Assembly: GCF_007746795.1 (NCBI RefSeq)
Contig: NZ_CP036343.1
Coordinates: 2,097,869-2,161,868 of the forward strand
Source: Gimesia algae
GTDB lineage: Bacteria; Planctomycetota; Planctomycetia; Planctomycetales; Planctomycetaceae
Direction: 5' to 3'
DNA length: 64,000 nucleotides
Part shown: piece after piece, positions 1 to 64,000 of the stretch
Layout of the letters: each line of letters begins with the position of its first letter
Numbering within the stretch: the stretch's first letter is position 1
Notes under the pieces: model-generated
Told to the model about the DNA's origin: nothing
Database searches by the model: none
What the model saw: the letters and a program-made list of their open reading frames with translations, nothing else
Made by a program: the position numbers and the translations under genes

Positions 1-2
1 AA

Positions 3-92
3 CCCAGAGCCAATAAACGCCGAACCAAAGTGCTGGCTTTGCTGAAGCAACCAAGATACCATTACCATCAACAAAGAAAAGCAACTGTATGA
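3..92 (+). CDS. possible C-terminal tail of a transposase (partial)
   Basis: The first 92 bases read openly in frame 3 and end at TGA (90-92). The reading contains a basic segment, RANKRRTKVLALLKQPR, which resembles the K/R-rich tail that closes many IS4-type DDE transposases. The body of the gene would lie left of the window, so this is only a resemblance of about 25 residues. It fits the mobile-element debris that follows, but it may equally be a chance open frame. Confidence 0.25.
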   Translation, partial: PRANKRRTKVLALLKQPRYHYHQQRKATV

Positions 93-128
93 ACGCAAAC
101 TCTTTCACAACAACAGGCAGTGCCATTC

Positions 129-146
129 GTTCCTGACACCTTTTTT
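129..146 (+). repeat. REP-like half element
   Basis: The core TTCCTGACACCTT followed by a T-run matches the elements at 2025-2049 and 2481-2505. It is a single arm with no good partner. It marks the left side of the LRR gene and belongs to the dispersed family linked to the RAYT gene. Confidence 0.5.
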
Positions 147-259
147 AATTCGAAGGTGTGAAGTGAAGTTCACGAACATTTCATCCCTGGCGCGCCAGGG
201 ATGACTTTAAGTTGGATCTCTAACATTCCAACTGGTACAAGGTTGGGGGCAAGGTCACA

Positions 260-1279
260 ATGAAATTAAAGCACAAACCAAAGACTCTTGCCATTCTTTG
301 TGTTTTATTCTCTTTGGTTTTACTCGTTTTCACTTTTAGCTCAAGCATGTTTTCCTACCTAAAGCGTGTCAGAGTTGTAGAAAATTTGACCTCACTTTAT
401 AGCATGGGAGCTGTTGAAGAAGAAGGATCTGATTCTTTACCCAGACATTATCTCGTTTATACTCCCAAAACTGGATTACTGAGTCGCCTAAAAATAATGT
501 CACCCATCGGAATGGCTGATACCGTTTCACAGATATCATATGATATTGAGTCTTCAGAAAAAGCCCTTCCAGAGTCGATCGACACTTTTACTGAGGTACA
601 ATCTCTTACGCTAAGTAATATTAGCCTCACTTCAAGAGAGGCATTGATTATAGGAAAGTTAAATAATATTTCATCGATCACATTTTATAACTGTGATTTA
701 TCAATCCAATTTTGCAGCAACTTTCCAAGTAAGAATAAATTATCCGAAATTAGAATCTACGAATCAACAGCCAGTCCTAGTAGTATGTCCGCCTTATTAC
801 GTCGCACCCCTGATTTGAGCACTCTTTCCATTAGTAAGAATAATCAAACATCTGAATTACTAAAGAATGCTCAAGCGCTACCTCTTGAATCATTAAGTCT
901 AAGACGATGCTCAATTGACCAAGAATCTCTATTGTTGATCAGTAAAATTCAAACACTCAAACACTTAGACTTAAGAGACAACAAGTTACCGACTCGCAGT
1001 TTCGAATTTCTAGCGACTCTTCCTAAAATATGGGGTATTGATATAAGGAAAACGACATTTTCTCCCAATGAATTAGCTGATCTTTCAACTTCAGAATCAC
1101 TTACAGCGATTTGGATAAGCGGGCAAAAAATAACCACAAATGATTTGAATTCACTTTTTAAAATCAGAACCCTCCAACAGATAACTGCCGTACTTCCCAC
1201 TAAAGAGCCTCATCCAAAATCTCACAAAGACGTAAAGGTTATTATTAGGAGATATGATTATGACACTGCTAATGAATAA
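260..1279 (+). CDS. membrane-anchored leucine-rich-repeat protein
   Basis: A 339-residue protein. Residues about 10-33 form a single hydrophobic segment (signal anchor or uncleaved signal) after a lysine-rich start. From about residue 110 there are irregular leucine-rich repeats with LxxLxLxxn-type spacing, such as LESLSLRRCSID and LKHLDLRDNKL, so a solenoid binding surface is likely. No enzymatic motif is visible. The gene is distinctly AT-rich compared with most of the window and lies between REP-like sequences at 129-146 and 1290-1312, which suggests recent acquisition. A purine-rich GGGGGCAAGG precedes the ATG. The ligand is unknown. Confidence 0.7.
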   Translation: MKLKHKPKTLAILCVLFSLVLLVFTFSSSMFSYLKRVRVVENLTSLYSMGAVEEEGSDSLPRHYLVYTPKTGLLSRLKIMSPIGMADTVSQISYDIESSEKALPESIDTFTEVQSLTLSNISLTSREALIIGKLNNISSITFYNCDLSIQFCSNFPSKNKLSEIRIYESTASPSSMSALLRRTPDLSTLSISKNNQTSELLKNAQALPLESLSLRRCSIDQESLLLISKIQTLKHLDLRDNKLPTRSFEFLATLPKIWGIDIRKTTFSPNELADLSTSESLTAIWISGQKITTNDLNSLFKIRTLQQITAVLPTKEPHPKSHKDVKVIIRRYDYDTANE

Positions 1280-1289
1280 AAAACGGACA

Positions 1290-1312
1290 AAATAAGGTGT
1301 CAGGAACCTTAT
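1290..1312 (-). repeat. REP-like element flanking the RAYT gene, left copy
   Basis: Contains AAGGTGTCAGGAACCTT (1294-1310), the exact reverse complement of the core at 2025-2041. The two copies bracket the RAYT gene in inverted orientation, the usual arrangement of a RAYT and its REP substrate. Each unit also has a small internal palindrome, AAGG/CCTT. Confidence 0.7.
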
Positions 1313-1351
1313 ATTGACAATTCAGCGAGAGTCCGCTAGTATTCTCTGATT

Positions 1352-2035
1352 ATGGGACGACCAAAACGCGCTGCCCAGGCAGGATATATTTATCATGTGC
1401 TGAACCGAGCAAATGCCCGGATGACGATATTTGAGACGGACGAAGACTACGCCGCATTCGAGCGGATCTTGTCGGAAGCGGTCGAGCAGTTCCAAATGCG
1501 GCTGCTCAGTTATTGCTTGATGCCCAACCATTGGCATCTGGTCGTTTATCCGAGTGAAGACGGCCAGCTCTCCCGCTTCACAGGCTGGCTCACGTTGACT
1601 CATACTCAACGCTGGCACGCCCATCGCAAGAGCACCGGCTCCGGCCACGTTTACCAGGGACGGTTCAAATCATTCCCGATCCAGGAGGACGAGCACTTCT
1701 ATACGGTGTGCCGTTATGTCGAACGAAATGCGTTAACGGCGAAACTGGTAAAGCGGGCTGAGGACTGGCGTTGGGGCAGCCTGTATCACTGGAATCAGGG
1801 AACAACCGAACCGCAGCCTCTGCTATCTCCCTGGCCACAGAGACGCAAACCGGGCTGGCTTGAACATGTTAACCAGTGTCTGACTGATCGCGAAGCACAG
1901 GCACTGACACGCAGTATCCAGCGCGGCGCCCCGTTTGGAGATAAAGAGTGGACCGAAAAAACAGTCCAACAACTAGACCTGGGAAGTACTTTAAAACCCC
2001 GAGGCAGGCCTCGAAAAGCAGATAAAGGTTCCTGA
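1352..2035 (+). CDS. REP-associated tyrosine transposase (RAYT, Y1/HUH family)
   Basis: A 227-residue single-domain Y1 transposase. The HUH motif is intact as MPNHWHLVV (H60, H62). The family signature GHVYQGRFKSFPI (about residues 99-110) precedes RYVERN, whose Tyr122 is the best candidate nucleophile. RAYTs cut and rejoin single-stranded REP sequences and are usually single-copy domesticated genes rather than active insertion sequences. REP-like elements lie in inverted orientation at 1290-1312 and 2025-2049, the latter overlapping the stop region. The C-terminus ends in a basic RPRGRPRK-type tail also seen in the second RAYT (4350-4949). The gene looks intact. Confidence 0.93.
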   Translation: MGRPKRAAQAGYIYHVLNRANARMTIFETDEDYAAFERILSEAVEQFQMRLLSYCLMPNHWHLVVYPSEDGQLSRFTGWLTLTHTQRWHAHRKSTGSGHVYQGRFKSFPIQEDEHFYTVCRYVERNALTAKLVKRAEDWRWGSLYHWNQGTTEPQPLLSPWPQRRKPGWLEHVNQCLTDREAQALTRSIQRGAPFGDKEWTEKTVQQLDLGSTLKPRGRPRKADKGS

Positions 2036-2049
2036 CACCTTTTATCCTC
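2025..2049 (+). repeat. REP-like element, right copy (25-bp unit)
   Basis: This unit is identical over 25 bases to 2481-2505, and its first 17 bases are the reverse complement of 1294-1310. It overlaps the last codons of the RAYT gene. The two direct copies (2025-2049 and 2481-2505) bracket the small gene at 2146-2439. Confidence 0.75.
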
Positions 2050-2145
2050 ACAAAAAAAGTCGCTGCGGAATTAATGAAACAATTCCCTGCGGAGAAATGA
2101 AATGGTAAAGATACAGAGCAGGATTAACGCGAAAAGTTTTCAAAG

Positions 2146-2439
2146 ATGGCAAGAATACAGGATGAGTTCTTAGATAAGAGTGTGATAGACGGGTTCCCCC
2201 CCATTCTGAATCCTGTGGATGCGATAGCTCTCGTTCGAAGCTGTCGAACAAGAAAAGCGAAGGTTTTAGGAATCGATGGCTTTCATATTATTGACAGCAA
2301 AATGCAACCTGATATGGCAGAGAGTATCGATTATTCTACTAATCGAAAGATTGTAAGTGACTGCTGGACTGAGGCAGAGCATTTTCTACAAGCAAGAATC
2401 AAGAGCGAATTGGTTTTTGAAGTCGTTGTCGATGAGTAA
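2146..2439 (+). CDS. hypothetical protein, 97 aa
   Basis: A small acidic soluble protein with no signal peptide or membrane segment. A central AIALVRSCRTRKAKVLGIDGF segment predicts a compact alpha/beta fold. I do not recognise the family. A start codon with a clear Shine-Dalgarno is not visible. It sits between two direct 25-bp REP-like repeats just behind the RAYT gene, so it may be a cargo or hitch-hiking gene. Amino-acid composition looks like real coding sequence and no better frame competes. Confidence 0.55.
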   Translation: MARIQDEFLDKSVIDGFPPILNPVDAIALVRSCRTRKAKVLGIDGFHIIDSKMQPDMAESIDYSTNRKIVSDCWTEAEHFLQARIKSELVFEVVVDE

Positions 2440-2454
2440 AGGGGCTGCGTGGAG

Positions 2455-2499
2455 AAAAAGGTGCCAGGAACCTTATTTTTAAGGTTCCTGACACCTTTT
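2455..2499. terminator. REP-like hairpin (REPIN-type pair), possible terminator
   Basis: Two REP-like arms face each other (2455-2474 and 2481-2499), separated by ATTTTT. The stem is about 19 bp with one mismatch and is followed by a T-rich stretch. It lies 16 bp after the stop of the 97-residue gene, so it could end transcription as well as being a REPIN-like mobile unit. Confidence 0.6.
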
Positions 2500-2505
2500 A
2501 TCCTC
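2481..2505 (+). repeat. REP-like 25-bp unit, second direct copy
   Basis: Exact 25-base match to 2025-2049, forming the right arm of the hairpin at 2455-2499. A shortened echo of its TTTTATCCTC end follows at about 2512-2521. Confidence 0.75.
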
Positions 2506-2572
2506 CCCTCCTTTTATCCTCCAGCAATTCATCGCCACTCAGCCGACAGACCATCATGAAAAAGTAATTGAA

Positions 2573-3178
2573 ATGCGTTTACAGGGAAAAATCAGGGAAT
2601 GGGATGATGAAAAGGGCTTTGGCTTTATCTCATCTCAAGACGACGGCAGTTCGGTTTTTGTGCACATCAGTGCCTTCCCCCGTACGGCACGACGGCCGCA
2701 GGCAGGTGATCCTGTTTCGTACGAAATGGCCCACGAGGAGAACGGGAAAGTCAGAGCAGAGAACGTCCGTTTTTCAGATCAGTCGGTTGGCAAACGTCTG
2801 CGCAGCGCGCCTGCGGTTTCATTTACGGTACTGTTTGTCATTTTTTTATTGGTCTCTGTCTATTTCCATCGCATCTCCTGGCTGGTACTGGCGGGATACT
2901 TCGTCGTGAGCTGTATCACCTTCATCGCCTACGCCTGGGATAAATCTGCGGCACAACGGGGAAAGTGGCGGACAGCAGAATCGACCTTACACGTCATGGC
3001 ACTGCTGGGTGGCTGGCCCGGCGCGCTGGCAGCACAACGCCTGCTGCGACATAAATCCAGCAAGCAGAAATTCCTGGTTGTGTTCTGGCTGACCGTATTC
3101 CTGAATGTGGCAGCAGTCGGTTACTTCGTGTGGAGTGGAAATACAGATTTGATCAATCAACTAATCAATACGTTTTAG
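2573..3178 (+). CDS. cold-shock domain / DUF1294 membrane fusion protein
   Basis: A 201-residue protein in two parts. Residues 1-65 are a cold-shock (CspA-like) OB fold with RNP1-like KGFGFISS and RNP2-like VFVHIS, so nucleic-acid binding is expected. Residues about 80-195 are a DUF1294 membrane module with several hydrophobic helices and the signature YAWDKSAAQRGKWR followed by HVMALLGGWPGALAAQ. This CSD-DUF1294 architecture is known in many bacteria, but its role is undefined. The protein would present a nucleic-acid-binding domain at the cytoplasmic face of the membrane. No strong ribosome binding site precedes the ATG. Confidence 0.9.
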   Translation: MRLQGKIREWDDEKGFGFISSQDDGSSVFVHISAFPRTARRPQAGDPVSYEMAHEENGKVRAENVRFSDQSVGKRLRSAPAVSFTVLFVIFLLVSVYFHRISWLVLAGYFVVSCITFIAYAWDKSAAQRGKWRTAESTLHVMALLGGWPGALAAQRLLRHKSSKQKFLVVFWLTVFLNVAAVGYFVWSGNTDLINQLINTF

Positions 3179-3192
3179 AAAAGAATAAATGA

Positions 3193-3207
3193 GTCGCTGC
3201 CCCCTTA
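3193..3207 (-). repeat. short repeat after a minus-strand stop codon, copy 1
   Basis: GTCGCTGCCCCCTTA here matches 6694-6708 (AGTCGCTGCCCCCTT) over 14 bases. Both copies lie directly downstream of a minus-strand gene and read as AAGGGGGCAGCGAC on that strand. Function is unknown. Confidence 0.4.
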
Positions 3208-3225
3208 TATCTGCAAAGATATTGG

Positions 3226-3615
3226 TCAGATTGAAATCCGCTCGTTGACCCAGGTTCCGAAGTACATGAAACCGTGTCCGCCGTATGGTTTTGCCAGATT
3301 CGCGATGTCCACGGCATGTTGACGGTCGGCGACTTCCACAGACACGGCGCAATGTCCCTGCTTCAACTCTCGGATGCCGGTTTGGATGATGCTATCCTCG
3401 GAATCTGAGAAGAAGAACCGATGTTCCTGCATCCGTTCCAGGAGGTGAATGCCGTCTTCGCCATAAAGCCAGGTAACCTCCGTTTCGGAATAACCGGCAA
3501 CCCGCAAAGTATCCGCAAATGATTCAAACTTAACTTTACCATTTAAAAAGCCGATCACCTTACCGGCGGGCCCAGTCAAAGTTTGTCCGTGGTCAACCAT
3601 CGGTTCACGTGTCAT
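3226..3615 (-). CDS. hypothetical protein, 129 aa
   Basis: A soluble protein without a signal peptide. It has an N-terminal segment with glycines around GKVIGFLNGKVKFE, then an alpha/beta region (DTLRVAGYSETEVTWLYGEDGIHLLERM), and ends with a GGHGFMYFGTWV motif. The AGYSETEV...GEDG pattern suggests a stress-type small fold, but I cannot assign a family. AGGAA lies at a good distance before the ATG, supporting the start. A decayed gene on the same strand lies just upstream (3631-3963). Function is unknown. Confidence 0.7.
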   Translation of the reverse strand: MTREPMVDHGQTLTGPAGKVIGFLNGKVKFESFADTLRVAGYSETEVTWLYGEDGIHLLERMQEHRFFFSDSEDSIIQTGIRELKQGHCAVSVEVADRQHAVDIANLAKPYGGHGFMYFGTWVNERISI

Positions 3616-3630
3616 GAGTCTGTTCCTGTT

Positions 3631-3963
3631 TTAGAAGGTTTCATCGACGGGCCGTTCAATGTCCATCGACTGATCGTGATCGCATTTAATCGTCAAGTCC
3701 CAGCGGGTGTGTGGAAATACTTGATCATCGACGAGCAGGAACTCCTGCCTGGCGATTTGGTGATATTCGGTTTCACTCCTTTGTCTACCTGCAGAGGATT
3801 GAATCCGTTACTGGCTCTTCTGGTTGCAGTAACACCGGGGATTCAAATCAATGTAAAGCAACTGCAATGCCAGACGATATTTTTCCCGCTGTTTTATGTA
3901 GAGCACAAAAGAAATATAAGAACCTCCAATGATCGAAATGCTCTGTCCGGCAGGCTGTTTCAT
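3631..3963 (-). pseudogene. small membrane-protein gene with in-frame stop, probably decayed
   Basis: On the minus strand an ATG at 3963, preceded by GGAAAG, opens a 51-codon frame starting MKQPAGQSISIIGGSY with one hydrophobic segment (SIIGGSYISFVLYI). It ends at TAA (3808-3810). The same frame then runs on for 58 more codons of protein-like sequence (EFLLVDDQVFPHTRWDLT) to a stop at 3631-3633. A 110-residue protein broken by one nonsense change explains this best. A genuine 51-residue protein is the alternative. Confidence 0.4.
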
Positions 3964-4349
3964 TCTTTCCATTATCAACGCTCCACAACGCTATCAGTAA
4001 CATGTGTAGGAGACTCTATTTCCATAAACAGATCGACTGTGAGTCGATGACGAATAGAATAAGGGCAGCGATGTTTTCCGCGCGAGAAAATAACCGTTTG
4101 ACGTTCCCATAAGCGAAACAATGGCAGTCTGTTTGTCTCGCTGATCGCTGCGCCCTCACATTGATCGATGAACTGACGATGCGATAAATCACGGTTTCAG
4201 GTCTCTTATTTATTGAATCCAGATCCCTTTATGCACACCATTACAATTTCCACTTTACAATCCACTTCCTGTGAAACAAAATTGCACTAAACAGCTCAAA
4301 AGGATCAGCGACTTTTTTATTTCATGCCAGTTTCTGATAGACTTCATCC
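3964..4349. other. intergenic region, no gene seen
   Basis: This stretch between the decayed small gene and the second RAYT holds no convincing reading frame on either strand. It is AT-rich near its right end. I see no clear promoter, hairpin or REP-like unit. Confidence 0.5.
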
Positions 4350-4949
4350 ATGCCTGGAACCAAACGAATTTGTGCTGACGGGGAGGTGTTTCATGCCCTC
4401 AACCGGTCCGTTGCGCGGCTCACACTGTTTGAGAATCCCGATGACTACGCCGCATTCATGCCGGTCGTGGATGAGACGTGGCAGAAGATTCCCTTGACGA
4501 TTTATGCCATGTCCATGATGCCCAATCGCAGGCACACGCATTACGAAACCGGCGGCAGCGGATTCCTCTACCAGGGACGCTTCAATTCGTTTCCAATTCA
4601 GACAGACGAACATCTGCTGACGGTCATCGGTTACGTCGAACGTAATCCCTTGCGGGCGAATCTCGTCAACAGAGCTGAGGAGTGGTTCTACGGGTCTGCC
4701 TGGTTAAGACATAAGAAGCAGACCACACCAGAGTGGTTGAAGACACCGAAAAAACCAACACTACCACGAAACTGGCGGTCACTGGTGAATAAACCACAGA
4801 CCGACGCAGAACTAGAAGCCGTCAGAAAAAGCATCGTAGGCAGCACACCTTACGGCTCGGAGAAATCGATCAGCAATACGGCAGCACGGCTCTCTCTGGA
4901 AAGCACCACCCGCCCCCGCGGCAGACCCCGTGTAATCATAGAATCCTGA
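4350..4949 (+). pseudogene. RAYT-like transposase lacking the HUH motif (internal deletion)
   Basis: A 199-residue relative of the RAYT at 1352-2035. It shares the HALNRS start, DDYAAF, GFLYQGRFNSFPIQ, YVERNPLRANLV and the RPRGRPR tail. The HUH block is damaged: MPNHWH is replaced by MPNRRHTH. Counting from MPN to YQGRF, 27 residues are missing relative to the intact copy, an in-frame loss of 81 bases that takes away the metal-binding histidines and part of the core fold. The frame stays open, so a protein may still be made, but cleavage activity is not expected. No REP-like unit was found next to it. Confidence 0.85.
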
Positions 4950-4991
4950 CCACTTTAGCATACTCACAACATCTTACCAAGGTTAGAAAAA

Positions 4992-6452
4992 ATGCGATTC
5001 ATTTGTTTTTTCCAGGTGGTGGTACTTCTCGTTGTTTTCGGAACAAATTTCTCAACTTGTTGTGCGCAACAAGAAGATTTTTCCATTGGTAACATCAGAG
5101 CTCCCACATTGCATCTAGGCCAGGATACCAAAGCCATTAAATGGAAACGGAAAGTTGGCGATTATTGCTCTGATGTTTTGGTTGGTTCGAAACAAGTCAT
5201 CATCTTTGGCAATAACACACTCCAACAACAAGTTCAAAATACGAAAGTACCAAACGGTACAGCCGTTGCCTGCTTTGATCGCAAGACTTCTCAACTGCAA
5301 TGGATTTCCTCTTTCAAACGAGTAAAATTTTGGCCTTCCGATTTGCCGAATACATCGATTCGAACTTTCTCGCATTTAGACGACAAGCAATTGACGTTCA
5401 TATCGAACAGGTCAACGTTAGTCTGTTTTGATGTCGTTGGTTTTAAAAACGGAGATGATGGAAAAATCATCGAAACTCGTAAACCAGATCCAACTAAAGG
5501 GGATCTACTTTGGGAAATTGATCTAAAAAATGAGCTTCATGTGGAAAGAAGAGAACTAATCGACACTGCGAGTCGAATCGGTGGAGTCATTTTACACGAA
5601 GGAATCTATTATGTCGTAACAGGTCATGGAGCTGATTACACGAGCGAGGGGACTCTCGCTCCCGTTTTCATGGCAGTAGATGCGAATAACGGAAATATTG
5701 TATGGTCGAAATCAGATCTCAAAATGGGAGCGGCATCTGGACATTTTGCTGCCCCCTCGATGATTAAACAGTTGCAGCGAACATTAGTGGTTTTTCCTGG
5801 AGGCGATTGTAGTGTCTATGCATACGACATTGATGGCATGAAACTGGCATGGAAACTGGACTGCAACAACAGAAATTCTACGGTTGAATTTAAGACTGGG
5901 AACCAATTACGCTTTTTTTCTCCGCCGACGATTTTGGGCAATACGATGTTGGTGACAACAGCTCAAAGCCCAGAATTAGGGGGCAATCAACATTCGGTCG
6001 CCGCTTACAGTTTAGGTGAAAATGGAGAACCGAAGCTGAAATGGCGTTGGGATCCATCGAGCTTTCAAGGGACCTACGCACCGATCGTGGTGAATGACCG
6101 TGTCGCTTTTGTGAAAGACGTTTCTGGTAGTCTGTTCGCAATCAACATTGACACCGGCAAAACGCTTTGGCACTTTGATTCTGAAGATGACCAATCATCG
6201 AGTTCGATACTTTCGAGCGTTGCGGTTCGTAGCCAGGACGAGAATCGCACTTTCATGCCTCTCAACGAAAGCCTCTACGTCATTTCGCAAGCAGGAACAC
6301 CAAAATGTACGTTAGAGATTAATTTTCCCGGATCGTCGTCAGTACTAACAACGCCGCGGGTAGACAACGACGAACTGTTTGTTGTTGCCGGCGATGCACT
6401 TTACTGCTTGTCGATTTCAGAGTTATTGAAATACGAAACCCCAAAAAAGTAA
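4992..6452 (+). CDS. secreted PQQ-like beta-propeller repeat protein
   Basis: A 486-residue protein with a signal peptide (hydrophobic residues about 5-25, likely cleavage near CCAQ). The mature part carries repeated propeller blades ending in W, typified by GTAVACFDRKTSQLQWISS, GNIVWSK, MKLAWKLD and TGKTLWHFDSE, as in the PQQ_2 / quinoprotein-like fold. No PQQ-dehydrogenase catalytic residues or disulphide are apparent, so it is more likely a structural or binding propeller in the periplasm. AAGG precedes the ATG. Like the LRR gene it is AT-richer than the core of the window. Confidence 0.82.
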   Translation: MRFICFFQVVVLLVVFGTNFSTCCAQQEDFSIGNIRAPTLHLGQDTKAIKWKRKVGDYCSDVLVGSKQVIIFGNNTLQQQVQNTKVPNGTAVACFDRKTSQLQWISSFKRVKFWPSDLPNTSIRTFSHLDDKQLTFISNRSTLVCFDVVGFKNGDDGKIIETRKPDPTKGDLLWEIDLKNELHVERRELIDTASRIGGVILHEGIYYVVTGHGADYTSEGTLAPVFMAVDANNGNIVWSKSDLKMGAASGHFAAPSMIKQLQRTLVVFPGGDCSVYAYDIDGMKLAWKLDCNNRNSTVEFKTGNQLRFFSPPTILGNTMLVTTAQSPELGGNQHSVAAYSLGENGEPKLKWRWDPSSFQGTYAPIVVNDRVAFVKDVSGSLFAINIDTGKTLWHFDSEDDQSSSSILSSVAVRSQDENRTFMPLNESLYVISQAGTPKCTLEINFPGSSSVLTTPRVDNDELFVVAGDALYCLSISELLKYETPKK

Positions 6453-6593
6453 AAACACTTGGGATAGTGGAGAAACTCAAATGGATCATAAAAGACGTGA
6501 AATTAACCAAGGCTGTGTGTGATACTGATTTTTTTCGATACCACGATTAACAGCCGGTTGATTAAAAGAGTTAGACTGTGTCCCGTTTTACTG

Positions 6594-6643
6594 TAGCGTC
6601 TCCAGGGCCATTTGGACCGAGTATCATAGATTGTGAGACGCTA
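6594..6643. other. 9-bp perfect inverted repeat with 32-nt loop
   Basis: TAGCGTCTC (6594-6602) and GAGACGCTA (6635-6643) are perfect inverted copies in the gap between two convergent genes (6452 and 6708). There is no T-run, so it is a weak terminator candidate. It could be a remnant of a small mobile unit. Confidence 0.3.
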
Positions 6644-6693
6644 TGGTTAAATGTGATGCACTCTAGCGACCGGCGCCCCACCGAGGGTGTGCC

Positions 6694-6708
6694 AGTCGCT
6701 GCCCCCTT
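6694..6708 (-). repeat. short repeat after a minus-strand stop codon, copy 2
   Basis: AGTCGCTGCCCCCTT abuts the stop codon (6708-6710) of the sulfatase-like gene and matches 3193-3207. See that copy. Confidence 0.4.
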
Positions 6709-8066
6709 TATTCTTTCGATTTCGTCTTTTCATGCAATTCGCGCGCCACAGTCAGGTAGTAGTTGCGTGCGGTGGCGTTGACCATGTTGCGGGCGAGCTT
6801 TGTCAGCGCGTCGGCTTTGATCTGTTTCGCCGCCGGGTTGTTCTTGTCGAGTGCCAATAAATAGTCGGCAAGTTGCGCGGCCCACTGATTGTCGTCTGCG
6901 GCCAATGCGTCACGGGCCGACGCCAATAGCTTGTCTGTTCCTCCGGCCAACTTTGCGACACGCTCTGCTTCTGATTGCGGCGAGAGTCGAAACAGGTTGG
7001 AGGGGTTGCCGTCGAACCAGCCCAGGTATCCATTGAAAACACTGCGGACGCCCCATTCTGGATGACCGTAAAAGGGCTGTAAATAGTCTTTACTGGCAAG
7101 CTTTTCGGGAAGCTGCACGTATTCAACCAGCTCGTCGGGCGTCATTCCCTTGTTCATTCCTTCCACGGTTTTGTCGTGAATGAATTGAACGGCATCGCGG
7201 TAGTCGTTGAGCACCTGTTTAACCTTGTCGGCTCCGAGTATCGGATTGGTGTGACCACCCACGAGGGCAGCAGCAGCAGCGTTGTCAGCGAGTTTACCCA
7301 GGCTCTCCGCCCACAGGCGCACACTGCGATTGGGAGTCCCTCGAATCGCGTACAAATTGGGAAACGAACGGTAAAAGTTATCTCCGGCGAACAGCACTTT
7401 CCCAGTGGGATCCCAGACAAACAGTTGATCGTTTGTCTCACCAGGTGATGAGACGAGTTCCAGTTCCACCCCGGCGACTTTAATTGTTGTCCGATCACCT
7501 TCAAGGAAGTGCGTCGGTTTGGTCGCATCACCCGAGGCGAACGCCTGGCCGCCCCGTTTGGGATAACGGACCGGCGCGACTCCGTTGTTAATTCGTTGAT
7601 CAGGCGGCAATTTGAACCCGGCCTGTCTTGCACCACGGAGACTTTGAAAAGTGACGCCACCAGCGATCAGTGGACCCGCTTCGCTGCCAAAGTTTTTGTG
7701 AGCCCAGATCTGTGGACGTTCGTTTCCGATGAATGCTGCCGCCCCGCCGGTGTGATCGCCGTGCGAGTGTGTAAAGATAATCGCCTTGACGGGCTTATCG
7801 GTCAGCTTGCGGAACTCTACCATAATGCGGTTGGCGTCACCGACCATCATGCCCGTGTCAATAATGATGACGCCGTCATCGCCGACAATCATCGAAACGT
7901 TGGAGACACTGAAACCGACCGCCGTGTAAATATTGTCGGCTACTTTGATGACCTGCTCATCAAATTGCTTTGACTGCTCAGTCAGTTTTTGAGTCGCCGC
8001 GTTGTCTTGAGCGAATAGCTGGGCCGTCATGAGTAAAAATACAATCGGAAAGTACCATTGCCTCAT
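6708..8066 (-). CDS. secreted alkyl-sulfatase-type metallo-beta-lactamase-fold hydrolase
   Basis: A 452-residue protein starting at MRQWYF. This start is chosen over an upstream ATG (8192) because AGGAA sits just before it and it begins a signal peptide ending near LFAQ. The metallo-beta-lactamase fold shows THSHGDHTGG (the HxHxDH zinc motif), the sulfatase-type SSPGETNDQ segment, AGDNFYRSFPNLYAIRGTP and GGHTNP. The helical C-terminal part matches the alkyl-sulfatase dimerisation domain. The lipid-binding SCP2-like third domain of SdsA/YjcS (about 650 residues) is absent. The substrate is probably a sulfate ester, but other substrates are possible. It is divergent from a MarR regulator. Confidence 0.88.
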   Translation of the reverse strand: MRQWYFPIVFLLMTAQLFAQDNAATQKLTEQSKQFDEQVIKVADNIYTAVGFSVSNVSMIVGDDGVIIIDTGMMVGDANRIMVEFRKLTDKPVKAIIFTHSHGDHTGGAAAFIGNERPQIWAHKNFGSEAGPLIAGGVTFQSLRGARQAGFKLPPDQRINNGVAPVRYPKRGGQAFASGDATKPTHFLEGDRTTIKVAGVELELVSSPGETNDQLFVWDPTGKVLFAGDNFYRSFPNLYAIRGTPNRSVRLWAESLGKLADNAAAAALVGGHTNPILGADKVKQVLNDYRDAVQFIHDKTVEGMNKGMTPDELVEYVQLPEKLASKDYLQPFYGHPEWGVRSVFNGYLGWFDGNPSNLFRLSPQSEAERVAKLAGGTDKLLASARDALAADDNQWAAQLADYLLALDKNNPAAKQIKADALTKLARNMVNATARNYYLTVARELHEKTKSKE

Positions 8067-8216
8067 TATGTATTCCTTTGAGTAAAGTGAGAGATCGTAT
8101 GCGGGGTAAATCGCGAGAATCCGGGAACATCTCCGGTTTCCGCTGACCTCAACGACAAACAGGATCATGTTTCGTGATCGAATCGTTTCCATTTCGTGCG
8201 CCGAGATAGACAGGAC

Positions 8217-8248
8217 TTGTCACAGCACATGTTATGTGTATAATACAC
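8217..8248 (+). promoter_or_regulatory. marR promoter with overlapping palindromic operator
   Basis: TTGTCA (8217-8222), a 16-bp spacer and a perfect TATAAT (8239-8244) form a strong sigma70-type promoter for the MarR gene. The -10 sits inside the palindrome GTGTATAATACAC (8236-8248), which has two perfect 6-bp arms around a central base. A repressor bound there would block the marR promoter and could also act on the divergent sulfatase-like gene starting at 8066. Assignment to this MarR is inferred from position. Confidence 0.65.
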
Positions 8249-8323
8249 GCATCAACAAGAACGTCAACCCCGTGTAGAGTTTTGCACGAAATATTACTCT
8301 TTGCCCCTATATTGAGAACACAT

Positions 8324-8827
8324 ATGAAGCAGCAGGAACGCCCTGGATTTTTGATCAGCCGTCTGGCCTATCTGTTTCGTCTGCGAATCGAAGCTTTGCT
8401 GGCGGAAAACGATTGTGAACTTTCAGCGGAAGAATCAGCTCTGTTGATGGTGCTGGTTGAGTCTGGACAGCCACTACGGCGCGGAGAATTCGCAGAAATC
8501 ATGCTGCGCGACAAGACCACAATCACACGTCAGCTGGACGGATTGGTTGCAAAAGGGCTTGTACAACGAAAGCAGGATCCAAGTGACGGTCGCGCGTTTT
8601 TGATCTACCCGACCTCCAAAGGGACGCGGCAGATTAATAAGATCCTGCCCGCTGCCAAGGCGTTACGGGATAGTTTGAAGCAGGGATTGACGGCGGAAGA
8701 ATGGGAGATCGGCATGAAAGCCATGCGTCAGATGAAAGATAATTTGATAGCGATGGATTCAAAAAAAGTGACACCAACGCCGCAGCGCGTGCGTCAACCG
8801 GAACATACTGACAAATCAACTTCGTAA
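8324..8827 (+). CDS. MarR-family transcriptional regulator
   Basis: A 167-residue protein starting MKQQERPGF. An upstream in-frame ATG at 8234 overlaps the promoter -10 and is rejected. The winged helix is clear: helices with LSAEESALLMVLVE, the recognition region RDKTTITRQLDGLVAKGLV, and the wing RKQDPSDGRAFLIYPT with the family DxR signature. C-terminal helices complete the dimer interface. It probably represses itself and the divergent sulfatase-like gene through the palindrome at 8236-8248. Its effector is unknown; an amphipathic or phenolic compound would suit the neighbour. Confidence 0.9.
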   Translation: MKQQERPGFLISRLAYLFRLRIEALLAENDCELSAEESALLMVLVESGQPLRRGEFAEIMLRDKTTITRQLDGLVAKGLVQRKQDPSDGRAFLIYPTSKGTRQINKILPAAKALRDSLKQGLTAEEWEIGMKAMRQMKDNLIAMDSKKVTPTPQRVRQPEHTDKSTS

Positions 8828-9004
8828 ACTTGACGCGCAGAGAACTGCATCGTCTATGCAGGAACTCCCCGCCAGTCGATTACGAATTGAATAAGAAAGA
8901 GCAGTTGCTGGCGGAGTAATCTGCCAGCTGAATAACAGACCACAGTAACGATTTGATTTTGGAGCAGCCACCAGTTGCTATAGGAACGAAAGGCAGACAG
9001 ATCC

Positions 9005-9424
9005 ATGAGCGAACCCACTCCACGTGCAAAACACGTTCGACATCCAAAACTTGCGACCCCCGCGCGGTTCCTGTTCGCCTTATTCCTGGTGTCGACAGGC
9101 CTGATGACGATGATGTTCGGCGTTCAGGGCTACCCACTCCCTGATGATCCATCACCATTCAGCGATTTCATGAAAGCACTGGACGACACCGGCTACATCA
9201 TCTTCTGGGTGGGACTGGTCAAGTTCATTGCCGGCAGTCTGTTGTTCGCCCGTCGTACAACACCGTTAGCGTTGCTGATCGCCCTGCCCTATACCGTCAA
9301 CATCCTGCTGTACTGCATTTTTATCGCCAACCAGTACCTGCTGCTGGGGATTCCCGACTTTCTTTGCAACGCGTTTCTCATCTACGCATGGTTCGACTGG
9401 TACAAAGGCTGCTTTGAAGATTGA
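9005..9424 (+). CDS. DoxX-like four-helix membrane protein
   Basis: A 139-residue protein with four hydrophobic helices at roughly residues 22-42, 62-82, 85-105 and 110-130. The pattern FWVGLVKFIAGSLLFARRTTPLAL corresponds to the DoxX/DoxD-like fold, with the charged residues in helix 2. AAGG lies upstream of the ATG. It follows the MarR gene on the same strand after 177 bp containing small inverted repeats (8845-8861 and 8869/8914), so co-transcription is uncertain. Members of this family have diverse or unknown roles. Confidence 0.75.
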   Translation: MSEPTPRAKHVRHPKLATPARFLFALFLVSTGLMTMMFGVQGYPLPDDPSPFSDFMKALDDTGYIIFWVGLVKFIAGSLLFARRTTPLALLIALPYTVNILLYCIFIANQYLLLGIPDFLCNAFLIYAWFDWYKGCFED

Positions 9425-9502
9425 CGCCTGGCAGTCTGCATTTTAGCCTCTCGAAGGAATACCACTGGGAACAGATGATTTCTGCCCTTTTTCTTTTACT
9501 CT

Positions 9503-10522
9503 TTAGCGTTTGAGATCTTCTGGAATTTCATATTGGCCGACCTTGGAATCATGCTTTCGCAGGGCATCCATAATCGCCTTGTAGATATAGGGATTATTTT
9601 CCAGCGCCCGCGCATTATCTTCCGTCCATGTTTCATATTTCAAATCCTTGAACGCGACATCGTCCAACTTGCCGAGTTCGACAAGGATGTCTCGCATGAC
9701 TTCCCCCCCTTGAAGAAAACGGTCCCTGAGGACGAGTGTCCCGTCCGCGTAGCGCAGCGTTGACAGTTTTTTCCCGAGCATTTTTCCAGTGAGAAAACCA
9801 TCACGGTCTGTATGAGCGGCAATCGGGTTCCACAAAACATGCTCGGACTCAGACTTCATTTTAGCCAGTCGCTGGAGGTGCAGAGGTATTTGCGGCCATG
9901 GCCCCCGGGGAGAGTATTTGACATCTCCCAGCCCGTCCTTTCCAGTTCCATGTTCCGACCAGCGCGCCATCCCCTCAAGATACCAGGCGTTCTTGAAATA
10001 CGTTGTGCCATATTGAATGAGGTGGAATGTTTCATGGGTGGGAGTGACGTTTTTAGTAGGGTCGAGCTGGCTGGAGATCGACATCACGATAGCGCGGTCT
10101 GTTGGTTTGCCCTCGGGAATTTTCCGGGCCCGTTGCGCACGTGAAAATGCCACTCCGTTGAGGCCTGACATCTCCTTACGGTCACGGATGCTGACCTGAA
10201 TGCAATTGACTCCCTTGTAGCGCTCGCTCTCAAATGGATCTGGAAATTTCAGGACATGGCAGAACAGTTGATGTGCGGCCCAGACCTGTTTCGCCACGTT
10301 TTCAACCTGATCCGATACACCGTTTTTATCAATGTCGACAGGCGAGACTGCGCCGGGCCCCTCCTTGACGTAGAAGACCCGGATGTCGTCATAGACGTAA
10401 TGTTCCTTCAGATCAGTCTTCTGTGGCTGCTGGGCAGATGTGATCGCAGTAGAAGTAAACGCACCCAGAAGAATAGTGAGTGCAATCATACGACTGTGTG
10501 TGTGACTACGATTGTGTCTCAT
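9503..10522 (-). CDS. putative secreted metalloprotease-like protein (HETFH motif)
   Basis: A 339-residue protein with a signal peptide (residues about 12-30, cleavage near SAQQ). At about residue 162 is THETFHLIQYG, a HExxH zinc motif, followed about 15 residues later by WYLEGMARWSEHG, whose glutamate could be the third ligand in a gluzincin-like arrangement. An early DIDKNGVSDQVE stretch looks like a calcium-binding loop of the thrombospondin type-3 or dockerin kind. This combination resembles other secreted peptidase-MA-like proteins. Substrate and activity are unproven. It stands alone, upstream of the kinase gene on the same strand. Confidence 0.6.
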   Translation of the reverse strand: MRHNRSHTHSRMIALTILLGAFTSTAITSAQQPQKTDLKEHYVYDDIRVFYVKEGPGAVSPVDIDKNGVSDQVENVAKQVWAAHQLFCHVLKFPDPFESERYKGVNCIQVSIRDRKEMSGLNGVAFSRAQRARKIPEGKPTDRAIVMSISSQLDPTKNVTPTHETFHLIQYGTTYFKNAWYLEGMARWSEHGTGKDGLGDVKYSPRGPWPQIPLHLQRLAKMKSESEHVLWNPIAAHTDRDGFLTGKMLGKKLSTLRYADGTLVLRDRFLQGGEVMRDILVELGKLDDVAFKDLKYETWTEDNARALENNPYIYKAIMDALRKHDSKVGQYEIPEDLKR

Positions 10523-10672
10523 CGGAGCAGACCTTTCGGTAAACGACCAGACTGGCCGAGTTGGCGGACCAACAGAGTCTCCACTGACGCACTAAGAGGT
10601 GTTATCAAAAATATAATGTAATCGAAAAAATGATGTTGTCAAACAGAATCGCTCGGTTGACTCATCAACTGA

Positions 10673-13030
10673 TCACGCATGCGTCCGGCGAATTGTGCTG
10701 GAGATCAACAAGCCTTCTTCCAGTTCGATGGGATTGAGGCTGATTTCCGCCGGGAATTCGGAACCGTCTTTGTGCAGACCAGACAGGTTCAGCTTGGCAT
10801 CGAGAGGACGAAAACTGGGGGAGTTTGCATAACGCTCAAATTTTTCAGGGTGTCCTTCCCGAAAACGCGGGGGGATGAGAACTTCAATTTCCTGACCAAG
10901 CAATTCCTGGCGCTGGTAACCGAAGAGCCGCTCGGCCTGGAAGTTGACGAATTCGATTTGACGCTGTCGGTTCACAACCACCATCGCATCTGGAGCCGAA
11001 TCCAGCAACGCTTGAATTTTGTTCTGCTCTTTCATCCGTAGTGTCGTATCACGGACTGCGCATGAGACAAGCAGGCCCTGTTCCGTCTTGACGGGACTCA
11101 GACTGATTTCGACCGGGAAGATTGCCCCATCCTTCCGCTCTGCAAACAAATTTAAACCAGAAGCCATCGGCCGGGCACTCGCCTGTTGAATGAAGCTTGC
11201 CACTTTTTGCGGATGTTCTGCACGAAACTGTTTCGGGACAAGGTACTCAATTTGGTTGCCCAGTAATTCGGACCGATCGTATCCAAACAGTTTCTCTAAC
11301 TGTGCGTTCACAAGCACGATCGTTCCCGACTCATTCACCACCACCATGGCATCCGGGGCAGATTCCAGTAGATCATGAAAGGTCTGTTCTGTGCGTTTGC
11401 GTTCGGTGATGTCTCGCCCGACGAGATAAATCGATGATTCTCCTGGGATCAATTTAGCATTCCACAGAATCCAGATTGAATTGTGGCTGCCCTCCTTGTG
11501 CCGACATTTGTATTCGATTTCGGTCAATGATTCTCCTGAAAGGATACGCTCATGATTTTTCTTAGCTCTCGGATGTTCCGAGGGTTCGATCAACTCCCAA
11601 ACGGACTTACCCTGAAGTTCCTCAGTGGTCCAGCCCAGAACAGACTCCCACGCAGGATTGGTCAAGGCCAACCGCCCGCCCGCATCCAGGATGGCGAGCA
11701 GATCAAGAGACAGGTTGAAGAAACGCTCGCGTTCCTGTTCGGTGCGTTTACGTTCTGCCCGCTCGGCAATCCAGGATTGAATTTCATCCCCAATCTCAAT
11801 GGCGGACTGTTGCCGATCTTCGCGTTTTTTGGACAACCCGCGCATGCAGATCTGTTCGAGTTCACGCGGCAAGCCATCAACCGACTCCGAAGGGGGCTGC
11901 GGTTGATCGTGGATGACGCTCTCCAGGACTGCGATGATGCTGGTTCCCATAAACGGGGGTTGCCCGACAAGAATCTCATACAATATCGCAGCGAGCCCGT
12001 AGACATCACTACGTAGATCAACCATCGCGATTTCACCCCGCGCCTGTTCGGGCGACATATAAGCAGGGGTCCCCAGTTTTTCTCCCTGCATGGTATGTGA
12101 GGATGTGACACTGTCATCAGGATTACTGATGACGGTCGCGTCGAATTCTGAGACAACAGTTTCGTTAACCGGTTCAACTTCTTCAAGATGTTTGGCCAGG
12201 CCCCAGTCGAGTACCGCGACCTCTCCAAAATCGCCGACAATCACGTTTTCCGTTTTTAAATCACGATGAATAATCTGTTTGGAGTGGGCATAGGCGATGG
12301 TATTACAGATGCTGACAAATTGATTGAGTAAATGCACTAACCGACTGGTCACCCCGGTCTGATTCTCCTTGATTCGCCATTCATGATAATTTCGGATCTC
12401 TTCGGAGAAGGTCCGCCCGCGTACGAACTTCATGGTATAATAGCTGCGTTTGCCATCGTCGACATAGTCATAGACGGGAACAGTGCCTGGATGAGTCAGT
12501 TGTGCCGTGATCCGCGCTTCACGAAAGAATCGCTGACGGTTCATTTCGGAGTGAGCCTGATCTGCTTTCAGTTCTTTCAAGGCAATTTCGCGATCGAGCA
12601 CTTTATCATGCGCAAGCCAGACGTGACCGATCCCGCCAGACGAATGTAAACCACGCCGCGTAATCCGATCTTCAGAAATGTCGGTTGGTGATATCTGAAC
12701 AGCTGAGGTGAAACGTGGTCCTTGCGATACCCCACTGAGGGTAGTCTGAATCTCTTCGTCCCCCAGACTTTCCAAAGCCGATTTCAGACCTTCCGGCATA
12801 CTCGACAGCGATTTTCTGACGTCACCGCCGGTTTTTTCAAGTCGTCGTTTGAGCAGATACTCGACGTGATCCCGGTCATCCTCGATGAGCCAGCCCTGCT
12901 CCACGAGAATGTCAGCCAGAGAGGACTCTTTTCGTGATCCCCAGAGCGTGCACGCATCGACAAACTGCCGCATGCTGATCAGATCGCTCTGCATGGCAAT
13001 CAAACCGAAAAGTAAATTATGATCTGTCAT
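10673..13030 (-). CDS. Ser/Thr protein kinase with three C-terminal PAS domains
   Basis: A 785-residue cytoplasmic protein. Residues about 1-65 are a small helical domain common at the front of planctomycete kinases. The kinase domain covers about 125-425: a Gly-rich SSGGIGHVW loop, the lysine in IALKELK, HRDLKTEN, DWGLAK in place of DFG, and GTPAYMSPEQ. Three PAS domains follow (about 430-555, 557-675, 680-785), each with the DAMVVVN / ELLG pattern. There is no histidine-kinase, GGDEF or other output domain after the last PAS, which ends abruptly at RRTHA. The PAS repeats probably sense a cofactor or redox state and tune the kinase. It may be a truncated longer sensor. Confidence 0.9.
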   Translation of the reverse strand: MTDHNLLFGLIAMQSDLISMRQFVDACTLWGSRKESSLADILVEQGWLIEDDRDHVEYLLKRRLEKTGGDVRKSLSSMPEGLKSALESLGDEEIQTTLSGVSQGPRFTSAVQISPTDISEDRITRRGLHSSGGIGHVWLAHDKVLDREIALKELKADQAHSEMNRQRFFREARITAQLTHPGTVPVYDYVDDGKRSYYTMKFVRGRTFSEEIRNYHEWRIKENQTGVTSRLVHLLNQFVSICNTIAYAHSKQIIHRDLKTENVIVGDFGEVAVLDWGLAKHLEEVEPVNETVVSEFDATVISNPDDSVTSSHTMQGEKLGTPAYMSPEQARGEIAMVDLRSDVYGLAAILYEILVGQPPFMGTSIIAVLESVIHDQPQPPSESVDGLPRELEQICMRGLSKKREDRQQSAIEIGDEIQSWIAERAERKRTEQERERFFNLSLDLLAILDAGGRLALTNPAWESVLGWTTEELQGKSVWELIEPSEHPRAKKNHERILSGESLTEIEYKCRHKEGSHNSIWILWNAKLIPGESSIYLVGRDITERKRTEQTFHDLLESAPDAMVVVNESGTIVLVNAQLEKLFGYDRSELLGNQIEYLVPKQFRAEHPQKVASFIQQASARPMASGLNLFAERKDGAIFPVEISLSPVKTEQGLLVSCAVRDTTLRMKEQNKIQALLDSAPDAMVVVNRQRQIEFVNFQAERLFGYQRQELLGQEIEVLIPPRFREGHPEKFERYANSPSFRPLDAKLNLSGLHKDGSEFPAEISLNPIELEEGLLISSTIRRTHA

Positions 13031-13199
13031 CTTTGCAGCCTAAGTGTGTCAGGAGGGGATGAAAGTTGTCAGAGAGCCTTCATTGTAGCGTCCTGTCCCC
13101 TCTGACTCACCTGGGTGAGCATCCATATATTACTGCATCCAGATCAAAAATGGCCTGGCACTTTCCTAAGCTCGGCAGGATTTTCCTTGAATGGGAATA

Positions 13200-14153
13200 C
13201 TACGCCGTCCCGTTCAAGGCACGTTCGGCATTGTGATAGAATATGTCCTGAAGTGTCGCTTCGTCTTTCACCATCCGCAGTAGAAACTGCTGCAGACGTG
13301 TGCTGTAACACACTCCGTTAAAGTTGCCGCCGCGACCGTCAGAACAGGGACAGTCGCTGCCAAACAGCAACTGTTTGGGGTGCCGTTCCAGAAAGCCAGC
13401 TGTAAAATCTTCATCGCGGGAGAGCGCAGTGAACCCGCTGCCCGCTGACATGTCCGCATACAGATTGGGATACTCCCCCAGCAGATGGTCCAGCAGACCG
13501 CCGGGCTTGACGGGGCCTCGTGGATAAAGCGTTTTGTCAGGCGATGGTACATCGGCACTGATGTGGGACCAGAAGGACTGCGCATGTCCAATGATCCGCA
13601 CCCGCTGATATTTTTTCAGATAGGTTTCCAGATGTTTTTCGATTCCCTGGTTGAAGCCGTTTTTATCGTCCTGGAAATGAACAGTGATCGGCCAGTTCAG
13701 CTCGTCGCACTCCGCAATCACGGCTTCCACACGACGGTCATTTAAAGGCAGATGTTCTTTCTGCTCTCCAATTCCCCGACAACCCAGCAGATGATACGCG
13801 CGAATCCGCTCAATCACCTCAGCCTGGCGGATGTCCGTCTGACAAAAGGGAATCAGACGATCCGGGTATTTATGGAAGGCATGCAGGACGGTCTCCGTAC
13901 GCAGCAGCACGCCTCCCTCGCCCGTCTCCAGAGGCAGAATGAACGCCTTGGCCGTGCCGGTCGCGTCCATATGCTTAATCGTATCTTCAATCGATCTGTC
14001 TTTATGATTGATATGCAGGTGGCAGTCCAGCTTTTTATATTGATTCGCGTCTCGCACTGGTTCTGCCGCCTCATTTGATTTGAATGCGGCACTGTAGCAG
14101 GCCGCTCCTGTCGCAAGCAGAAATCCGCGTCTCGATAAATTCTGGTTACTCAT
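13200..14153 (-). CDS. Tat-exported amidohydrolase (TIM-barrel) family protein
   Basis: A 317-residue protein. The start SRRGFLLATGAA is a twin-arginine export signal. The mature part opens with LDCHLHINH, the HxH metal-binding pair of amidohydrolase-2 enzymes, and continues with ITVHFQDD, VRIIGHAQSFW and FGSDCPCSD, giving the later His and Asp ligands on successive barrel strands. The family hydrolyses or decarboxylates small cyclic or carboxylate substrates. The actual substrate cannot be read from sequence. The gene is monocistronic, on the same strand as its neighbours. Confidence 0.85.
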   Translation of the reverse strand: MSNQNLSRRGFLLATGAACYSAAFKSNEAAEPVRDANQYKKLDCHLHINHKDRSIEDTIKHMDATGTAKAFILPLETGEGGVLLRTETVLHAFHKYPDRLIPFCQTDIRQAEVIERIRAYHLLGCRGIGEQKEHLPLNDRRVEAVIAECDELNWPITVHFQDDKNGFNQGIEKHLETYLKKYQRVRIIGHAQSFWSHISADVPSPDKTLYPRGPVKPGGLLDHLLGEYPNLYADMSAGSGFTALSRDEDFTAGFLERHPKQLLFGSDCPCSDGRGGNFNGVCYSTRLQQFLLRMVKDEATLQDIFYHNAERALNGTA

Positions 14154-14302
14154 TCCAAGCCCTTTTTATTCTGGTTGTCGCTGCGCTGGCACGAAGTCTT
14201 GTAACGTCGTCTGCTTCATTTCCCCGACTTCAGAGCTCTGCAGTCGACAGCATGTGAAGGTCTGATAAATTGTAAGCTCTGCGCCTTACCAGATCCAGAA
14301 TC

Positions 14303-16996
14303 TTAATCCGAATCCAGATTTTTCATCAGCAGGACCGTATCCGTCGAATCCGAATCCTCTTTGATAAAGCCGCGGTTCCGAAATAATTCCAGCATGCGAC
14401 GGTTCTCCGGAGCCGTTTCGGCAACCATGCGTTTCACTCCCCAGGTACGACAAACTTCCAGACAGTAATCGGTCAACATCGAGCCCAGCCCCAGTCCCTG
14501 CCAGTGATCTCCGACCAGCACTGCGTACTCCGCTTCCCGATGATCTGCGTCGGCCACCATGCGTCCCACGCCAATTAACTGTCCGCTGGGATCTTCCACT
14601 CTCTCGGCGACAATCGCAATTTCGCGGTCGTAATCAATAAAACAGAATCGGGTTGCCATATCATGTGTTGTGCTTTGAAAAGTAAACCGGAACCGTGCTC
14701 GAATGGATTCAGGGGAACAGCCTCGTAGAAGTTCATGCCATTTATCCTCGTCCTCGGGTTGAATCGGCCGCAATCGCACCCGGGTACCATCCTTGAGCGT
14801 AATTGTTTTCGTAAATTCTTCCGGATAAGGTCGGATTGCCAGATGCGAATAAGGGCAAGACGAATTCACACTCAGTCCGCGATCAACAACAATCCGTGCG
14901 TCAAGTGCCATCGCACCCTCGGGGGTCACCATCAGAGGATTGATATCCAGTTCCACGATTTCCGGTAAATCCGCAACGAAGTAGGACAGTCGGATTAACA
15001 CCTGGATCAACTGATCCAGGTTCACAGCAGGACGACCACGATAACCATTCAATAAAGGCCAGGAACGCAGCGACTCCAGCGCGTGTCGCGCCAGTCGTTC
15101 ATTCAAGGGAGGCAGTTCCAACGCACGATCCTGATACAATTCGGCAGAGGTTCCCCCTGCCCCGACCAGCAGGACCATTCCAAATACAGGGTCCCGTTTA
15201 ACTCCCAAAATCAGCTCATGCCCTTCCGGCTCGGAAACCATCCTTTGGACAGTCACTCCCTCCGCATTCGCATCCGGTCGTGCTTCTTTCACGCGCTGCA
15301 TGATGCGATTATAGGCTTCACTTATTTCACGATCATCGTACAGATCCAGTTCGACTCCCCCCACATCCGTTTTGTGGGTAATCTGTTCGGAGAATACTTT
15401 GAGTACAACCGGCAGGCCCATTTTTTGTGACAGATCCACAGCTTCTGCGGCACTGCGGGCCAGGACTGTTGGGTTCACCGGGATCCCATAGGCTTCGAGG
15501 AGTGATTTTGAAGTACACTCAGAGAGGATCTCGTGTCCTTCCTGCAACGCGGCGTCAGCCAACTCCCGCAGACGCTGGCGATCCAGCGAATACTGGACTG
15601 GCATCGCCCGCGGAGTTTCATAGAGGAACTCACGATTCCGGGCATAGGTCACCAGATACATAAATGCCCGCACTGCCTGCTCGGGAGTGTTGTAGGTGGG
15701 AATGCCGGCGGCAGTCATTCGTGTTATTCCTTCCTGAACTTTCCCACCTCCCATCCAGGAAGTGAGCACTGGTTTCGATGTTGACTTCGCAGCTTTGATG
15801 ACCACATCGGCGGCTCCTGCCGGATCAGTCATCGCCTGAGGAGACAGTACAACCAGTACCCCATCCACCTGTGAATCAGTGAGTACGATTTCCAGCGCGT
15901 TGCCAAATCGTTCCGGCAGCGCATCTCCCAGAATATCCAGCGGATTCCCATGAGACCAGGCAGGTGGTAATACCGTATTGAGCCGTTCAATGGTTGCTTC
16001 TGAAAGCGTTGCCAAAACCCCATCTCGCTCCAGCAGCGCATCGGTGGCCATGACACCAGGACCGCCGGCATTGGTGACAATCGCCAGTCGTTCGCCCCGT
16101 GGAGGTCGTTGTCGCGCGAGTAATTCGGCACAGTCAAACAGGTCATCGAGTTCAAAAACACGTACGATCCCGGCACGAGCAAATGCCGCTTCATAAACAG
16201 CATCCACGCCTGCCATCGCGCCCGTATGTGATGACGCTGCCTTGGCAGACTGCTGAAAACGCCCCGCTTTGTACGCAATAATCGGTTTGTGTTTAGTAAA
16301 CGCCCGCGCCGCCGACATGAACTGACGTGCTTCGGTAATCGACTCAACATACAGGATGATTGACTTCGTTAGCGGATCCAGCGCAAAGTAGTCGATCAAG
16401 TCAGCGATACCGACGTCCAGCATATTCCCCACGGAGACGAAATGCGAAAAACCAACCTTTTCCTGCAACGCCCAATCCAGGACCGCAGTGCACAGCGCTC
16501 CTGACTGTGAGATGAAGGCAATATTTCCGGTGAGGGGCATGTCTGTGGCAAAACTGGCATTTAGATTGAAGTAGGGAGCCATGATTCCCAGGCAGTTCGG
16601 ACCAATAATTCGCATCCCTGAGAACTGTCTGGCGATACTCAAGACCTGCTGTTCCAGCTGGCTGCCTGCGGCACCTGTTTCACGAAAACCGGCCGACAGA
16701 ATCACAATCCCCCGGATTCCTGCAGTCCCACACTGCTGTATCACTTCGGGAATCGTTTGTGCTGGAGTACAGATCACAGCCAGATCGACGGGTTCAGGCA
16801 GTTCCAACACAGATTGATAACAGGGAGACTCGCCGAACCGGGTATGCCGGGGATTGACAGGATAGATTTCTCCGGCAAATCCGCCTGTCATCAGGTTCTG
16901 AAATACAGTCTGTCCGACACTCAGTGAACGTTGACTGGCTCCCACGACGGCAATCCGACGGGGACGAAATATCTTATCAAGGTTCCGAATGGGCAT
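14303..16996 (-). CDS. acyl-CoA synthetase (ADP-forming)-GNAT fusion, Pat-type protein acetyltransferase
   Basis: An 897-residue protein. A CoA-binding Rossmann domain (1-125), succinyl-CoA-ligase-like domains (about 140-460) and an ATP-grasp subunit (about 485-700) are followed by a GNAT acetyltransferase domain (about 725-895, with VGDHWQGLGLGSML as acetyl-CoA loop). This is the layout of Pat/YfiQ enzymes that acetylate acetyl-CoA synthetase and other proteins. The synthetase module keeps SHTGAMAG with His at position 257, where active ADP-forming acetyl-CoA synthetases carry the phospho-histidine. Classical enterobacterial Pat has lost this residue, so this one may still make acetyl-CoA and ATP. 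It is last in an operon behind a deacetylase gene. Confidence 0.92.
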   Translation of the reverse strand: MPIRNLDKIFRPRRIAVVGASQRSLSVGQTVFQNLMTGGFAGEIYPVNPRHTRFGESPCYQSVLELPEPVDLAVICTPAQTIPEVIQQCGTAGIRGIVILSAGFRETGAAGSQLEQQVLSIARQFSGMRIIGPNCLGIMAPYFNLNASFATDMPLTGNIAFISQSGALCTAVLDWALQEKVGFSHFVSVGNMLDVGIADLIDYFALDPLTKSIILYVESITEARQFMSAARAFTKHKPIIAYKAGRFQQSAKAASSHTGAMAGVDAVYEAAFARAGIVRVFELDDLFDCAELLARQRPPRGERLAIVTNAGGPGVMATDALLERDGVLATLSEATIERLNTVLPPAWSHGNPLDILGDALPERFGNALEIVLTDSQVDGVLVVLSPQAMTDPAGAADVVIKAAKSTSKPVLTSWMGGGKVQEGITRMTAAGIPTYNTPEQAVRAFMYLVTYARNREFLYETPRAMPVQYSLDRQRLRELADAALQEGHEILSECTSKSLLEAYGIPVNPTVLARSAAEAVDLSQKMGLPVVLKVFSEQITHKTDVGGVELDLYDDREISEAYNRIMQRVKEARPDANAEGVTVQRMVSEPEGHELILGVKRDPVFGMVLLVGAGGTSAELYQDRALELPPLNERLARHALESLRSWPLLNGYRGRPAVNLDQLIQVLIRLSYFVADLPEIVELDINPLMVTPEGAMALDARIVVDRGLSVNSSCPYSHLAIRPYPEEFTKTITLKDGTRVRLRPIQPEDEDKWHELLRGCSPESIRARFRFTFQSTTHDMATRFCFIDYDREIAIVAERVEDPSGQLIGVGRMVADADHREAEYAVLVGDHWQGLGLGSMLTDYCLEVCRTWGVKRMVAETAPENRRMLELFRNRGFIKEDSDSTDTVLLMKNLDSD

Positions 16997-17048
16997 GGAA
17001 AATTATCTCTGCTGTTTTCTAATCTACCTGAACTGCAATTGTTAATAT

Positions 17049-17981
17049 TCAGGCAGATGCCATTTCCAGTAAATGATGTTCAATACTTTCTGCCAGCGCG
17101 CCGGGATTGTATCCCCCTTCCAGAACACTCACGACACGGCCATGGGCGTGAATGTCTGCGATCTCGAGGACGACCCGGGTCAGTCTGGCATAATCTTCAC
17201 TCTCCAGACCCAACGATCCGATCGGGTCGTCTTTATGAGCATCGAAGCCGGCACTGATCAGCACGAGTTGGGGTCTGATACGCGCAGCCAGTTTTTCAAC
17301 GCCCGCTGTGAACAACTCAATATATTGTTCCCGGGACGTGCCAGAGTCGACCGGTATGTTCATGGTTGTCCCCAATCCTTTCCCGGCACCTGTTTCAACA
17401 GCAGTTCCCGTATTCTGGTAAAAGGACGAACGATGAATCGACAGGAATCCGACCTGACCATCTTCCCAGAAGATTTCCTGCGTGCCATCTCCGTGATGCA
17501 CATCCCAGTCAATAATCAGAACCCGGTTCAACCCGAGCTCCTCAATCGCCAGACGCGCACCGACGGCCACGCTGTTAAACAGACAAAATCCTAACGCCGA
17601 TTCAGATGCCGCATGATGTCCGGGTGGTCGTACCAGGCAGAAGGCCCGCTCTGCTTTACCCTTTACGATCTGCTCCACTGCATCACAGGCAGCCCCGACT
17701 GCCATTCGCGCCACGCCATAAGACTCAGGGCACACAACAGTATCTTCTGAGATATGCCCACCACCCTGTGCACAGAACTCTTTCACAAAACGAATGTACT
17801 GCCGCGTATGTACACGTTCCAGTACGGCATCTGAAACTTCAACCCACGACCGCTGCCGACAATGGCCGTGCATGGCAATCTGACTGGCACGCCTCATTGC
17901 TGGCATAATACGGGGGGCGTTTTCCGGAAGATCTCCTGTTTCATGTTTCAGAAACACAGGGTCCGAGTAGAGAATGGTCAT
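17049..17981 (-). CDS. AcuC-like histone-deacetylase-family protein deacetylase
   Basis: A 310-residue class I/II zinc deacetylase fold. The visible active-site elements are RPPGHHAASE (the paired histidines), DWDVHHGDG (Asp and His zinc ligands), and SAGFDAHKDDP (third ligand region). The family removes acetyl groups from lysines or polyamines. It lies 52 bp before the Pat-type acetyltransferase on the same strand, mirroring the AcuA/AcuC pairing that controls acetyl-CoA synthetase in Bacillus, so the two probably form a reversible acetylation switch. No signal peptide, so cytoplasmic. Confidence 0.93.
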   Translation of the reverse strand: MTILYSDPVFLKHETGDLPENAPRIMPAMRRASQIAMHGHCRQRSWVEVSDAVLERVHTRQYIRFVKEFCAQGGGHISEDTVVCPESYGVARMAVGAACDAVEQIVKGKAERAFCLVRPPGHHAASESALGFCLFNSVAVGARLAIEELGLNRVLIIDWDVHHGDGTQEIFWEDGQVGFLSIHRSSFYQNTGTAVETGAGKGLGTTMNIPVDSGTSREQYIELFTAGVEKLAARIRPQLVLISAGFDAHKDDPIGSLGLESEDYARLTRVVLEIADIHAHGRVVSVLEGGYNPGALAESIEHHLLEMASA

Positions 17982-18076
17982 GTACAGATCACTTACGTAT
18001 CAGATTTCAATCGTCATCAAGACGCGACACAAGGAAGCAGTGTGAGAAGTCAACAGTTCAGCCTGCATCTGTTTGG

Positions 18077-18574
18077 TCATGATGACGAGTCGGGAGAGGA
18101 TTTTTCAAACGCTTCGCGGACATGTTGGATTTCCTCATTTTCATTAATCCGCAGTTCAGCCAACAATTCCTGCAACTCCTGTAAGGCTTCATTCCAGTTT
18201 TGAAACGGAGGCTCTGACTGCTTTAAACGTGCACTGAAATCGTCGATCCGCGTCAGAAATTCTTTATGCTTTTCTCGAAAATCCGGGACCATAATACAGA
18301 AGCCGGGCGATTCATCCATGACCGGTTTAAAATACCCCTCCTGCTCCTCATCACGGAAATGCTTGGAGAGCAGATCCCGTAAACCTTCCATGCGGGTTCC
18401 CATTTCACCATATTTGGGTAAACCACGTTCATCCAGTTCTCTCCACCAGTCATTCAGTTCCTTAATGTGCACCAGTATCTGTTCATGACCATCCAGAAGA
18501 TACCGCAAATGCTCGTGTGAATTTTTTTTTGTATCCTCAACACTCTCTGGCTTCCTTCGATCTCGATGTTCCAT
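18077..18574 (-). CDS. hemerythrin-like (HHE) domain protein
   Basis: A 165-residue all-helical protein. Candidate iron ligands are spaced as in HHE four-helix bundles: H20/H22 in NSHEHLRYLLDGHEQ, HFRDEE in the middle, and REKHKEFL later. The family binds a di-iron centre and can sense or carry O2, NO or peroxide. It is 23 bp after PEP synthase and upstream of the deacetylase on the same strand, so an oxygen- or NO-related role in the operon is likely. The charged N- and C-termini are variable and uninformative. Confidence 0.85.
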   Translation of the reverse strand: MEHRDRRKPESVEDTKKNSHEHLRYLLDGHEQILVHIKELNDWWRELDERGLPKYGEMGTRMEGLRDLLSKHFRDEEQEGYFKPVMDESPGFCIMVPDFREKHKEFLTRIDDFSARLKQSEPPFQNWNEALQELQELLAELRINENEEIQHVREAFEKSSPDSSS

Positions 18575-18597
18575 ATCAAACTGTCTCTTTCTATGTC

Positions 18598-21018
18598 TTA
18601 AACAGATTTACATGATGCCAGGTCTGATTCTACTTCCGCGATACGCGTTACCGTTTTGATAACGGCGTCTGGATTCAGTGAGATACTGTCGATCCCCTGC
18701 TTCACCAGAAATTCCGCGATTTCGGGGTAATCACTGGGAGCCTGGCCACAAATACCAATCTTTTTCCCCGCGGCTTTCACGCGCTGAATGGCACTCGCGA
18801 GCGACTCCATCACGGCCGGATCCCGTTCATCAAAAATCGACGCGACGACTTCGGAATCACGGTCAACGCCGAGTGTCAACTGAGTCAGATCATTAGAACC
18901 GATCGAAAATCCATCGAAGATTTCAGCGAATGCTTCCGCCTGAATGACATTACTGGGAATTTCACACATGATATAAATTTCCAGCCCGTCTTTCCCCCTG
19001 TGTAAACCATGCCGGGCCATTTCTTCCAGTACTTTTCTGCCTTCCGCTACGGTACGACAGAAGGGAATCATCAGTTTCATATTCGTCAGTCCCATCGTTT
19101 CACGCACCTTGCGCATCGCCTGACACTCAAGCGCAAATGCGTCCCGGTAACGGGGATGATAATAACGCGATGCCCCTCGGAAACCGATCATCGGATTCTC
19201 TTCGTCGGGCTCGAATTGAGCACCGCCGATCAGGTTGGCATATTCATTCGTCTTAAAGTCACTCATCCGCACGATTACTTCACGTGGATAAAACGCAGCA
19301 GCAATCATACCGACCCCTTGCGCCAGTGTGTCCACAAAAAATGCCGGTTTATCTGTGTAGCCGGGAGTCAGTCGATCGATTTCCGACTTTAGAATCGGAT
19401 CTTTTAACTGGTTATATTCCAGCAATGCCATCGGATGGATTCGAATGAATGAGTTGATAATGAATTCCATTCGCGCCAGTCCCACGCCATCACTGGGAAG
19501 CAGGGAAAGCCGAAATGCTTCGTTTGGATTCCCTACGATCATTTTCACGCTGGTCCTGGTTTCCGGTAAGCGATCCAGGTTGACTTCCTGAATTTCGTAA
19601 TCCAGTTGTCCGTCATACACATAGCCAGTATCGCCTTCGGCACAGCAGACAGTTACCTGTTGACCTGACAGGATAGCAGTGGTGGCTGTTTCTGCGCCCA
19701 CAATTGCCGGTACCCCCAGTTCCCGGCTGATTATGGCCGCATGACAGGTCCGCCCCCCGCGATTGGTAATGATGGCAGATGCGATTTTCATCACCGGTTC
19801 CCAGTCCGGATCGGTGCGGTCTGTGACCAGCACATCACCCGGTTGCACTTCATCCAGATTTTTCGCACTTTCGATGACCCGCGCGATTCCATCGCCGATG
19901 CGTTCTCCTACACTGTGCCCCGAAACCAGCACACGCCCCCGTTTTTTCAGATGATACGTCTTCAGAGTCTGTGACTGTGTATTTCCATGAATGGTTTCCG
20001 GTCGTGCCTGCACGATAAACAGTTCGTCTGTTTTACCATCCTTGGCCCATTCAATATCCATGGGACAGTAGCGCCCCTGCACCGACGAGTAATGTTCTTC
20101 AATTCGGGTCGCCCAGCGGCTGAGCGTGAGAATCTCTTCATCAGTAATCGCAAACCGTTTCCTGTCGGTCGGATCAACGGGAACGTTGCGCGTCATCTTG
20201 CCGCCGCCCGCATCGTAGATCAGTTTGAACTCTTTGGAACCCAGCGTTTTTTTCAAAATCGGTTTGAACCCCTCCATTAACGTCGGCTTGAAGACATAAA
20301 ACTCATCCGGGTTCACACTCCCCTGAACGATATTTTCTCCCAGTCCGTAAGCAGCATTGATCAGCACAGCATCTTTAAAGCCGGTTTCCGTATCAATGGA
20401 AAACATGACACCTGAGGCTGCCAGATCCGAACGCACCATGCGCTGAATTCCAATGGAGAGGGCGATGTCGAAATGATCGAACCCCTTTTCTGTCCGATAG
20501 GAGATTGCCCGATCTGTAAACAACGAAGCAAAACAGCGACGGCAGGTTTCCAGCAAAGTCGCAGGCCCGCGTACATTCAGGTACGATTCCTGTTGCCCCG
20601 CGAAACTGGCATCCGGCAGATCTTCAGCCGTCGCACTGCTGCGGACAGCGACATCGATTCCTCCGGGCAACGCTTCACTCAGTTTCTCATACGCCTGTAG
20701 AATTTCTGTTTGAAATGAAGTTGGGATCTCAGCAGAGAGAATCGCATGCCTGACTTCCAGGCCGTGCTGCTGCAGATTGGAAATATCAGCAGTGTCCAGA
20801 TCCTGCAGGATCTCCCTGATCTGTTGATCCAGGCCGGTTTCTGCCAGAAAATACCGGTAGGCAGCTGCCGTTGTGGCAAAACCGTTGGGGACAGCTATCC
20901 CCTCTGAATTTAACTGGCAGTACATTTCCCCCAGTGAAGCGTTCTTACCTCCCACCGCAGGGACGTCTGTAATACCGATTTCATCAAACCACAGAATCAG
21001 CGGTTCTTCTAACACCAT
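18598..21018 (-). CDS. ppsA: phosphoenolpyruvate synthase (pyruvate, water dikinase)
   Basis: An 806-residue enzyme converting pyruvate, ATP and water to PEP, AMP and phosphate. The start MVLEEPLILWFDEIG is preferred (GGGAG just upstream) over an ATG 29 codons earlier. Domain order is normal: an N-terminal ATP-grasp domain (VGGKNASLGEM, then VRSSATAEDLPDASFAGQQ), the phospho-histidine swivel domain (GGRTCHAAIISRELG), and a C-terminal PEP/pyruvate TIM barrel ending with SNDLTQLTLGVDRD and GICGQAPSDYPE. It heads the operon with hemerythrin, deacetylase and acetyltransferase and is divergent from the Na+-ATPase operon. Its length matches the family. Confidence 0.95.
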   Translation of the reverse strand: MVLEEPLILWFDEIGITDVPAVGGKNASLGEMYCQLNSEGIAVPNGFATTAAAYRYFLAETGLDQQIREILQDLDTADISNLQQHGLEVRHAILSAEIPTSFQTEILQAYEKLSEALPGGIDVAVRSSATAEDLPDASFAGQQESYLNVRGPATLLETCRRCFASLFTDRAISYRTEKGFDHFDIALSIGIQRMVRSDLAASGVMFSIDTETGFKDAVLINAAYGLGENIVQGSVNPDEFYVFKPTLMEGFKPILKKTLGSKEFKLIYDAGGGKMTRNVPVDPTDRKRFAITDEEILTLSRWATRIEEHYSSVQGRYCPMDIEWAKDGKTDELFIVQARPETIHGNTQSQTLKTYHLKKRGRVLVSGHSVGERIGDGIARVIESAKNLDEVQPGDVLVTDRTDPDWEPVMKIASAIITNRGGRTCHAAIISRELGVPAIVGAETATTAILSGQQVTVCCAEGDTGYVYDGQLDYEIQEVNLDRLPETRTSVKMIVGNPNEAFRLSLLPSDGVGLARMEFIINSFIRIHPMALLEYNQLKDPILKSEIDRLTPGYTDKPAFFVDTLAQGVGMIAAAFYPREVIVRMSDFKTNEYANLIGGAQFEPDEENPMIGFRGASRYYHPRYRDAFALECQAMRKVRETMGLTNMKLMIPFCRTVAEGRKVLEEMARHGLHRGKDGLEIYIMCEIPSNVIQAEAFAEIFDGFSIGSNDLTQLTLGVDRDSEVVASIFDERDPAVMESLASAIQRVKAAGKKIGICGQAPSDYPEIAEFLVKQGIDSISLNPDAVIKTVTRIAEVESDLASCKSV

Positions 21019-23173
<2,155 letters not shown>

Positions 23174-23181
<8 letters not shown>

Positions 23182-23530
23182 GAATCAGTCCGATCACGAG
23201 AACGGATTCGACAATCACGAATTCGAGGGGGATCACCTGCACCTGCATGAACAATCGCATATTGAAAAGCGGATCGCCTCACAGCAAGCACGAAAATTGA
23301 AAGCACAACGTGAAAAACATCATACAATCTGGTTTGGGTTCGGGATGTTCGGACTGATTGGCTGGTCCGTCACCGTCCCGGCTGTACTGGGAGTGATGCT
23401 GGGGATGTGGATCGATACCCGCTGGCCTGGTCAGTATTCCTGGACTTTGATGCTGATGATGGGAGGAGTCGCATTGGGATGCTTAAATGCCTGGAAATGG
23501 ATTCATCAAGAAGGAAATATTAAAAAATGA
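23174..23530 (+). CDS. atpQ: N-ATPase accessory membrane protein AtpQ (AtpI-like)
   Basis: A 118-residue protein starting MSENQSDHENG, overlapping atpC by 8 bases. The longer frame back to 22931 lies inside atpC and is not used. The N-terminal 45 residues are hydrophilic and rich in His, Glu and Asp (HEFEGDHLHLHEQSH). Two membrane helices follow (about 55-77 and 87-107), the first with VPAVLGVMLGMWIDTRWP as in AtpI-type assembly factors. The position between epsilon and AtpR is diagnostic of N-ATPase operons, where it is thought to help assemble the c-ring. The His-rich tail could bind metal. Confidence 0.88.
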
Positions 23531-23844
23531 GTTTTGCACTGCTGTTACAACTGTCTGCGAGTCTGACATTTGGCCTGATTCTGGGTGCACTGTTTTTTGG
23601 TGGGCTCTGGTTGACCATTCGCAATTTGCAGAAAGTCTCTCATCCAGCCTTATTATTTCTGGCTTCAGCCCTGACCAGAACCATCCTGGCGATTTCCGGT
23701 TTCTGGTTCATCGGCGTCTGGCTTGATGAATCAGCACGCTGGCAACGCCTGACGGTTTGCCTGGCCGGTTTCATTCTCGCCCGGATGATTTGCACACGCA
23801 TGATCAGAACAGATCAACCGACTTTCTCAGGAAAATCCGTCTAA
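23527..23844 (+). CDS. atpR: N-ATPase membrane subunit AtpR
   Basis: A 105-residue membrane protein with three predicted helices (about 5-29, 40-65 and 70-90). The family is found only in N-ATPase operons, always between AtpQ and subunit a. Conserved-looking arginines sit in or beside helices (ALTRTIL, ILARMICTRMIR), which have been proposed to interact with the c-subunit carboxylate. Overlaps atpQ by 4 bases. Confidence 0.88.
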   Translation: MSFALLLQLSASLTFGLILGALFFGGLWLTIRNLQKVSHPALLFLASALTRTILAISGFWFIGVWLDESARWQRLTVCLAGFILARMICTRMIRTDQPTFSGKSV

Positions 23845-24552
23845 ATGAATATGTCACCCGATGAACCGCTCTGGCAGTGGGAATTTCTGATTCTGAACAG
23901 AACCATTCTGTTTACCTGGCTGATCATGGGACTGTTGACTTGCGGCTCCTGGCTCGTCACACGCCGACTGAGTACCAGCGCCCGTCTGTCACGTGGTCAG
24001 AACCTGCTTGAAGTTCTGGTGTCAGGTTTGAAGAACCAGATCCAGGATGTCAGTCAACAGGATCCCGGCCCCTTCCTCCCTTTTGTCGGAACGCTGTTCT
24101 TATTCATTGTTGTCTCCAATATTCTCTCAATCGTCCCGGGTTACGAAGCCCCGACCAGTTCGCTCTCCACGACTGCGGCACTGGCAACCTGTGTGTTTAT
24201 CGCCGTCCCCATCTATGGGATCGCAAGCCAGGGGCTCGCTGATTATCTGAAGCAGTACCTGCAACCTTCTTTTCTGATGTTGCCATTCAATATTATCGGC
24301 GAACTGTCACGAACGTTGGCGTTGGCAGTGCGTCTTTATGGGAACATCATGAGTGGCGGAGTAATCGGTGCGATTTTACTGGGATTCGTCCCCCTGTTTG
24401 TTCCGATTCTGATGCAGGCCTTTGGACTGCTCACCGGCGTTATCCAGGCCTATATCTTTGCGGTACTGGCGATGGTCTACATCGCATCAGGCACACAAGC
24501 GACTCATACTTTAAGCGAACAACCTGAAGAAAATTCCAAACCAAATACATAA
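23845..24552 (+). CDS. atpB: N-type F-ATPase F0 subunit a
   Basis: A 235-residue integral membrane subunit with five or six helices. The hallmark segment ELSRTLALAVRLYGNIMSGG (about residues 151-170) holds the essential arginine that faces the ion-carrying glutamate of subunit c, followed by GAILLGF and QAYIFAVLAMVYI in the last helix. It starts immediately after the atpR stop. Forms the ion half-channels with the c-ring. Confidence 0.95.
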   Translation: MNMSPDEPLWQWEFLILNRTILFTWLIMGLLTCGSWLVTRRLSTSARLSRGQNLLEVLVSGLKNQIQDVSQQDPGPFLPFVGTLFLFIVVSNILSIVPGYEAPTSSLSTTAALATCVFIAVPIYGIASQGLADYLKQYLQPSFLMLPFNIIGELSRTLALAVRLYGNIMSGGVIGAILLGFVPLFVPILMQAFGLLTGVIQAYIFAVLAMVYIASGTQATHTLSEQPEENSKPNT

Positions 24553-24563
24553 AGGAACAGTCT

Positions 24564-24842
24564 ATGGATTCAAATACTGTCATTGCAGCAGTTTCTATTT
24601 TTACAGCAGGGATTACCATCGCCATTGGATCCATGGGTCCGGCACTCGGAGAAGGCAGAGCCCTCGCCCAGGCGTTAAGCGCCATCGCACAACAACCCGA
24701 TGAGGCCAGCACGATCACGCGAACCCTGTTTGTAGGGCTCGCTATGGTGGAATCGACGGCAATTTACTGTTTTGTGATTTCCATGATCCTGATCTTTGCC
24801 AACCCCTTCTGGAATTACTTTCTGCAGGCCACCCCCAAATAA
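24564..24842 (+). CDS. atpE: N-type F-ATPase F0 subunit c, predicted Na+-binding
   Basis: A 92-residue hairpin of two membrane helices joined by the polar loop AQQPDE. Helix 2 has MVESTAIY: E63 with S64, T65 and Y68 matches the ESTxxY sodium-coordination set of Na+-translocating c-rings such as Ilyobacter. Helix 1 has GPALGEGRA, so E30 stands where Ilyobacter has Gln, giving two carboxylates per subunit as reported for N-ATPases. AAGGAAC precedes the ATG. Sodium specificity is a prediction from these residues. Confidence 0.95.
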   Translation: MDSNTVIAAVSIFTAGITIAIGSMGPALGEGRALAQALSAIAQQPDEASTITRTLFVGLAMVESTAIYCFVISMILIFANPFWNYFLQATPK

Positions 24843-24872
24843 TCTTACTGACAGATTCAACAGGAAAACTGA

Positions 24873-25670
24873 ATGTCCATCGACTGGTTTACTTTTACTG
24901 CTCAGATCCTTAACTTTCTGGTTCTCGTCTGGCTCTTATCCCATTTCCTCTACAAGCCGGTGCTGAACGCAATGGCGGAGCGGGAAAAACAGATTACGGC
25001 CGAACACGAAGCAGCCACCGCTGCGCAACGTGAGGCAAAATCCGAACTGGCACGGTATCAACAACAGACCGAAGACCTCACTCATGCCCGTGAGGAATTA
25101 CTGGCTGAAGCAGGGAAAGAAATTCAGATCTGGAAGGAACAGCATCTTGAGCAGGCGCGCGCGGAAATCGATCAGGAGAAAACAGACTGGTTTCGTGCCC
25201 TGAATCGAGAACGCGAATCTTTTTTAAGGGAAGCCCGCTTGCGCATGGCAGCGCACATGCATCAAATGAGCCATCGGATCCTTAAAGAACTGGCTGACAC
25301 AGATCTACAACAGCAGACGATTTCCGTCTTCATGAATCGAATCAGGCAGATTGATCAAACCCATAAACAGGAGTTTCTCGCCAAGCTGGAGTCATCGGAC
25401 CCGCAAATGCTGGTCGAAAGTGCCTTCGAACTGACGCAATCCGACCGTAAGAATATTACAGACTTGATACACGATTATCTCAGCAAGGAAGTGGCGATTC
25501 ATTTTCGTGAAAATCCCGAATTGATTTGTGGTATCGACCTCCACCTGGCTGGTTATAAAATTTCCTGGAATCTGCAGGAATCGCTGGAAGAACTGGAGGA
25601 AGAATTTGTCCGTTCACTCAGTGATGTCATCTCAACCGACTCCGAATCAGAGATCGAACCGCAAGAATAA
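24873..25670 (+). CDS. atpF: N-type F-ATPase F0 subunit b with delta-like C-terminus
   Basis: A 265-residue subunit, about 100 residues longer than a normal b. An N-terminal membrane helix (about 5-25, TAQILNFLVLVWLLSHFLY) is followed by a long charged coiled coil (30-145). The last 110 residues do not look like b. VESAFELTQSDRKNITDLI and ELICGIDLHLAGYKISWNLQESLEEL follow the pattern of the delta/OSCP C-terminal domain (GGi-v-xG...D-S...L). Since the operon lacks atpH, this subunit probably joins the peripheral stalk to F1 in one chain. Confidence 0.9.
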   Translation: MSIDWFTFTAQILNFLVLVWLLSHFLYKPVLNAMAEREKQITAEHEAATAAQREAKSELARYQQQTEDLTHAREELLAEAGKEIQIWKEQHLEQARAEIDQEKTDWFRALNRERESFLREARLRMAAHMHQMSHRILKELADTDLQQQTISVFMNRIRQIDQTHKQEFLAKLESSDPQMLVESAFELTQSDRKNITDLIHDYLSKEVAIHFRENPELICGIDLHLAGYKISWNLQESLEELEEEFVRSLSDVISTDSESEIEPQE

Positions 25671-25703
25671 TATTGTAAGTCAAAGACCACTCAGGCAATA
25701 CCT

Positions 25704-27248
25704 ATGAACCAAAGTCCCGACGTTAAATCATTGATCGACACGACTTTTGATCAATTTCGCGGTGTATTAAGTCAGCATGATTTCGCGCCGCGACTGATCG
25801 AAATCGGGAAAATCACCTATGTCGGCCGCAGCCATGCCCGCATTAGTGGCTTACCGAATGTGCAGTCAGAAGAACTCTTGCAGTTCCCCCATCATATACT
25901 GGGACTGGCGTTGAACCTGGATGAAGATGAAGTGGGAGTTGTACTGCTCGACCACGGAGAACAACTGACCGCCGGTGATGAAGTCAGGCGAACACACCGC
26001 TTACTTGATGTTCCTGTAGGCGAATCGTTAATCGGCCGCGTCATCGACCCGGTCGGGCGTCCACTGGATGGCCATGGTCCAATCACAGCCGCCGAACGCA
26101 GACCTTATGAACGTGATCCGGCAGCCATCATTGACCGCGCTCCTGTCACGGAACCTCTACAGACCGGTTTGAAAGTTATTGATGCCCTGATTCCCATCGG
26201 CCGCGGTCAGCGCGAACTGATTCTGGGAGATCGTCAGACAGGCAAGACGGCCATCGCCATCGATACGATTCTCAACCAGAAAAATAAAGATGTGATCTGT
26301 ATCTACTGCGCGATCGGACAGCGAAATACCGCGGTCGCCAAAGTGATTGATGACCTGCGTAATCAAGGCGCATTAGAGTACACGACTGTCGTTGTTGGCG
26401 AGAGCGATTCCCCCCCTGGTCTGCAGTTTGTCGCTCCCTATGCGGCGACTACCCTGGGAGAATATTTTATGGACCGGGGACAGGATGTCCTCGTGATCTA
26501 TGATGACCTGACGTCACACGCCCGCTCTTACCGTGAATTATCTCTGCTCCTCAGACGGCCACCAGGACGGGAAGCATTCCCCGGCGATATCTTCTACCTG
26601 CATTCACGTTTGCTGGAACGCTCGACTCATTTAGCGGACCGGCTCGGTGGAGGTTCGCTAACCGCGCTGCCCATCGCCGAAACAGAAGCGCAGAATCTGT
26701 CTGCCTATATCCCGACGAACTTAATTTCGATCACCGATGGTCAGGTTTACCTTTCACCACAACTTTTTCAGAAAGGAATCCTGCCCGCCGTCGATGTGGG
26801 TCGCTCCGTCTCCCGCGTCGGAGGGAAAACTCAACTCCCCGCCTACCGGGCCGTCGCAGGTGATTTAAGGCTGTCTTACAGTCAATTTGAAGAACTGGAA
26901 GCCTTTTCCCGTTTCAGCAGCCGCCTGGATTCAGAAACACTGGCCACACTGGAACGCGGGCGGCGTGTGCGTGAAATCTTCAAACAGACACAATACCAGC
27001 CGCTTTCCGTGACTGAGCAACTCTCCGTGTTAATCGGCATGGCAGGGGGCGCGTTTGACAAAACCGACTTGTCACAGATTCATCAACTGGAAGAACCGGT
27101 ACAACACATACTCGACAATGACTTTCCTGATTTGAGCGAGCAGATCCTCGCAGGTAAAAAGATCACAGCTACTGAGCAGAAATCCGTACTGAACGCTGTG
27201 AGCGAGCTGATTCAGCAATCCCAAAATCCACTTTCAGAAACTGACTGA
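25704..27248 (+). CDS. atpA: N-type F-ATPase F1 subunit alpha
   Basis: A 514-residue nucleotide-binding, non-catalytic subunit. Clear features are the N-terminal barrel ([19 protein letters not shown]), the P-loop [39 protein letters not shown], the [44 protein letters not shown] block, and the alpha signature [13 protein letters not shown]. Follows atpF by 33 bp and precedes atpG by 4 bp. Confidence 0.95.
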
Positions 27249-27252
27249 GCTG

Positions 27253-28140
27253 ATGCAGGATTTCGAAACATTAAAACGCAACATCGAAAGTACTAAAGAT
27301 CTGGAGTCGGTGGTGCGCACTATGAAAACGCTTGCCGCGGTCAGTATTCGGCAGTACGAACAGGCAGTCGACTCCCTGGAAGACTATTCTGATACCGTTT
27401 ATTGCGGACTGGAAATGGTTTTGTCAAAGACTCAGAGTCGCTCTAAATTACCAGATGGTCCGGCTGCGGACACGATCGGCATGATTCTCTTTGGTTCCGA
27501 CCAGGGAATGTGCGGTCAATTCAACGAACAGTTGGAAACCTACGCTTCAGAGTATTTCGCTGAGACTGATTTAAGCAAGCGAGATCAGGCCTGGATGGTC
27601 GCAGGGACTCGGATGCTGGGGAAAGCTCTGGATGCAAAACATGACGTCGATTTCGACTTCAGCCTGCCCGGTTCAGCCACTGGAATCGCCCCCCTGATCT
27701 CTGAAATGCTCGCGAAGATTGATCAATGGCGGCATCAACGACGACTGAGTCAAATCTATATTTTTTACAATCAGCGCGTATCGGCTTCCACCTATAAACC
27801 GCATGTCGTACAGCTACTGCCCGTCAACCCGACGAAGTTCCACCGTAAACAACAGAGACTGAGCACATCACGTTCGCTCCCCCTTTACACGATGAACCGC
27901 ACGAATTTATTGTCCCGGTTGATTCAACAGTACCTGTTCGTGTCGCTGTTTCGTGCCTGCGCGGAATCACTGGCGGGGGAAAATGCCAGCCGGATCGCCT
28001 CCATGCAGGCGGCAGAACGAAATATTAAAGAACGCCTGACCAATCTGCAGGCAGAGTTTAATCAACGCAGACAGACTGCCATCACAGAAGAGCTGCTGGA
28101 TGTCGTTACCGGCTTTGAAGCCTTAAAAGATGCAGAATGA
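27253..28140 (+). CDS. atpG: N-type F-ATPase F1 subunit gamma
   Basis: A 295-residue central-stalk subunit. The N-terminal helix (TLKRNIESTKDLESVVRTMKTLAAVSIRQYEQA) and the C-terminal helix (RIASMQAAERNIKERLTNLQAEFNQRRQTAITEELLDVVTGFEAL) form the expected rotor coiled coil, with GSDQGMCGQFNE opening the middle Rossmann-like domain. The C-terminus is typical of the family. This is the last ATPase gene; the CBS gene follows after 45 bp. Confidence 0.94.
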   Translation: MQDFETLKRNIESTKDLESVVRTMKTLAAVSIRQYEQAVDSLEDYSDTVYCGLEMVLSKTQSRSKLPDGPAADTIGMILFGSDQGMCGQFNEQLETYASEYFAETDLSKRDQAWMVAGTRMLGKALDAKHDVDFDFSLPGSATGIAPLISEMLAKIDQWRHQRRLSQIYIFYNQRVSASTYKPHVVQLLPVNPTKFHRKQQRLSTSRSLPLYTMNRTNLLSRLIQQYLFVSLFRACAESLAGENASRIASMQAAERNIKERLTNLQAEFNQRRQTAITEELLDVVTGFEALKDAE

Positions 28141-28185
28141 AATTACTCAGATCAATCCAGATCAATTTTACAGGAGATATAAACC

Positions 28186-28692
28186 ATGACTGACCAGCAG
28201 AGGACACCATGCGCCGCTGATTTTATGAATCGGCATGTCGAAGTCGTCACCCAGGAGATGACACTGACGGAAGTCATTCGTTTTCTATTAAAACACAAAG
28301 TTTCGAATGCCCCCGTTGTCGAGCATCAGGACGAGAAACACATGCTCGTCGGCTTTGTTTCTGAACGGGACTGTCTGTCTGCACTGTCGAATGAGCTGTT
28401 CTTCGGAAACCCCAGCCCGGCGCAGACAGTGAGAACCATCATGAGTGCACACCCTATCTGTATTTCTCCCGAAACAGAACTCTTCTCGATCGTTTCGATC
28501 TTTGTCAGCCACCACTTGCGACATCTGCCAGTGGTAGAAAACGGGATCCTGATGGGAATCGTCAGTCGACACGAAATTCTGGCAGCCATGGAAACTTACT
28601 ACGATCACTCACTCCATAACCAGGAGCACGAGCGCCTTCTGCGGGATACATCACAGTCGTTGAACCTACGGTTTTTAATTGACCGGAGTTGA
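28186..28692 (+). CDS. tandem CBS-domain protein
   Basis: A 168-residue protein made of two CBS motifs (about 9-68 and 80-143) and a short helical tail, with no attached enzyme. Signatures are VSNAPVVE...LVGFVSERDCL and LRHLPVVENGILMGIVSRHEIL. Such free Bateman modules bind adenine nucleotides, so it may report the energy state to a partner. AGGAG precedes the ATG and it is probably co-transcribed with the ATPase. Comparable free CBS proteins occur in the mycobacterial dormancy regulon (Hrp1), which is suggestive but not evidence of shared function. Confidence 0.9.
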   Translation: MTDQQRTPCAADFMNRHVEVVTQEMTLTEVIRFLLKHKVSNAPVVEHQDEKHMLVGFVSERDCLSALSNELFFGNPSPAQTVRTIMSAHPICISPETELFSIVSIFVSHHLRHLPVVENGILMGIVSRHEILAAMETYYDHSLHNQEHERLLRDTSQSLNLRFLIDRS

Positions 28693-28718
28693 ACGGGAAT
28701 CGAACGCTTCAAAACGGT

Positions 28719-29795
28719 TCAACAGATTCGTGGCAAAGGACTGCCCAGCGGATCGTGTAGAGGCTGTTCAGGCCCCAGCGTCCGTTTTACCGTCACCGCA
28801 GCAACTCCCCGTGCCTTAACAGAACCGATCACCCGGGCCTCTGCCGTCTTGGAGAGTGTCTGTAAAACAGAGACCGCTGCGGGACCGGCTCCCTGCCTGA
28901 CGGCGATCAGCATGGTCCCCTCATTGGCAATATGCAGGGGATCCAATCCCAGTAATTCACTCATGCCCTTCACCCCGGATGAGACAGGCACACAGCGTTC
29001 ATCAATACTCAAAGTCAAACCACTGGACTCAGCCCATTCCTGCAACACCGCAGCCACCCCGCCTCGGGTCGCGTCCCGCAGACAGCAAATCCGGTCCCCG
29101 AGTGCGCCCCGCAGCAGCGCCACCGCTTTTAACAGAGAACCGCAATCGCTATGTGGCAAAGGATCAAACTGCAATTGTTCGCGTGCTGCCAGGACAGCAA
29201 TACCATGCTGGCCGATGGGCCCGCTGACGACGAGTTCATCACCCTCCCTCAGACACGCGGGCCCCGGTGGAACAGGCTCTGTCAGTTCGCCGACTCCCGC
29301 TGTGTTGATAAACAGACCATCCACGGTGCCCCGGGGAACCACTTTCGTATCACCGGCCACAATCTTTACCGCGGTACTCAATGCTGCTTCAGCCAGACTT
29401 TGCAATACGCGATCCAGAATCAGCAGCGGAAAGCCCTCTTCAATGATTAATGACAGTGTGAGCCAGAGCGGACGCGCCCCACTGACTGCCAGATCGTTGA
29501 CGGTGCCATAAATCGCGAGGCTGCCAATATCGCCTCCCGGAAAAAACAGGGGAGATACAACAAAACTGTCCGTCGTCAGCGCCAGTGGCCCCTCGACGCG
29601 AGGCAGTCGGGCTGCATCACCTGCAGTTTCCAGGCTTTCATTTTTCAGAACAGAAATGATACGTTCCTGAATCAGTTTGCGAGAAAGCCTCCCTCCCTCA
29701 CCATGGGCGAGCGTCACGCAGTCCGTTTCTGCTGGAATCTGGATCGGACAATTCAGCTGCCAGCTGCTGGTCATAATCTGTTGATGGTTTTCCAT
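28719..29795 (-). CDS. hypE: hydrogenase maturation factor HypE (carbamoyl dehydratase)
   Basis: A 358-residue protein. The start MENHQQ is preferred to an ATG four codons upstream because GGAG is correctly spaced before it. The ATP-binding PurM-like fold opens with LAHGEGGRLSRKLI. The protein ends in PRIC, the invariant C-terminal cysteine that receives the carbamoyl group from HypF and is dehydrated to a thiocyanate, the cyanide ligand source for the active-site iron. Last gene of the hydrogenase operon. Confidence 0.95.
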   Translation of the reverse strand: MENHQQIMTSSWQLNCPIQIPAETDCVTLAHGEGGRLSRKLIQERIISVLKNESLETAGDAARLPRVEGPLALTTDSFVVSPLFFPGGDIGSLAIYGTVNDLAVSGARPLWLTLSLIIEEGFPLLILDRVLQSLAEAALSTAVKIVAGDTKVVPRGTVDGLFINTAGVGELTEPVPPGPACLREGDELVVSGPIGQHGIAVLAAREQLQFDPLPHSDCGSLLKAVALLRGALGDRICCLRDATRGGVAAVLQEWAESSGLTLSIDERCVPVSSGVKGMSELLGLDPLHIANEGTMLIAVRQGAGPAAVSVLQTLSKTAEARVIGSVKARGVAAVTVKRTLGPEQPLHDPLGSPLPRIC

Positions 29796-29833
29796 CGTAC
29801 TCCGCATTCACTTGGAACAATTAATTTAACTCT

Positions 29834-30919
29834 TCAGACACCCGCATAACGAAAGTAAGCGGCACAGGCGCCTTCGGAAGAGACCATCGGCGCTCCCAGC
29901 GGCGTTTCGGGGGTACACTGCTTACCAAAATGCGGACACTCCGGTGGCTTGAGTTGTCCGGTCATCACATCGAAGCTGCGACACGCACTGTTCAAAATGA
30001 CCGGCAAACCACACTCGGCAAAACGAGCCCGCGCATCAAACCGCAGCCACGGCTCCCGCAGTGAGAGCCCCCCGGAAGCAATGAGACCAAATCCCCGCCA
30101 GCGACAGTCTGATACCTGGTAAACCTCCTGCACGAGGTCCCGCGCTGATTGATTTCCGGCCACCTGGACAGCGCGTGAATAACAATTCTCCAGCCACGCT
30201 TCGCCTGCTTCCAGTTGTCTGATACCAGCCAGAATTCCTTGCAGTAAATCGAGCGGTTCAAATCCGGTCACGATAACAGGCAGCTGATAGCGTGCTACAA
30301 ACCGATCGTAGGATTGATACCCCATCACCGTGCAGACATGCCCGGCTGCCAGAAAGGCCTGCACCCGGTGATCCGGAGACTCAACCAGAGACTCCATCGC
30401 GGGTTGGACCCGCACATGCGAAACAATCAGGCTGAAATTATCGAGTTGATACTGCGCGGCCTGTTTCACTGCCAGCGCCGTCGCGGGTGCCGTCGTCTCA
30501 AATCCGACCGCGAAAAATACCACCTGTTTCTCAGGTTGCCTGCGCGCCAGTTCCACTGCATCCAGAGGCGAATAAACGATTCTCACCTGCCCCCCTCTGG
30601 TCCGGGCATCCAACAAGGAACCCTGGCTGCCGGGTACACGCAGCATGTCGCCGAAACTGGTTAACATTACGTCAGACCGCTTTGCCAGCTGGCAGGCAAA
30701 ATCAATGTCGGCCTGATCGGTTACACAAACCGGACAACCGGGACCATGAATAAGTTCCACGGTCCCCTGCAACTCGGCTGCAATCCCATGGCGTAACAGG
30801 CTATGCGTCTGCCCGCCACACACTTCCATCAATGTCCAGCAGCGGGTGGAAACGCGACGAATTTCATCCAGTAATACCTGCGCTGCAGCCGGATCTCGAT
30901 ATTCATCCAGGTACTTCAT
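29834..30919 (-). CDS. hypD: hydrogenase maturation factor HypD
   Basis: A 361-residue iron-sulfur protein that assembles the Fe(CN)2CO unit with HypC. Conserved blocks are seen: MEVCGGQTHSLLRHGI, LIHGPGCPVCVT, SFGDMLRVPGS, VGFETTAPATAL and the late cysteine segment CPHFGKQCTPETPLG for the [4Fe-4S] cluster. The ATG overlaps the hypC stop by 4 bases, showing coupling. Confidence 0.96.
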   Translation of the reverse strand: MKYLDEYRDPAAAQVLLDEIRRVSTRCWTLMEVCGGQTHSLLRHGIAAELQGTVELIHGPGCPVCVTDQADIDFACQLAKRSDVMLTSFGDMLRVPGSQGSLLDARTRGGQVRIVYSPLDAVELARRQPEKQVVFFAVGFETTAPATALAVKQAAQYQLDNFSLIVSHVRVQPAMESLVESPDHRVQAFLAAGHVCTVMGYQSYDRFVARYQLPVIVTGFEPLDLLQGILAGIRQLEAGEAWLENCYSRAVQVAGNQSARDLVQEVYQVSDCRWRGFGLIASGGLSLREPWLRFDARARFAECGLPVILNSACRSFDVMTGQLKPPECPHFGKQCTPETPLGAPMVSSEGACAAYFRYAGV

Positions 30920-31191
30920 GATTCGTGCTCTCCCCCCTCAGGCAGAGATTCATGCCAGCCTTCATCGTCACCCCACTCAGCCAGTGTCTCAAAAATCCGT
31001 TCTGCCTCTCGCGCGTCAATCCGGTTGATCGCAATACCAGCGTGGACCAGAATGTAATCACCCACTTCCGCCTCAGTCACGCAGGCCATATGTACGACGC
31101 GGCGAACGCCATCGAATTCGATCTCTGCCTGCGAAAAGATCCCTTCCCGTTCCACCCAGCGGACCAGTTGACCAGGAATTCCTAAACACAT
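30916..31191 (-). CDS. hypC: hydrogenase maturation chaperone HypC
   Basis: A 91-residue HypC/HupF protein beginning MCLGIPGQLV, with the essential Cys2 that holds the iron centre during transfer to the large subunit. The small OB-like barrel continues with VHMACVTEAEVGDYILVHAGIAINRID. A slightly long acidic C-terminus (EGGEHES) follows. It overlaps hypF by 10 bases and hypD by 4. Confidence 0.95.
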   Translation of the reverse strand: MCLGIPGQLVRWVEREGIFSQAEIEFDGVRRVVHMACVTEAEVGDYILVHAGIAINRIDAREAERIFETLAEWGDDEGWHESLPEGGEHES

Positions 31192-33440
31192 CGACCGTCT
31201 CCTTTCTGTCTCGAACGGGCAATCGCAACCGCCAGTTGACCGGCGGCCAGCCCTCCATCATTGGGAGGAATTCTGCCAGGCAACCCCAGCCGCTGGTTCT
31301 TCTGTTTCAGTTCTTCCGCCAGAAATTCGACCAGGCAGCGGTTCTGAAATACTCCGCCTCCCAACACAACCGGCAGGGATGAAAACTGCTGACACAACTG
31401 CGCCGTTCCCCGGGCCAGACCGCGATGAAACCGCATGGCAATCGCTCCTGGTGACACTCCCGCATCCCGATCTCGTAGAATCGAGGTAATACAAGGTCGC
31501 CAGTCCAGCTGAATCGGCGTTTCCTGTAAGAGTGGCATTTCATAACCGCCAGATTCCGACAGGTCGCAACTCGCTTCCAGCAGCATCGCTGCCTGCCCTT
31601 CATAATCAGAGTGAGTCACTCCCAGTACCAGAGCCGCCACTCCATCAAACAACCGTCCGACACTGGTAGTGAGAGGAGCGAGAGTCTTTGACTTGATGAT
31701 CTGCAAGACGGGATTGATCAGTTCTGCCTTCATCCCAGTCTTCAGCGCAGCCTCTGGCCCCAGCGCTGCCACCAGTAAAGAAACGGCAACACGATAAGGT
31801 TCGCGGGCGGCCGCTTCCCCTCCCGGCAGAGAGAACGGTTTTAAATGACCGACCCGAGTATACTGATCCGCCGTGGAGAGTAAAAACTCGCCTCCCCAGA
31901 TGGTCTGATCGTCGCCCCAGCCTGTCCCGTCAAAAGCGACTCCCAGTACCTCACGATCCAACCAGCCTTGATCCAGCATACCCGCCACGATATGTGCATG
32001 ATGATGCTGGACGCTCTCAACGTTTGAAACCTGTAGAGAAGCACGATTCGAAGTATAATAATCGGGATGCTCATCGCAGATGAAATTAGCCTTTGAAATG
32101 GCATAGAGCTGCTGTAGAGATTCCAGTTGCTCCTCGTAACGCGCGCAGGCAGGCAGGCTCTCCAGATCGCCGATATGCGGTGCGAGAACAGCTTGAGCAC
32201 CGTTGTGCAAAGCAATCGCGACTTTCTGATGCCCCCCCAGCGCAATGGCGTGTCGGGAATGTTTCAGATCCAGAGACAACGGTGCCAGTCCCCGCGCCAG
32301 TCGAATGGTCACCAGGCGACCTGCCATCCAGCGAACAACACTGTCATCAATGGGGTGTTCAATCGGACGGTCATGCTCCAGCCAGCAGTCTGCCAGTGTG
32401 TTGATTTTCTCTGAATGACTTCGATCCTGATAATACAGCGGTTCGTCTTCCCGGTTGGCGCTGGTGACGATTACGGGAAAATCGCATTGCTGGAGTAACA
32501 ACCAGTGTAACGGTGTCGTGGGCAGCATCACTCCCAATGTATTTAAGCCAGAATTCACGTTACCGGCAATCGGTGAATCTTCCCGTACCTGTAACAGCAC
32601 AATCGGCGCCGCGGGACTTACCAGCGCTGCGGCTTCCGCATCATTCAATACAGCCAGTTTTCGCGCCGCAGCGAGGTCGGTCACCATCACCGCCAGCGGT
32701 TTACCCGGACGTTGTTTCCTGTTTCTTAATTTCTGAACGGCTGTCTGACTGGTGGCATCCACCAGCAGTTGATAACCGCCCAGCCCTTTCAGACCGACAA
32801 TCGTTCCCTGCTGCAGCGCGCGGGCCGTGTTTTGAATTGCCTCTGAATCGAATCCGCTGATTTCTCCTGCTGCACTGGTACTCCAGACGCGGGGACCACA
32901 GTTCTGACAGGCGATTGTCTGGGCATGAAAACGGCGATCCACGGGCGCCGCATATTCGCTCTGACAGTGCGAACAGAGTTCAAATTCGGACATGCCTGTT
33001 TGACCGCGTTCATAAGGCATCGATTGCAGCAGGGAATACCGGGGGCCACAATGCGTGCAACTGGTGAAAGCATAGCCGAATCGATGATCTGCCGGATCAG
33101 CAAGTTCAGCCAGACAATCCGGGCAGACAGCGATATCAGGTGGAACACGAGCCGCCAGGGGACCGCTGGTCTGTTTTTCGATGATGTCAAACTGCTCTAA
33201 CCCGTATATTTCTGTCATTTCACGGGTTTTCTGGTGAATTACCGTTTCATCAGGCAGATAAGTTTCCAGGTCCCGCTCGAATTCCTGTACGACCTTTGCA
33301 GGTCCTTCAATCAGCAGTTCAATCCCCGTCGTCGTATTACAGATTGAACCTGCCAGTCGTAAATCACAGGCACGCCGCGCAACGGCAGGGCGCAATCCGA
33401 TCCCTTGTACGTGGCCACTCAATGTGATCTTGAGTGCCAT
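31182..33440 (-). CDS. hypF: carbamoyltransferase HypF
   Basis: A 752-residue enzyme making the carbamoyl group for cyanide ligands from carbamoyl phosphate and ATP. The start MALKITL is chosen since it begins directly at the acylphosphatase domain (SGHVQGIGLRPAV) and a GGAACGGAAA stretch precedes it; an ATG at 33479 is possible. Next come the two zinc-finger-like units (CPDC...CTHC and CSHC...CQNC), a YrdC-like domain (LKGLGGYQLLVDAT) and the Kae1-like ATPase part (VQHHHAHIVAGML, AFDGTGWGDD, VLGGGVFQN). All domains are intact. Confidence 0.93.
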   Translation of the reverse strand: MALKITLSGHVQGIGLRPAVARRACDLRLAGSICNTTTGIELLIEGPAKVVQEFERDLETYLPDETVIHQKTREMTEIYGLEQFDIIEKQTSGPLAARVPPDIAVCPDCLAELADPADHRFGYAFTSCTHCGPRYSLLQSMPYERGQTGMSEFELCSHCQSEYAAPVDRRFHAQTIACQNCGPRVWSTSAAGEISGFDSEAIQNTARALQQGTIVGLKGLGGYQLLVDATSQTAVQKLRNRKQRPGKPLAVMVTDLAAARKLAVLNDAEAAALVSPAAPIVLLQVREDSPIAGNVNSGLNTLGVMLPTTPLHWLLLQQCDFPVIVTSANREDEPLYYQDRSHSEKINTLADCWLEHDRPIEHPIDDSVVRWMAGRLVTIRLARGLAPLSLDLKHSRHAIALGGHQKVAIALHNGAQAVLAPHIGDLESLPACARYEEQLESLQQLYAISKANFICDEHPDYYTSNRASLQVSNVESVQHHHAHIVAGMLDQGWLDREVLGVAFDGTGWGDDQTIWGGEFLLSTADQYTRVGHLKPFSLPGGEAAAREPYRVAVSLLVAALGPEAALKTGMKAELINPVLQIIKSKTLAPLTTSVGRLFDGVAALVLGVTHSDYEGQAAMLLEASCDLSESGGYEMPLLQETPIQLDWRPCITSILRDRDAGVSPGAIAMRFHRGLARGTAQLCQQFSSLPVVLGGGVFQNRCLVEFLAEELKQKNQRLGLPGRIPPNDGGLAAGQLAVAIARSRQKGDGRCV

Positions 33441-33456
33441 TTTCCGTTCCGTGCTC

Positions 33457-34146
33457 TCAACGATTGCCCGCGGGTTCATGGTATGCTGCCAGTTGAAGTT
33501 GATGTTGCTCTTCCAGAAAATCACACCATTCCTGAATTCCACTTCCTGTCAGAGAACAACAGGCAAAAACCTGCAGCGCAGATTGAATCCTCTGTGCATC
33601 TGCGGTCACCGCTTCCACAGAAAAAGGAACGTGTGGCAATAAATCCAGTTTGGTGATCAGCATGGCCTGGCTGGTGCGGAACATTTTGGGATATTTTCCC
33701 GGCTTATCGTCCCCTTCTGTCGTGCTGATAAGAACGACGCGCAGGTGTTCTGCCAGATCATGCGAAGCGGGACAGACCAGATTTCCCACATTCTCGATAA
33801 ACAGAAAATCGACTGCAGGGTCCCCCAGCGCTGTCAGACCCCGCTGCACCAGCGGCAGTTCCAGATGACAGGCGCCCCCCGTCGTCAGTTGCGCGACCGG
33901 AACCAGAGGGGCCAGCCGCTGCGCATCGCGGTCGGTTTCCAGATCACCCACCAGAACCGCCATTGACCGGCGACCGGCAAAGTGCCGCGCTGTCTCTTCC
34001 AGTAAACTTGTTTTTCCCGATCCCGGAGAGGACAGCAGATTCACCACCAGAGTGCCACGCCGCCCCAGACGTACGCGTTCCACTTCCGCATCGGCTTTTT
34101 GCTCCGCTTGCACATCACGTTTGACGATGATCGTTTGCTGACTCAT
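33457..34146 (-). CDS. hypB: hydrogenase nickel-insertion GTPase HypB
   Basis: A 229-residue GTPase that works with HypA to insert nickel. The P-loop NLLSSPGSGKTSLLE, the switch region VGDLETDRDA with the CHLE-type metal site (GGACHLELPL), and TKLDLL are all present. There is no His-rich N-terminal nickel store; the front only has a short charged stretch. Overlaps hypA by 4 bases. Confidence 0.96.
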   Translation of the reverse strand: MSQQTIIVKRDVQAEQKADAEVERVRLGRRGTLVVNLLSSPGSGKTSLLEETARHFAGRRSMAVLVGDLETDRDAQRLAPLVPVAQLTTGGACHLELPLVQRGLTALGDPAVDFLFIENVGNLVCPASHDLAEHLRVVLISTTEGDDKPGKYPKMFRTSQAMLITKLDLLPHVPFSVEAVTADAQRIQSALQVFACCSLTGSGIQEWCDFLEEQHQLQLAAYHEPAGNR

Positions 34147-34514
34147 GCCGACACTCCTTCATGTGAATCTTTTGGTTCCAGTGTGATACTGATCAGTTGC
34201 AGATCATCCCCCTGAATGACGTCAACGCTTCCTGACTGACATTCAGGACAGTGAAACTGAAAATCGAGGACTTCAAACTCATGTTGACAGTGAGCACAAA
34301 CGGCAGTGACAGGAACCAGATCCAGTTTCAACTGACATTCCTCAGAGAAGACAGCCGGGACCATCTCCTCAAACGCGGCTGCAAATAACAGCGGCTCAAC
34401 CCCCGACAGATCGCCCGCCTGCACGCAGATTTCAGAAACACAACCGCCCCCCTGTTCAGCAACGATTTGTCTGACCTGTTTTAACAGATTCTGAACCAGC
34501 GACCGTTCATGCAT
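34143..34514 (-). CDS. hypA: hydrogenase nickel metallochaperone HypA
   Basis: A 123-residue protein starting MHERSLVQ; the N-terminal His2-Glu3 is the nickel site, so the upstream extension to 34691 is rejected. The zinc domain has CAHCQHEFEV and CPECQSG. Delivers nickel to HypB or the large subunit. It overlaps the protease gene by 8 bases. Confidence 0.95.
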   Translation of the reverse strand: MHERSLVQNLLKQVRQIVAEQGGGCVSEICVQAGDLSGVEPLLFAAAFEEMVPAVFSEECQLKLDLVPVTAVCAHCQHEFEVLDFQFHCPECQSGSVDVIQGDDLQLISITLEPKDSHEGVSA

Positions 34515-34989
34515 GTTCAATCTCCCCTTGCCTGACAGACGGGCTGAGATCCTCACAGAGGGATTCGACAGCAGCGACAACTCCTGCCTGCACTGCTTCT
34601 GACATAGTCTCTCCCGAATGATTCGACTGCAGTTCGACTCCACAGATCCGAACATGCTGCGGGAGTCTTCCCAACTGCGCTGCCAGCGCAAGCACGCCCG
34701 TTAAAGACATCTGATGCGTCCCTGACCAGTGAATCTCATCCAGTTGCCCGCAAGGCCACTCCCATTGATGAACACTTCCCGCTTCACCGGCTCCCTGGCA
34801 GGCATCACAAATCAGCAGGTCCATCGCAGGCTCGATCCAGTCCAGTAAATCAGCCGGTGTCCGAGCCAGTTTCACACGCACGTAATGGAACCTGCGCTGT
34901 TCAATCTGTCTGGCCATCTCCCAGCCTGCCTGATCGTCACCATGCGGACTGCCAATTCCAGCAATCATGATCTGTGACCCGTTTTTCAT
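34507..34989 (-). CDS. hydrogenase maturation endopeptidase (HycI/HoxW type)
   Basis: A 160-residue protease starting MKNGSQIMIAGIGSPHGDDQAGW, where the Asp in GDD is a nickel-recognition residue of the M52 family. GGAAG lies before the ATG; the longer frame to 35055 overlaps the large-subunit gene and is not used. VRICGVELQ closes the core sheet. It removes the short C-terminal peptide of the large subunit after nickel insertion. Encoded directly downstream of that subunit. Confidence 0.9.
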   Translation of the reverse strand: MKNGSQIMIAGIGSPHGDDQAGWEMARQIEQRRFHYVRVKLARTPADLLDWIEPAMDLLICDACQGAGEAGSVHQWEWPCGQLDEIHWSGTHQMSLTGVLALAAQLGRLPQHVRICGVELQSNHSGETMSEAVQAGVVAAVESLCEDLSPSVRQGEIEHA

Positions 34990-35012
34990 TCCCACTTCCT
35001 TCCTGCTGTCTC

Positions 35013-36305
35013 TCAGTGTCGGTCGATTGTGACCTTGAGAAAATGAGTGGAACAACTGATACAGGGATCATAGGCTCTCACCAGATTTTCACATTTCCGC
35101 GCCAGTTCTGTTTCTTCATTACCCATTGACTCTGACACCACATGTTTGAGGTCCACTTCAATCTGTGCCTGATTCTGAGACGTCGGCGGGACAATACAGG
35201 CTTCGACGATCTTGCCTTGATCATCGATCTCATAGCGATGATACAGCGTTCCCCGGGGTGCTTCGGTCGCAGACTTACCGGTTCCCGCCTGCGGCGTATA
35301 CGTTTCGCGTGGTTTACCGGCAAGATGTTGATCCCGCAGGATCGATAACCCTTCTTCATACGCGTGGACGATTTCTAGCCCGCGCGCAATGATCGCCTTG
35401 TGAGGATTCCGACAGACCGGTTCCCATCCGATTTCATCTGCCAGTTTCCGTGCCTGGGGAAACAGTTGATCACGATTCAGGTTGATACGCGATAACGGCC
35501 CGAGCAGATAAGGGCGCCCCGTTGACTTACGAAACGCCTGCAGCGCGGTGGAGTGGGGTACCTGCCGCTCTTCAAATTCCTCTTCGTACTGTTCTACTTC
35601 AATCACGTCTCCCAGGCTGGATTTCATCACTCCCTCATTCATGGGATATTCATCCGGGTGAGACAGCGATACAAATTCGCAATCTGATACCATTTCCGGA
35701 AAATCGAAACCAGCCACCCAGCGTGTAGTCTCCATCGCGGCATTCAGGCCCCATTCAAAATCCGGTATCAGTTTCTGAAATTCATTCCGACGGGGGATAC
35801 GATAGAAACCACCCACGCAGACATTCACCGGATGAATGGCCCTCCCCCCCAGCAGGTCGACTAGCTGGTTGCCATGTTTTTTCAATCGCAGTCCACGATT
35901 GACTGCTTCGGGAAACTGCTTCGCCATCTCCAGCCCGCTCTCAAAGCCCAGAAAATCAGGGGCATGCAGTAAATGCATATGTAAACCATGGCTTTCAATC
36001 CATTCACCACAATAGAGCAGACGACGCAGTCGGCGAATCTCTGGGGATACGGTCACTTCCAATGCGGACTCCAGGGCATGCACACTACTCATCTGGTATG
36101 CCACCGGACAGATTCCACAGATACGGGCCGTGATATCCGGTGCGTCTTCAAGCGGTCGTCCCCGCAATAACGCTTCAAACAGACGAGGCGGTTCATAAAT
36201 TTCCAGGCGGACTTCTTCAATCGTTTCACCACTCATGCGGATGAACAATCCCCCTTCCCCTTCCACCCGGGTCAATGTTTCCACTTTGATCTTGCGGTCA
36301 CCCAT
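35013..36305 (-). CDS. group 3b [NiFe] hydrogenase large (alpha) subunit
   Basis: A 430-residue catalytic subunit. The N-terminal nickel motif is RICGICPVAYQ (Cys63, Cys66) and the C-terminal one is DPCISCSTH (Cys415, Cys418, His421). A nine-residue tail, FLKVTIDRH, follows His421 and is the expected protease cut-off piece. Short length and the HydB-G-D-A gene order match cytoplasmic NAD(P)-linked group 3b enzymes (sulfhydrogenase type, as in Pyrococcus). These interconvert H2 with NAD(P)H. There is no membrane anchor gene and no Tat signal in the small subunit. Confidence 0.95.
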   Translation of the reverse strand: MGDRKIKVETLTRVEGEGGLFIRMSGETIEEVRLEIYEPPRLFEALLRGRPLEDAPDITARICGICPVAYQMSSVHALESALEVTVSPEIRRLRRLLYCGEWIESHGLHMHLLHAPDFLGFESGLEMAKQFPEAVNRGLRLKKHGNQLVDLLGGRAIHPVNVCVGGFYRIPRRNEFQKLIPDFEWGLNAAMETTRWVAGFDFPEMVSDCEFVSLSHPDEYPMNEGVMKSSLGDVIEVEQYEEEFEERQVPHSTALQAFRKSTGRPYLLGPLSRINLNRDQLFPQARKLADEIGWEPVCRNPHKAIIARGLEIVHAYEEGLSILRDQHLAGKPRETYTPQAGTGKSATEAPRGTLYHRYEIDDQGKIVEACIVPPTSQNQAQIEVDLKHVVSESMGNEETELARKCENLVRAYDPCISCSTHFLKVTIDRH

Positions 36306-37093
36306 CAGTCTGGCTCCCCGTTTCGATCCTGTAAACGCCGACTTTCCTCGCGAAATGCGGGCGCATTGTTATTGAAATTCTGCAGGCTGTTTGAAATTTC
36401 CTGCCTGGATGCCCCGTCCTGCTCCATCTGTGAAGTCAGGCTCACCAGATTGATCTGCGAGGCTGGTCCAAAACAGCCGTAACAACCCCGGTTATAACTC
36501 GGGCAGAGTGCATTACACCCCGACTGCGTTACCGGTCCCAGGCAGGCAATTCCCTGTGCCACCGTCACACACACCGTTCCGCGGCGTTTACAATCCAGGC
36601 AGACACTGTGTCCGGGGGTGCGAGGAGTCCGTCCTGCTAACAGTGACTGAATGACTTCGATCAGCTGATATTGATTGATCGGGCAGCCTCGCAATTCGAA
36701 GTCGACGGCCACATGGTCTGCTATAGGCGTTGAGTGTTCTAACACCTCGATATATCCAGGAGTGGCATACACTGACCGCATGAATTCTGCAGAATCAGCC
36801 CCGTTTCTCAATGCCTGAATTCCACCAGAGGTCGCACAGGCACCGATGGTCATCAGAAAGCGGGAGTCTCTGCGAATCTGCTGGATCCGGGTGGCATCGT
36901 GGGGTGTCGTAATAGATCCCTCAATCAGCGAAATATCATACGGGCCTGCTTCCATGCGACTCGTGGCCTCGGGAAAATATACGATCTCTAAGGCATCCGC
37001 GACGGACAACAGCTGATCCTCGGCATCCAGCAGAGAAAGCTGACAACCATCACAGGAAGCAAATTTGAAAACAGCCAGTCTGGGTTTTCCCAC
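36305..37093 (-). CDS. group 3b [NiFe] hydrogenase small (delta) subunit
   Basis: A 262-residue electron-transfer subunit without a Tat signal, hence cytoplasmic. Proximal-cluster ligands are [13 protein letters not shown] (Cys14, Cys17), GACATSGG and GCPINQYQ. Further cysteines in [35 protein letters not shown] fit two more [4Fe-4S] clusters. One base is shared with the large-subunit start, so translation is coupled. Confidence 0.95.
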
Positions 37094-37095
37094 GC

Positions 37096-37962
37096 TCAGA
37101 GTCCTTCCACTTTTAAATAGGGTGAAATCTGATCATAGCGAAAGACCGGCCCATCCTTGCAGATGAATTCGGGTCCCAGCTGACAGTGACCACACAAACC
37201 AACCGCGCACTGCATATTTCGTTCGGTTGAAACCCAGATCTGCGCGCCGGTCATTCCCCGCTGGAGCGCAGCACGGGCGGTAAAACGCATCATCAAATCC
37301 GGGCCACAGATCAACAGAACCGTCTGCGCGGGATCGAATCCGGTAAGCCGTTCCAGTAACTGGGGCACAACTCCCACATTCCCGCGCCAACCGGGGCTCG
37401 ATCGGTCGACGGTTTCTCTGATCTCCAGCCCTTCTGCTCGCCAGCGGTCATATTCCCGCGTATAAACCCGCATCTCAGGTGTACGTGCCCCGTATAATAA
37501 ATGCAGACTCCCATACTCGTCTCTCTGCGCCAGCAGTTGATAAATCAACGGACGCAAGGGAGGCAGGCCGATTCCGCCCGCCACCAGAATTACATTCTTT
37601 CCCCGACAGGCCTCGCGCGGCCAACTGGTACCAAAGGGGCCGCGCAGTCCCAGGGTATCTCCCACTTTCAACGCGGCGATACTGCGCGTCACATTGCCCG
37701 CAACCCGTATCGTATGAATCAGGGTCTCACAGTCAGCAGGATCACCGCTCATGGAAATTGCCGACTCTCCGGCACCGGGAAGATACAGCATATTGAACTG
37801 ACCTGGTTCAAAACGATATGACTGCGCAGCCGCTGCATCGATCAGTGCCAGCTGGTAAGTGGTAACCCCGCTGACTTCGGCTGTGATCTCACGAATGACA
37901 GCCGTTTTCGCGACCCAGAAGCTGGCTGGTTTCTCGGGCTGTTTTCTGACGGTCGAATTCAT
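37096..37962 (-). CDS. hydrogenase gamma subunit (FAD/NAD(P)-binding diaphorase)
   Basis: A 288-residue ferredoxin-reductase-like subunit related to PyrK and sulfhydrogenase gamma. It has an N-terminal FAD barrel, GPFGTSWP, then [20 protein letters not shown] for the nucleotide, [12 protein letters not shown], and a C-terminal [2Fe-2S] cysteine set in [23 protein letters not shown]. It passes electrons between NAD(P)H and the iron-sulfur chain. Cofactor choice (NAD or NADP) cannot be fixed from sequence alone. Confidence 0.93.
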
Positions 37963-39083
37963 GACTGCGATTCCCGTATCGCCTTCACTTCCTGCGTCAG
38001 GTCAATTCCGACAGGACACCAGGTAATACATCTTCCACAACCGACGCACCCTGAAGTGCCAAACTGATCGATCCAGGTCGCCAGTTTATGTGTTAACCAC
38101 TGGCGATAACGATTGCGAATGCTGTTGCGGACCAGTCCCCCGTTCATGTAACTGAAATCCAGGTTAAAACAGGAGTCCCACTCCCGCTGCCGTTCCACAT
38201 GATCTCCGGTCAGATCACTGACTTCTTCGACCGAACTGCAGAAACAGGTCGGACAGACCATCGTGCAATTCGTGCAGGACAAACAACGCTCTGCCACATC
38301 ATCCCACTGGGAATGCTCCAGGTTGGACATGAGCAGGTCTTTAATGTCCGTCGTGTCAAATCGTCGTTCAATCTGGTCGACTGCCTGCTGTCGCGCCGTA
38401 TTCGCCTGCAGATCCTGTTCAGGTGAAACGTCTACCGTCTTCAGTTCCTGCAGTATCTCTGTACCGGCGGCAGTGGCGACCTCAACCAGAAAGCCGTCCG
38501 GCAATTCGGTGAGCGCCAGATCAAAGCCTGCTTTGCAGCGAGGTCCCGTCTGCATGGAAGTACAAAAACAGGTTGACGCTGCCTGCGTACAATTCACCGC
38601 AATAATCAGTGCTTGACTGCGACGCTCGTCATAAATCGAATCGACATAAGGCCCTCCCGTGAAAACTCGATCCTGTATTTTCATTGCAGCCAGTTCACAG
38701 GCACGAACACCCAGAAATGCATAGCGGGGCGTTTCTTCTTCCGCTTCCTCGAACTGCCAGCCTGCCTCCGTGCGGTCAGCTGTCGCCAGCGTGCTGACCG
38801 GTGGAAACAGCTGCTTCTTCCAGGAACTCGGACCCACAACATAACCAAAGAGTGCCTCATCATCGCGTTTAACCAGTCGGTATTTGCCTGGCTCCTGGTG
38901 ATCGGTCCAGCCGCGTGGTAAATCATCAATCGATGAGAGTTGATCATAGACGATGGCTTCCTGGTCAATTGTAGGACCAATCACTTGGTAACCACGGGAA
39001 ATCAGCACATCAAAGAGTCTGGCAAATTCATCCAGCGCTAAAAAACAGGTTTGTGGATTGCTCGACTGCACAGAATCACTCAC
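37959..39083 (-). CDS. hydrogenase beta subunit (4Fe-4S dicluster protein)
   Basis: A 374-residue iron-sulfur protein of the sulfhydrogenase beta / anaerobic sulfite reductase A type. Two C-terminal clusters are visible: CLSCTNCTMVCPTCFC (about residues 260-275) and GCVGCGRCITWCPVGIDL (about 345-362). A middle motif, YAFLGVRACELAAMKIQDRVF, is family-typical, and CTQAASTCFC adds further cysteines. It overlaps the gamma subunit by 4 bases and the regulator-like cNMP gene by 8. Confidence 0.93.
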   Translation of the reverse strand: MSDSVQSSNPQTCFLALDEFARLFDVLISRGYQVIGPTIDQEAIVYDQLSSIDDLPRGWTDHQEPGKYRLVKRDDEALFGYVVGPSSWKKQLFPPVSTLATADRTEAGWQFEEAEEETPRYAFLGVRACELAAMKIQDRVFTGGPYVDSIYDERRSQALIIAVNCTQAASTCFCTSMQTGPRCKAGFDLALTELPDGFLVEVATAAGTEILQELKTVDVSPEQDLQANTARQQAVDQIERRFDTTDIKDLLMSNLEHSQWDDVAERCLSCTNCTMVCPTCFCSSVEEVSDLTGDHVERQREWDSCFNLDFSYMNGGLVRNSIRNRYRQWLTHKLATWIDQFGTSGCVGCGRCITWCPVGIDLTQEVKAIRESQS

Positions 39084-39579
39084 TTGCGTCTCCCTGCTTC
39101 AGAGTATGTGCTTCATCAGTAACAGCATACATGTCGAGTACCTGCAGGCGACTGGCAACCAACCGCTGAGATAACGCCAGAGCCACCCGTCGCATAATCT
39201 GGTAACCGATATCATGATCCTGCTCGCAGACGACCGCCAGGGCATCTGCATCAATGGCAATCAAACGAGTCTCTTCCACTGCGACGACGGTCGCTGTCAT
39301 CTCTCCCTGTTTGAGAATGGACGACCAGCCAACCAGATCGCCTTCTTCCAATGTCAAAACGGGCAAACAGCCACGGGCGGAAATGGTCATGCATATTTCT
39401 ACGCGACCACTGAGAATGATATAAAGATCCCGATGCTCGGTTCCTTCCGTAAAGATCGTCGCGTTGCGGGGATAATCCTGAAATCGGGAGATGGCTGCTA
39501 ACTTCTTCAAATCCTCTACCGACAACCCGGAAGTAAAGCGGAGCTGTTGCAGATGTTCCTGGAGCTGTTGAATCTCCAT
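39076..39579 (-). CDS. cyclic-nucleotide-binding (Crp-like sensor) domain protein
   Basis: A 167-residue protein with one cNMP-binding beta-roll: IFTEGTEHRDLYIILSGRVEICM, then LEEGDLVGWSSILKQGEMTATVVAVEETRLIAID, and a C-terminal helix. There is no helix-turn-helix, so it cannot act as a normal Crp/FNR regulator. The conserved cAMP-binding Arg position is not obvious, so the ligand is uncertain. It heads the hydrogenase operon and overlaps the beta subunit gene, a linkage seen with other group 3b clusters, suggesting it senses a signal and acts on the enzyme or on electron flow. Confidence 0.88.
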   Translation of the reverse strand: MEIQQLQEHLQQLRFTSGLSVEDLKKLAAISRFQDYPRNATIFTEGTEHRDLYIILSGRVEICMTISARGCLPVLTLEEGDLVGWSSILKQGEMTATVVAVEETRLIAIDADALAVVCEQDHDIGYQIMRRVALALSQRLVASRLQVLDMYAVTDEAHTLKQGDASE

Positions 39580-39935
39580 CGCAGCCTCTCAGTCAGCATG
39601 TAATACAGTGGACAGGACATTTCGATTCTAGCCTGCCTGTTCGGAATCGTCCAGCGACCTGGATTTTGGATCCACTCCTTTATTCCTGTTTCAGACTGAC
39701 ATCAGGGATTCCCCTATCTAAAAATACGAAATCATCCCATGCTGGATCACCCTGCTCTCCTGATTACGATTCAGGCACAGGCTTTTAGAATGATCCACGC
39801 AGTCAAGATTTGAGATCATGATTCTGTTTTATGCACCATATTGGGTTCATGAAATGGAATCGGTCAAATCGTAATTCCTGCAGACCTTCGACCGTGAATC
39901 AGTTACATTTGAATTAAATCAACAAGGAGCGTTCG
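39580..39935. other. intergenic region between hydrogenase operon and baeRF gene
   Basis: A 356-bp gap between divergent genes with no reading frame of note. It should contain both promoters. A possible hydrogenase promoter is listed at 39625-39653. An 8-bp palindrome, ATCATGAT, occurs at about 39816. I saw no clean FNR or Crp consensus half-site pair. Confidence 0.5.
39625..39653 (-). promoter_or_regulatory. possible sigma70-type promoter of the hydrogenase operon
   Basis: Read on the minus strand, TGGACG (39653-39648), a 17-bp spacer and TAGAAT (39630-39625) lie about 45 bases before the first gene. The -10 is good and the -35 fair. Position supports it, but a chance match is possible. Confidence 0.35.
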
Positions 39936-41096
39936 ATGAAGACCTTAACACATGATGAGCTCAAATCACTGACGGAATGGGAAAAAGGGCCCTGCGTTTC
40001 CATATATTTACCCCGGCATCAGGCTGTCTCTGAACTGGGAAAAGATTCCATTGAACTGCGAAACAGATTAGATGAAGCGGAAACCTCACTCCAGCAAATG
40101 GGGCTGGGCACTGCGGAAGCTACCCAGTTTCTGAAATCGGCGCGAATGCTGCAGAATGATCCTTCCTTCTGGAAACAGGGAGCGGCTCAGGGACTCTGCC
40201 TGCTGATAGCTCCGGAAATGTTCCAGCAGTACGACTTGCCCTACCAATGTCCCCCCATGCTGTCTGTTGCAGAAACGTTCTATCTCAGTCCGTTATTCTA
40301 TAAAGCATATGAAGATGATCGATTTGATCTGCTGGCAATCTGCCCGAATTCGGTCAGGATGATCCGTCATCAAAACGGTGATTTCACAGAGGTAGAACTT
40401 CCTGAAAATATCCCCGCTCATCTGGATGATTTTGCGGGGGGAATCGAACTTGAAGAATCATTACAGTACCATACGACTTCTTCCGGAAGCCAGGGTGGAG
40501 AAATCGCCGGTGTTCAACATGGACATGGTGTGACGAAAGAACAACATGAAAAAGTCCTGACGGATTACTATCAGTTTCTCGCCCGACAACTCGATCAGTA
40601 CCTGGAAGACAATGGGCCTCCTCTGGTACTTGTCTGTGCGGAAAAACAGCAGAGCCTGTTTCGCAAACACTTCCACGGGAGTCAACTTCTGCCAGACGGA
40701 GTCACCACTTCCCCGGACCAGCTCTCTGCGAGAGAACTGGTAGATCTTGCATTACCAGTAGCGGAATCCTGCTTTCAGACATCCCTGCACAAAGCGCAAG
40801 AGAAATTTCAGAAGCATATGGGAACGTCTCGTATTTCGCATCAACTTGAAGAAATCCTGCAGGCAGCAGCACAGGGACGCGTCGAGACTCTGTTTACTCC
40901 CATTGGATCAGAACTCTATGGTCATCTGCCTCAGGATGGAGAATTACTGCAAACACACGCCCAACAGGAATCTGACGACATTGCGCTCCTGAACTGGGCA
41001 ATCCGGAACACATACCGACATGGTGGGACTCCTTACGTCATTCAGCCGGATGACATGCCCGACCAACACTCTGTACTCGCCAGTTTTCGCTGGTAA
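39936..41096 (+). CDS. baeRF-family (eRF1-like) protein
   Basis: A 386-residue cytoplasmic protein of the bacterial/archaeal eRF1-like group: CVSIYLPRHQA at the start, a middle FDLLAICPNSVRMIRHQNG strand region, QFLARQLDQYLEDNGPPLVLVCAEKQQSLFR, and a C-terminal GRVETLFTPIGSELYG with HGGTPYVI. These are the three eRF1/pelota-like domain blocks, without the GGQ peptide-release loop. AGGAG precedes the ATG. The biochemical role of baeRF proteins is not established; ribosome-related rescue or hibernation has been proposed. It is divergent from the hydrogenase operon. Confidence 0.82.
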   Translation: MKTLTHDELKSLTEWEKGPCVSIYLPRHQAVSELGKDSIELRNRLDEAETSLQQMGLGTAEATQFLKSARMLQNDPSFWKQGAAQGLCLLIAPEMFQQYDLPYQCPPMLSVAETFYLSPLFYKAYEDDRFDLLAICPNSVRMIRHQNGDFTEVELPENIPAHLDDFAGGIELEESLQYHTTSSGSQGGEIAGVQHGHGVTKEQHEKVLTDYYQFLARQLDQYLEDNGPPLVLVCAEKQQSLFRKHFHGSQLLPDGVTTSPDQLSARELVDLALPVAESCFQTSLHKAQEKFQKHMGTSRISHQLEEILQAAAQGRVETLFTPIGSELYGHLPQDGELLQTHAQQESDDIALLNWAIRNTYRHGGTPYVIQPDDMPDQHSVLASFRW

Positions 41097-41115
41097 GCAG
41101 GGTCTGGGGAGAATG

Positions 41116-41155
41116 AAAGGTGTCAACGACGAATGGTACTGCCGCTGATACCTTT
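41116..41155. terminator. bidirectional terminator between baeRF and sirtuin genes
   Basis: AAAGGTGTCA (41116-41125) pairs with TGATACCTTT (41146-41155) with one mismatch, with T-runs on the outer side of each arm. It lies in the 61-bp gap between convergent genes, so it can stop both. The AAAGGTGTCA arm resembles the REP-like family at 1294 and 2455. Confidence 0.65.
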
Positions 41156-41157
41156 TT

Positions 41158-41880
41158 TCATTCTTCCAGCCAGCGATTCACAATTTGAGGCACGTGTTCC
41201 ACCGCGGTCCCTTTGATCCAGTGGAATGCGACAGGCTCCGATTCCAGGTCCGGGCTTACGATCAGTTTTTCCGCGCTGGCTTGTGCTTTTGTCAGCAGGC
41301 CGGCAGCCGGGTAGACCGAAAGCGAGGTGCCGACCACGAGCACTTTCCCGGCACTACTCACATGTCGAGCCGCGACGTCAAAGTTGTGAATGGCTTCTCC
41401 AAACCAGACGATGTGCGGCCGTAACTGGGCTCCCTGTTCGCAGAGATCACCCAGCTGGATTTCTTTTCCGCCCATTTCATAGAGGAGAGACGCATCGGCA
41501 GTACTGCGGGCTTTCACCAGTTCCCCATGCACGTGAATCACATTCGTGGAACCTCCCCGTTCATGCAGGTCGTCCACGTTCTGTGTAATCACGACCACCT
41601 CGTAACGACTCTCCAGTTCCGCCAGCGCCTGATGCGCCGCATTGGGTAAAGCCGCGACCGCTTTCGTTCTCCGTTCGTTATAGAAATCCAGCACCAGCTG
41701 CGGATTCGCTTCCCACGCCTGGGGCGAAGCCACTTCGGTAATCTCATACTGCTCCCACAGCCCGCCCATATCGCGAAACGTCGGTAACCCGCTCTCGGCA
41801 CTGATGCCGGCCCCCGTCAGCACGACGACTTTATTGTGATCAATGGGGTCAGACATCTGTGGTCTCAATTTCACTTTCAT
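41158..41880 (-). CDS. class III sirtuin, NAD-dependent lysine deacylase
   Basis: A 240-residue Sir2 protein; an ATG at 41856 is an alternative start. It shows LTGAGISAESGLPTFRD, TQNVDDLHERGG, VHVHGE-type catalytic His (VIHVHGELVKAR), WFGEAI and VVGTSLSVYPA. The substrate pocket has FYNERR, matching the YxxR signature of class III (SIRT5/CobB-like) enzymes that remove succinyl and malonyl as well as acetyl groups. The four structural zinc cysteines are missing, only one Cys remaining in that region, as in some Bacteroidetes-type members. It could complement the AcuC-like deacetylase in the same island. Confidence 0.92.
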   Translation of the reverse strand: MKVKLRPQMSDPIDHNKVVVLTGAGISAESGLPTFRDMGGLWEQYEITEVASPQAWEANPQLVLDFYNERRTKAVAALPNAAHQALAELESRYEVVVITQNVDDLHERGGSTNVIHVHGELVKARSTADASLLYEMGGKEIQLGDLCEQGAQLRPHIVWFGEAIHNFDVAARHVSSAGKVLVVGTSLSVYPAAGLLTKAQASAEKLIVSPDLESEPVAFHWIKGTAVEHVPQIVNRWLEE

Positions 41881-41955
41881 GGGGATTCACCGGCATAAGA
41901 TTTTCTCTGTTTTCACTCCAGACACAAACCACGGAGTGAAAGTTCAGCCCCCCGG

Positions 41956-42369
41956 TTACGCATCCTGCTCTCCCCCATCGGCGTCATAGGCTTCTCGTTC
42001 AAATGGATTATCGCGATAGAACCGGCGACCGACCAGCCACATATAGATAGACGACAGATAATAGGCGGGCAAAAACAAAGGCCCCCAGCGCTCATACTGC
42101 CTGACATGAACCATTTCATGTTCGTGGGAAATGTCCAGGGAGGCATCAGTCTGGCCAAGTATAGTATGCCCTAATGTCAAAGCGAGTGTAAACTGACCAT
42201 GAGGCAATCGTTGGATGAACCACTTCGTGCCCCCGTCATAAAACTCAATCGCCGGCCCACGAATCCGCGCTCGTCCGCCGAAGCACATTCCCACGCTACC
42301 GATCAGCAGACCCATCAGTGTATTCGGCGACGCCCAGAGCACACGTAACAGAAATGAAATATGATCCAT
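41956..42369 (-). CDS. membrane protein with HEMVH zinc motif
   Basis: A 137-residue protein. Residues 5-30 are a hydrophobic N-terminal helix, and LFLPAYYLSSIYMWLVG is a second. Between them, DISHEHEMVHVRQYERWGPLF contains HEMVH (HExxH) followed by RQ, a pattern found in small membrane-associated peptidase-like families. No known substrate. The N-terminus overlaps nothing, and the following beta-helix gene starts on the same strand upstream. Function is inferred only from the motif. Confidence 0.65.
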   Translation of the reverse strand: MDHISFLLRVLWASPNTLMGLLIGSVGMCFGGRARIRGPAIEFYDGGTKWFIQRLPHGQFTLALTLGHTILGQTDASLDISHEHEMVHVRQYERWGPLFLPAYYLSSIYMWLVGRRFYRDNPFEREAYDADGGEQDA

Positions 42370-42378
42370 GGATTATGC

Positions 42379-45000
42379 TCACTGCGTCAATTCAAGATCG
42401 TCAATCCAGATCTCGGCATTCGTGTCACCCTGGCTGATGAAACCCAGCCAGTCGAGCGTGTTCCATTCGGAGTGTACGCAGGGCAGATCTTTGAAATGTT
42501 GTGGCTGCTGTCCCGGCAGTGTCACAGCCAGATTCCATTTACCTGCCTGCGCGCCGAGCGGTGCCGTGATCTCCAGCTTTACCCACTGATCGATGGGGAA
42601 ATCGATCAATTCTTTCCGGTTCGCTGCGCGGAGTTTGCCTTTTTCAATCCAGAGTGAGGGACCGATCCGATACGGGTTGGACTGATCGCGCCACTCATGT
42701 TGAAAGATGGCAGCGGAACTCAGCTTGACTGCAAACGCACAGCGACTGACGCCTTCACTGTGATGCGGCGAGACCACAAACATCGGGTAATAGCGATGCT
42801 TCTGTCCCGGCGTATCAAGCAGCAGTAACGCCTGCGAACCGGACGGAGCCCCCTTGACTTGTCTGACTTCGACACCACCCAGCTTCTCATCTTTACTGAC
42901 CGAAGTGCTCGGCGGCAGCGCGCCTGCTTCGAAGTCTTCCACGAACGACAGCAGAGGCGTTGGCGGCGGATCTTTCATTTCCGGTAAAACCAGATCGCGC
43001 GCTTTAGCGATCCAGTCCGGAGCTCCGTAGAGCCCCGCCTTTTCATAGTCGAACGGTTTGAATCCGATTTTGAACGCGGGGGAATTTTTCGCCAGCTGGA
43101 AATTATCATTCGCCGGATCGATAAAATGAGGATTGGCAATGAGCGATCCCTGGTCTTTTCCCGTAGCCTGCCATTCCGCAAACGTTTTTCCCTGGAAATC
43201 AATCGGCTTGTCGTCAGTACGCCAATACAGATTGTGATCCACCTTCACATTCTTGTCTTTCCAGTTCCCGTGAAACAGCTCGCCGGAATTGAAAGCGACA
43301 ATGTTATGTGCGAACGTGAACGAGAGATGCTCTTCCACCCGACTGCGTTTCACCTGGTACTCGCGCGAGTAGGCGAAGATATTGTTTCGGATCAGATTAT
43401 TCCGTCCGTAGTGCTGGTGATATCCGCCCGAGCGGGTGCGATAGACCAGGTTGTTTTCCATCAGAATATCGGTGCTGCCTTCGTCATTGTAGAGCCCCCA
43501 GCCGCCGTAGCTCCAGGAAAGAACATCGTGGATCACATTGTTACTGACAGTCGTACCGGGTGAAGGTCCGAGGGTGTAGACGCCGCCCATGTCACTCAGC
43601 CAGCCCCAGCCCAGGTGATGGATGTGATTAAATTCGATCTCGTTCCGAACGGCGAGGCTGTCACTGTAACCCCAGCGCCAACCAACTGAGATGCCGGTAT
43701 AATAGAAGTCGGCAATCTCATTATGGGTCACAGCGTTGTCGCCGGACTGACCAATCCAGACACCGACCGCACAGGGAAACAGACGGCCTCCGTGCCGAAT
43801 CAGGTTATTATCAACCTTGATCTTTTCGGTCCGTTCGGCTGCTTTGGAGGCAATTCGGGTTTCTCCTATCCGAACGCCGCCAGCCCCCAGATCGTGCAGG
43901 TCGCAATGCGTGACAATGCTGTCCCGACATCCTTTGCGAAACCAGATTCCATAGGTAGCAACGTGACCAATTTCACAATCCTCGAACAATAGAGAACGTC
44001 CGCCGTCGATCATCACTGCCGCTTCGATGGGCGAAGCAGCCTGGGAAGGTTCGAACCCTTGTGGAGGTGTGCGCCAGTCTGTGTGTTGAAAGCTAAGTCC
44101 GCGAAAGGTGAGATGTTCCACAAAATTTCCAGCGGCAGCATCTCCTTTAAGAATCAGTAACTGTTCAGCGACGGGCGCAAACACTTCAGCATTCTCGAGC
44201 GTCTCACCCGGTCGGGGAACATAGTGGAGTTTCCCCCCCGGCGCAAGATACCATTCCCCTGGCGAATCGAGGGCGGCCCGGTAATTCTCCAGGAAAAATG
44301 CCGTATTCCGGGTCAGCGGATTCCAGTGTTTCATCTGCCTGCCGGACGTCAAGAGTTTGCCCGTCTTGACGTCGAACCCGTCGAGGAATTTTCGAGTGTT
44401 GTCCCACTTGTGGAAGAAGAGCGCCTGAACTCCCGCCCGCTCGGATTCCGGAACCTTCTCTAAAGAAACCAGGTCCGCAGGATCAGCGTACAGCGTCTGT
44501 CGGGCAATGGTCTTCGGTTTCGAACCGTCGGTTTTTCCCATCGTCTCCCGGCCGTTACGCAGGTAGAAGAAGAATTCATCAGGTTCCCGGGCCCGTACCG
44601 CCCGCTTCCCGTTGACCCAGAGTTGCTCGAAGTTCCAGTTCGAATCGACATTCGCGCTCCACGTGCCATCCGCTTCCACTTTGAAACCGGTGATTGGTTT
44701 GCCGCCGGATATCACGGGGCGACTTCCGGGAGCCGCTTCGTAAGTGATCGGCGCTGCTGCGGTGCCGGAATCTTCAGGGGTGAAATTCAGAGGATCTGAG
44801 ATCGGGTAGACTCCCCCCTTCACGACCACTCGTATCGGTTCGTTGGTCTGACGCTTCCGAATTTCATCACGGGCAGCAGCGAGCGAGGGGAACGGTCCTT
44901 CGGGAGACACTTCGAGCACGATTTCAGCGTCGACTCTCGCACTCCCAAGGGTAAATACAGTAATCAGGACAGTAAACAGGGATGCGTGAAACCTTTTCAT
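42379..45000 (-). CDS. large secreted right-handed beta-helix protein
   Basis: An 873-residue protein with a signal peptide (residues 1-25, cleavage near VDAE). The N-terminal part [29 protein letters not shown] is the typical entry to a parallel beta-helix, and residues about 300-560 show repeated [36 protein letters not shown] and [11 protein letters not shown] coils. The last 200 residues resemble a LamG-like jelly roll ([14 protein letters not shown]...WIDDLELT). This layout is frequent in planctomycetes and points to polysaccharide binding or lyase/hydrolase activity, but no catalytic residues can be named. Confidence 0.85.
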
Positions 45001-45496
45001 ATTTATTCCATCTGATGCATCCCCGAGGTCAGCATCTGTTGTTAAGTTTTCATTTTGAGTTTCAACCTTCTTCTGTCATAAGATACTTCCAACCTGACAT
45101 TCAAGAATACAACTGACAAAAATAATAGATACCTCATAACTTTTTATTCCAGATACAGCTTGAATCAGTCTAAGCAGCGATGTTCCTCAATCGATCCTTG
45201 AGCGATCATGAGTGCTGCTGCGTAACTTCTCTGTCGAGACAAAGCCCCAACTGGAAACACCCCACGTCGAAACCGGTCCCCCTCTTTCCCGCTGATCCAC
45301 ACGTGACAGCAAACCCACGGCTTCAAGGCAACGGTAAAACCATCGTCTTTGTATCAAAGCGGCCTGGTGGCTACGGTGCGAATGACATCTGGTTGGCAAA
45401 ACTGGTCAAGAAAAGCGAGGAACATGGATCCGGTTCAGCCATTGAGAGCACGACGTCGGAAGAACAGAAGATATCAGGGCAAAATCGGAAAACCGT
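45001..45496. other. upstream region of the beta-helix gene with a decayed fragment
   Basis: This interval holds the upstream region of the minus-strand beta-helix gene (start at 45000), which is AT-rich up to about 45170. A PD40-like gene fragment follows (see 45297-45426). No intact gene is visible. Confidence 0.5.
45297..45426 (+). pseudogene. fragment of a PD40/TolB-type beta-propeller protein
   Basis: In the frame starting 45180, residues about 40-80 read DPHVTANPRL, GNGKTIVFVSKRPGGYG and ANDIWLAK. This is the classic PD40 blade (NPxLSxDGKTIvFxSxRPGGyGxxDIW). The sequence before and after does not continue the fold and there is no proper start, so it appears to be a remnant of a longer gene. 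Confidence 0.5.
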
Positions 45497-45811
45497 CTAT
45501 TGTCGGGAATAAGTCTGAACCAGTCTATAGTTCTCATCCTCACGCAATTCATGCAGCAACTTACCATCGGAGTCATACCTGATTAGATATGTGCACTCAC
45601 CGTGATCATATTCTGCTACTACCAGCAAATTCCCTGCTTCGTCATGCAATGTATAACGACCGTGTTGTCTGCCATCTTCATCATGCGCGCCTGTCGAGAC
45701 ATGACCTGAAACCTGATTCACATGCTTTACCACGGGATAAACTTTCATCGAGGGAATGGCCGCGACAGAAATGACGATCAGCAACAACCAAAACAACGCA
45801 TTCGTTCGCAT
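45497..45811 (-). CDS. small membrane-anchored or secreted hypothetical protein
   Basis: A 104-residue protein with an N-terminal hydrophobic segment (ALFWLLLIVISVAAIPSM). The exported part has two related stretches, GRQHGRYTLHDEAGNLLVVAEYDHGECTYLIRYDSDGKLL, resembling MORN-like or toxin_15-like repeats. GGGGGGAA lies in front of the ATG, supporting translation. It has no relationship to its neighbours that I can see. Function unknown. Confidence 0.55.
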   Translation of the reverse strand: MRTNALFWLLLIVISVAAIPSMKVYPVVKHVNQVSGHVSTGAHDEDGRQHGRYTLHDEAGNLLVVAEYDHGECTYLIRYDSDGKLLHELREDENYRLVQTYSRQ

Positions 45812-46468
45812 GTGATTCCCCCCTGAACTGATACCGCCTGAATCATTTCAACGCAGCGCGTCATACTTCAATATTAAATTTTCTGTCTCTGTTGATTGAC
45901 TGTCTGTTTTCTGTTGGAACTTTCCGATCCACTGCCTGGCACTTCCCGTCAAAATAACCCTCTGAAACCCTGTGAGGAGAACAGCGTTCCAGAGGGCAGG
46001 CACACAATACCTGTTACAACAGATCACCCTCACTGATTCTGTCATAATCAGGTCGTCAAACATCAATCCATCACATCTCAACAAAACTTACTGCCAGGTG
46101 GGCTATTTCGTAACATCAATCAGCTCAGTAATAATCGATTCAACAGCTCCTCAAAGTTTTTTCCTGGAACGACTTCGGAGCGAAACAATAGCTGTCCGCG
46201 CCCTTCTGCGAGCGTTGCCTTGAAAATCTAAACTCTGTTCTTGCACTCAGCCTCCCGTATGAGTAAAAAAGTATATTAAAGAACACTTAAACCGCCCTCC
46301 GTATATACATGGAAACAGCCCCGCCTGATTAATCACATTTCTATTCGAATTCATTTAACGAGCCTCCACATTTAATAGGTGTTGTTCCGTACCACAGTTG
46401 TGACAGAAAAATTGTTTCCTCAACCTTTTTTTGAAATTTAACTCCAGTTAGAACGCAGAAAACGGACC
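45812..46468. other. intergenic region upstream of the ECF sigma gene
   Basis: No convincing gene is seen here. Short frames on both strands have composition unlike protein. The last 200 bases are AT-rich and should carry the promoter of the sigma factor gene. I could not single out a reliable site. Confidence 0.45.
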
Positions 46469-47035
46469 ATGAAAATTGAGTCAATTTCGACCACACTGAT
46501 CCATCGCGCCTCCCATGGAGATTCCGCAGCCTCTAACAGGCTGATGGAGCTCTCGGCCTGGCTTTTACAACGGATGACAAGCCGGATTATGGAGAACAGG
46601 GAGGACGCGGAAGACGTTGTTCAGGAAGCATTAGCCGCTGTGGTTGAGATCATGGCCAAAGAAGATCTGCGACTGAAACATGGGCGTCACAGCTATACCC
46701 GGCTCCTGAAAACATGTCTGCGTAATGTTTCCGCCAACCGATTTCGCAAAAAACAGGTGATGGCAGCCACCGGGGGTACAGATAACCTGAACCACATTCA
46801 GAATCTGATTGACGACAATATCGAGACGGTCGAGGAAAAGAGAGATATCGCCGAAGGTGTCATTGAATTTGCTGGATTGACAGATACGGAAAAACAGGTT
46901 TTGAGATTGTTATTCCTGTCTGGAATGTCCACCAGGGAAATCGCGGATCAATTAGAGATGACGGCTGTCAATATTCGGCAAATACAGTCACGTGAACTCC
47001 GAAAAATCCGAGATTTACTGGGGGAAGATCTATAA
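46469..47035 (+). CDS. ECF-type RNA polymerase sigma factor
   Basis: A 188-residue sigma-70-family protein. Region 2 reads LQRMTSRIMENREDAEDVVQEALAAVVEIM, with the core-binding DAEDVVQE motif. Region 4 has LTDTEKQVLRLLFLSGMSTREIADQLEMTAVNIRQIQSRELRKIR, a helix-turn-helix. There is no C-terminal extension. A Ser/Thr kinase with an anti-sigma-like zinc motif begins 110 bp downstream on the same strand, a linkage known for planctomycete ECF groups, so the kinase is the probable controller. Confidence 0.92.
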   Translation: MKIESISTTLIHRASHGDSAASNRLMELSAWLLQRMTSRIMENREDAEDVVQEALAAVVEIMAKEDLRLKHGRHSYTRLLKTCLRNVSANRFRKKQVMAATGGTDNLNHIQNLIDDNIETVEEKRDIAEGVIEFAGLTDTEKQVLRLLFLSGMSTREIADQLEMTAVNIRQIQSRELRKIRDLLGEDL

Positions 47036-47145
47036 AGTTTATCGTTCAGGGCATTTAGCTGTCACACTTTGCCCTGGAACCAACACATTAATTATAAGGA
47101 TACGTTGGAGAAATCAATCTTAGCATGTACTGAGGACACACTTTT

Positions 47146-50100
47146 GTGGTTGAGTCAAACTCTTCTATTTGCCCGAATCTCATGGAGATCTCAGATTACA
47201 GCCTGGGCAAACTCGATTTTACTCAAATTGAAACTCTCTCCAGCCATTTCAATATCTGCGAGGTTTGTCGAGATAAACTCGAAAGACTGGACGATGAACC
47301 CGATGAACTGATCAACCGACTCAGAGTGCCCCCACTCTCGATTGGCCAGATCTCGCTCGAATACGAGATCGGCTCAGGGGGGATGGGTCGCGTTTTTAAA
47401 GGTTACGACGCAAGGCTGATCCGACCGGTTGCTGTGAAACTCATCAACACGGAACGGCAAAAAGAATGGAAAGATCTGGCTGAGCGATTTGAACGGGAAG
47501 TGCAAATACTGGCGAGGGTGGAATCCCCTTTTGTCGTGAAAGCGCTCTTTGCGGGTGAAGAAAACGGATTCACCTATTTTGTACAAGAGTACGTGGACGG
47601 CAAAAATCTGAAAGAGAGAATGGATGAGTTGCGCTTTTCCATGCCCGCGCGCGCCTCGGCCAGTATCGTGTATCAGGTCGCTTCCGGGCTCACTGCAGTA
47701 CACAAACTGGGGATCGTTCATCGAGATATCCACCCGGGAAACCTCCTGCTCAATACCCGGGGATTCGTTCAGATTGCCGACTTCGGACTGGCCTTTGAAG
47801 AAGGCCGATCGGACGGCTCGGAATTAACCTCGATGCGACAAGGCTTCGGGCAGGTCAATTATGTTGCCCCGGAACAATGGAATTCAGCACGCAACGCCAC
47901 ATCAAGTTCGGACATCTATTCCCTCGGATGCATCTGGTTTTTCCTGATCACAGGGCTCCCTCTCAATCGGAATCCGAAAACACTGGAAATTATTCATCCG
48001 TCCAGCCAGTTCCAGATGATCAGTCGGGCAGATCGAAAACTGTTGATATCCATGCTGCATCAGAACCCTCAGTTGAGACCAACTGCGGAGAATGTCGTAG
48101 CTGCATTAAAGAGCCGGGTGGGGACTGTCAATTCTGTTGAAGACATCCTGAAAAAACAGTCAGATCATGCTCCCGCAAAATGGAAACGGACTGCGTTATT
48201 TTCATCAGCAACACTAATCGCCTTATGTTTTCTCCTGTATCTGGTATTGCTTCCCGGTGAGAACAACATCTCCCAGGATGTCAGACCCACTGCATCTACA
48301 GTTGGACCACCTCTTCCGGAATCGAATCCTGTCCCGCAGGATCCGTTCGCACTCAGGTTTGATGGCGTCGATGATTTTGTGGAAACTCCTTTTGTATACG
48401 ATGATGGTGACCCTGTCACTTTTGAAGTCTGGCTCACCCCAGATTGTGTAAAAGAGCCACGATCGATGGAAATCGTCTCGAACGCCGAGACTGCGGGGAT
48501 CGCATTAAAACTTTATGAGGGAACCAGGCCTCAATTTCTATTTCATCAGGGAACCACTTATGCGGCACATAACAGAGCCAAACCAATTAGCTGCGGCAGC
48601 CTGATCCATCTCGCCGGCGTGTATGACGGCATCAGCATTTGTGTGTATGTCAACGGAAAGAAACAGGGGCTGAGCTTCCCTGTGAGACAAAGACATCGAC
48701 AATCCCCCATTCCCATTCATCTCGGTGCCAATCCGGACCCGGCTCTGATTGGACGTACGATTGCAGAAAAGAGTCGCTGTTTTGCAGGTTTACTCCACCA
48801 ATGTCGCTTCTCGAAAGGGGCCATCTATCAGGCTGACTTTGCACCGGAAAAACTGCTTTCATCCACGGATTCCACCATTCTCCTGTATCACTTCAACACA
48901 GATACTGGCGAGATTGCGAAAGATAAAAGTGGAAACGAGCATGATGGAAAGATTGTCGGAGCGACCTGGGAAAAATACGACCCCCTGGATATTCCTGAGA
49001 AAAAGGAGCAGTATCAATGGCACGCCGAACGACCAGATCCTGTCCTGGTAAACGATAGCCCCGCTCGCATCCAGGAACTCCAACGGGCCTGGGCAGAGCA
49101 TCTGAAACTTCCCGCACAGATAGCAGTTCCTGTAGGAGAAAATGTTAATATCGATCTGGTATTGATTCCACCGGGTGAATTTATGCTGGGTACCCTCGAA
49201 GAGACACTCCAGAAGCCGGATCCTCCATCCATTCCCGATGGTCCCAATCCCCGAAAGTTAACTGCTGATCTGCCTCAGCAGCTGGCACGAATTACAAGCC
49301 CCTACTATCTCAGCAAGACTGAAATTTCACGAAAACAGTTTCGCAATTTTGTCAGTCAGACCCGTTACACGACGGACGCGGAAATTGACAGATCAGGCGG
49401 CTCTGACTTTAAGTCAACCCAAAATAATTCCCAGATCACCTGGGCCAGTGACCTGGATGGCGCACTGAGTGAAGACCATCCCGTTGCCAATCTGAGCTGG
49501 TATGACGCAAATAATTATTGTGGATGGTTAACCCGTAACCAGTCTCGATTTGTGTTCAGCTTGCCAGCAGAAGCACAATGGGAATACGCCTGCCGCGCGG
49601 GAACGACTTCAAACTGGTACACATCCGCTGAATCAGAGCTATCGAAGTATGCCTGGTTTCAATCGACGACAACTCATCCCTGTGGCCAGCTTCAACCCAA
49701 TGCATTTGGTCTGTTAGATATGCATGGAAACGTCTCAGAATGGTGTCAGGACTATTTCTCAGACAAGGACAGTTTCTCCAACTCGGTGAATAATCCCTCG
49801 GAACCCAACACTGGTGTCCATCGCATCATTCGAGGTGGTTCCGCCGGTGGGGAAGCAGAACATTGCCGCTCTGCTGCTCGTGAAGGCCTTAAACCGATTT
49901 TACGTGATGCACTGACTGGTTTCCGTGTTTGCGCCAAAATCAGATCCCTGACCGCTGACGTGGAAAAGCGGGACCAGTTTTCATTACACTTCAATGGGAC
50001 GGATGATTATGCGGAAGCGACCTATGAATATCGAAATCCGGCTGCCCCACTGACAATCGAATGCTGGGTTAATATTCCCGAAGCAACAATCAAAGACCAG

Positions 50101-51276
50101 TTTGCCTCATCGGTCATCTTTGATCTCCATTCCCACATGCGCGCGTTTTTCTGCGTACTTCGAAATCACCGCATCCATATGTATTTTCACGAAGGCGAAT
50201 GGGTCTGGCACTCCTTCTCAGCTGAAATATCATCAGGCAAACACCACATCGCAGGTGTGTTCGATGGAACAACGCTGAACACATTTGTTGACGGCAGTAT
50301 TCCTGAAAAGGTAACAAAGAACCCGGCACAGCGCGTAGCGCGATTTTTAAGATCGACCTTTCGGATCGGTTCCGGTTCGACTTATGAGAATTCGCAGCAC
50401 CGTGGATTTCAGGGAAATGTTTCCCAATTTCGGATCAGTGAACAGGAGGTTTATCACAACGAATTCCAGCCTCCCCCCCTGCTCACAAAACGTTATTCGA
50501 CAGTCGTTTTATATCGATTTGAAGAAGGGAAAGGAAAAGTCCTGCATGACCTCAGCGGTATGTTTAATCATGCAAGAATTTCGGGAGCCGAATGGTCCGT
50601 CAATTTGCAACCCGACAAACAACTTACCAGTCGGGGAGTTCAATTTGATGGCGACGACTGGATCGAAGCGAAATTTCCTGATCAATCTACAGATAATTTC
50701 ACGATTGAAGCCTGGGTCTCACCTGAAACAAAAAAGAAACTCGCTCATCAGCTGATCTTTCAGCTCGGCAATCTCAGCCTGAAATATCATGTCAATAACG
50801 GCGAATACTGGACCTGGTCTCTGCTGGACCCACACTCCCAGGAAATCCCTGTCTCCGCAGTTTCCAGCAAGGATATCGCCCTGAATCATCCTGTGCATAT
50901 CGCGTGTCACTGGAATGGTCCATCGTGGAGAATGTTTGTAAATGGACTGCCCTGCCGCACGCTTCGGATGCGTGGCGTGCAGAAGGAACGCCTGGCAGAA
51001 ATCATCAGTACAAGCCTTAATAATAAATTACTGATTGGCGGCACTTCCCCCACAGAAAACGTTCAGTCCCATTGCTTTGAAGGTAAAATCCATGCTTTTA
51101 GAATATCCGGTGTGGAACGCTATAGAAATTCGTTTACACCTCAGAATAGATTTGCAGTCGATCAAGAGACACTTCTCCTCTACCGCTTTGATGGAAATAC
51201 GGATGAAACAGTACAAGACTCATCCGGCAATAGTTTTCATGGAATTCTGCATGGCGCTAACGGGCTCCTCCAATGA
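47146..51276 (+). CDS. giant Ser/Thr kinase with anti-sigma-like zinc motif, LamG and FGE-sulfatase domains
   Basis: A 1376-residue protein with a GTG start preceded by GAGGA. Residues 9-41 (Cys9, then H34-x3-C38-x2-C41) match the ZAS anti-sigma zinc motif. The kinase domain covers about 70-335: GSGGMGRVFKG, VAVKLIN, HRDIHPGN, DFGLAFEEG and the APEQ segment. One membrane helix (about 349-369) separates it from the outside part: LamG 1 (about 399-600), a formylglycine-generating-enzyme-like domain (about 666-932, LIPPGEFMLGT ... MHGNVSEWCQD ... GFRVCAK), then LamG 2 and 3 (about 944-1142 and 1163-1375). External glycan or sulfated-polymer sensing could modulate the upstream sigma factor. The FGE unit may only bind. 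Confidence 0.92.
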   Translation: MVESNSSICPNLMEISDYSLGKLDFTQIETLSSHFNICEVCRDKLERLDDEPDELINRLRVPPLSIGQISLEYEIGSGGMGRVFKGYDARLIRPVAVKLINTERQKEWKDLAERFEREVQILARVESPFVVKALFAGEENGFTYFVQEYVDGKNLKERMDELRFSMPARASASIVYQVASGLTAVHKLGIVHRDIHPGNLLLNTRGFVQIADFGLAFEEGRSDGSELTSMRQGFGQVNYVAPEQWNSARNATSSSDIYSLGCIWFFLITGLPLNRNPKTLEIIHPSSQFQMISRADRKLLISMLHQNPQLRPTAENVVAALKSRVGTVNSVEDILKKQSDHAPAKWKRTALFSSATLIALCFLLYLVLLPGENNISQDVRPTASTVGPPLPESNPVPQDPFALRFDGVDDFVETPFVYDDGDPVTFEVWLTPDCVKEPRSMEIVSNAETAGIALKLYEGTRPQFLFHQGTTYAAHNRAKPISCGSLIHLAGVYDGISICVYVNGKKQGLSFPVRQRHRQSPIPIHLGANPDPALIGRTIAEKSRCFAGLLHQCRFSKGAIYQADFAPEKLLSSTDSTILLYHFNTDTGEIAKDKSGNEHDGKIVGATWEKYDPLDIPEKKEQYQWHAERPDPVLVNDSPARIQELQRAWAEHLKLPAQIAVPVGENVNIDLVLIPPGEFMLGTLEETLQKPDPPSIPDGPNPRKLTADLPQQLARITSPYYLSKTEISRKQFRNFVSQTRYTTDAEIDRSGGSDFKSTQNNSQITWASDLDGALSEDHPVANLSWYDANNYCGWLTRNQSRFVFSLPAEAQWEYACRAGTTSNWYTSAESELSKYAWFQSTTTHPCGQLQPNAFGLLDMHGNVSEWCQDYFSDKDSFSNSVNNPSEPNTGVHRIIRGGSAGGEAEHCRSAAREGLKPILRDALTGFRVCAKIRSLTADVEKRDQFSLHFNGTDDYAEATYEYRNPAAPLTIECWVNIPEATIKDQFASSVIFDLHSHMRAFFCVLRNHRIHMYFHEGEWVWHSFSAEISSGKHHIAGVFDGTTLNTFVDGSIPEKVTKNPAQRVARFLRSTFRIGSGSTYENSQHRGFQGNVSQFRISEQEVYHNEFQPPPLLTKRYSTVVLYRFEEGKGKVLHDLSGMFNHARISGAEWSVNLQPDKQLTSRGVQFDGDDWIEAKFPDQSTDNFTIEAWVSPETKKKLAHQLIFQLGNLSLKYHVNNGEYWTWSLLDPHSQEIPVSAVSSKDIALNHPVHIACHWNGPSWRMFVNGLPCRTLRMRGVQKERLAEIISTSLNNKLLIGGTSPTENVQSHCFEGKIHAFRISGVERYRNSFTPQNRFAVDQETLLLYRFDGNTDETVQDSSGNSFHGILHGANGLLQ

Positions 51277-51309
51277 GCGTTTGCCCGCCAATCAGAGTGG
51301 TTATGTTTT

Positions 51310-51338
51310 TTCAGGCCATCATTCCTGAAGCGTTTTTT
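51310..51338 (+). terminator. possible terminator after the giant kinase gene
   Basis: TTCAGG (51310-51315) pairs with CCTGAA (51324-51329) around an 8-base loop, followed by GCG and six T. The stem is short. It lies 33 bp after the stop codon. Confidence 0.4.
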
Positions 51339-51413
51339 CCTGAAATTAAACTTTTTTAAACAGCATGACGATCTGGTAGAATCACATTCAATATTTTGAA
51401 TATATAAAGTAAA

Positions 51414-51848
51414 ATGCAGATTTGTGACACTTTATTCTCGATTCTTCTTGAGACGTTTTCCAGTCTGGATACATTCATGGTAGATCAATTTGAAATTTTT
51501 AAAGTGGAACTGTGTGGTCCCAACCTGATTGTCATTCCTCAGGGATCCACACTTCATTTTTTATACAGCAACGTTCAGATCGAATCGAACAAGGTATTAA
51601 AACTCCTCAGTTCGCCGGAATTAAAGAATGTCATTGTCGATCTTTTCAAAGTCAATCATTTGGATTCCATCATTATCAGTTCGCTCATTCGTCTTCTGCA
51701 ACATGCAAGGCAGACCGGAGGACAGGCCGTCTTCTGCAATGCCTGCGAAAATATGCAGGACCTGCTCCGATGCATTAAAGTAGGATCCTATTGGCCTCTG
51801 TTCGAGTCACGCGAGGCTGCAATCCAAGGCGTCTCCTCTCTGTCATAA
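51414..51848 (+). CDS. STAS-domain (anti-sigma-factor-antagonist-like) protein
   Basis: A 144-residue protein; the start could also be MVDQFEIF at 51477, which removes a non-conserved front. The STAS fold is seen in KNVIVDLFKVNHLDSIIISSLIRLLQHARQTGG followed by VFCNACENMQDLLRCIKVG. The usual phosphorylation site D-S-S/T-G reads DSIIIS here, so the serine of the loop is kept but the context is unusual. It lies 137 bp behind the ECF-kinase pair on the same strand and may be part of that signalling chain. Confidence 0.72.
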   Translation: MQICDTLFSILLETFSSLDTFMVDQFEIFKVELCGPNLIVIPQGSTLHFLYSNVQIESNKVLKLLSSPELKNVIVDLFKVNHLDSIIISSLIRLLQHARQTGGQAVFCNACENMQDLLRCIKVGSYWPLFESREAAIQGVSSLS

Positions 51849-52146
51849 ATCAACGTACCGATAAACGGCAAAAGAACAGTACTTTCCGTCGCTGATAATT
51901 TTTTCTACTCGGTTCATCTTGCCGGAATTCAACTGTCCTCACCACAAAAGAAACAGTTCTAAACTGGGTTCTTTTCAGACTGCAGACCGAACTTTCCGAC
52001 CTGCCCCCGGATGCAGCGATCAGGCACGCCAACAACCACATGCAGTGAAGCGGCCTGAACCTTCCCTGTAAAATGAAAATCGGGTACCTTGGTGATCAAC
52101 AGGATCTTTGTGATCCCCAGGCCATTAACAACAGGAGTGACTACTG
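51849..52146. other. intergenic region between STAS and SMP-30-like genes
   Basis: No gene is visible. CAGTT (51954-51958) and AACTG (51962-51966) form a small hairpin with further partial pairing and a T-run at 51971-51975, which is a weak terminator candidate for the STAS gene. Confidence 0.35.
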
Positions 52147-53082
52147 ATGAAAGCGTTCTTTGTATTGACCCTCGCCGCGATGTCCCTGATGAGCAACATC
52201 GCTCTCGCACAGAAATCTTCGACGAAACCGTTTCAGGCGGGAAAACCACTGGGAGCCGTCAACGAAGCCGGCAAGTTCGTTCCCCTCTCGGACAACGTAA
52301 AAGTCTATGGCAGTTTCCGTTTTGCTGAAAGCTGTGTTTACGATGCGACCCGCGATCTGATTGTCGTCATGAATGCCGGAGTACCGCAAACCCAGGAGGA
52401 AAATGATGGCTACGTCTCACTGTTGAACCCGGACGGATCTGTTCACACTACGAAATGGATTGGCGCGACGCGCGACGGACTAACGCTCAACCATCCGCTC
52501 GGCAGCGCGATTCATAACGGGACCCTGTATACCGCTGACATCAACGTGGTCCGCACGTTTGATCTCGCAACCGGCAAGCCGGGCAAAGCCTACCCGGTAG
52601 AAGGTTCCACATTTCTGAACGGCATCGCCGTCAATAAGGAAGGAACCATCTTTGTTTCCAATTCGCGTCCCGAGTTCCGCGTCTATCAAATCACGGCCGA
52701 CGGCAAAGTTTCGCTCTTTGTAGACGGTGATCCGCTCAACATCCCCAACGGCGTCGCCATTGATGCGGACGGGAACGTCGTGGTCGTGAACGTCGGTAAC
52801 AACGATGTGATGACCTTCGATCCTGCCAGTGGAAAACTGATCCGCACCGAACATGCCGCCGAAGGGGGCAACGATGGACTGGTGATTCTCCCGGATGGAA
52901 CAAAGTATGTCAGCAGTGTCCGATTCGGGAGCGTTTCCAAGATCAGCCCCGGTAAACCCGCCGAGGTCATTGCCTCGGGAATCCCCAGCGCCGCTTCGAT
53001 GGGATACGATTCAAAACACAAGCAGTTGATCATTCCGATGAATAACAATAACGCCGTGGCGTTTCTCAAGCTGAAGGACTAA
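52147..53082 (+). CDS. secreted SMP-30/gluconolactonase-like beta-propeller protein
   Basis: A 311-residue protein with a signal peptide ending near ALAQ (residue 22). The propeller has FAESCVYDATRDLIVVMN, FLNGIAVNKEGTIFVSNS, IPNGVAIDADGNVVVVNVGNNDVMTFDPASGKL and NDGLVILPDGTKYVSSV, matching the NHL/SMP-30 repeat with the N-G and D-G-N turns that carry metal in lactonases. It may hydrolyse lactones or only bind. It stands alone on the plus strand and converges with the gene at 53146. Confidence 0.82.
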   Translation: MKAFFVLTLAAMSLMSNIALAQKSSTKPFQAGKPLGAVNEAGKFVPLSDNVKVYGSFRFAESCVYDATRDLIVVMNAGVPQTQEENDGYVSLLNPDGSVHTTKWIGATRDGLTLNHPLGSAIHNGTLYTADINVVRTFDLATGKPGKAYPVEGSTFLNGIAVNKEGTIFVSNSRPEFRVYQITADGKVSLFVDGDPLNIPNGVAIDADGNVVVVNVGNNDVMTFDPASGKLIRTEHAAEGGNDGLVILPDGTKYVSSVRFGSVSKISPGKPAEVIASGIPSAASMGYDSKHKQLIIPMNNNNAVAFLKLKD

Positions 53083-53105
53083 GCCAGCAAACCGTGATTT
53101 AAAAC

Positions 53106-53147
53106 AAAGATGTCAGGTCGAATTAATTAATGGACCTGGCATCTTTT
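53106..53147. terminator. bidirectional terminator, REP-like
   Basis: AAAGATGTCAGGTC (53106-53119) pairs with GACCTGGCATCTTT (53133-53146) with a single wobble, around an AT-rich 13-base loop, with A- and T-runs outside. It lies between convergent genes ending at 53082 and 53146. The arms match the AAGGTGTCAGG family seen near the RAYT. Confidence 0.75.
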
Positions 53148-54198
53148 ACTTTTCTTCAGGTTTTACTTTTCTTTTTTTCGAAATCAAACTAGCGTAAATA
53201 TTCGAAGTAAATGCACGCGACCACGGAGGCTTATTTGTCACTGGCCAGACTGGTTTCTTATCTTTAGATTCGTTTGGAGTTAAGTCAATGTATCCCGTTT
53301 CATAGGCTCTCATCGTCCATTCCTCACCGATTAACGACGAAGGTCTTTGATAATCTAAATATGCATCAAAATACTCTTTTCCCGCGGAGATTGGCAATTT
53401 TTTTGTTGTGACGTGTAATTGACCTTTGTGCAAAACAATTGGCTTATCGAGCTTCACTCCATCGACGTTTGTGATCGAAAATAGGGGAGGCTCTCCCTCC
53501 ACTTTATCTGCGACCCATGTTCCCTTGATTTGCATTACCGTGGCGAGCGGCTTCCCAAGTCTGCCAATCAGAGTGACGGAGCTTCCAATCTTGCTCGCAT
53601 CAATCTGGCACGCTTTCTCAGACGCCTGATCAACTTGCTTTACACTTTCATCATTCGAAATCACCACACCAACAAGTTCTGAAGTAAATGGACGAGACCA
53701 GACTGGCATTGCGGGGTGAACCTCTTCCTGTGGATTGAAGTCGCTGTGGGTTAGACTAATGTATCCCGTTTCGTAGGCAATCATCGTCCATTTCTCACCG
53801 ATTAATGACGAATACGAATAGTTTGGATCATAATCTGAAAATGCATTAAAAGATTTGAGGTCCTCAAACTTGGCAGCTGGTCGCCTGACTGAGGTCCCTT
53901 TGGTTGTGGCCTGTATCTGATCTTTATAGAAGATAACGGGCATAGTGAGCTTTACTCCATCGACGTTTGTGATCGAAAATAGTGGAGGCTCTCCCACCGG
54001 TTCGTCTGCTACCCATGTCCCCTTGATTTGCATTTTCGTGCCGAGCGGCTTCCCAAGTCTGCCAATCAGAGTGACGGAGCTTCCAATCTTGCTCACATCG
54101 ATCTGGGACGGTGTGTCAGTTGCCTGACTGATGACTGCAAATGAATGTTGAAACAGAAGACACACCAGGATGAGCTTAATGGAAGATTGCATTGACAA
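53146..54198 (-). CDS. secreted hypothetical protein made of two tandem repeats
   Basis: A 350-residue protein with a signal peptide (cleavage near SQAT, residue 27). Two units of about 165 residues repeat: DVSKIGSSVTLIGRLGKPLG and DASKIGSSVTLIGRLGKPLA, each followed by MQIKGTWVAD, EPPLFSITNVDGVKL and EKWTM/EEWTM with YETGYI. The DNA is identical over 52 bases (53545-53596 and 54043-54094), offset 498 bp, so the duplication is recent. The fold looks like a small beta barrel (OB or SH3 type). Function unknown. Confidence 0.7.
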   Translation of the reverse strand: MSMQSSIKLILVCLLFQHSFAVISQATDTPSQIDVSKIGSSVTLIGRLGKPLGTKMQIKGTWVADEPVGEPPLFSITNVDGVKLTMPVIFYKDQIQATTKGTSVRRPAAKFEDLKSFNAFSDYDPNYSYSSLIGEKWTMIAYETGYISLTHSDFNPQEEVHPAMPVWSRPFTSELVGVVISNDESVKQVDQASEKACQIDASKIGSSVTLIGRLGKPLATVMQIKGTWVADKVEGEPPLFSITNVDGVKLDKPIVLHKGQLHVTTKKLPISAGKEYFDAYLDYQRPSSLIGEEWTMRAYETGYIDLTPNESKDKKPVWPVTNKPPWSRAFTSNIYASLISKKRKVKPEEK

Positions 54199-54365
54199 GC
54201 GTCCTTATTTTGTGAGAAGGCGATTTAAAAGATCTCAAACCTTTATTGTGTGAAAGAGAGCAGATCCCGATAGTGGTTTAGAAATCGGTAAGCCCGAAGA
54301 GTATTAAAAGTATCAGTTCTAATATATTATCGTTTTACTTCTTCATAATATTACCAGTCACAGTC

Positions 54366-55616
54366 TTAAATCGCATACCGCTTGACGATTTCTTCGTTCA
54401 CTTCGATGCCGAGTCCGGGTCGGGTGGGAACGTTCACAAACCCCTCCTTTAACTGGAATGGTTCTTTGACGATCTCAGTCCGCCAGGGATTCTCCGACTG
54501 ATCCAGTTCCAGCATGGGGGTATCGGTGGGAAAGCCCCAGTGGGGATCAGGCATCAGTGACAGTGTCTGCACGGTCGCCGCGATCAGAATCGCTCCTCCC
54601 CAGCAATGCGGGATACAACGGATTCCTGACAGCGCCGCCAGTTCAGAGATAAACAGGGCTTCGCCGATCCCGCCGCACAGACTGACGTCCGGCTGGATGA
54701 TGTGCATGCACTGCCGGTCGATCAGTTCTTTAGCGCTGCCCCGCGAATCAACGCCTTCACCGGCCGCCAGAGGCAGAGGGAGCTTGCGTCTCAGTTCTTC
54801 GTAACCGGCATAGTGGGGAGATTGCGGCAGGGGCTCTTCAAAATATTCAAAATTCAGATCGTGCAGTACCTCTCCCATCTGCAGTGCCGACGAAAGCGTA
54901 TAAGCGGCGTTTCCGTCCGCCATTAATTTGATATCAAGCCCGACTGCTTCACGAACTGCAGCAGCGACCGCCGCCTCGCGAAACACCGGATAACGACCGA
55001 TTCGCATCTTCAAAGCCTTGAACCCCTGCTTTACCAGTTGTTCCGCTTCGCGAGGATACTGTTCTTCCGGCTGTTCATCTTCCAGGTAGTTCATCGCCGA
55101 GGCATACGCGGGAACGCGGTCGCGGAGTCTGCCGCCAAACAATTCTGCGACCGACAGATTCAATGCCTGTCCGCGGACATCGTTGATCGCCATATCCAGC
55201 GCGGCCACCGCCAGCGCATTGCCGAAATTCGGTCCCCACATCATCCGCCACAATTTTCGTTGTTCCAGCGGATTCTGACCGATCAGCCGTGGTCCGATTT
55301 GATCGTCGATCGTCCCGCGGGCACCTCCGACCGGAGCCGTTTCCCCCCAACCGATCAACCCGGCGTCAGTCTCAATTTTGACTAACAGCGTCTTCCGGAA
55401 TTGATCGAGGGGAACCGAAACTGAAACGCCAAAAGGACGCTTCAGTTTATGTTGCAGGAGATAGGTTTTGACGCCGGTAATCTTCAGTTTCGGCGGGTCT
55501 GCCTGCGGTTCCGGTTCAGCAGATCGCAAGACAGCCGGCCCCCCGGCAAGACAACCGGCCGCCAGCAGCGCCCCCTTCTGCAGCAACTCCCGCCGATTCG
55601 TATGCGTTACGGACAT
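54366..55616 (-). CDS. Tat-exported enolase-superfamily (mandelate racemase-like) enzyme
   Basis: A 416-residue protein. The start MSVTHTNRRELLQKG is chosen since AAGGAG precedes its ATG; an upstream GTG is the track alternative. The Tat signal has the twin-arginine pair RR and a hydrophobic stretch ending near AEPEPQ. Catalytic-site features are KALKMRIG (KxK), LMADGN, FEEPL and AGEG for the three metal-binding acidic residues, and HCWGG near the end. The family covers sugar-acid dehydratases, racemases and muconate enzymes. The substrate is not assignable. Confidence 0.88.
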   Translation of the reverse strand: MSVTHTNRRELLQKGALLAAGCLAGGPAVLRSAEPEPQADPPKLKITGVKTYLLQHKLKRPFGVSVSVPLDQFRKTLLVKIETDAGLIGWGETAPVGGARGTIDDQIGPRLIGQNPLEQRKLWRMMWGPNFGNALAVAALDMAINDVRGQALNLSVAELFGGRLRDRVPAYASAMNYLEDEQPEEQYPREAEQLVKQGFKALKMRIGRYPVFREAAVAAAVREAVGLDIKLMADGNAAYTLSSALQMGEVLHDLNFEYFEEPLPQSPHYAGYEELRRKLPLPLAAGEGVDSRGSAKELIDRQCMHIIQPDVSLCGGIGEALFISELAALSGIRCIPHCWGGAILIAATVQTLSLMPDPHWGFPTDTPMLELDQSENPWRTEIVKEPFQLKEGFVNVPTRPGLGIEVNEEIVKRYAI

Positions 55617-56002
55617 CACAAAACTCCTTATTGGCTGACTCACTCATTAACTGGCGTGCAGTGAAATCTACCGACGTCGACTGTGACCAGCGGGCATGCA
55701 TCTGGAAGCGATCAGATACAGATTAAGAATGAAAGCAATTCTAACAAAGGCACACCGCCGTAAGCCAGCACCGTATGAATTTCATTGCAGAGAAGATTAA
55801 AGGTGTCGGGTCCATTAAGTATTAGATCTGACCAACTCCGTAAAAACGTCGTGTTTTTCAACATCATGATGTGATGAGACTAAACTCTTCTGAACCAACT
55901 CATCAAAAAGTGTTGATATTTCTGAGCATTCCCCTTATCGTGTATAAACCATGGTTTAAATGATATTTTCTCGGAACGACGTCCCTCCAGGAAACTTGCC
56001 TT
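55617..56002. other. intergenic region with a REP-like half unit
   Basis: The gap between the divergent enolase and DUF1501 genes. At 55799-55818 the sequence AAAGGTGTCGGGTCC and the following CATTAA closely match the minus-strand reading of 53131-53147, so it is a solitary arm of the same REP-like family. Otherwise AT-rich, with no gene. Confidence 0.45.
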
Positions 56003-57358
56003 ATGCTGACCATTGAGAGTGGCAAACAACACCGTTTTTGTGATGGCATCTCCCGGCGGAATTTCCTGCAGATCGGTTCTCTGGCAATGGGAGGACTTTC
56101 GCTGCCCCAAATTCTGCGGGCGCAGGATCTCTCGGGCAAACGGGACTCTCATAAATCCGTCATCATGATTTTTCTCTCGGGTGGTCCTCCACACCAGGAC
56201 TGGTTTGATCTCAAACCCGAAGCTCCCGCCGAAATTCGTGGCCCGCGTGTGCCCATCGCCACCAACGTTCCAGGCCTTGAAGTTTGCGAATTGATGCCGC
56301 AGTTAGCCAACATGGCCGACAAGTTTTCCTTTATTCGTTCCATTGTCGGAGCGGAGGGGCGACACGCTTCGTTCCAGTGTATGACAGGCAGAAAAACCAG
56401 TCGTCAACCACAGGGAGGCTGGCCGTCGCTGGGAGCAACAGTGTCGAAACTCCAGGGAGGAAGCGATCCAGCCGTTCCTCCGTTTGTCGGATTATCGCCG
56501 AAGATGCGCCACTACCCCTGGGCGGATGCAGGGCAACCCGGGTTTCTGGGGGTCGCGCATGCTCCCTTCAAGCCGAGCGCAGAAGGCAAACAAGATATGA
56601 TCTTGAACGCGGTGAATGCAGAGCGACTGGATGATCGCAAATCACTGTTGGCCTCGCTCGATAGTATGCGTCGGCAGGCAGAAGTGATTGAAGAGATGCA
56701 GGGCATCGATGCGTACACAAAACAGGCATTTGGTATTCTGACTTCGAGCAAACTGGCTCAGGCGCTGGACCTTTCAAAAGAAGATCCGAAGTTGCGCGAC
56801 CGTTATGGTCGTGGCTCAACAAAACCGGCCGGTTACGGAGACGCAGGACCTTTATTGAACGATTATTTTCTGATGGCCCGACGCCTGGTTGAAGTCGGAG
56901 TCCGTTGCGTCACACTGGCCTACGGTCGCTGGGACTGGCACGGCAAACCGCACGGTACCATCTTCGAACATGAAGAAGAACATTTTCCGATGCTCGACCA
57001 GGGACTGACTGCTTTGATGGAGGATCTGCAGAACCGGGGAATGGATAAGGATGTTTCTATAGTCGTGTGGGGAGAATTTGGCCGTACGCCACGAATCAGC
57101 CCCAAAGTCGGTCGGGATCATTGGCCGAAAGTTTCCTGTGCCATGCTGGCCGGGGGTGGAATGCAAACCGGACAGGTGATTGGTTCCACGAACCGTTTCG
57201 CTGAACATGTCGAGAGTCGACCGGTCGGTTTTAATGAGGTCTTCGCCACCCTGTATCACAATCTGGGAATTGACGTGAATTCAGCAACGGTGACCGATCT
57301 GTCCGGACGTCCCATGTATCTTGTCGATGAAGGACAACCAATTCGGGAGCTGATTTAA
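56003..57358 (+). CDS. DUF1501 Tat-exported protein (sulfatase-fold family)
   Basis: A 451-residue member of a family greatly expanded in planctomycetes. The N-terminus has [15 protein letters not shown], a twin-arginine signal. Conserved blocks include [65 protein letters not shown] and [22 protein letters not shown]. The fold is related to alkaline-phosphatase-like hydrolases. These genes usually sit next to DUF1549/DUF1553 cytochrome-like genes, which are absent here. Function unknown. Confidence 0.9.
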
Positions 57359-57590
57359 AAGGTTTCCGTTTTTCGGATTATAGGCCAGTATTGAAGAATC
57401 GAACGGGCATTCTCTATGGGAATTGCTTTATAATATCTAACTTGAAGGCGGGAGTGATCTGTACCTGATCCGATTTCATTCTCAGCTTGCCGAAGAGAAA
57501 AATCCTGAGACCGGGAAAATTATATCCTCCCCCTGCGCCAGAAGATGGCTGATTCCCCCCTACTTTTTATCATGAAATGAAACCTGAACC

Positions 57591-58952
57591 ATGCACCTGA
57601 TATACCGAAAGCTTTGTATTGCTTTGCTGCTGACCACCAGTCTGACTTTTATCACTCCTGCCGCTGAAGGCCAGTCTGCTGCGAAATCAAATCTACGGGC
57701 AGGCGTAGCCAAAGTTGACATTACCCCTGCAGAAGTCAATCAGTTAGAAGTCGTCGGCCATCGGCGCAAAGTCACAGGCGTGCGTGATCCCCTGCGAGCG
57801 GGCGTGCTCGTACTGGATGACGGTCAGACCAAAGTAGCAATCGTCACCCTGGACCTGATTGGCGCATATACGGAAATCGTGAAGCCGGCCCGAGCGCAGA
57901 TCGAAAAAGAAACGGGCATCCCGGCAGCCAACATCATGGTGGCGGCATCACACAATCACTCCGGACCCGGTTTCGATGCCAATTCCAGCTGGGGAAAAGA
58001 ACTGATTGCCAAGCTCGGCTCTGCCGCAAAGCAAGCGGCGTCGAAAATGACTCCCGTCACAGTCGGCTACGGCGAAGACAAGATCGGATTCAGTATTAAT
58101 CGTCGCAAGGTCATCAATGGTCGGGCCGTGGTACGACTCAATGAAGAAGGACCCAATGATCCCCGCGTGAAAGTCCTGCGTTTTGACGACGGGAAATCGC
58201 TGACACCTGTCGCGGTTCTGATGCATGCCGTCTGTCATCCCTGTTTTTTCACCTGGGGCGACAAAGGCTCGCTGCCTTATCCCAACGGTTTTCCCAAAAT
58301 GAGCGCCGATTTTCCCGGCGAAGCCCAGTCGTTTGTGGAAATGTGCTACGGAGATCAAACCAGTTCTCTGTTTCTGCAGGGTTGTGCGGGTGACATTCGT
58401 CCGAATCTGCCCGGCTATCCCTATCGCTGTGCTGATGAAGCCGATATCCAGTGGGCCGGACGGGATCTGGGCAGTGCTGTCGTCCGCACACTGGCACACA
58501 GCATGACCCGCGAAGCGCTTGCCGAACGTGCCGAATACTATCCTATTCGCGTCGCTAACACAGTCGTCTCATTACCCGGCAAAGAAGGCCGTATTGAAGC
58601 AGAACTGCAGGCGATGAAGATTGGCCCCTATCTCCTGTTAACCATGCCCGGTGAGCCGATGGTCGAATACGGATTGAAACTGGAGAATGACATTGCCGAC
58701 CGCGCCACCCCCATCATTATAGGTTACGCCAACGGACACGTCGGCTACATCGCCACGACCGATTCCTATAGCGTCGGCGGCTACGAACCAAACACCTCTA
58801 AACTGCTACCGGAGGCAGAACCGATTATTCTCACTGAGCTGAGCCTGCTTGCGGACCGTGTCATCGGCGATGTCTTCGAATCGTTCTCCAAACACCCCAA
58901 AGATATCAAAAAACGAGAGCAGGCAGAGAAAATCCGTGCCGGGAAGCAGTAA
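57591..58952 (+). CDS. secreted neutral/alkaline ceramidase-like protein
   Basis: A 453-residue protein with a signal peptide (residues 1-27, cleavage near AEGQ). The mature part begins RAGVAKVDITPAE, the hallmark of the neutral ceramidase N-terminal domain, and holds GVRDPLRAGVLVLDDG, VAASHNHSGPGFD (metal-binding histidines) and HAVCHPCFF. The full-length ceramidase C-terminal domain is missing, as in many bacterial relatives, so hydrolysis of an amide in another lipid or glycan is equally possible. A strong terminator follows at 58984-59020. Confidence 0.83.
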   Translation: MHLIYRKLCIALLLTTSLTFITPAAEGQSAAKSNLRAGVAKVDITPAEVNQLEVVGHRRKVTGVRDPLRAGVLVLDDGQTKVAIVTLDLIGAYTEIVKPARAQIEKETGIPAANIMVAASHNHSGPGFDANSSWGKELIAKLGSAAKQAASKMTPVTVGYGEDKIGFSINRRKVINGRAVVRLNEEGPNDPRVKVLRFDDGKSLTPVAVLMHAVCHPCFFTWGDKGSLPYPNGFPKMSADFPGEAQSFVEMCYGDQTSSLFLQGCAGDIRPNLPGYPYRCADEADIQWAGRDLGSAVVRTLAHSMTREALAERAEYYPIRVANTVVSLPGKEGRIEAELQAMKIGPYLLLTMPGEPMVEYGLKLENDIADRATPIIIGYANGHVGYIATTDSYSVGGYEPNTSKLLPEAEPIILTELSLLADRVIGDVFESFSKHPKDIKKREQAEKIRAGKQ

Positions 58953-59509
58953 GAACTCCCCCCCTGAATGTGAAGCGGCTTTCGCAGGCTCAGCCCGACA
59001 AAATGTCCGACTGAGCCTGCTTCCTGTCTGTTATTCTTGCGTGGTCAACAATCTCCTTCTTATCATTCACAGTCTGCCTGACTTCGACGTCACTAGTTCT
59101 CAAGCCCTGCCAGGTCATTCTCCGCTATTGAGTCAGGGATTGAGAGTACTTTCGATTTAATCGTAGTAACTCACACACAATGATTTTCATGAAAAATATA
59201 CCTGAAGTCGCTACGTTAATTTTTGACACAGGCTATTATCTCTGTTTTTGTGATAGTGTTTTGTTATGATTATTTGTGAGAACCAATTGACCACGTCGTG
59301 CTGGTTGAAATAATCTGCCTGGAGCCACAGACTTACCGAGTTGCGGACTCAAGGGCCCAAAAACACGGCCCGGGTGAGAAAGTCGCTGGAGCAGTAGGTC
59401 AACTCTCCTGCAAATCAGAGGCTCGCAGGGCGGGTCCGAAACCGTTCTTCATATCATGCTGCTACACTGCGGCACATGTCACTAAATATTACTGGTCCAA
59501 AGGCGCTCG
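58953..59509. other. intergenic region before the CheB-CheR sensor gene
   Basis: A 557-bp gap. It begins with a terminator (58984-59020). The remainder is AT-rich around 59160-59280 and probably holds the promoter of the following gene. A small plus-strand frame (59298-59513) has no recognisable protein features. No other structure was identified. Confidence 0.5.
58984..59020 (+). terminator. terminator after the ceramidase-like gene
   Basis: GCAGGCTCAG (58984-58993) and CTGAGCCTGC (59011-59020) form a perfect 10-bp stem with an inner GACA/TGTC pair. The following bases are moderately T-rich. Lies 32 bp after the stop codon. Confidence 0.75.
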
Positions 59510-62500
59510 ATGAAACAGAATCGTCAACAGAACAAAAATCAACCGATTATTGTTGGCGTAGGCTCCTCTGCCGGAGGGCTGGAAGCTTTTGGAACGTTGC
59601 TTGAGGCACTTCAGGATGCACCGGGGCTGGCATTAGTCTATGTCCAGCATCTGGACCCTGAAAGTAAACCCGTTCTGATGGAACTTCTGGAGAAATATAC
59701 TTCGCTGGAAGTGATCGTGCTCAAAGAGAGTACGAGACTCTGTGCAGGAAAACTCTATATCTGCCCGCCTCAAGGGCTGCTGGAAATCAAGAACGGCCTG
59801 ATAAACCTGTCCAGGAATGAAACAGATCTACATCCATCCCATAACATCGACCATTTTTTCCATTCTCTTGCCGACGATCAAGGCGAGCAAGCCGTAGGAG
59901 TCGTGCTCTCAGGGGCAGGCAGCGATGGCACACTTGGTCTGAAAGCGATCAGCGACAGCGGTGGATTGACGTTTGCACAAGATCCAAAGTCAGCAAAATA
60001 CGACAGTATGCCGCGGAGTGCCGCCACGACCGGGGTGGCAGACCACGTGCTCCCGCCTGATGCCATCGCCTCAGAGTTGCTGAATTATGCACGCCACCTG
60101 CAAAAATTAAACACCTCGGAATCCCTGACACGTTTGCAGGATCAGATTGTCGATGCAATTCCTCAAATCACTGCAACTCTCCTGAAAAAAACCGAACACA
60201 ACTTCCAGCATTACAAGACCAGTACTCTATCACGGCGGATTCAGCGTCGAATGCAGGTCTTAAAAAGCAGCAATGTAAAAGAATACCTGGCTTATCTGCA
60301 AGAAAATGAAGAGGAAACACAAGCATTATTTCGGGAACTGTTGATTGGAGTGACCGAGTTTTTTCGCGACCCACAGGCATTTGATAATCTGGCCGGAGAG
60401 GTTCTTCCCCGACTGTTTGAAAATCGCTCTTCCGACGATTGCGTGCGCATCTGGGTCGCTGGTTGTGCCAACGGCTCAGAGGCTTACACAATCGCGATTC
60501 TCTGCCGTGAAGTGATGGATCGTTTAAAGTCACCACCACAATTGCAAATCTTTGCGACAGATATCGACGAACGCGCACTGCAGGTGGCTCGCGCAGGCAT
60601 CTATCCGGTCGGCATTGAGGATCAGGTTTCCTCCGAACGGCTGAAGCGTTTTTTTATCAGACGGGGAAAGCGGTATGAGGTCATCAGAGAAATCCGTGAA
60701 CTGGTTCTGTTTTCGGTACACAATCTGATCAGTGATCCCCCCTTTTCGCGTCTGGACCTGATTTCATGCCGAAATCTCCTGATTTACCTGGGACCTCATC
60801 TACAGAAGAAGCTCATTCCCCTGTTCCATTATGCTCTACGTCCCTCAGGTTATCTGTTGCTGGGGCCCAGCGAGAACATCACCTCTCATGGCGAGTTATT
60901 TCGCACGATAGACAGCAAATTCCGAATCTCTCAACGCAAAGGGACCGCAGTGGAGTCCGCCTCGACTGTCCCCCTCATTCAAAGTAAGTTGCATCTAAAA
61001 TCCAGCCTGGAACGGCAGCCCGATGCAAAAGTGGATCTGCGGAATCTCAGACAACGCATTCTGCTGGACGAATTTGCGCCGAAATCGTGTGTGATCGACG
61101 AATCAGGGCAAATTTTGAACGCCGACGCTGACATGGAAAAATTCCTGACTTTGGGAGAGGGAGATTTTCAGAACAACATTGTAAAAATGGCGGCAAAAGG
61201 GTTACGCGTTGGCCTGCGTTCTGCCCTCAATGAAGCCATCAAGAAGCGCCGAAAGGTACAGCAGGAACACCTGAGAATTCGAAAAGGGGATCAAGTTCAA
61301 GAAGTGATGATCACGGTCCAGCCAATGCCCCGCCTGGGTGAAGACGAGGGCCTGTTTATGGTCGTGTTCCATGAAGTGGGCTTGCCAGTCAAAAAGGAGG
61401 CGAGCGAAGAATCTCTCTCGGGATCTGTCCCCCATGCAGATGCCATTATTGCGCAGCTGGATTACGAATTGCAAAGTACCCGCGACGAGCTTGAAAAGTC
61501 GCTGCAGGAAATGGATGTGGCTCATGAGGAGATGAAGTCGACTAATGAAGAACTGTTATCGATGAATGAGGAGTTACAGTCAGCCAATGAAGAACTGGAA
61601 ACATCCAAAGAAGAAATTACTGCTGTCAGTAACTCCGTGGCACGGACCAACAGTGACCTGGAAAACCTGTTGCGCAGTACGCAGATTGCTACCGTTTTTC
61701 TTGACGATGAGCTGCTGATTCGCAGTTTTACGCCTGCGATCACAGAAATATATGGCCTGCTTAACTCTGATATTGGACGTCCACTCGAACGCTTTGTTCC
61801 TCTGGTCAAAGAAATGCCTCCCCTGCCCGATCCTCACAAGCTGCAGCAGGGCAGCCCGGTAGAGCACACGGTGATTGCTGTTTCAGGAAAAATATATATC
61901 CGGCGGGTCTTACCCTACCAGTCTCATTCAGGGAAGAACGAAGGAATTGTCGTTACATTCATTGATGTCTCTGAACTGCACAACAGTCAGGAACTGTTTC
62001 AGTTGCTGATCGATGCCTCATCTCAGATTGTCTGGATGACCGATGCGGCAGGCATCGTCGTCGAAGACTCCCCCAGTTGGCGTGAATTCACGGGACAGAC
62101 ATACGAGGAATGGAAAGGTACCGGCTGGTTGAACGTCGTCCACCAGGATGACCAGCAGGCGACAATCCAAGCATGGCAAAGCGCTGTTGCAAATGTAGAG
62201 ACGTTCTCTGTGGAATATCGACTCTGGAATCGGGAGGGTGAATGGCGGTGGGTGCATGCCCGAGGGGTGCCCCAGAAAAACCGTGATGGATCGATTGTAC
62301 GCTGGGTCGGAATGAATAACGATATCACCGAACAAAAAGAGGCCCAACGCGAAATACAGGAGTCCCGCCGTCAACTGCAACTGGGAGTGGAAATCGCAAA
62401 CCTGGGACTGGGTCGCGTTGATTACGCCAGTGACAGAATTACGTTGACTCCGGAAGCAGCTGCCATCTATGGTCTGGGATATCAGGAAATCTTGATCACC

Positions 62501-64000
62501 CGGAATGAAATGCTGGACCTTTACCATCCTGAGGATCGTCAGGCTGCAGCAGACCAGATCCAGGCATGCATTCAGGAATGTGGGGATGGCCGTTGCGATC
62601 TGGAACATCGCCTGGTTCTGCCTTCGGGTGAAATCCGCTGGATCAGCGCACGTAAGCAAATTTATTTTGACCGCAGTCTCGACCCGGCTGTTCCCGTCTA
62701 CGCAACGCTGGTCGCCCAGGACATCACCATCAGTAAGCGGGAAGAATTGAACCTGGCATTCCTGTCTGACCTGCAGACTCAACTGATTCCTCTCTCAAGT
62801 GTCAAGGATCTGATGGAGGTTGCCACCCGAGAGACGGCAAAATATCTTGACTTATTTCGCTGTCTGATCGTGGAGTTCGATGAAAATGCCGACTATGCAG
62901 ACATTCGGTTTGAGCACCATGTCAAGTCTGTCCCATCGATCGTGGGAAAACATCGGGTTCGCGATTTTCACACAGAAAACGAAAGACAGAAATTACTGGC
63001 CGGCCAGCAGTTCTTCCTTTCAGATACTGAGCACCAGATTCAGGATGCCCAGATCGCAGGTAAATTCCGGGAGATTGGAGTTGGTGCATACTGTAACTCA
63101 GCCTATGTGACTCCCCACGGGATCAAATTCGTTATTTCTGCGGTGAAGCGTGAAGCATATCAGTGGCGGCCGGATGAATTAAAGTTACTGCAGGAAATCA
63201 CCAATCGGCTCTGTATCCGATTTGAGCGAGCTCGCGCGGAAGCAGAACTGGTGGACCGGGAAGCCCATCTGCGGCGGGTCATCAATAACCAGTTGGGACT
63301 CGTCGGCGTCATAGACCGTGATGGCAGACTCCTCGAAGTCGACGATGATTCAATGAAGATCGCCGGTTTAACGCGCGAGGATGTCATCGGTAAGCATTTC
63401 GCTGAATGTGCCTGGTGGACATACGATGAAGCTGTGTCCCAGAAGATGCGCGAGTCGATGGCAAAAAGTTTTGCCGGTGAAGTCGTCCGCTATGATGTAC
63501 CTCTCTTCGCTGCCGGACTGGGAGGGCCAGAGCGAAGACTGATGATTGATTTTATGATGGCCCCCGTATTTGGGAAAAATGGGGAAGTTGAATATCTGAT
63601 TCCTTCTGGTGTCGACATCAGTGAGCGTGTGGAAGTTGAAAACCTGCATAAAGAGACAGCGGCACGCCTGGAGTCGATGTTCAATTCTGCCGTTGATGGA
63701 ATGATTACGATCAATACTGACGGAAACATAGCTTCGATAAATCCGGCTGCGCAGGAACTTTTTGGTTATGAGCTCGAAGAACTGCAGGGGCAAAATGTCA
63801 AGATGTTGATGCCGGAACCCTGGCGCTCCGCCCAGGACTCCTACCTCAACGCTTATCTGACGACAGGACAGGCGAAGATCATCGGGAGTAAAAAAGAATT
63901 CCGGGGGCTGCGTAAAGATGGCAGCACCTTTGCCATGGAACTGACCGTGAGTGAAGCATTGATGCACGGCGAAGTCATGTTCGTCGGAACCGTGCGTGAC
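59510..64000 (+). CDS. CheB-CheR-PAS-GAF hybrid sensor protein (partial, runs off the window)
   Basis: The frame is open for 1497 codons to the window end. Residues about 10-190 are a CheB methylesterase (GSSAGGLEAF, VQHLDPESKP and SGAGSDGTLGLKA giving the Ser, His and Asp triad). Residues about 215-470 are a CheR methyltransferase (FRELLIGVTEFFRD, WVAGCANGSEAYTIA, FATDIDERAL). A CheR-linked coiled coil (about 640-715, repeated NEELxSxNEEL units) is followed by PAS domains (about 717-828, 831-944, 948-1082), a GAF domain (about 1084-1247) and two more PAS domains (1254-1371, 1381-end). A histidine kinase usually ends such proteins and would lie beyond the edge. The N-terminal CheY receiver is absent. 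Likely a signal integrator, not chemotaxis-specific, as no other che genes are near. Confidence 0.93.
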   Translation, partial: MKQNRQQNKNQPIIVGVGSSAGGLEAFGTLLEALQDAPGLALVYVQHLDPESKPVLMELLEKYTSLEVIVLKESTRLCAGKLYICPPQGLLEIKNGLINLSRNETDLHPSHNIDHFFHSLADDQGEQAVGVVLSGAGSDGTLGLKAISDSGGLTFAQDPKSAKYDSMPRSAATTGVADHVLPPDAIASELLNYARHLQKLNTSESLTRLQDQIVDAIPQITATLLKKTEHNFQHYKTSTLSRRIQRRMQVLKSSNVKEYLAYLQENEEETQALFRELLIGVTEFFRDPQAFDNLAGEVLPRLFENRSSDDCVRIWVAGCANGSEAYTIAILCREVMDRLKSPPQLQIFATDIDERALQVARAGIYPVGIEDQVSSERLKRFFIRRGKRYEVIREIRELVLFSVHNLISDPPFSRLDLISCRNLLIYLGPHLQKKLIPLFHYALRPSGYLLLGPSENITSHGELFRTIDSKFRISQRKGTAVESASTVPLIQSKLHLKSSLERQPDAKVDLRNLRQRILLDEFAPKSCVIDESGQILNADADMEKFLTLGEGDFQNNIVKMAAKGLRVGLRSALNEAIKKRRKVQQEHLRIRKGDQVQEVMITVQPMPRLGEDEGLFMVVFHEVGLPVKKEASEESLSGSVPHADAIIAQLDYELQSTRDELEKSLQEMDVAHEEMKSTNEELLSMNEELQSANEELETSKEEITAVSNSVARTNSDLENLLRSTQIATVFLDDELLIRSFTPAITEIYGLLNSDIGRPLERFVPLVKEMPPLPDPHKLQQGSPVEHTVIAVSGKIYIRRVLPYQSHSGKNEGIVVTFIDVSELHNSQELFQLLIDASSQIVWMTDAAGIVVEDSPSWREFTGQTYEEWKGTGWLNVVHQDDQQATIQAWQSAVANVETFSVEYRLWNREGEWRWVHARGVPQKNRDGSIVRWVGMNNDITEQKEAQREIQESRRQLQLGVEIANLGLGRVDYASDRITLTPEAAAIYGLGYQEILITRNEMLDLYHPEDRQAAADQIQACIQECGDGRCDLEHRLVLPSGEIRWISARKQIYFDRSLDPAVPVYATLVAQDITISKREELNLAFLSDLQTQLIPLSSVKDLMEVATRETAKYLDLFRCLIVEFDENADYADIRFEHHVKSVPSIVGKHRVRDFHTENERQKLLAGQQFFLSDTEHQIQDAQIAGKFREIGVGAYCNSAYVTPHGIKFVISAVKREAYQWRPDELKLLQEITNRLCIRFERARAEAELVDREAHLRRVINNQLGLVGVIDRDGRLLEVDDDSMKIAGLTREDVIGKHFAECAWWTYDEAVSQKMRESMAKSFAGEVVRYDVPLFAAGLGGPERRLMIDFMMAPVFGKNGEVEYLIPSGVDISERVEVENLHKETAARLESMFNSAVDGMITINTDGNIASINPAAQELFGYELEELQGQNVKMLMPEPWRSAQDSYLNAYLTTGQAKIIGSKKEFRGLRKDGSTFAMELTVSEALMHGEVMFVGTVRD

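Follow-up and report, generated by a model that had tools for sequence, protein, structure and literature searches.

Gene content and order of the island

Do the energy, hydrogen and protein-acylation genes that lie side by side in the Gimesia algae genome (7.93 Mb) form one unit, and what might control it? The initial annotation had read them as a single survival module, and Pfam searches bore out every gene that it named. Island positions refer to the window, the whole stretch of 64,000 nucleotides that was analysed. On the minus strand lie PEP synthase (18598..21105), hemerythrin (18077..18574), an AcuC-like deacetylase (AcuC/HDAC; 17049..17981) and, as the last gene of the PEP synthase operon, a Pat-type ADP-forming acyl-CoA synthetase/CoA ligase fused to GNAT (14303..16996). 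The plus strand carries the N-ATPase operon atpD-C-Q-R-B-E-F-A-G (21374..28140), which ends with a two-CBS protein (28186..28692); comparison with a relative places the atpD start probably at ATG 21374, versus TTG 21284 in the list of open reading frames. Back on the minus strand are hypE, hypD, hypC, hypF, hypB, hypA and a HycI-type maturation protease (28719..35055), the large, small, NAD(P)/FAD and Fe-S subunits of a [NiFe] hydrogenase (35013..39083) and a cNMP-binding protein, the first gene of the hydrogenase operon (39076..39579). A bacterial archaeo-eukaryotic release-factor-like (baeRF) protein (39936..41096, plus strand) and a sirtuin (SIR2; 41158..41880, minus strand) complete the series.

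The four-subunit, cytosolic, NAD(P)-linked hydrogenase is consistent with the proposed group 3b, judged by Pfam and the best PDB matches of its large subunit, which are P. furiosus sulfhydrogenase 1 alpha as the closest solved relative (E 5e-71) and a cytosolic NiFe hydrogenase. A search of genome contigs with this subunit gave three named loci, the closest in a Gimesia sp. MAG (94% identical). The rotary ATPase has the traits of an N-ATPase, with AtpR (PF12966) and AtpQ present and atpD and atpC leading the operon, like the order described in excerpts of PMC5376962 (operons of Dibrova et al. 2010, as cited there); here the operon differs in being linked to hydrogenase and PEP synthase. Its c subunit, with GEG...MVESTAIY, reads as the two-carboxylate type. 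The c17 ring of the B. pseudomallei N-ATPase was measured to be H+-specific, contrary to prediction (PMC5376962, same excerpts), and the label "Na+-type" is not safe for the present enzyme.

Gene order is strongly conserved within the genus. In all seven congeners whose surroundings were fetched, hemerythrin and PEP synthase, N-ATPase and CBS gene, and hyp, hydrogenase 3b and cNMP genes keep the same arrangement; baeRF is present in five of the seven. AtpR lies within 12 kb of hydA in 11/11 genus genomes of a 150-genome sample. The island core is thus more than a chance neighbourhood, and the expectation that its blocks travel together holds within Gimesia.

The acylation genes do not travel with this core. 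AcuC and Pat lie inside the island in only two of eight genomes, the window genome and G136 (about 2 kb checked past hemerythrin), and the sirtuin, probably outside the unit, adjoins baeRF in the same two. Pat is away from the island in the closed genomes G097, G119 and G126 and on a different contig from hydA in G131 and G146, in a comparison that leaves out G427-G431; it was not detected in 5/16 genus genomes at E 1e-150, one of the five being 74% complete. Nor do 10 of 12 Pat loci, the window's own among them, have a site of the kind described below at up to two mismatches within 1.5 kb. That the full set, with AcuC, Pat and sirtuin tuning acetyl-CoA enzymes, forms one module is therefore very improbable, even though the window genome and G136 have Pat and AcuC in one operon with PEP synthase, a second AcuC-Pat pair of the window genome lies near a decayed island copy, and G140, G032 and G313 carry Pat in the vicinity of the hydrogenase. 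From linkage to the island, Pat distribution and the missing sites we reject acylation as part of the core; the one-module interpretation is partly supported, for the core blocks.

A palindrome before kinase, CBS and hydrogenase genes

Upstream of the hydrogenase operon, the palindrome TRGGGRAWTYCCCYA occurs at up to two mismatches in 7/8 genomes (shuffle mean 0.03 of 8) and at up to three in 8/8 (shuffle mean 0.53 of 8). The copy in the window, TAGGGGAATCCCTGA (39702..39716, minus strand), has two mismatches against the consensus and lies upstream of both the hydrogenase operon (130 bp, measured from the centre of the palindrome) and baeRF (227 bp). The motif was first read from genus promoters, so these promoters are not independent tests; such tests come from enrichment across whole genomes, from the promoters of kinase and CBS genes, and from those of the regulator in another genus.

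Exact copies of TRGGGRAWTYCCCYA number 22 in 11 Gimesia genomes, eight of which have at least one, against none for the control. Seventeen precede a histidine kinase (eight), hydrogenase (three) or CBS gene (six); one kinase-preceding site, G141:468844, is 1.2 kb off with two short ORFs intervening. One further copy lies in a decayed island copy, one inside a coding region, and three before AALD-like genes of the window genome. The latter were rejected as a conserved target: the perfect sites belong to near-identical gene copies and are absent at 5/5 orthologues in relatives. "Acetolactate decarboxylase" is itself a weak Pfam label, since the AALD-like protein matched no PDB entry even with the threshold at E 1. 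In 139 other genomes of the family there are 18 exact sites (control, two), and around 15 of the 17 inspected no regulon-type gene lies closer than 1.5 kb. Upstream of hydrogenases outside the genus, the palindrome was found in 0/12 cases. Another sequence, TAGGGGAATCCCCTG, was set aside as a suspected repeat (five copies; surroundings of two regions, L107 and L108, looked at).

The divergent promoter between PEP synthase and atpD also holds conserved sequence. Site A (21164..21178) is the left half, ending in CCCGGT, of an element present in 8/8 genomes, with a fixed 14-bp spacing to the right half in each. Site B (21186..21200, plus strand), TAGGGAAATCCACCA, resembles the regulator site with one mismatch in the window genome, two in G136 and three in the other six. 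Control of the N-ATPase from here is weakly supported because site B is mismatched in relatives and lies closer to PEP synthase (88 bp) than to atpD (181 bp). A palindrome scan upstream of PEP synthase found none in 10/10 genomes, congeners included.

The candidate regulator and its FixL-like kinase

A candidate for binding these sites is a NarL-type response regulator, composed of a receiver and a GerE domain, whose PDB matches to NarL, VraR and DevR score alike. In the window genome it is encoded at 4328533-4329165, near a receiver-PAS-HisKA_3-HATPase kinase at 4325610-4327049. The candidate lies inside the island in five congeners, directly after baeRF in G097, G119, G126 and G141, and a homologue is within 25 kb of hydA in 6/11 genus genomes. 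Upstream of the regulator gene of another genus (g16), the exact palindrome recurs at 125-135 bp in G064 and G105, and with one mismatch in G116.

The kinase has no GAF match, and the best match of its PAS domain is FixL (E 8e-22). Both the FixL heme His and the Arg at the R220 position are present in 7/12 proteins compared: the window-genome kinase, those of G126, G076 and G062, a multi-PAS protein (L097), and the G265 and G345 kinases, which come from another family (f2) of the same taxonomic class and overlap the regulator gene. Palindromes of similar build stand before the G345 kinase (TGGCGGAAACCGCCA) and before the G265 baeRF gene (TGGTGGATTCCACCA), which is suggestive only. A second kinase of the window genome has Tyr in place of the heme His, and the G040 kinase gives only a short FixL match. 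For the regulator-side kinases of G043 and G130 no match to FixL came up, which slightly lowers our confidence in the regulon proposed below and in its wider form.

These exceptions bear on a rival explanation, in which the palindromes mark co-regulation by another NarL-type regulator or by another signal (NO, CO, redox, starvation) and the FixL-like kinase is a mere neighbour. The window genome has 62 first-look candidates for the regulator family, and heme PAS domains can bind NO and CO too. We nevertheless consider this unlikely: the regulator lies in the island of relatives, its gene follows the palindrome in another genus, and 8/22 exact copies in the genus stand before the kinase gene itself.

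We find it rather likely, judging from sequence, that PEP synthase, hemerythrin, N-ATPase, CBS protein, group 3b hydrogenase and baeRF form a block of a predicted DosR-like low-oxygen regulon. In the circuit that we infer, O2 would leave the heme of the receiver-PAS-HisKA_3 kinase, which would then phosphorylate the NarL-type regulator. A regulator dimer would bind TRGGGRAWTYCCCYA palindromes before its own kinase, giving autoregulation, before CBS/HSP20 genes and before the hydrogenase operon (39702-39716); the PEP synthase/N-ATPase divergent promoter (21164-21200) is a less certain target, and the direction of control is likewise a prediction. The hydrogenase may discharge or regain reducing equivalents as H2/NAD(P)H and hemerythrin may buffer O2, while other products would adjust PEP/pyruvate and ion gradients or protect proteins, and baeRF would quiet ribosomes.

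Hydrogenase neighbourhoods beyond Gimesia and oxygen responses elsewhere

Outside the genus, the blocks mostly part company: among 33 hydrogenase regions (16-40 kb each), 20 have no marker gene and five have at least three, two of these last among the five regions of genus g35. A cNMP-binding gene accompanies hydA in 12/13 family and 19/20 phylum regions. The hydrogenase has a PEP synthase gene no more than 20 kb away in G140, G149, G265, G345 and G192, and universal stress proteins (USP) occur near hydrogenases of other genera. In the two f2 genomes, G265 and G345, a span of 40 kb takes in PEP synthase, hydrogenase, Zn-ADH, regulator and kinase, joined by a cation P-type ATPase, CBS and baeRF in G265 and by N-ATPase and HSP20 genes in G345. 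The family marker counts are partly circular because several marker queries came from family regions; the phylum counts are not. Eighteen control stretches, of 20 kb and so shorter than most hydrogenase regions, at hand-chosen places in nine genomes, contained no HSP20, CBS, PEP synthase, Pat, Zn-ADH, P-ATPase, baeRF or regulator gene, and one contained a USP. NtrC-type genes near the hydrogenase (G140, G032, G265, G251) were rejected as evidence because 3/18 controls have one too.

Could the island be ordinary synteny, a row of independent operons that shared descent has kept adjacent in a single genus, in which the N-ATPase and PEP synthase especially are bystanders? The many solitary hydrogenases beyond the genus would fit, as would the unlinked N-ATPase in the closed genomes G040 and G042. 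Yet the hydrogenase has the same kinds of genes as neighbours in G140, G149 and G032 and also in G265 and G345 of another family, the controls are nearly empty of markers, and both divergent promoters hold conserved sequence. We regard a lack of shared control as distinctly unlikely.

An oxygen-controlled regulon can be compared with three known systems. In mycobacteria, DosS and DosT are heme-GAF kinases, DosS being of the HisKA_3 class, and the DosR box is the G-rich palindrome GGGACTTNNGTCCC; the gene set includes HSP20, CBS, universal stress proteins, hydrogenase and the baeRF-like protein Rv2629. Gimesia shares the NarL-type regulator and has HSP20, CBS, hydrogenase and baeRF genes with sites or in the island. 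Its site, GGGRAWTYCCC, is likewise G-rich and similar in symmetry to GGGACTTNNGTCCC, whereas the letters differ; its candidate heme sensor, judged by residues, has a FixL-like PAS instead of a GAF domain; and hemerythrin and the rotary N-ATPase are extra. Rv2626c is not an especially near relative of the Gimesia CBS proteins, and the comparison does not support the latter as HRP1 orthologues. Compared with FixLJ, the kinase keeps the heme His and R220-position Arg but differs in its HisKA_3 core, N-terminal receiver and NarL-like partner. Staphylococcal NreBC pairs a NarL-type regulator with a HisKA_3 kinase, NreB, that senses O2 through an Fe-S cluster, and binds TAGGGN4CCCTA; regulator and kinase types are like those of Gimesia and the site is very like TAGGGN5CCCTA here, whereas sensor cofactor and regulon differ.

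DosS has been described as a heme sensor kinase (PMC8125079, in part). Genes for a [NiFe] hydrogenase, for PEP synthase and for a cation ATPase occur in the low-oxygen clusters of M. smegmatis (msmeg_3926-3955), with the beta-gamma-delta-alpha-protease order of hydrogenase genes also found in Gimesia (excerpts of PMC2799521). The analogy drawn initially with mycobacterial dormancy is better founded than could then be known, because one type of site is common to the blocks and a candidate regulator for O2 sensing goes with them. A wider proposal, which we hold tentatively as slightly short of an even chance, has two parts. One is a DosR-like dormancy regulon proper to planctomycetes, in which a FixL-type heme-PAS kinase and a NarL-type regulator, acting through the TRGGGRAWTYCCCYA site, would let oxygen control hydrogenase 3b, PEP synthase and a rotary N-ATPase. 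The other is that a set of hydrogenase, PEP synthase, cation ATPase, CBS/HSP20 and baeRF was assembled both in mycobacteria and in several planctomycete lineages (Gimesia, family f2 and two genomes of g35), in some cases lacking this regulator. A search of full-text literature, with most subscription journals outside its scope, turned up no paper that links planctomycetes to a regulon of this kind.

If true, Planctomycetes would gain a testable low-oxygen regulon with a named regulator, a predicted-heme sensor, a site and a short list of target promoters, in marine bacteria not known to do harm, and the N-ATPase and group 3b hydrogenase would gain a physiological role. The mycobacterial dormancy gene set would then be a solution at which different phyla arrived or which they have in common, a survival gene set that recurs across phyla.

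Island core and transcription blocks

Every gene listed for the island in the initial annotation was found in its place in the window. The genes form four transcription blocks arranged about two divergent promoters. At the first (window positions 21106-21373), PEP synthase, hemerythrin, AcuC and Pat genes run leftward and an N-ATPase-CBS operon runs rightward; at the second (39580-39935), a cNMP-hydrogenase-hyp operon runs leftward and baeRF rightward. The nearest solved structure to the hydrogenase large subunit is P. furiosus sulfhydrogenase 1. Judged by AtpR and gene order, the ATPase is a genuine N-ATPase, and by our own reading its c subunit sequence carries a second carboxylate. The N-ATPase ring of B. 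pseudomallei, for which Na+ was predicted, was H+-specific when measured, according to an excerpt of PMC5376962. A section of PMC6514570 ties baeRF proteins to ribosome hibernation factors via gene neighbourhood. Immediately left of the island (window 10673-13030) lies a Ser/Thr protein kinase that contains several PAS domains.

We compared the 40-kb surroundings in seven congeners. Order and orientation of the hemerythrin, PEP synthase, N-ATPase, CBS and hydrogenase-hyp-cNMP genes were identical in all seven, with baeRF next after this block in five, and AcuC-Pat and sirtuin genes lay in the island only in the congener G136. Co-occurrence within the genus supports the single module proposed initially for the core blocks but not for the acylation arm. 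The large subunit was matched in 72 of 150 family genomes (E <= 0.001), including all 11 sampled from Gimesia; AtpR was present in 34 of the 150, and in each of the 11 it lay no more than 12 kb from the large subunit. No N-ATPase was found in 13 hydrogenase neighbourhoods of the family outside the genus. The neighbourhood in G089, also outside the genus, held two distant ATPase matches (28-30% identity), G016 carries large-subunit and AtpR matches ~6 kb apart on one contig, and both are found in G345, from another family (f2).

Candidate regulator and sensor kinase

The locus at 4325610-4332385 of the G. algae genome (G000) contains a candidate regulator of NarL type together with kinase, rhodanese, hemerythrin, HSP20 and CBS genes. 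Homologues occur in 69 of 150 family genomes and in 11 of 11 from the genus (E <= 1e-45; up to 20 candidates scored per genome). Six of these 11 encode it within 25 kb of the large subunit: directly after baeRF, inside the island, in G097, G119, G126 and G141; 5 kb away, adjoining HSP20 and CBS, in G131; and at 22 kb in G110. It lies away from the island in G000, G136, G038, G076 and G146. It is not specifically DevR-like: NarL, VraR and DevR scored alike.

The PAS domain of the kinase matched FixL best. When 12 proteins were compared with FixL (chain 1y28), seven kept both the heme-His position and the Arg (R220) for which this chain has Ala. These were the G. algae kinase, proteins of G126, G076 and G062, a multi-PAS protein of stretch L097, and proteins of the family f2 genomes G265 and G345, in both of which kinase and regulator genes overlap. 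The second G. algae kinase has Tyr at the heme-His position, and the Ser/Thr kinase left of the island has two PAS domains with the His position and without the Arg. The G040 kinase matched FixL over a short stretch only, and the regulator-adjoining kinases in G043 and G130 gave no FixL match.

The G. algae genome also contains a decayed second island copy (4131816-4132445 and 4137000-4177000; stretches L097 and L098). It holds a second, 79% identical regulator, an AcuC-Pat pair, a ferritin-like gene, PAC2, AdoMet synthase, transposase genes, hemerythrin, HSP20 and an N-terminal atpD fragment divergent to a second PEP synthase. A CheB-CheR-PAS fusion (L097:1774-4827), some 5 kb away from this second regulator, lies beside the multi-PAS protein with FixL-type heme residues.

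A palindrome as candidate regulator site

Comparison of upstream regions revealed a palindrome ahead of the hydrogenase operon in all seven congeners, with a weaker version in G. algae. The site matches TRGGGRAATYCCCYA in 5, 7 and 8 of eight genomes at up to one, two and three mismatches (means after shuffling: 0, 0.03 and 0.53). The PEP synthase/atpD intergenic region carries CCCGGT-N8-[A/G]GGGRAAWCCA, conserved with fixed spacing in all eight. In sequence, this element ahead of PEP synthase is farther from the palindrome than the hydrogenase site is (by our own count one mismatch in G. algae, two in G136 and three in the other six), and the palindrome scan gave no match ahead of PEP synthase.

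Across the G. algae genome, matches at up to two mismatches numbered 71 and 88 on the two strands, compared with 34 and 26 when the pattern was reversed. Exact TRGGGRAWTYCCCYA occurs at 22 sites in the 11 genus genomes (control 0), being present in eight and absent from G097, G136 and G146, and at 18 sites in the other 139 family genomes (control 2). Five identical copies of TAGGGGAATCCCCTG (G. algae positions 2491398, 3256423, 3890837, 7208876 and 7649241) may be parts of a repeated element instead of regulator sites.

Eight of the 22 genus sites lie upstream of a receiver-PAS-HisKA_3 kinase (one at 1.2 kb, with two short ORFs intervening), three upstream of the hydrogenase operon, and six upstream of a CBS gene that adjoins, as its other neighbour, HSP20, the response regulator or a short unnamed ORF. 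One falls within the decayed island copy and one within coding sequence. The remaining three, all in G. algae, stand ~240 bp upstream of near-identical acetolactate-decarboxylase-like (PF03306) genes (L098:450-1172, L101:6524-7234 and L102:6280-7002); the palindrome is absent at a fourth PF03306 copy and at five relatives' copies. In G038 and G141, a divergent CsrA gene (L253:788-1000, L255:2375-2590) stands across the promoter from the kinase, with the exact palindrome between; it adjoins an unnamed 117-aa protein and HSP20. A third regulator match in G141 (466021-466530) has three internal stop codons and lies 2.3 kb from an exact palindrome, with a kinase gene 1.2 kb past that site and two short ORFs intervening. 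Outside the genus, 17 of the 18 exact sites were inspected: two lie 125-135 bp upstream of the regulator (G064, G105), and 15 had no query-protein match within 1.5 kb, one of them (G037) standing 3.1 kb from a regulator gene.

Other hydrogenase neighbourhoods and the dos clusters

Among 33 hydrogenase neighbourhoods beyond the genus, 20 lacked marker genes and five had at least three. G140 has a P-type ATPase, HSP20, universal stress proteins (USPs), Zn-ADH, CBS, PEP synthase and Pat; G149 has PEP synthase, a GroEL-like gene, USP, HSP20, baeRF12 and Zn-ADH (these are two of five genomes inspected from another genus, g35); and G032 has Pat, USPs and a P-type ATPase. In family f2, G265 and G345 both have PEP synthase, Zn-ADH and regulator plus kinase, joined in G345 by N-ATPase and HSP20 and in G265 by CBS, baeRF and, by Pfam, a cation P-type ATPase and pyruvate:ferredoxin oxidoreductase; G345 has genes matching these last two in length and place. 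Among 18 control regions, a USP turned up in one and an NtrC-type gene in three. Just ahead of the G149 hydrogenase operon lies a baeRF family 12/Host_attach protein (L067:4455-4931), from another baeRF family in a similar position.

Portions of PMC2799521 describe M. smegmatis low-oxygen clusters (msmeg_3926-3955 and 5241-5246) adjoining devR/S, in which what falls outside the M. tuberculosis Dos set is a [NiFe] hydrogenase of five genes, a cation P-type ATPase and PEP synthase. An excerpt of PMC8125079 gives a M. smegmatis dos regulon of 49 proteins, including USPs and hydrogenases. The hydrogenase order beta-gamma-delta-alpha-protease in the M. smegmatis cluster (same portions of PMC2799521) is that of the Gimesia island. 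On this evidence, the predicted working of the island would resemble that of a dos cluster; however, sensor type and site differ, and we therefore do not class it as one. The initial idea thus survives in part, with the island kept, the acylation arm dropped, and a candidate regulator, a candidate site and further candidate target genes newly added. The island is real and found across the whole genus; it and the predicted, likewise genus-wide regulon are probably controlled by oxygen.
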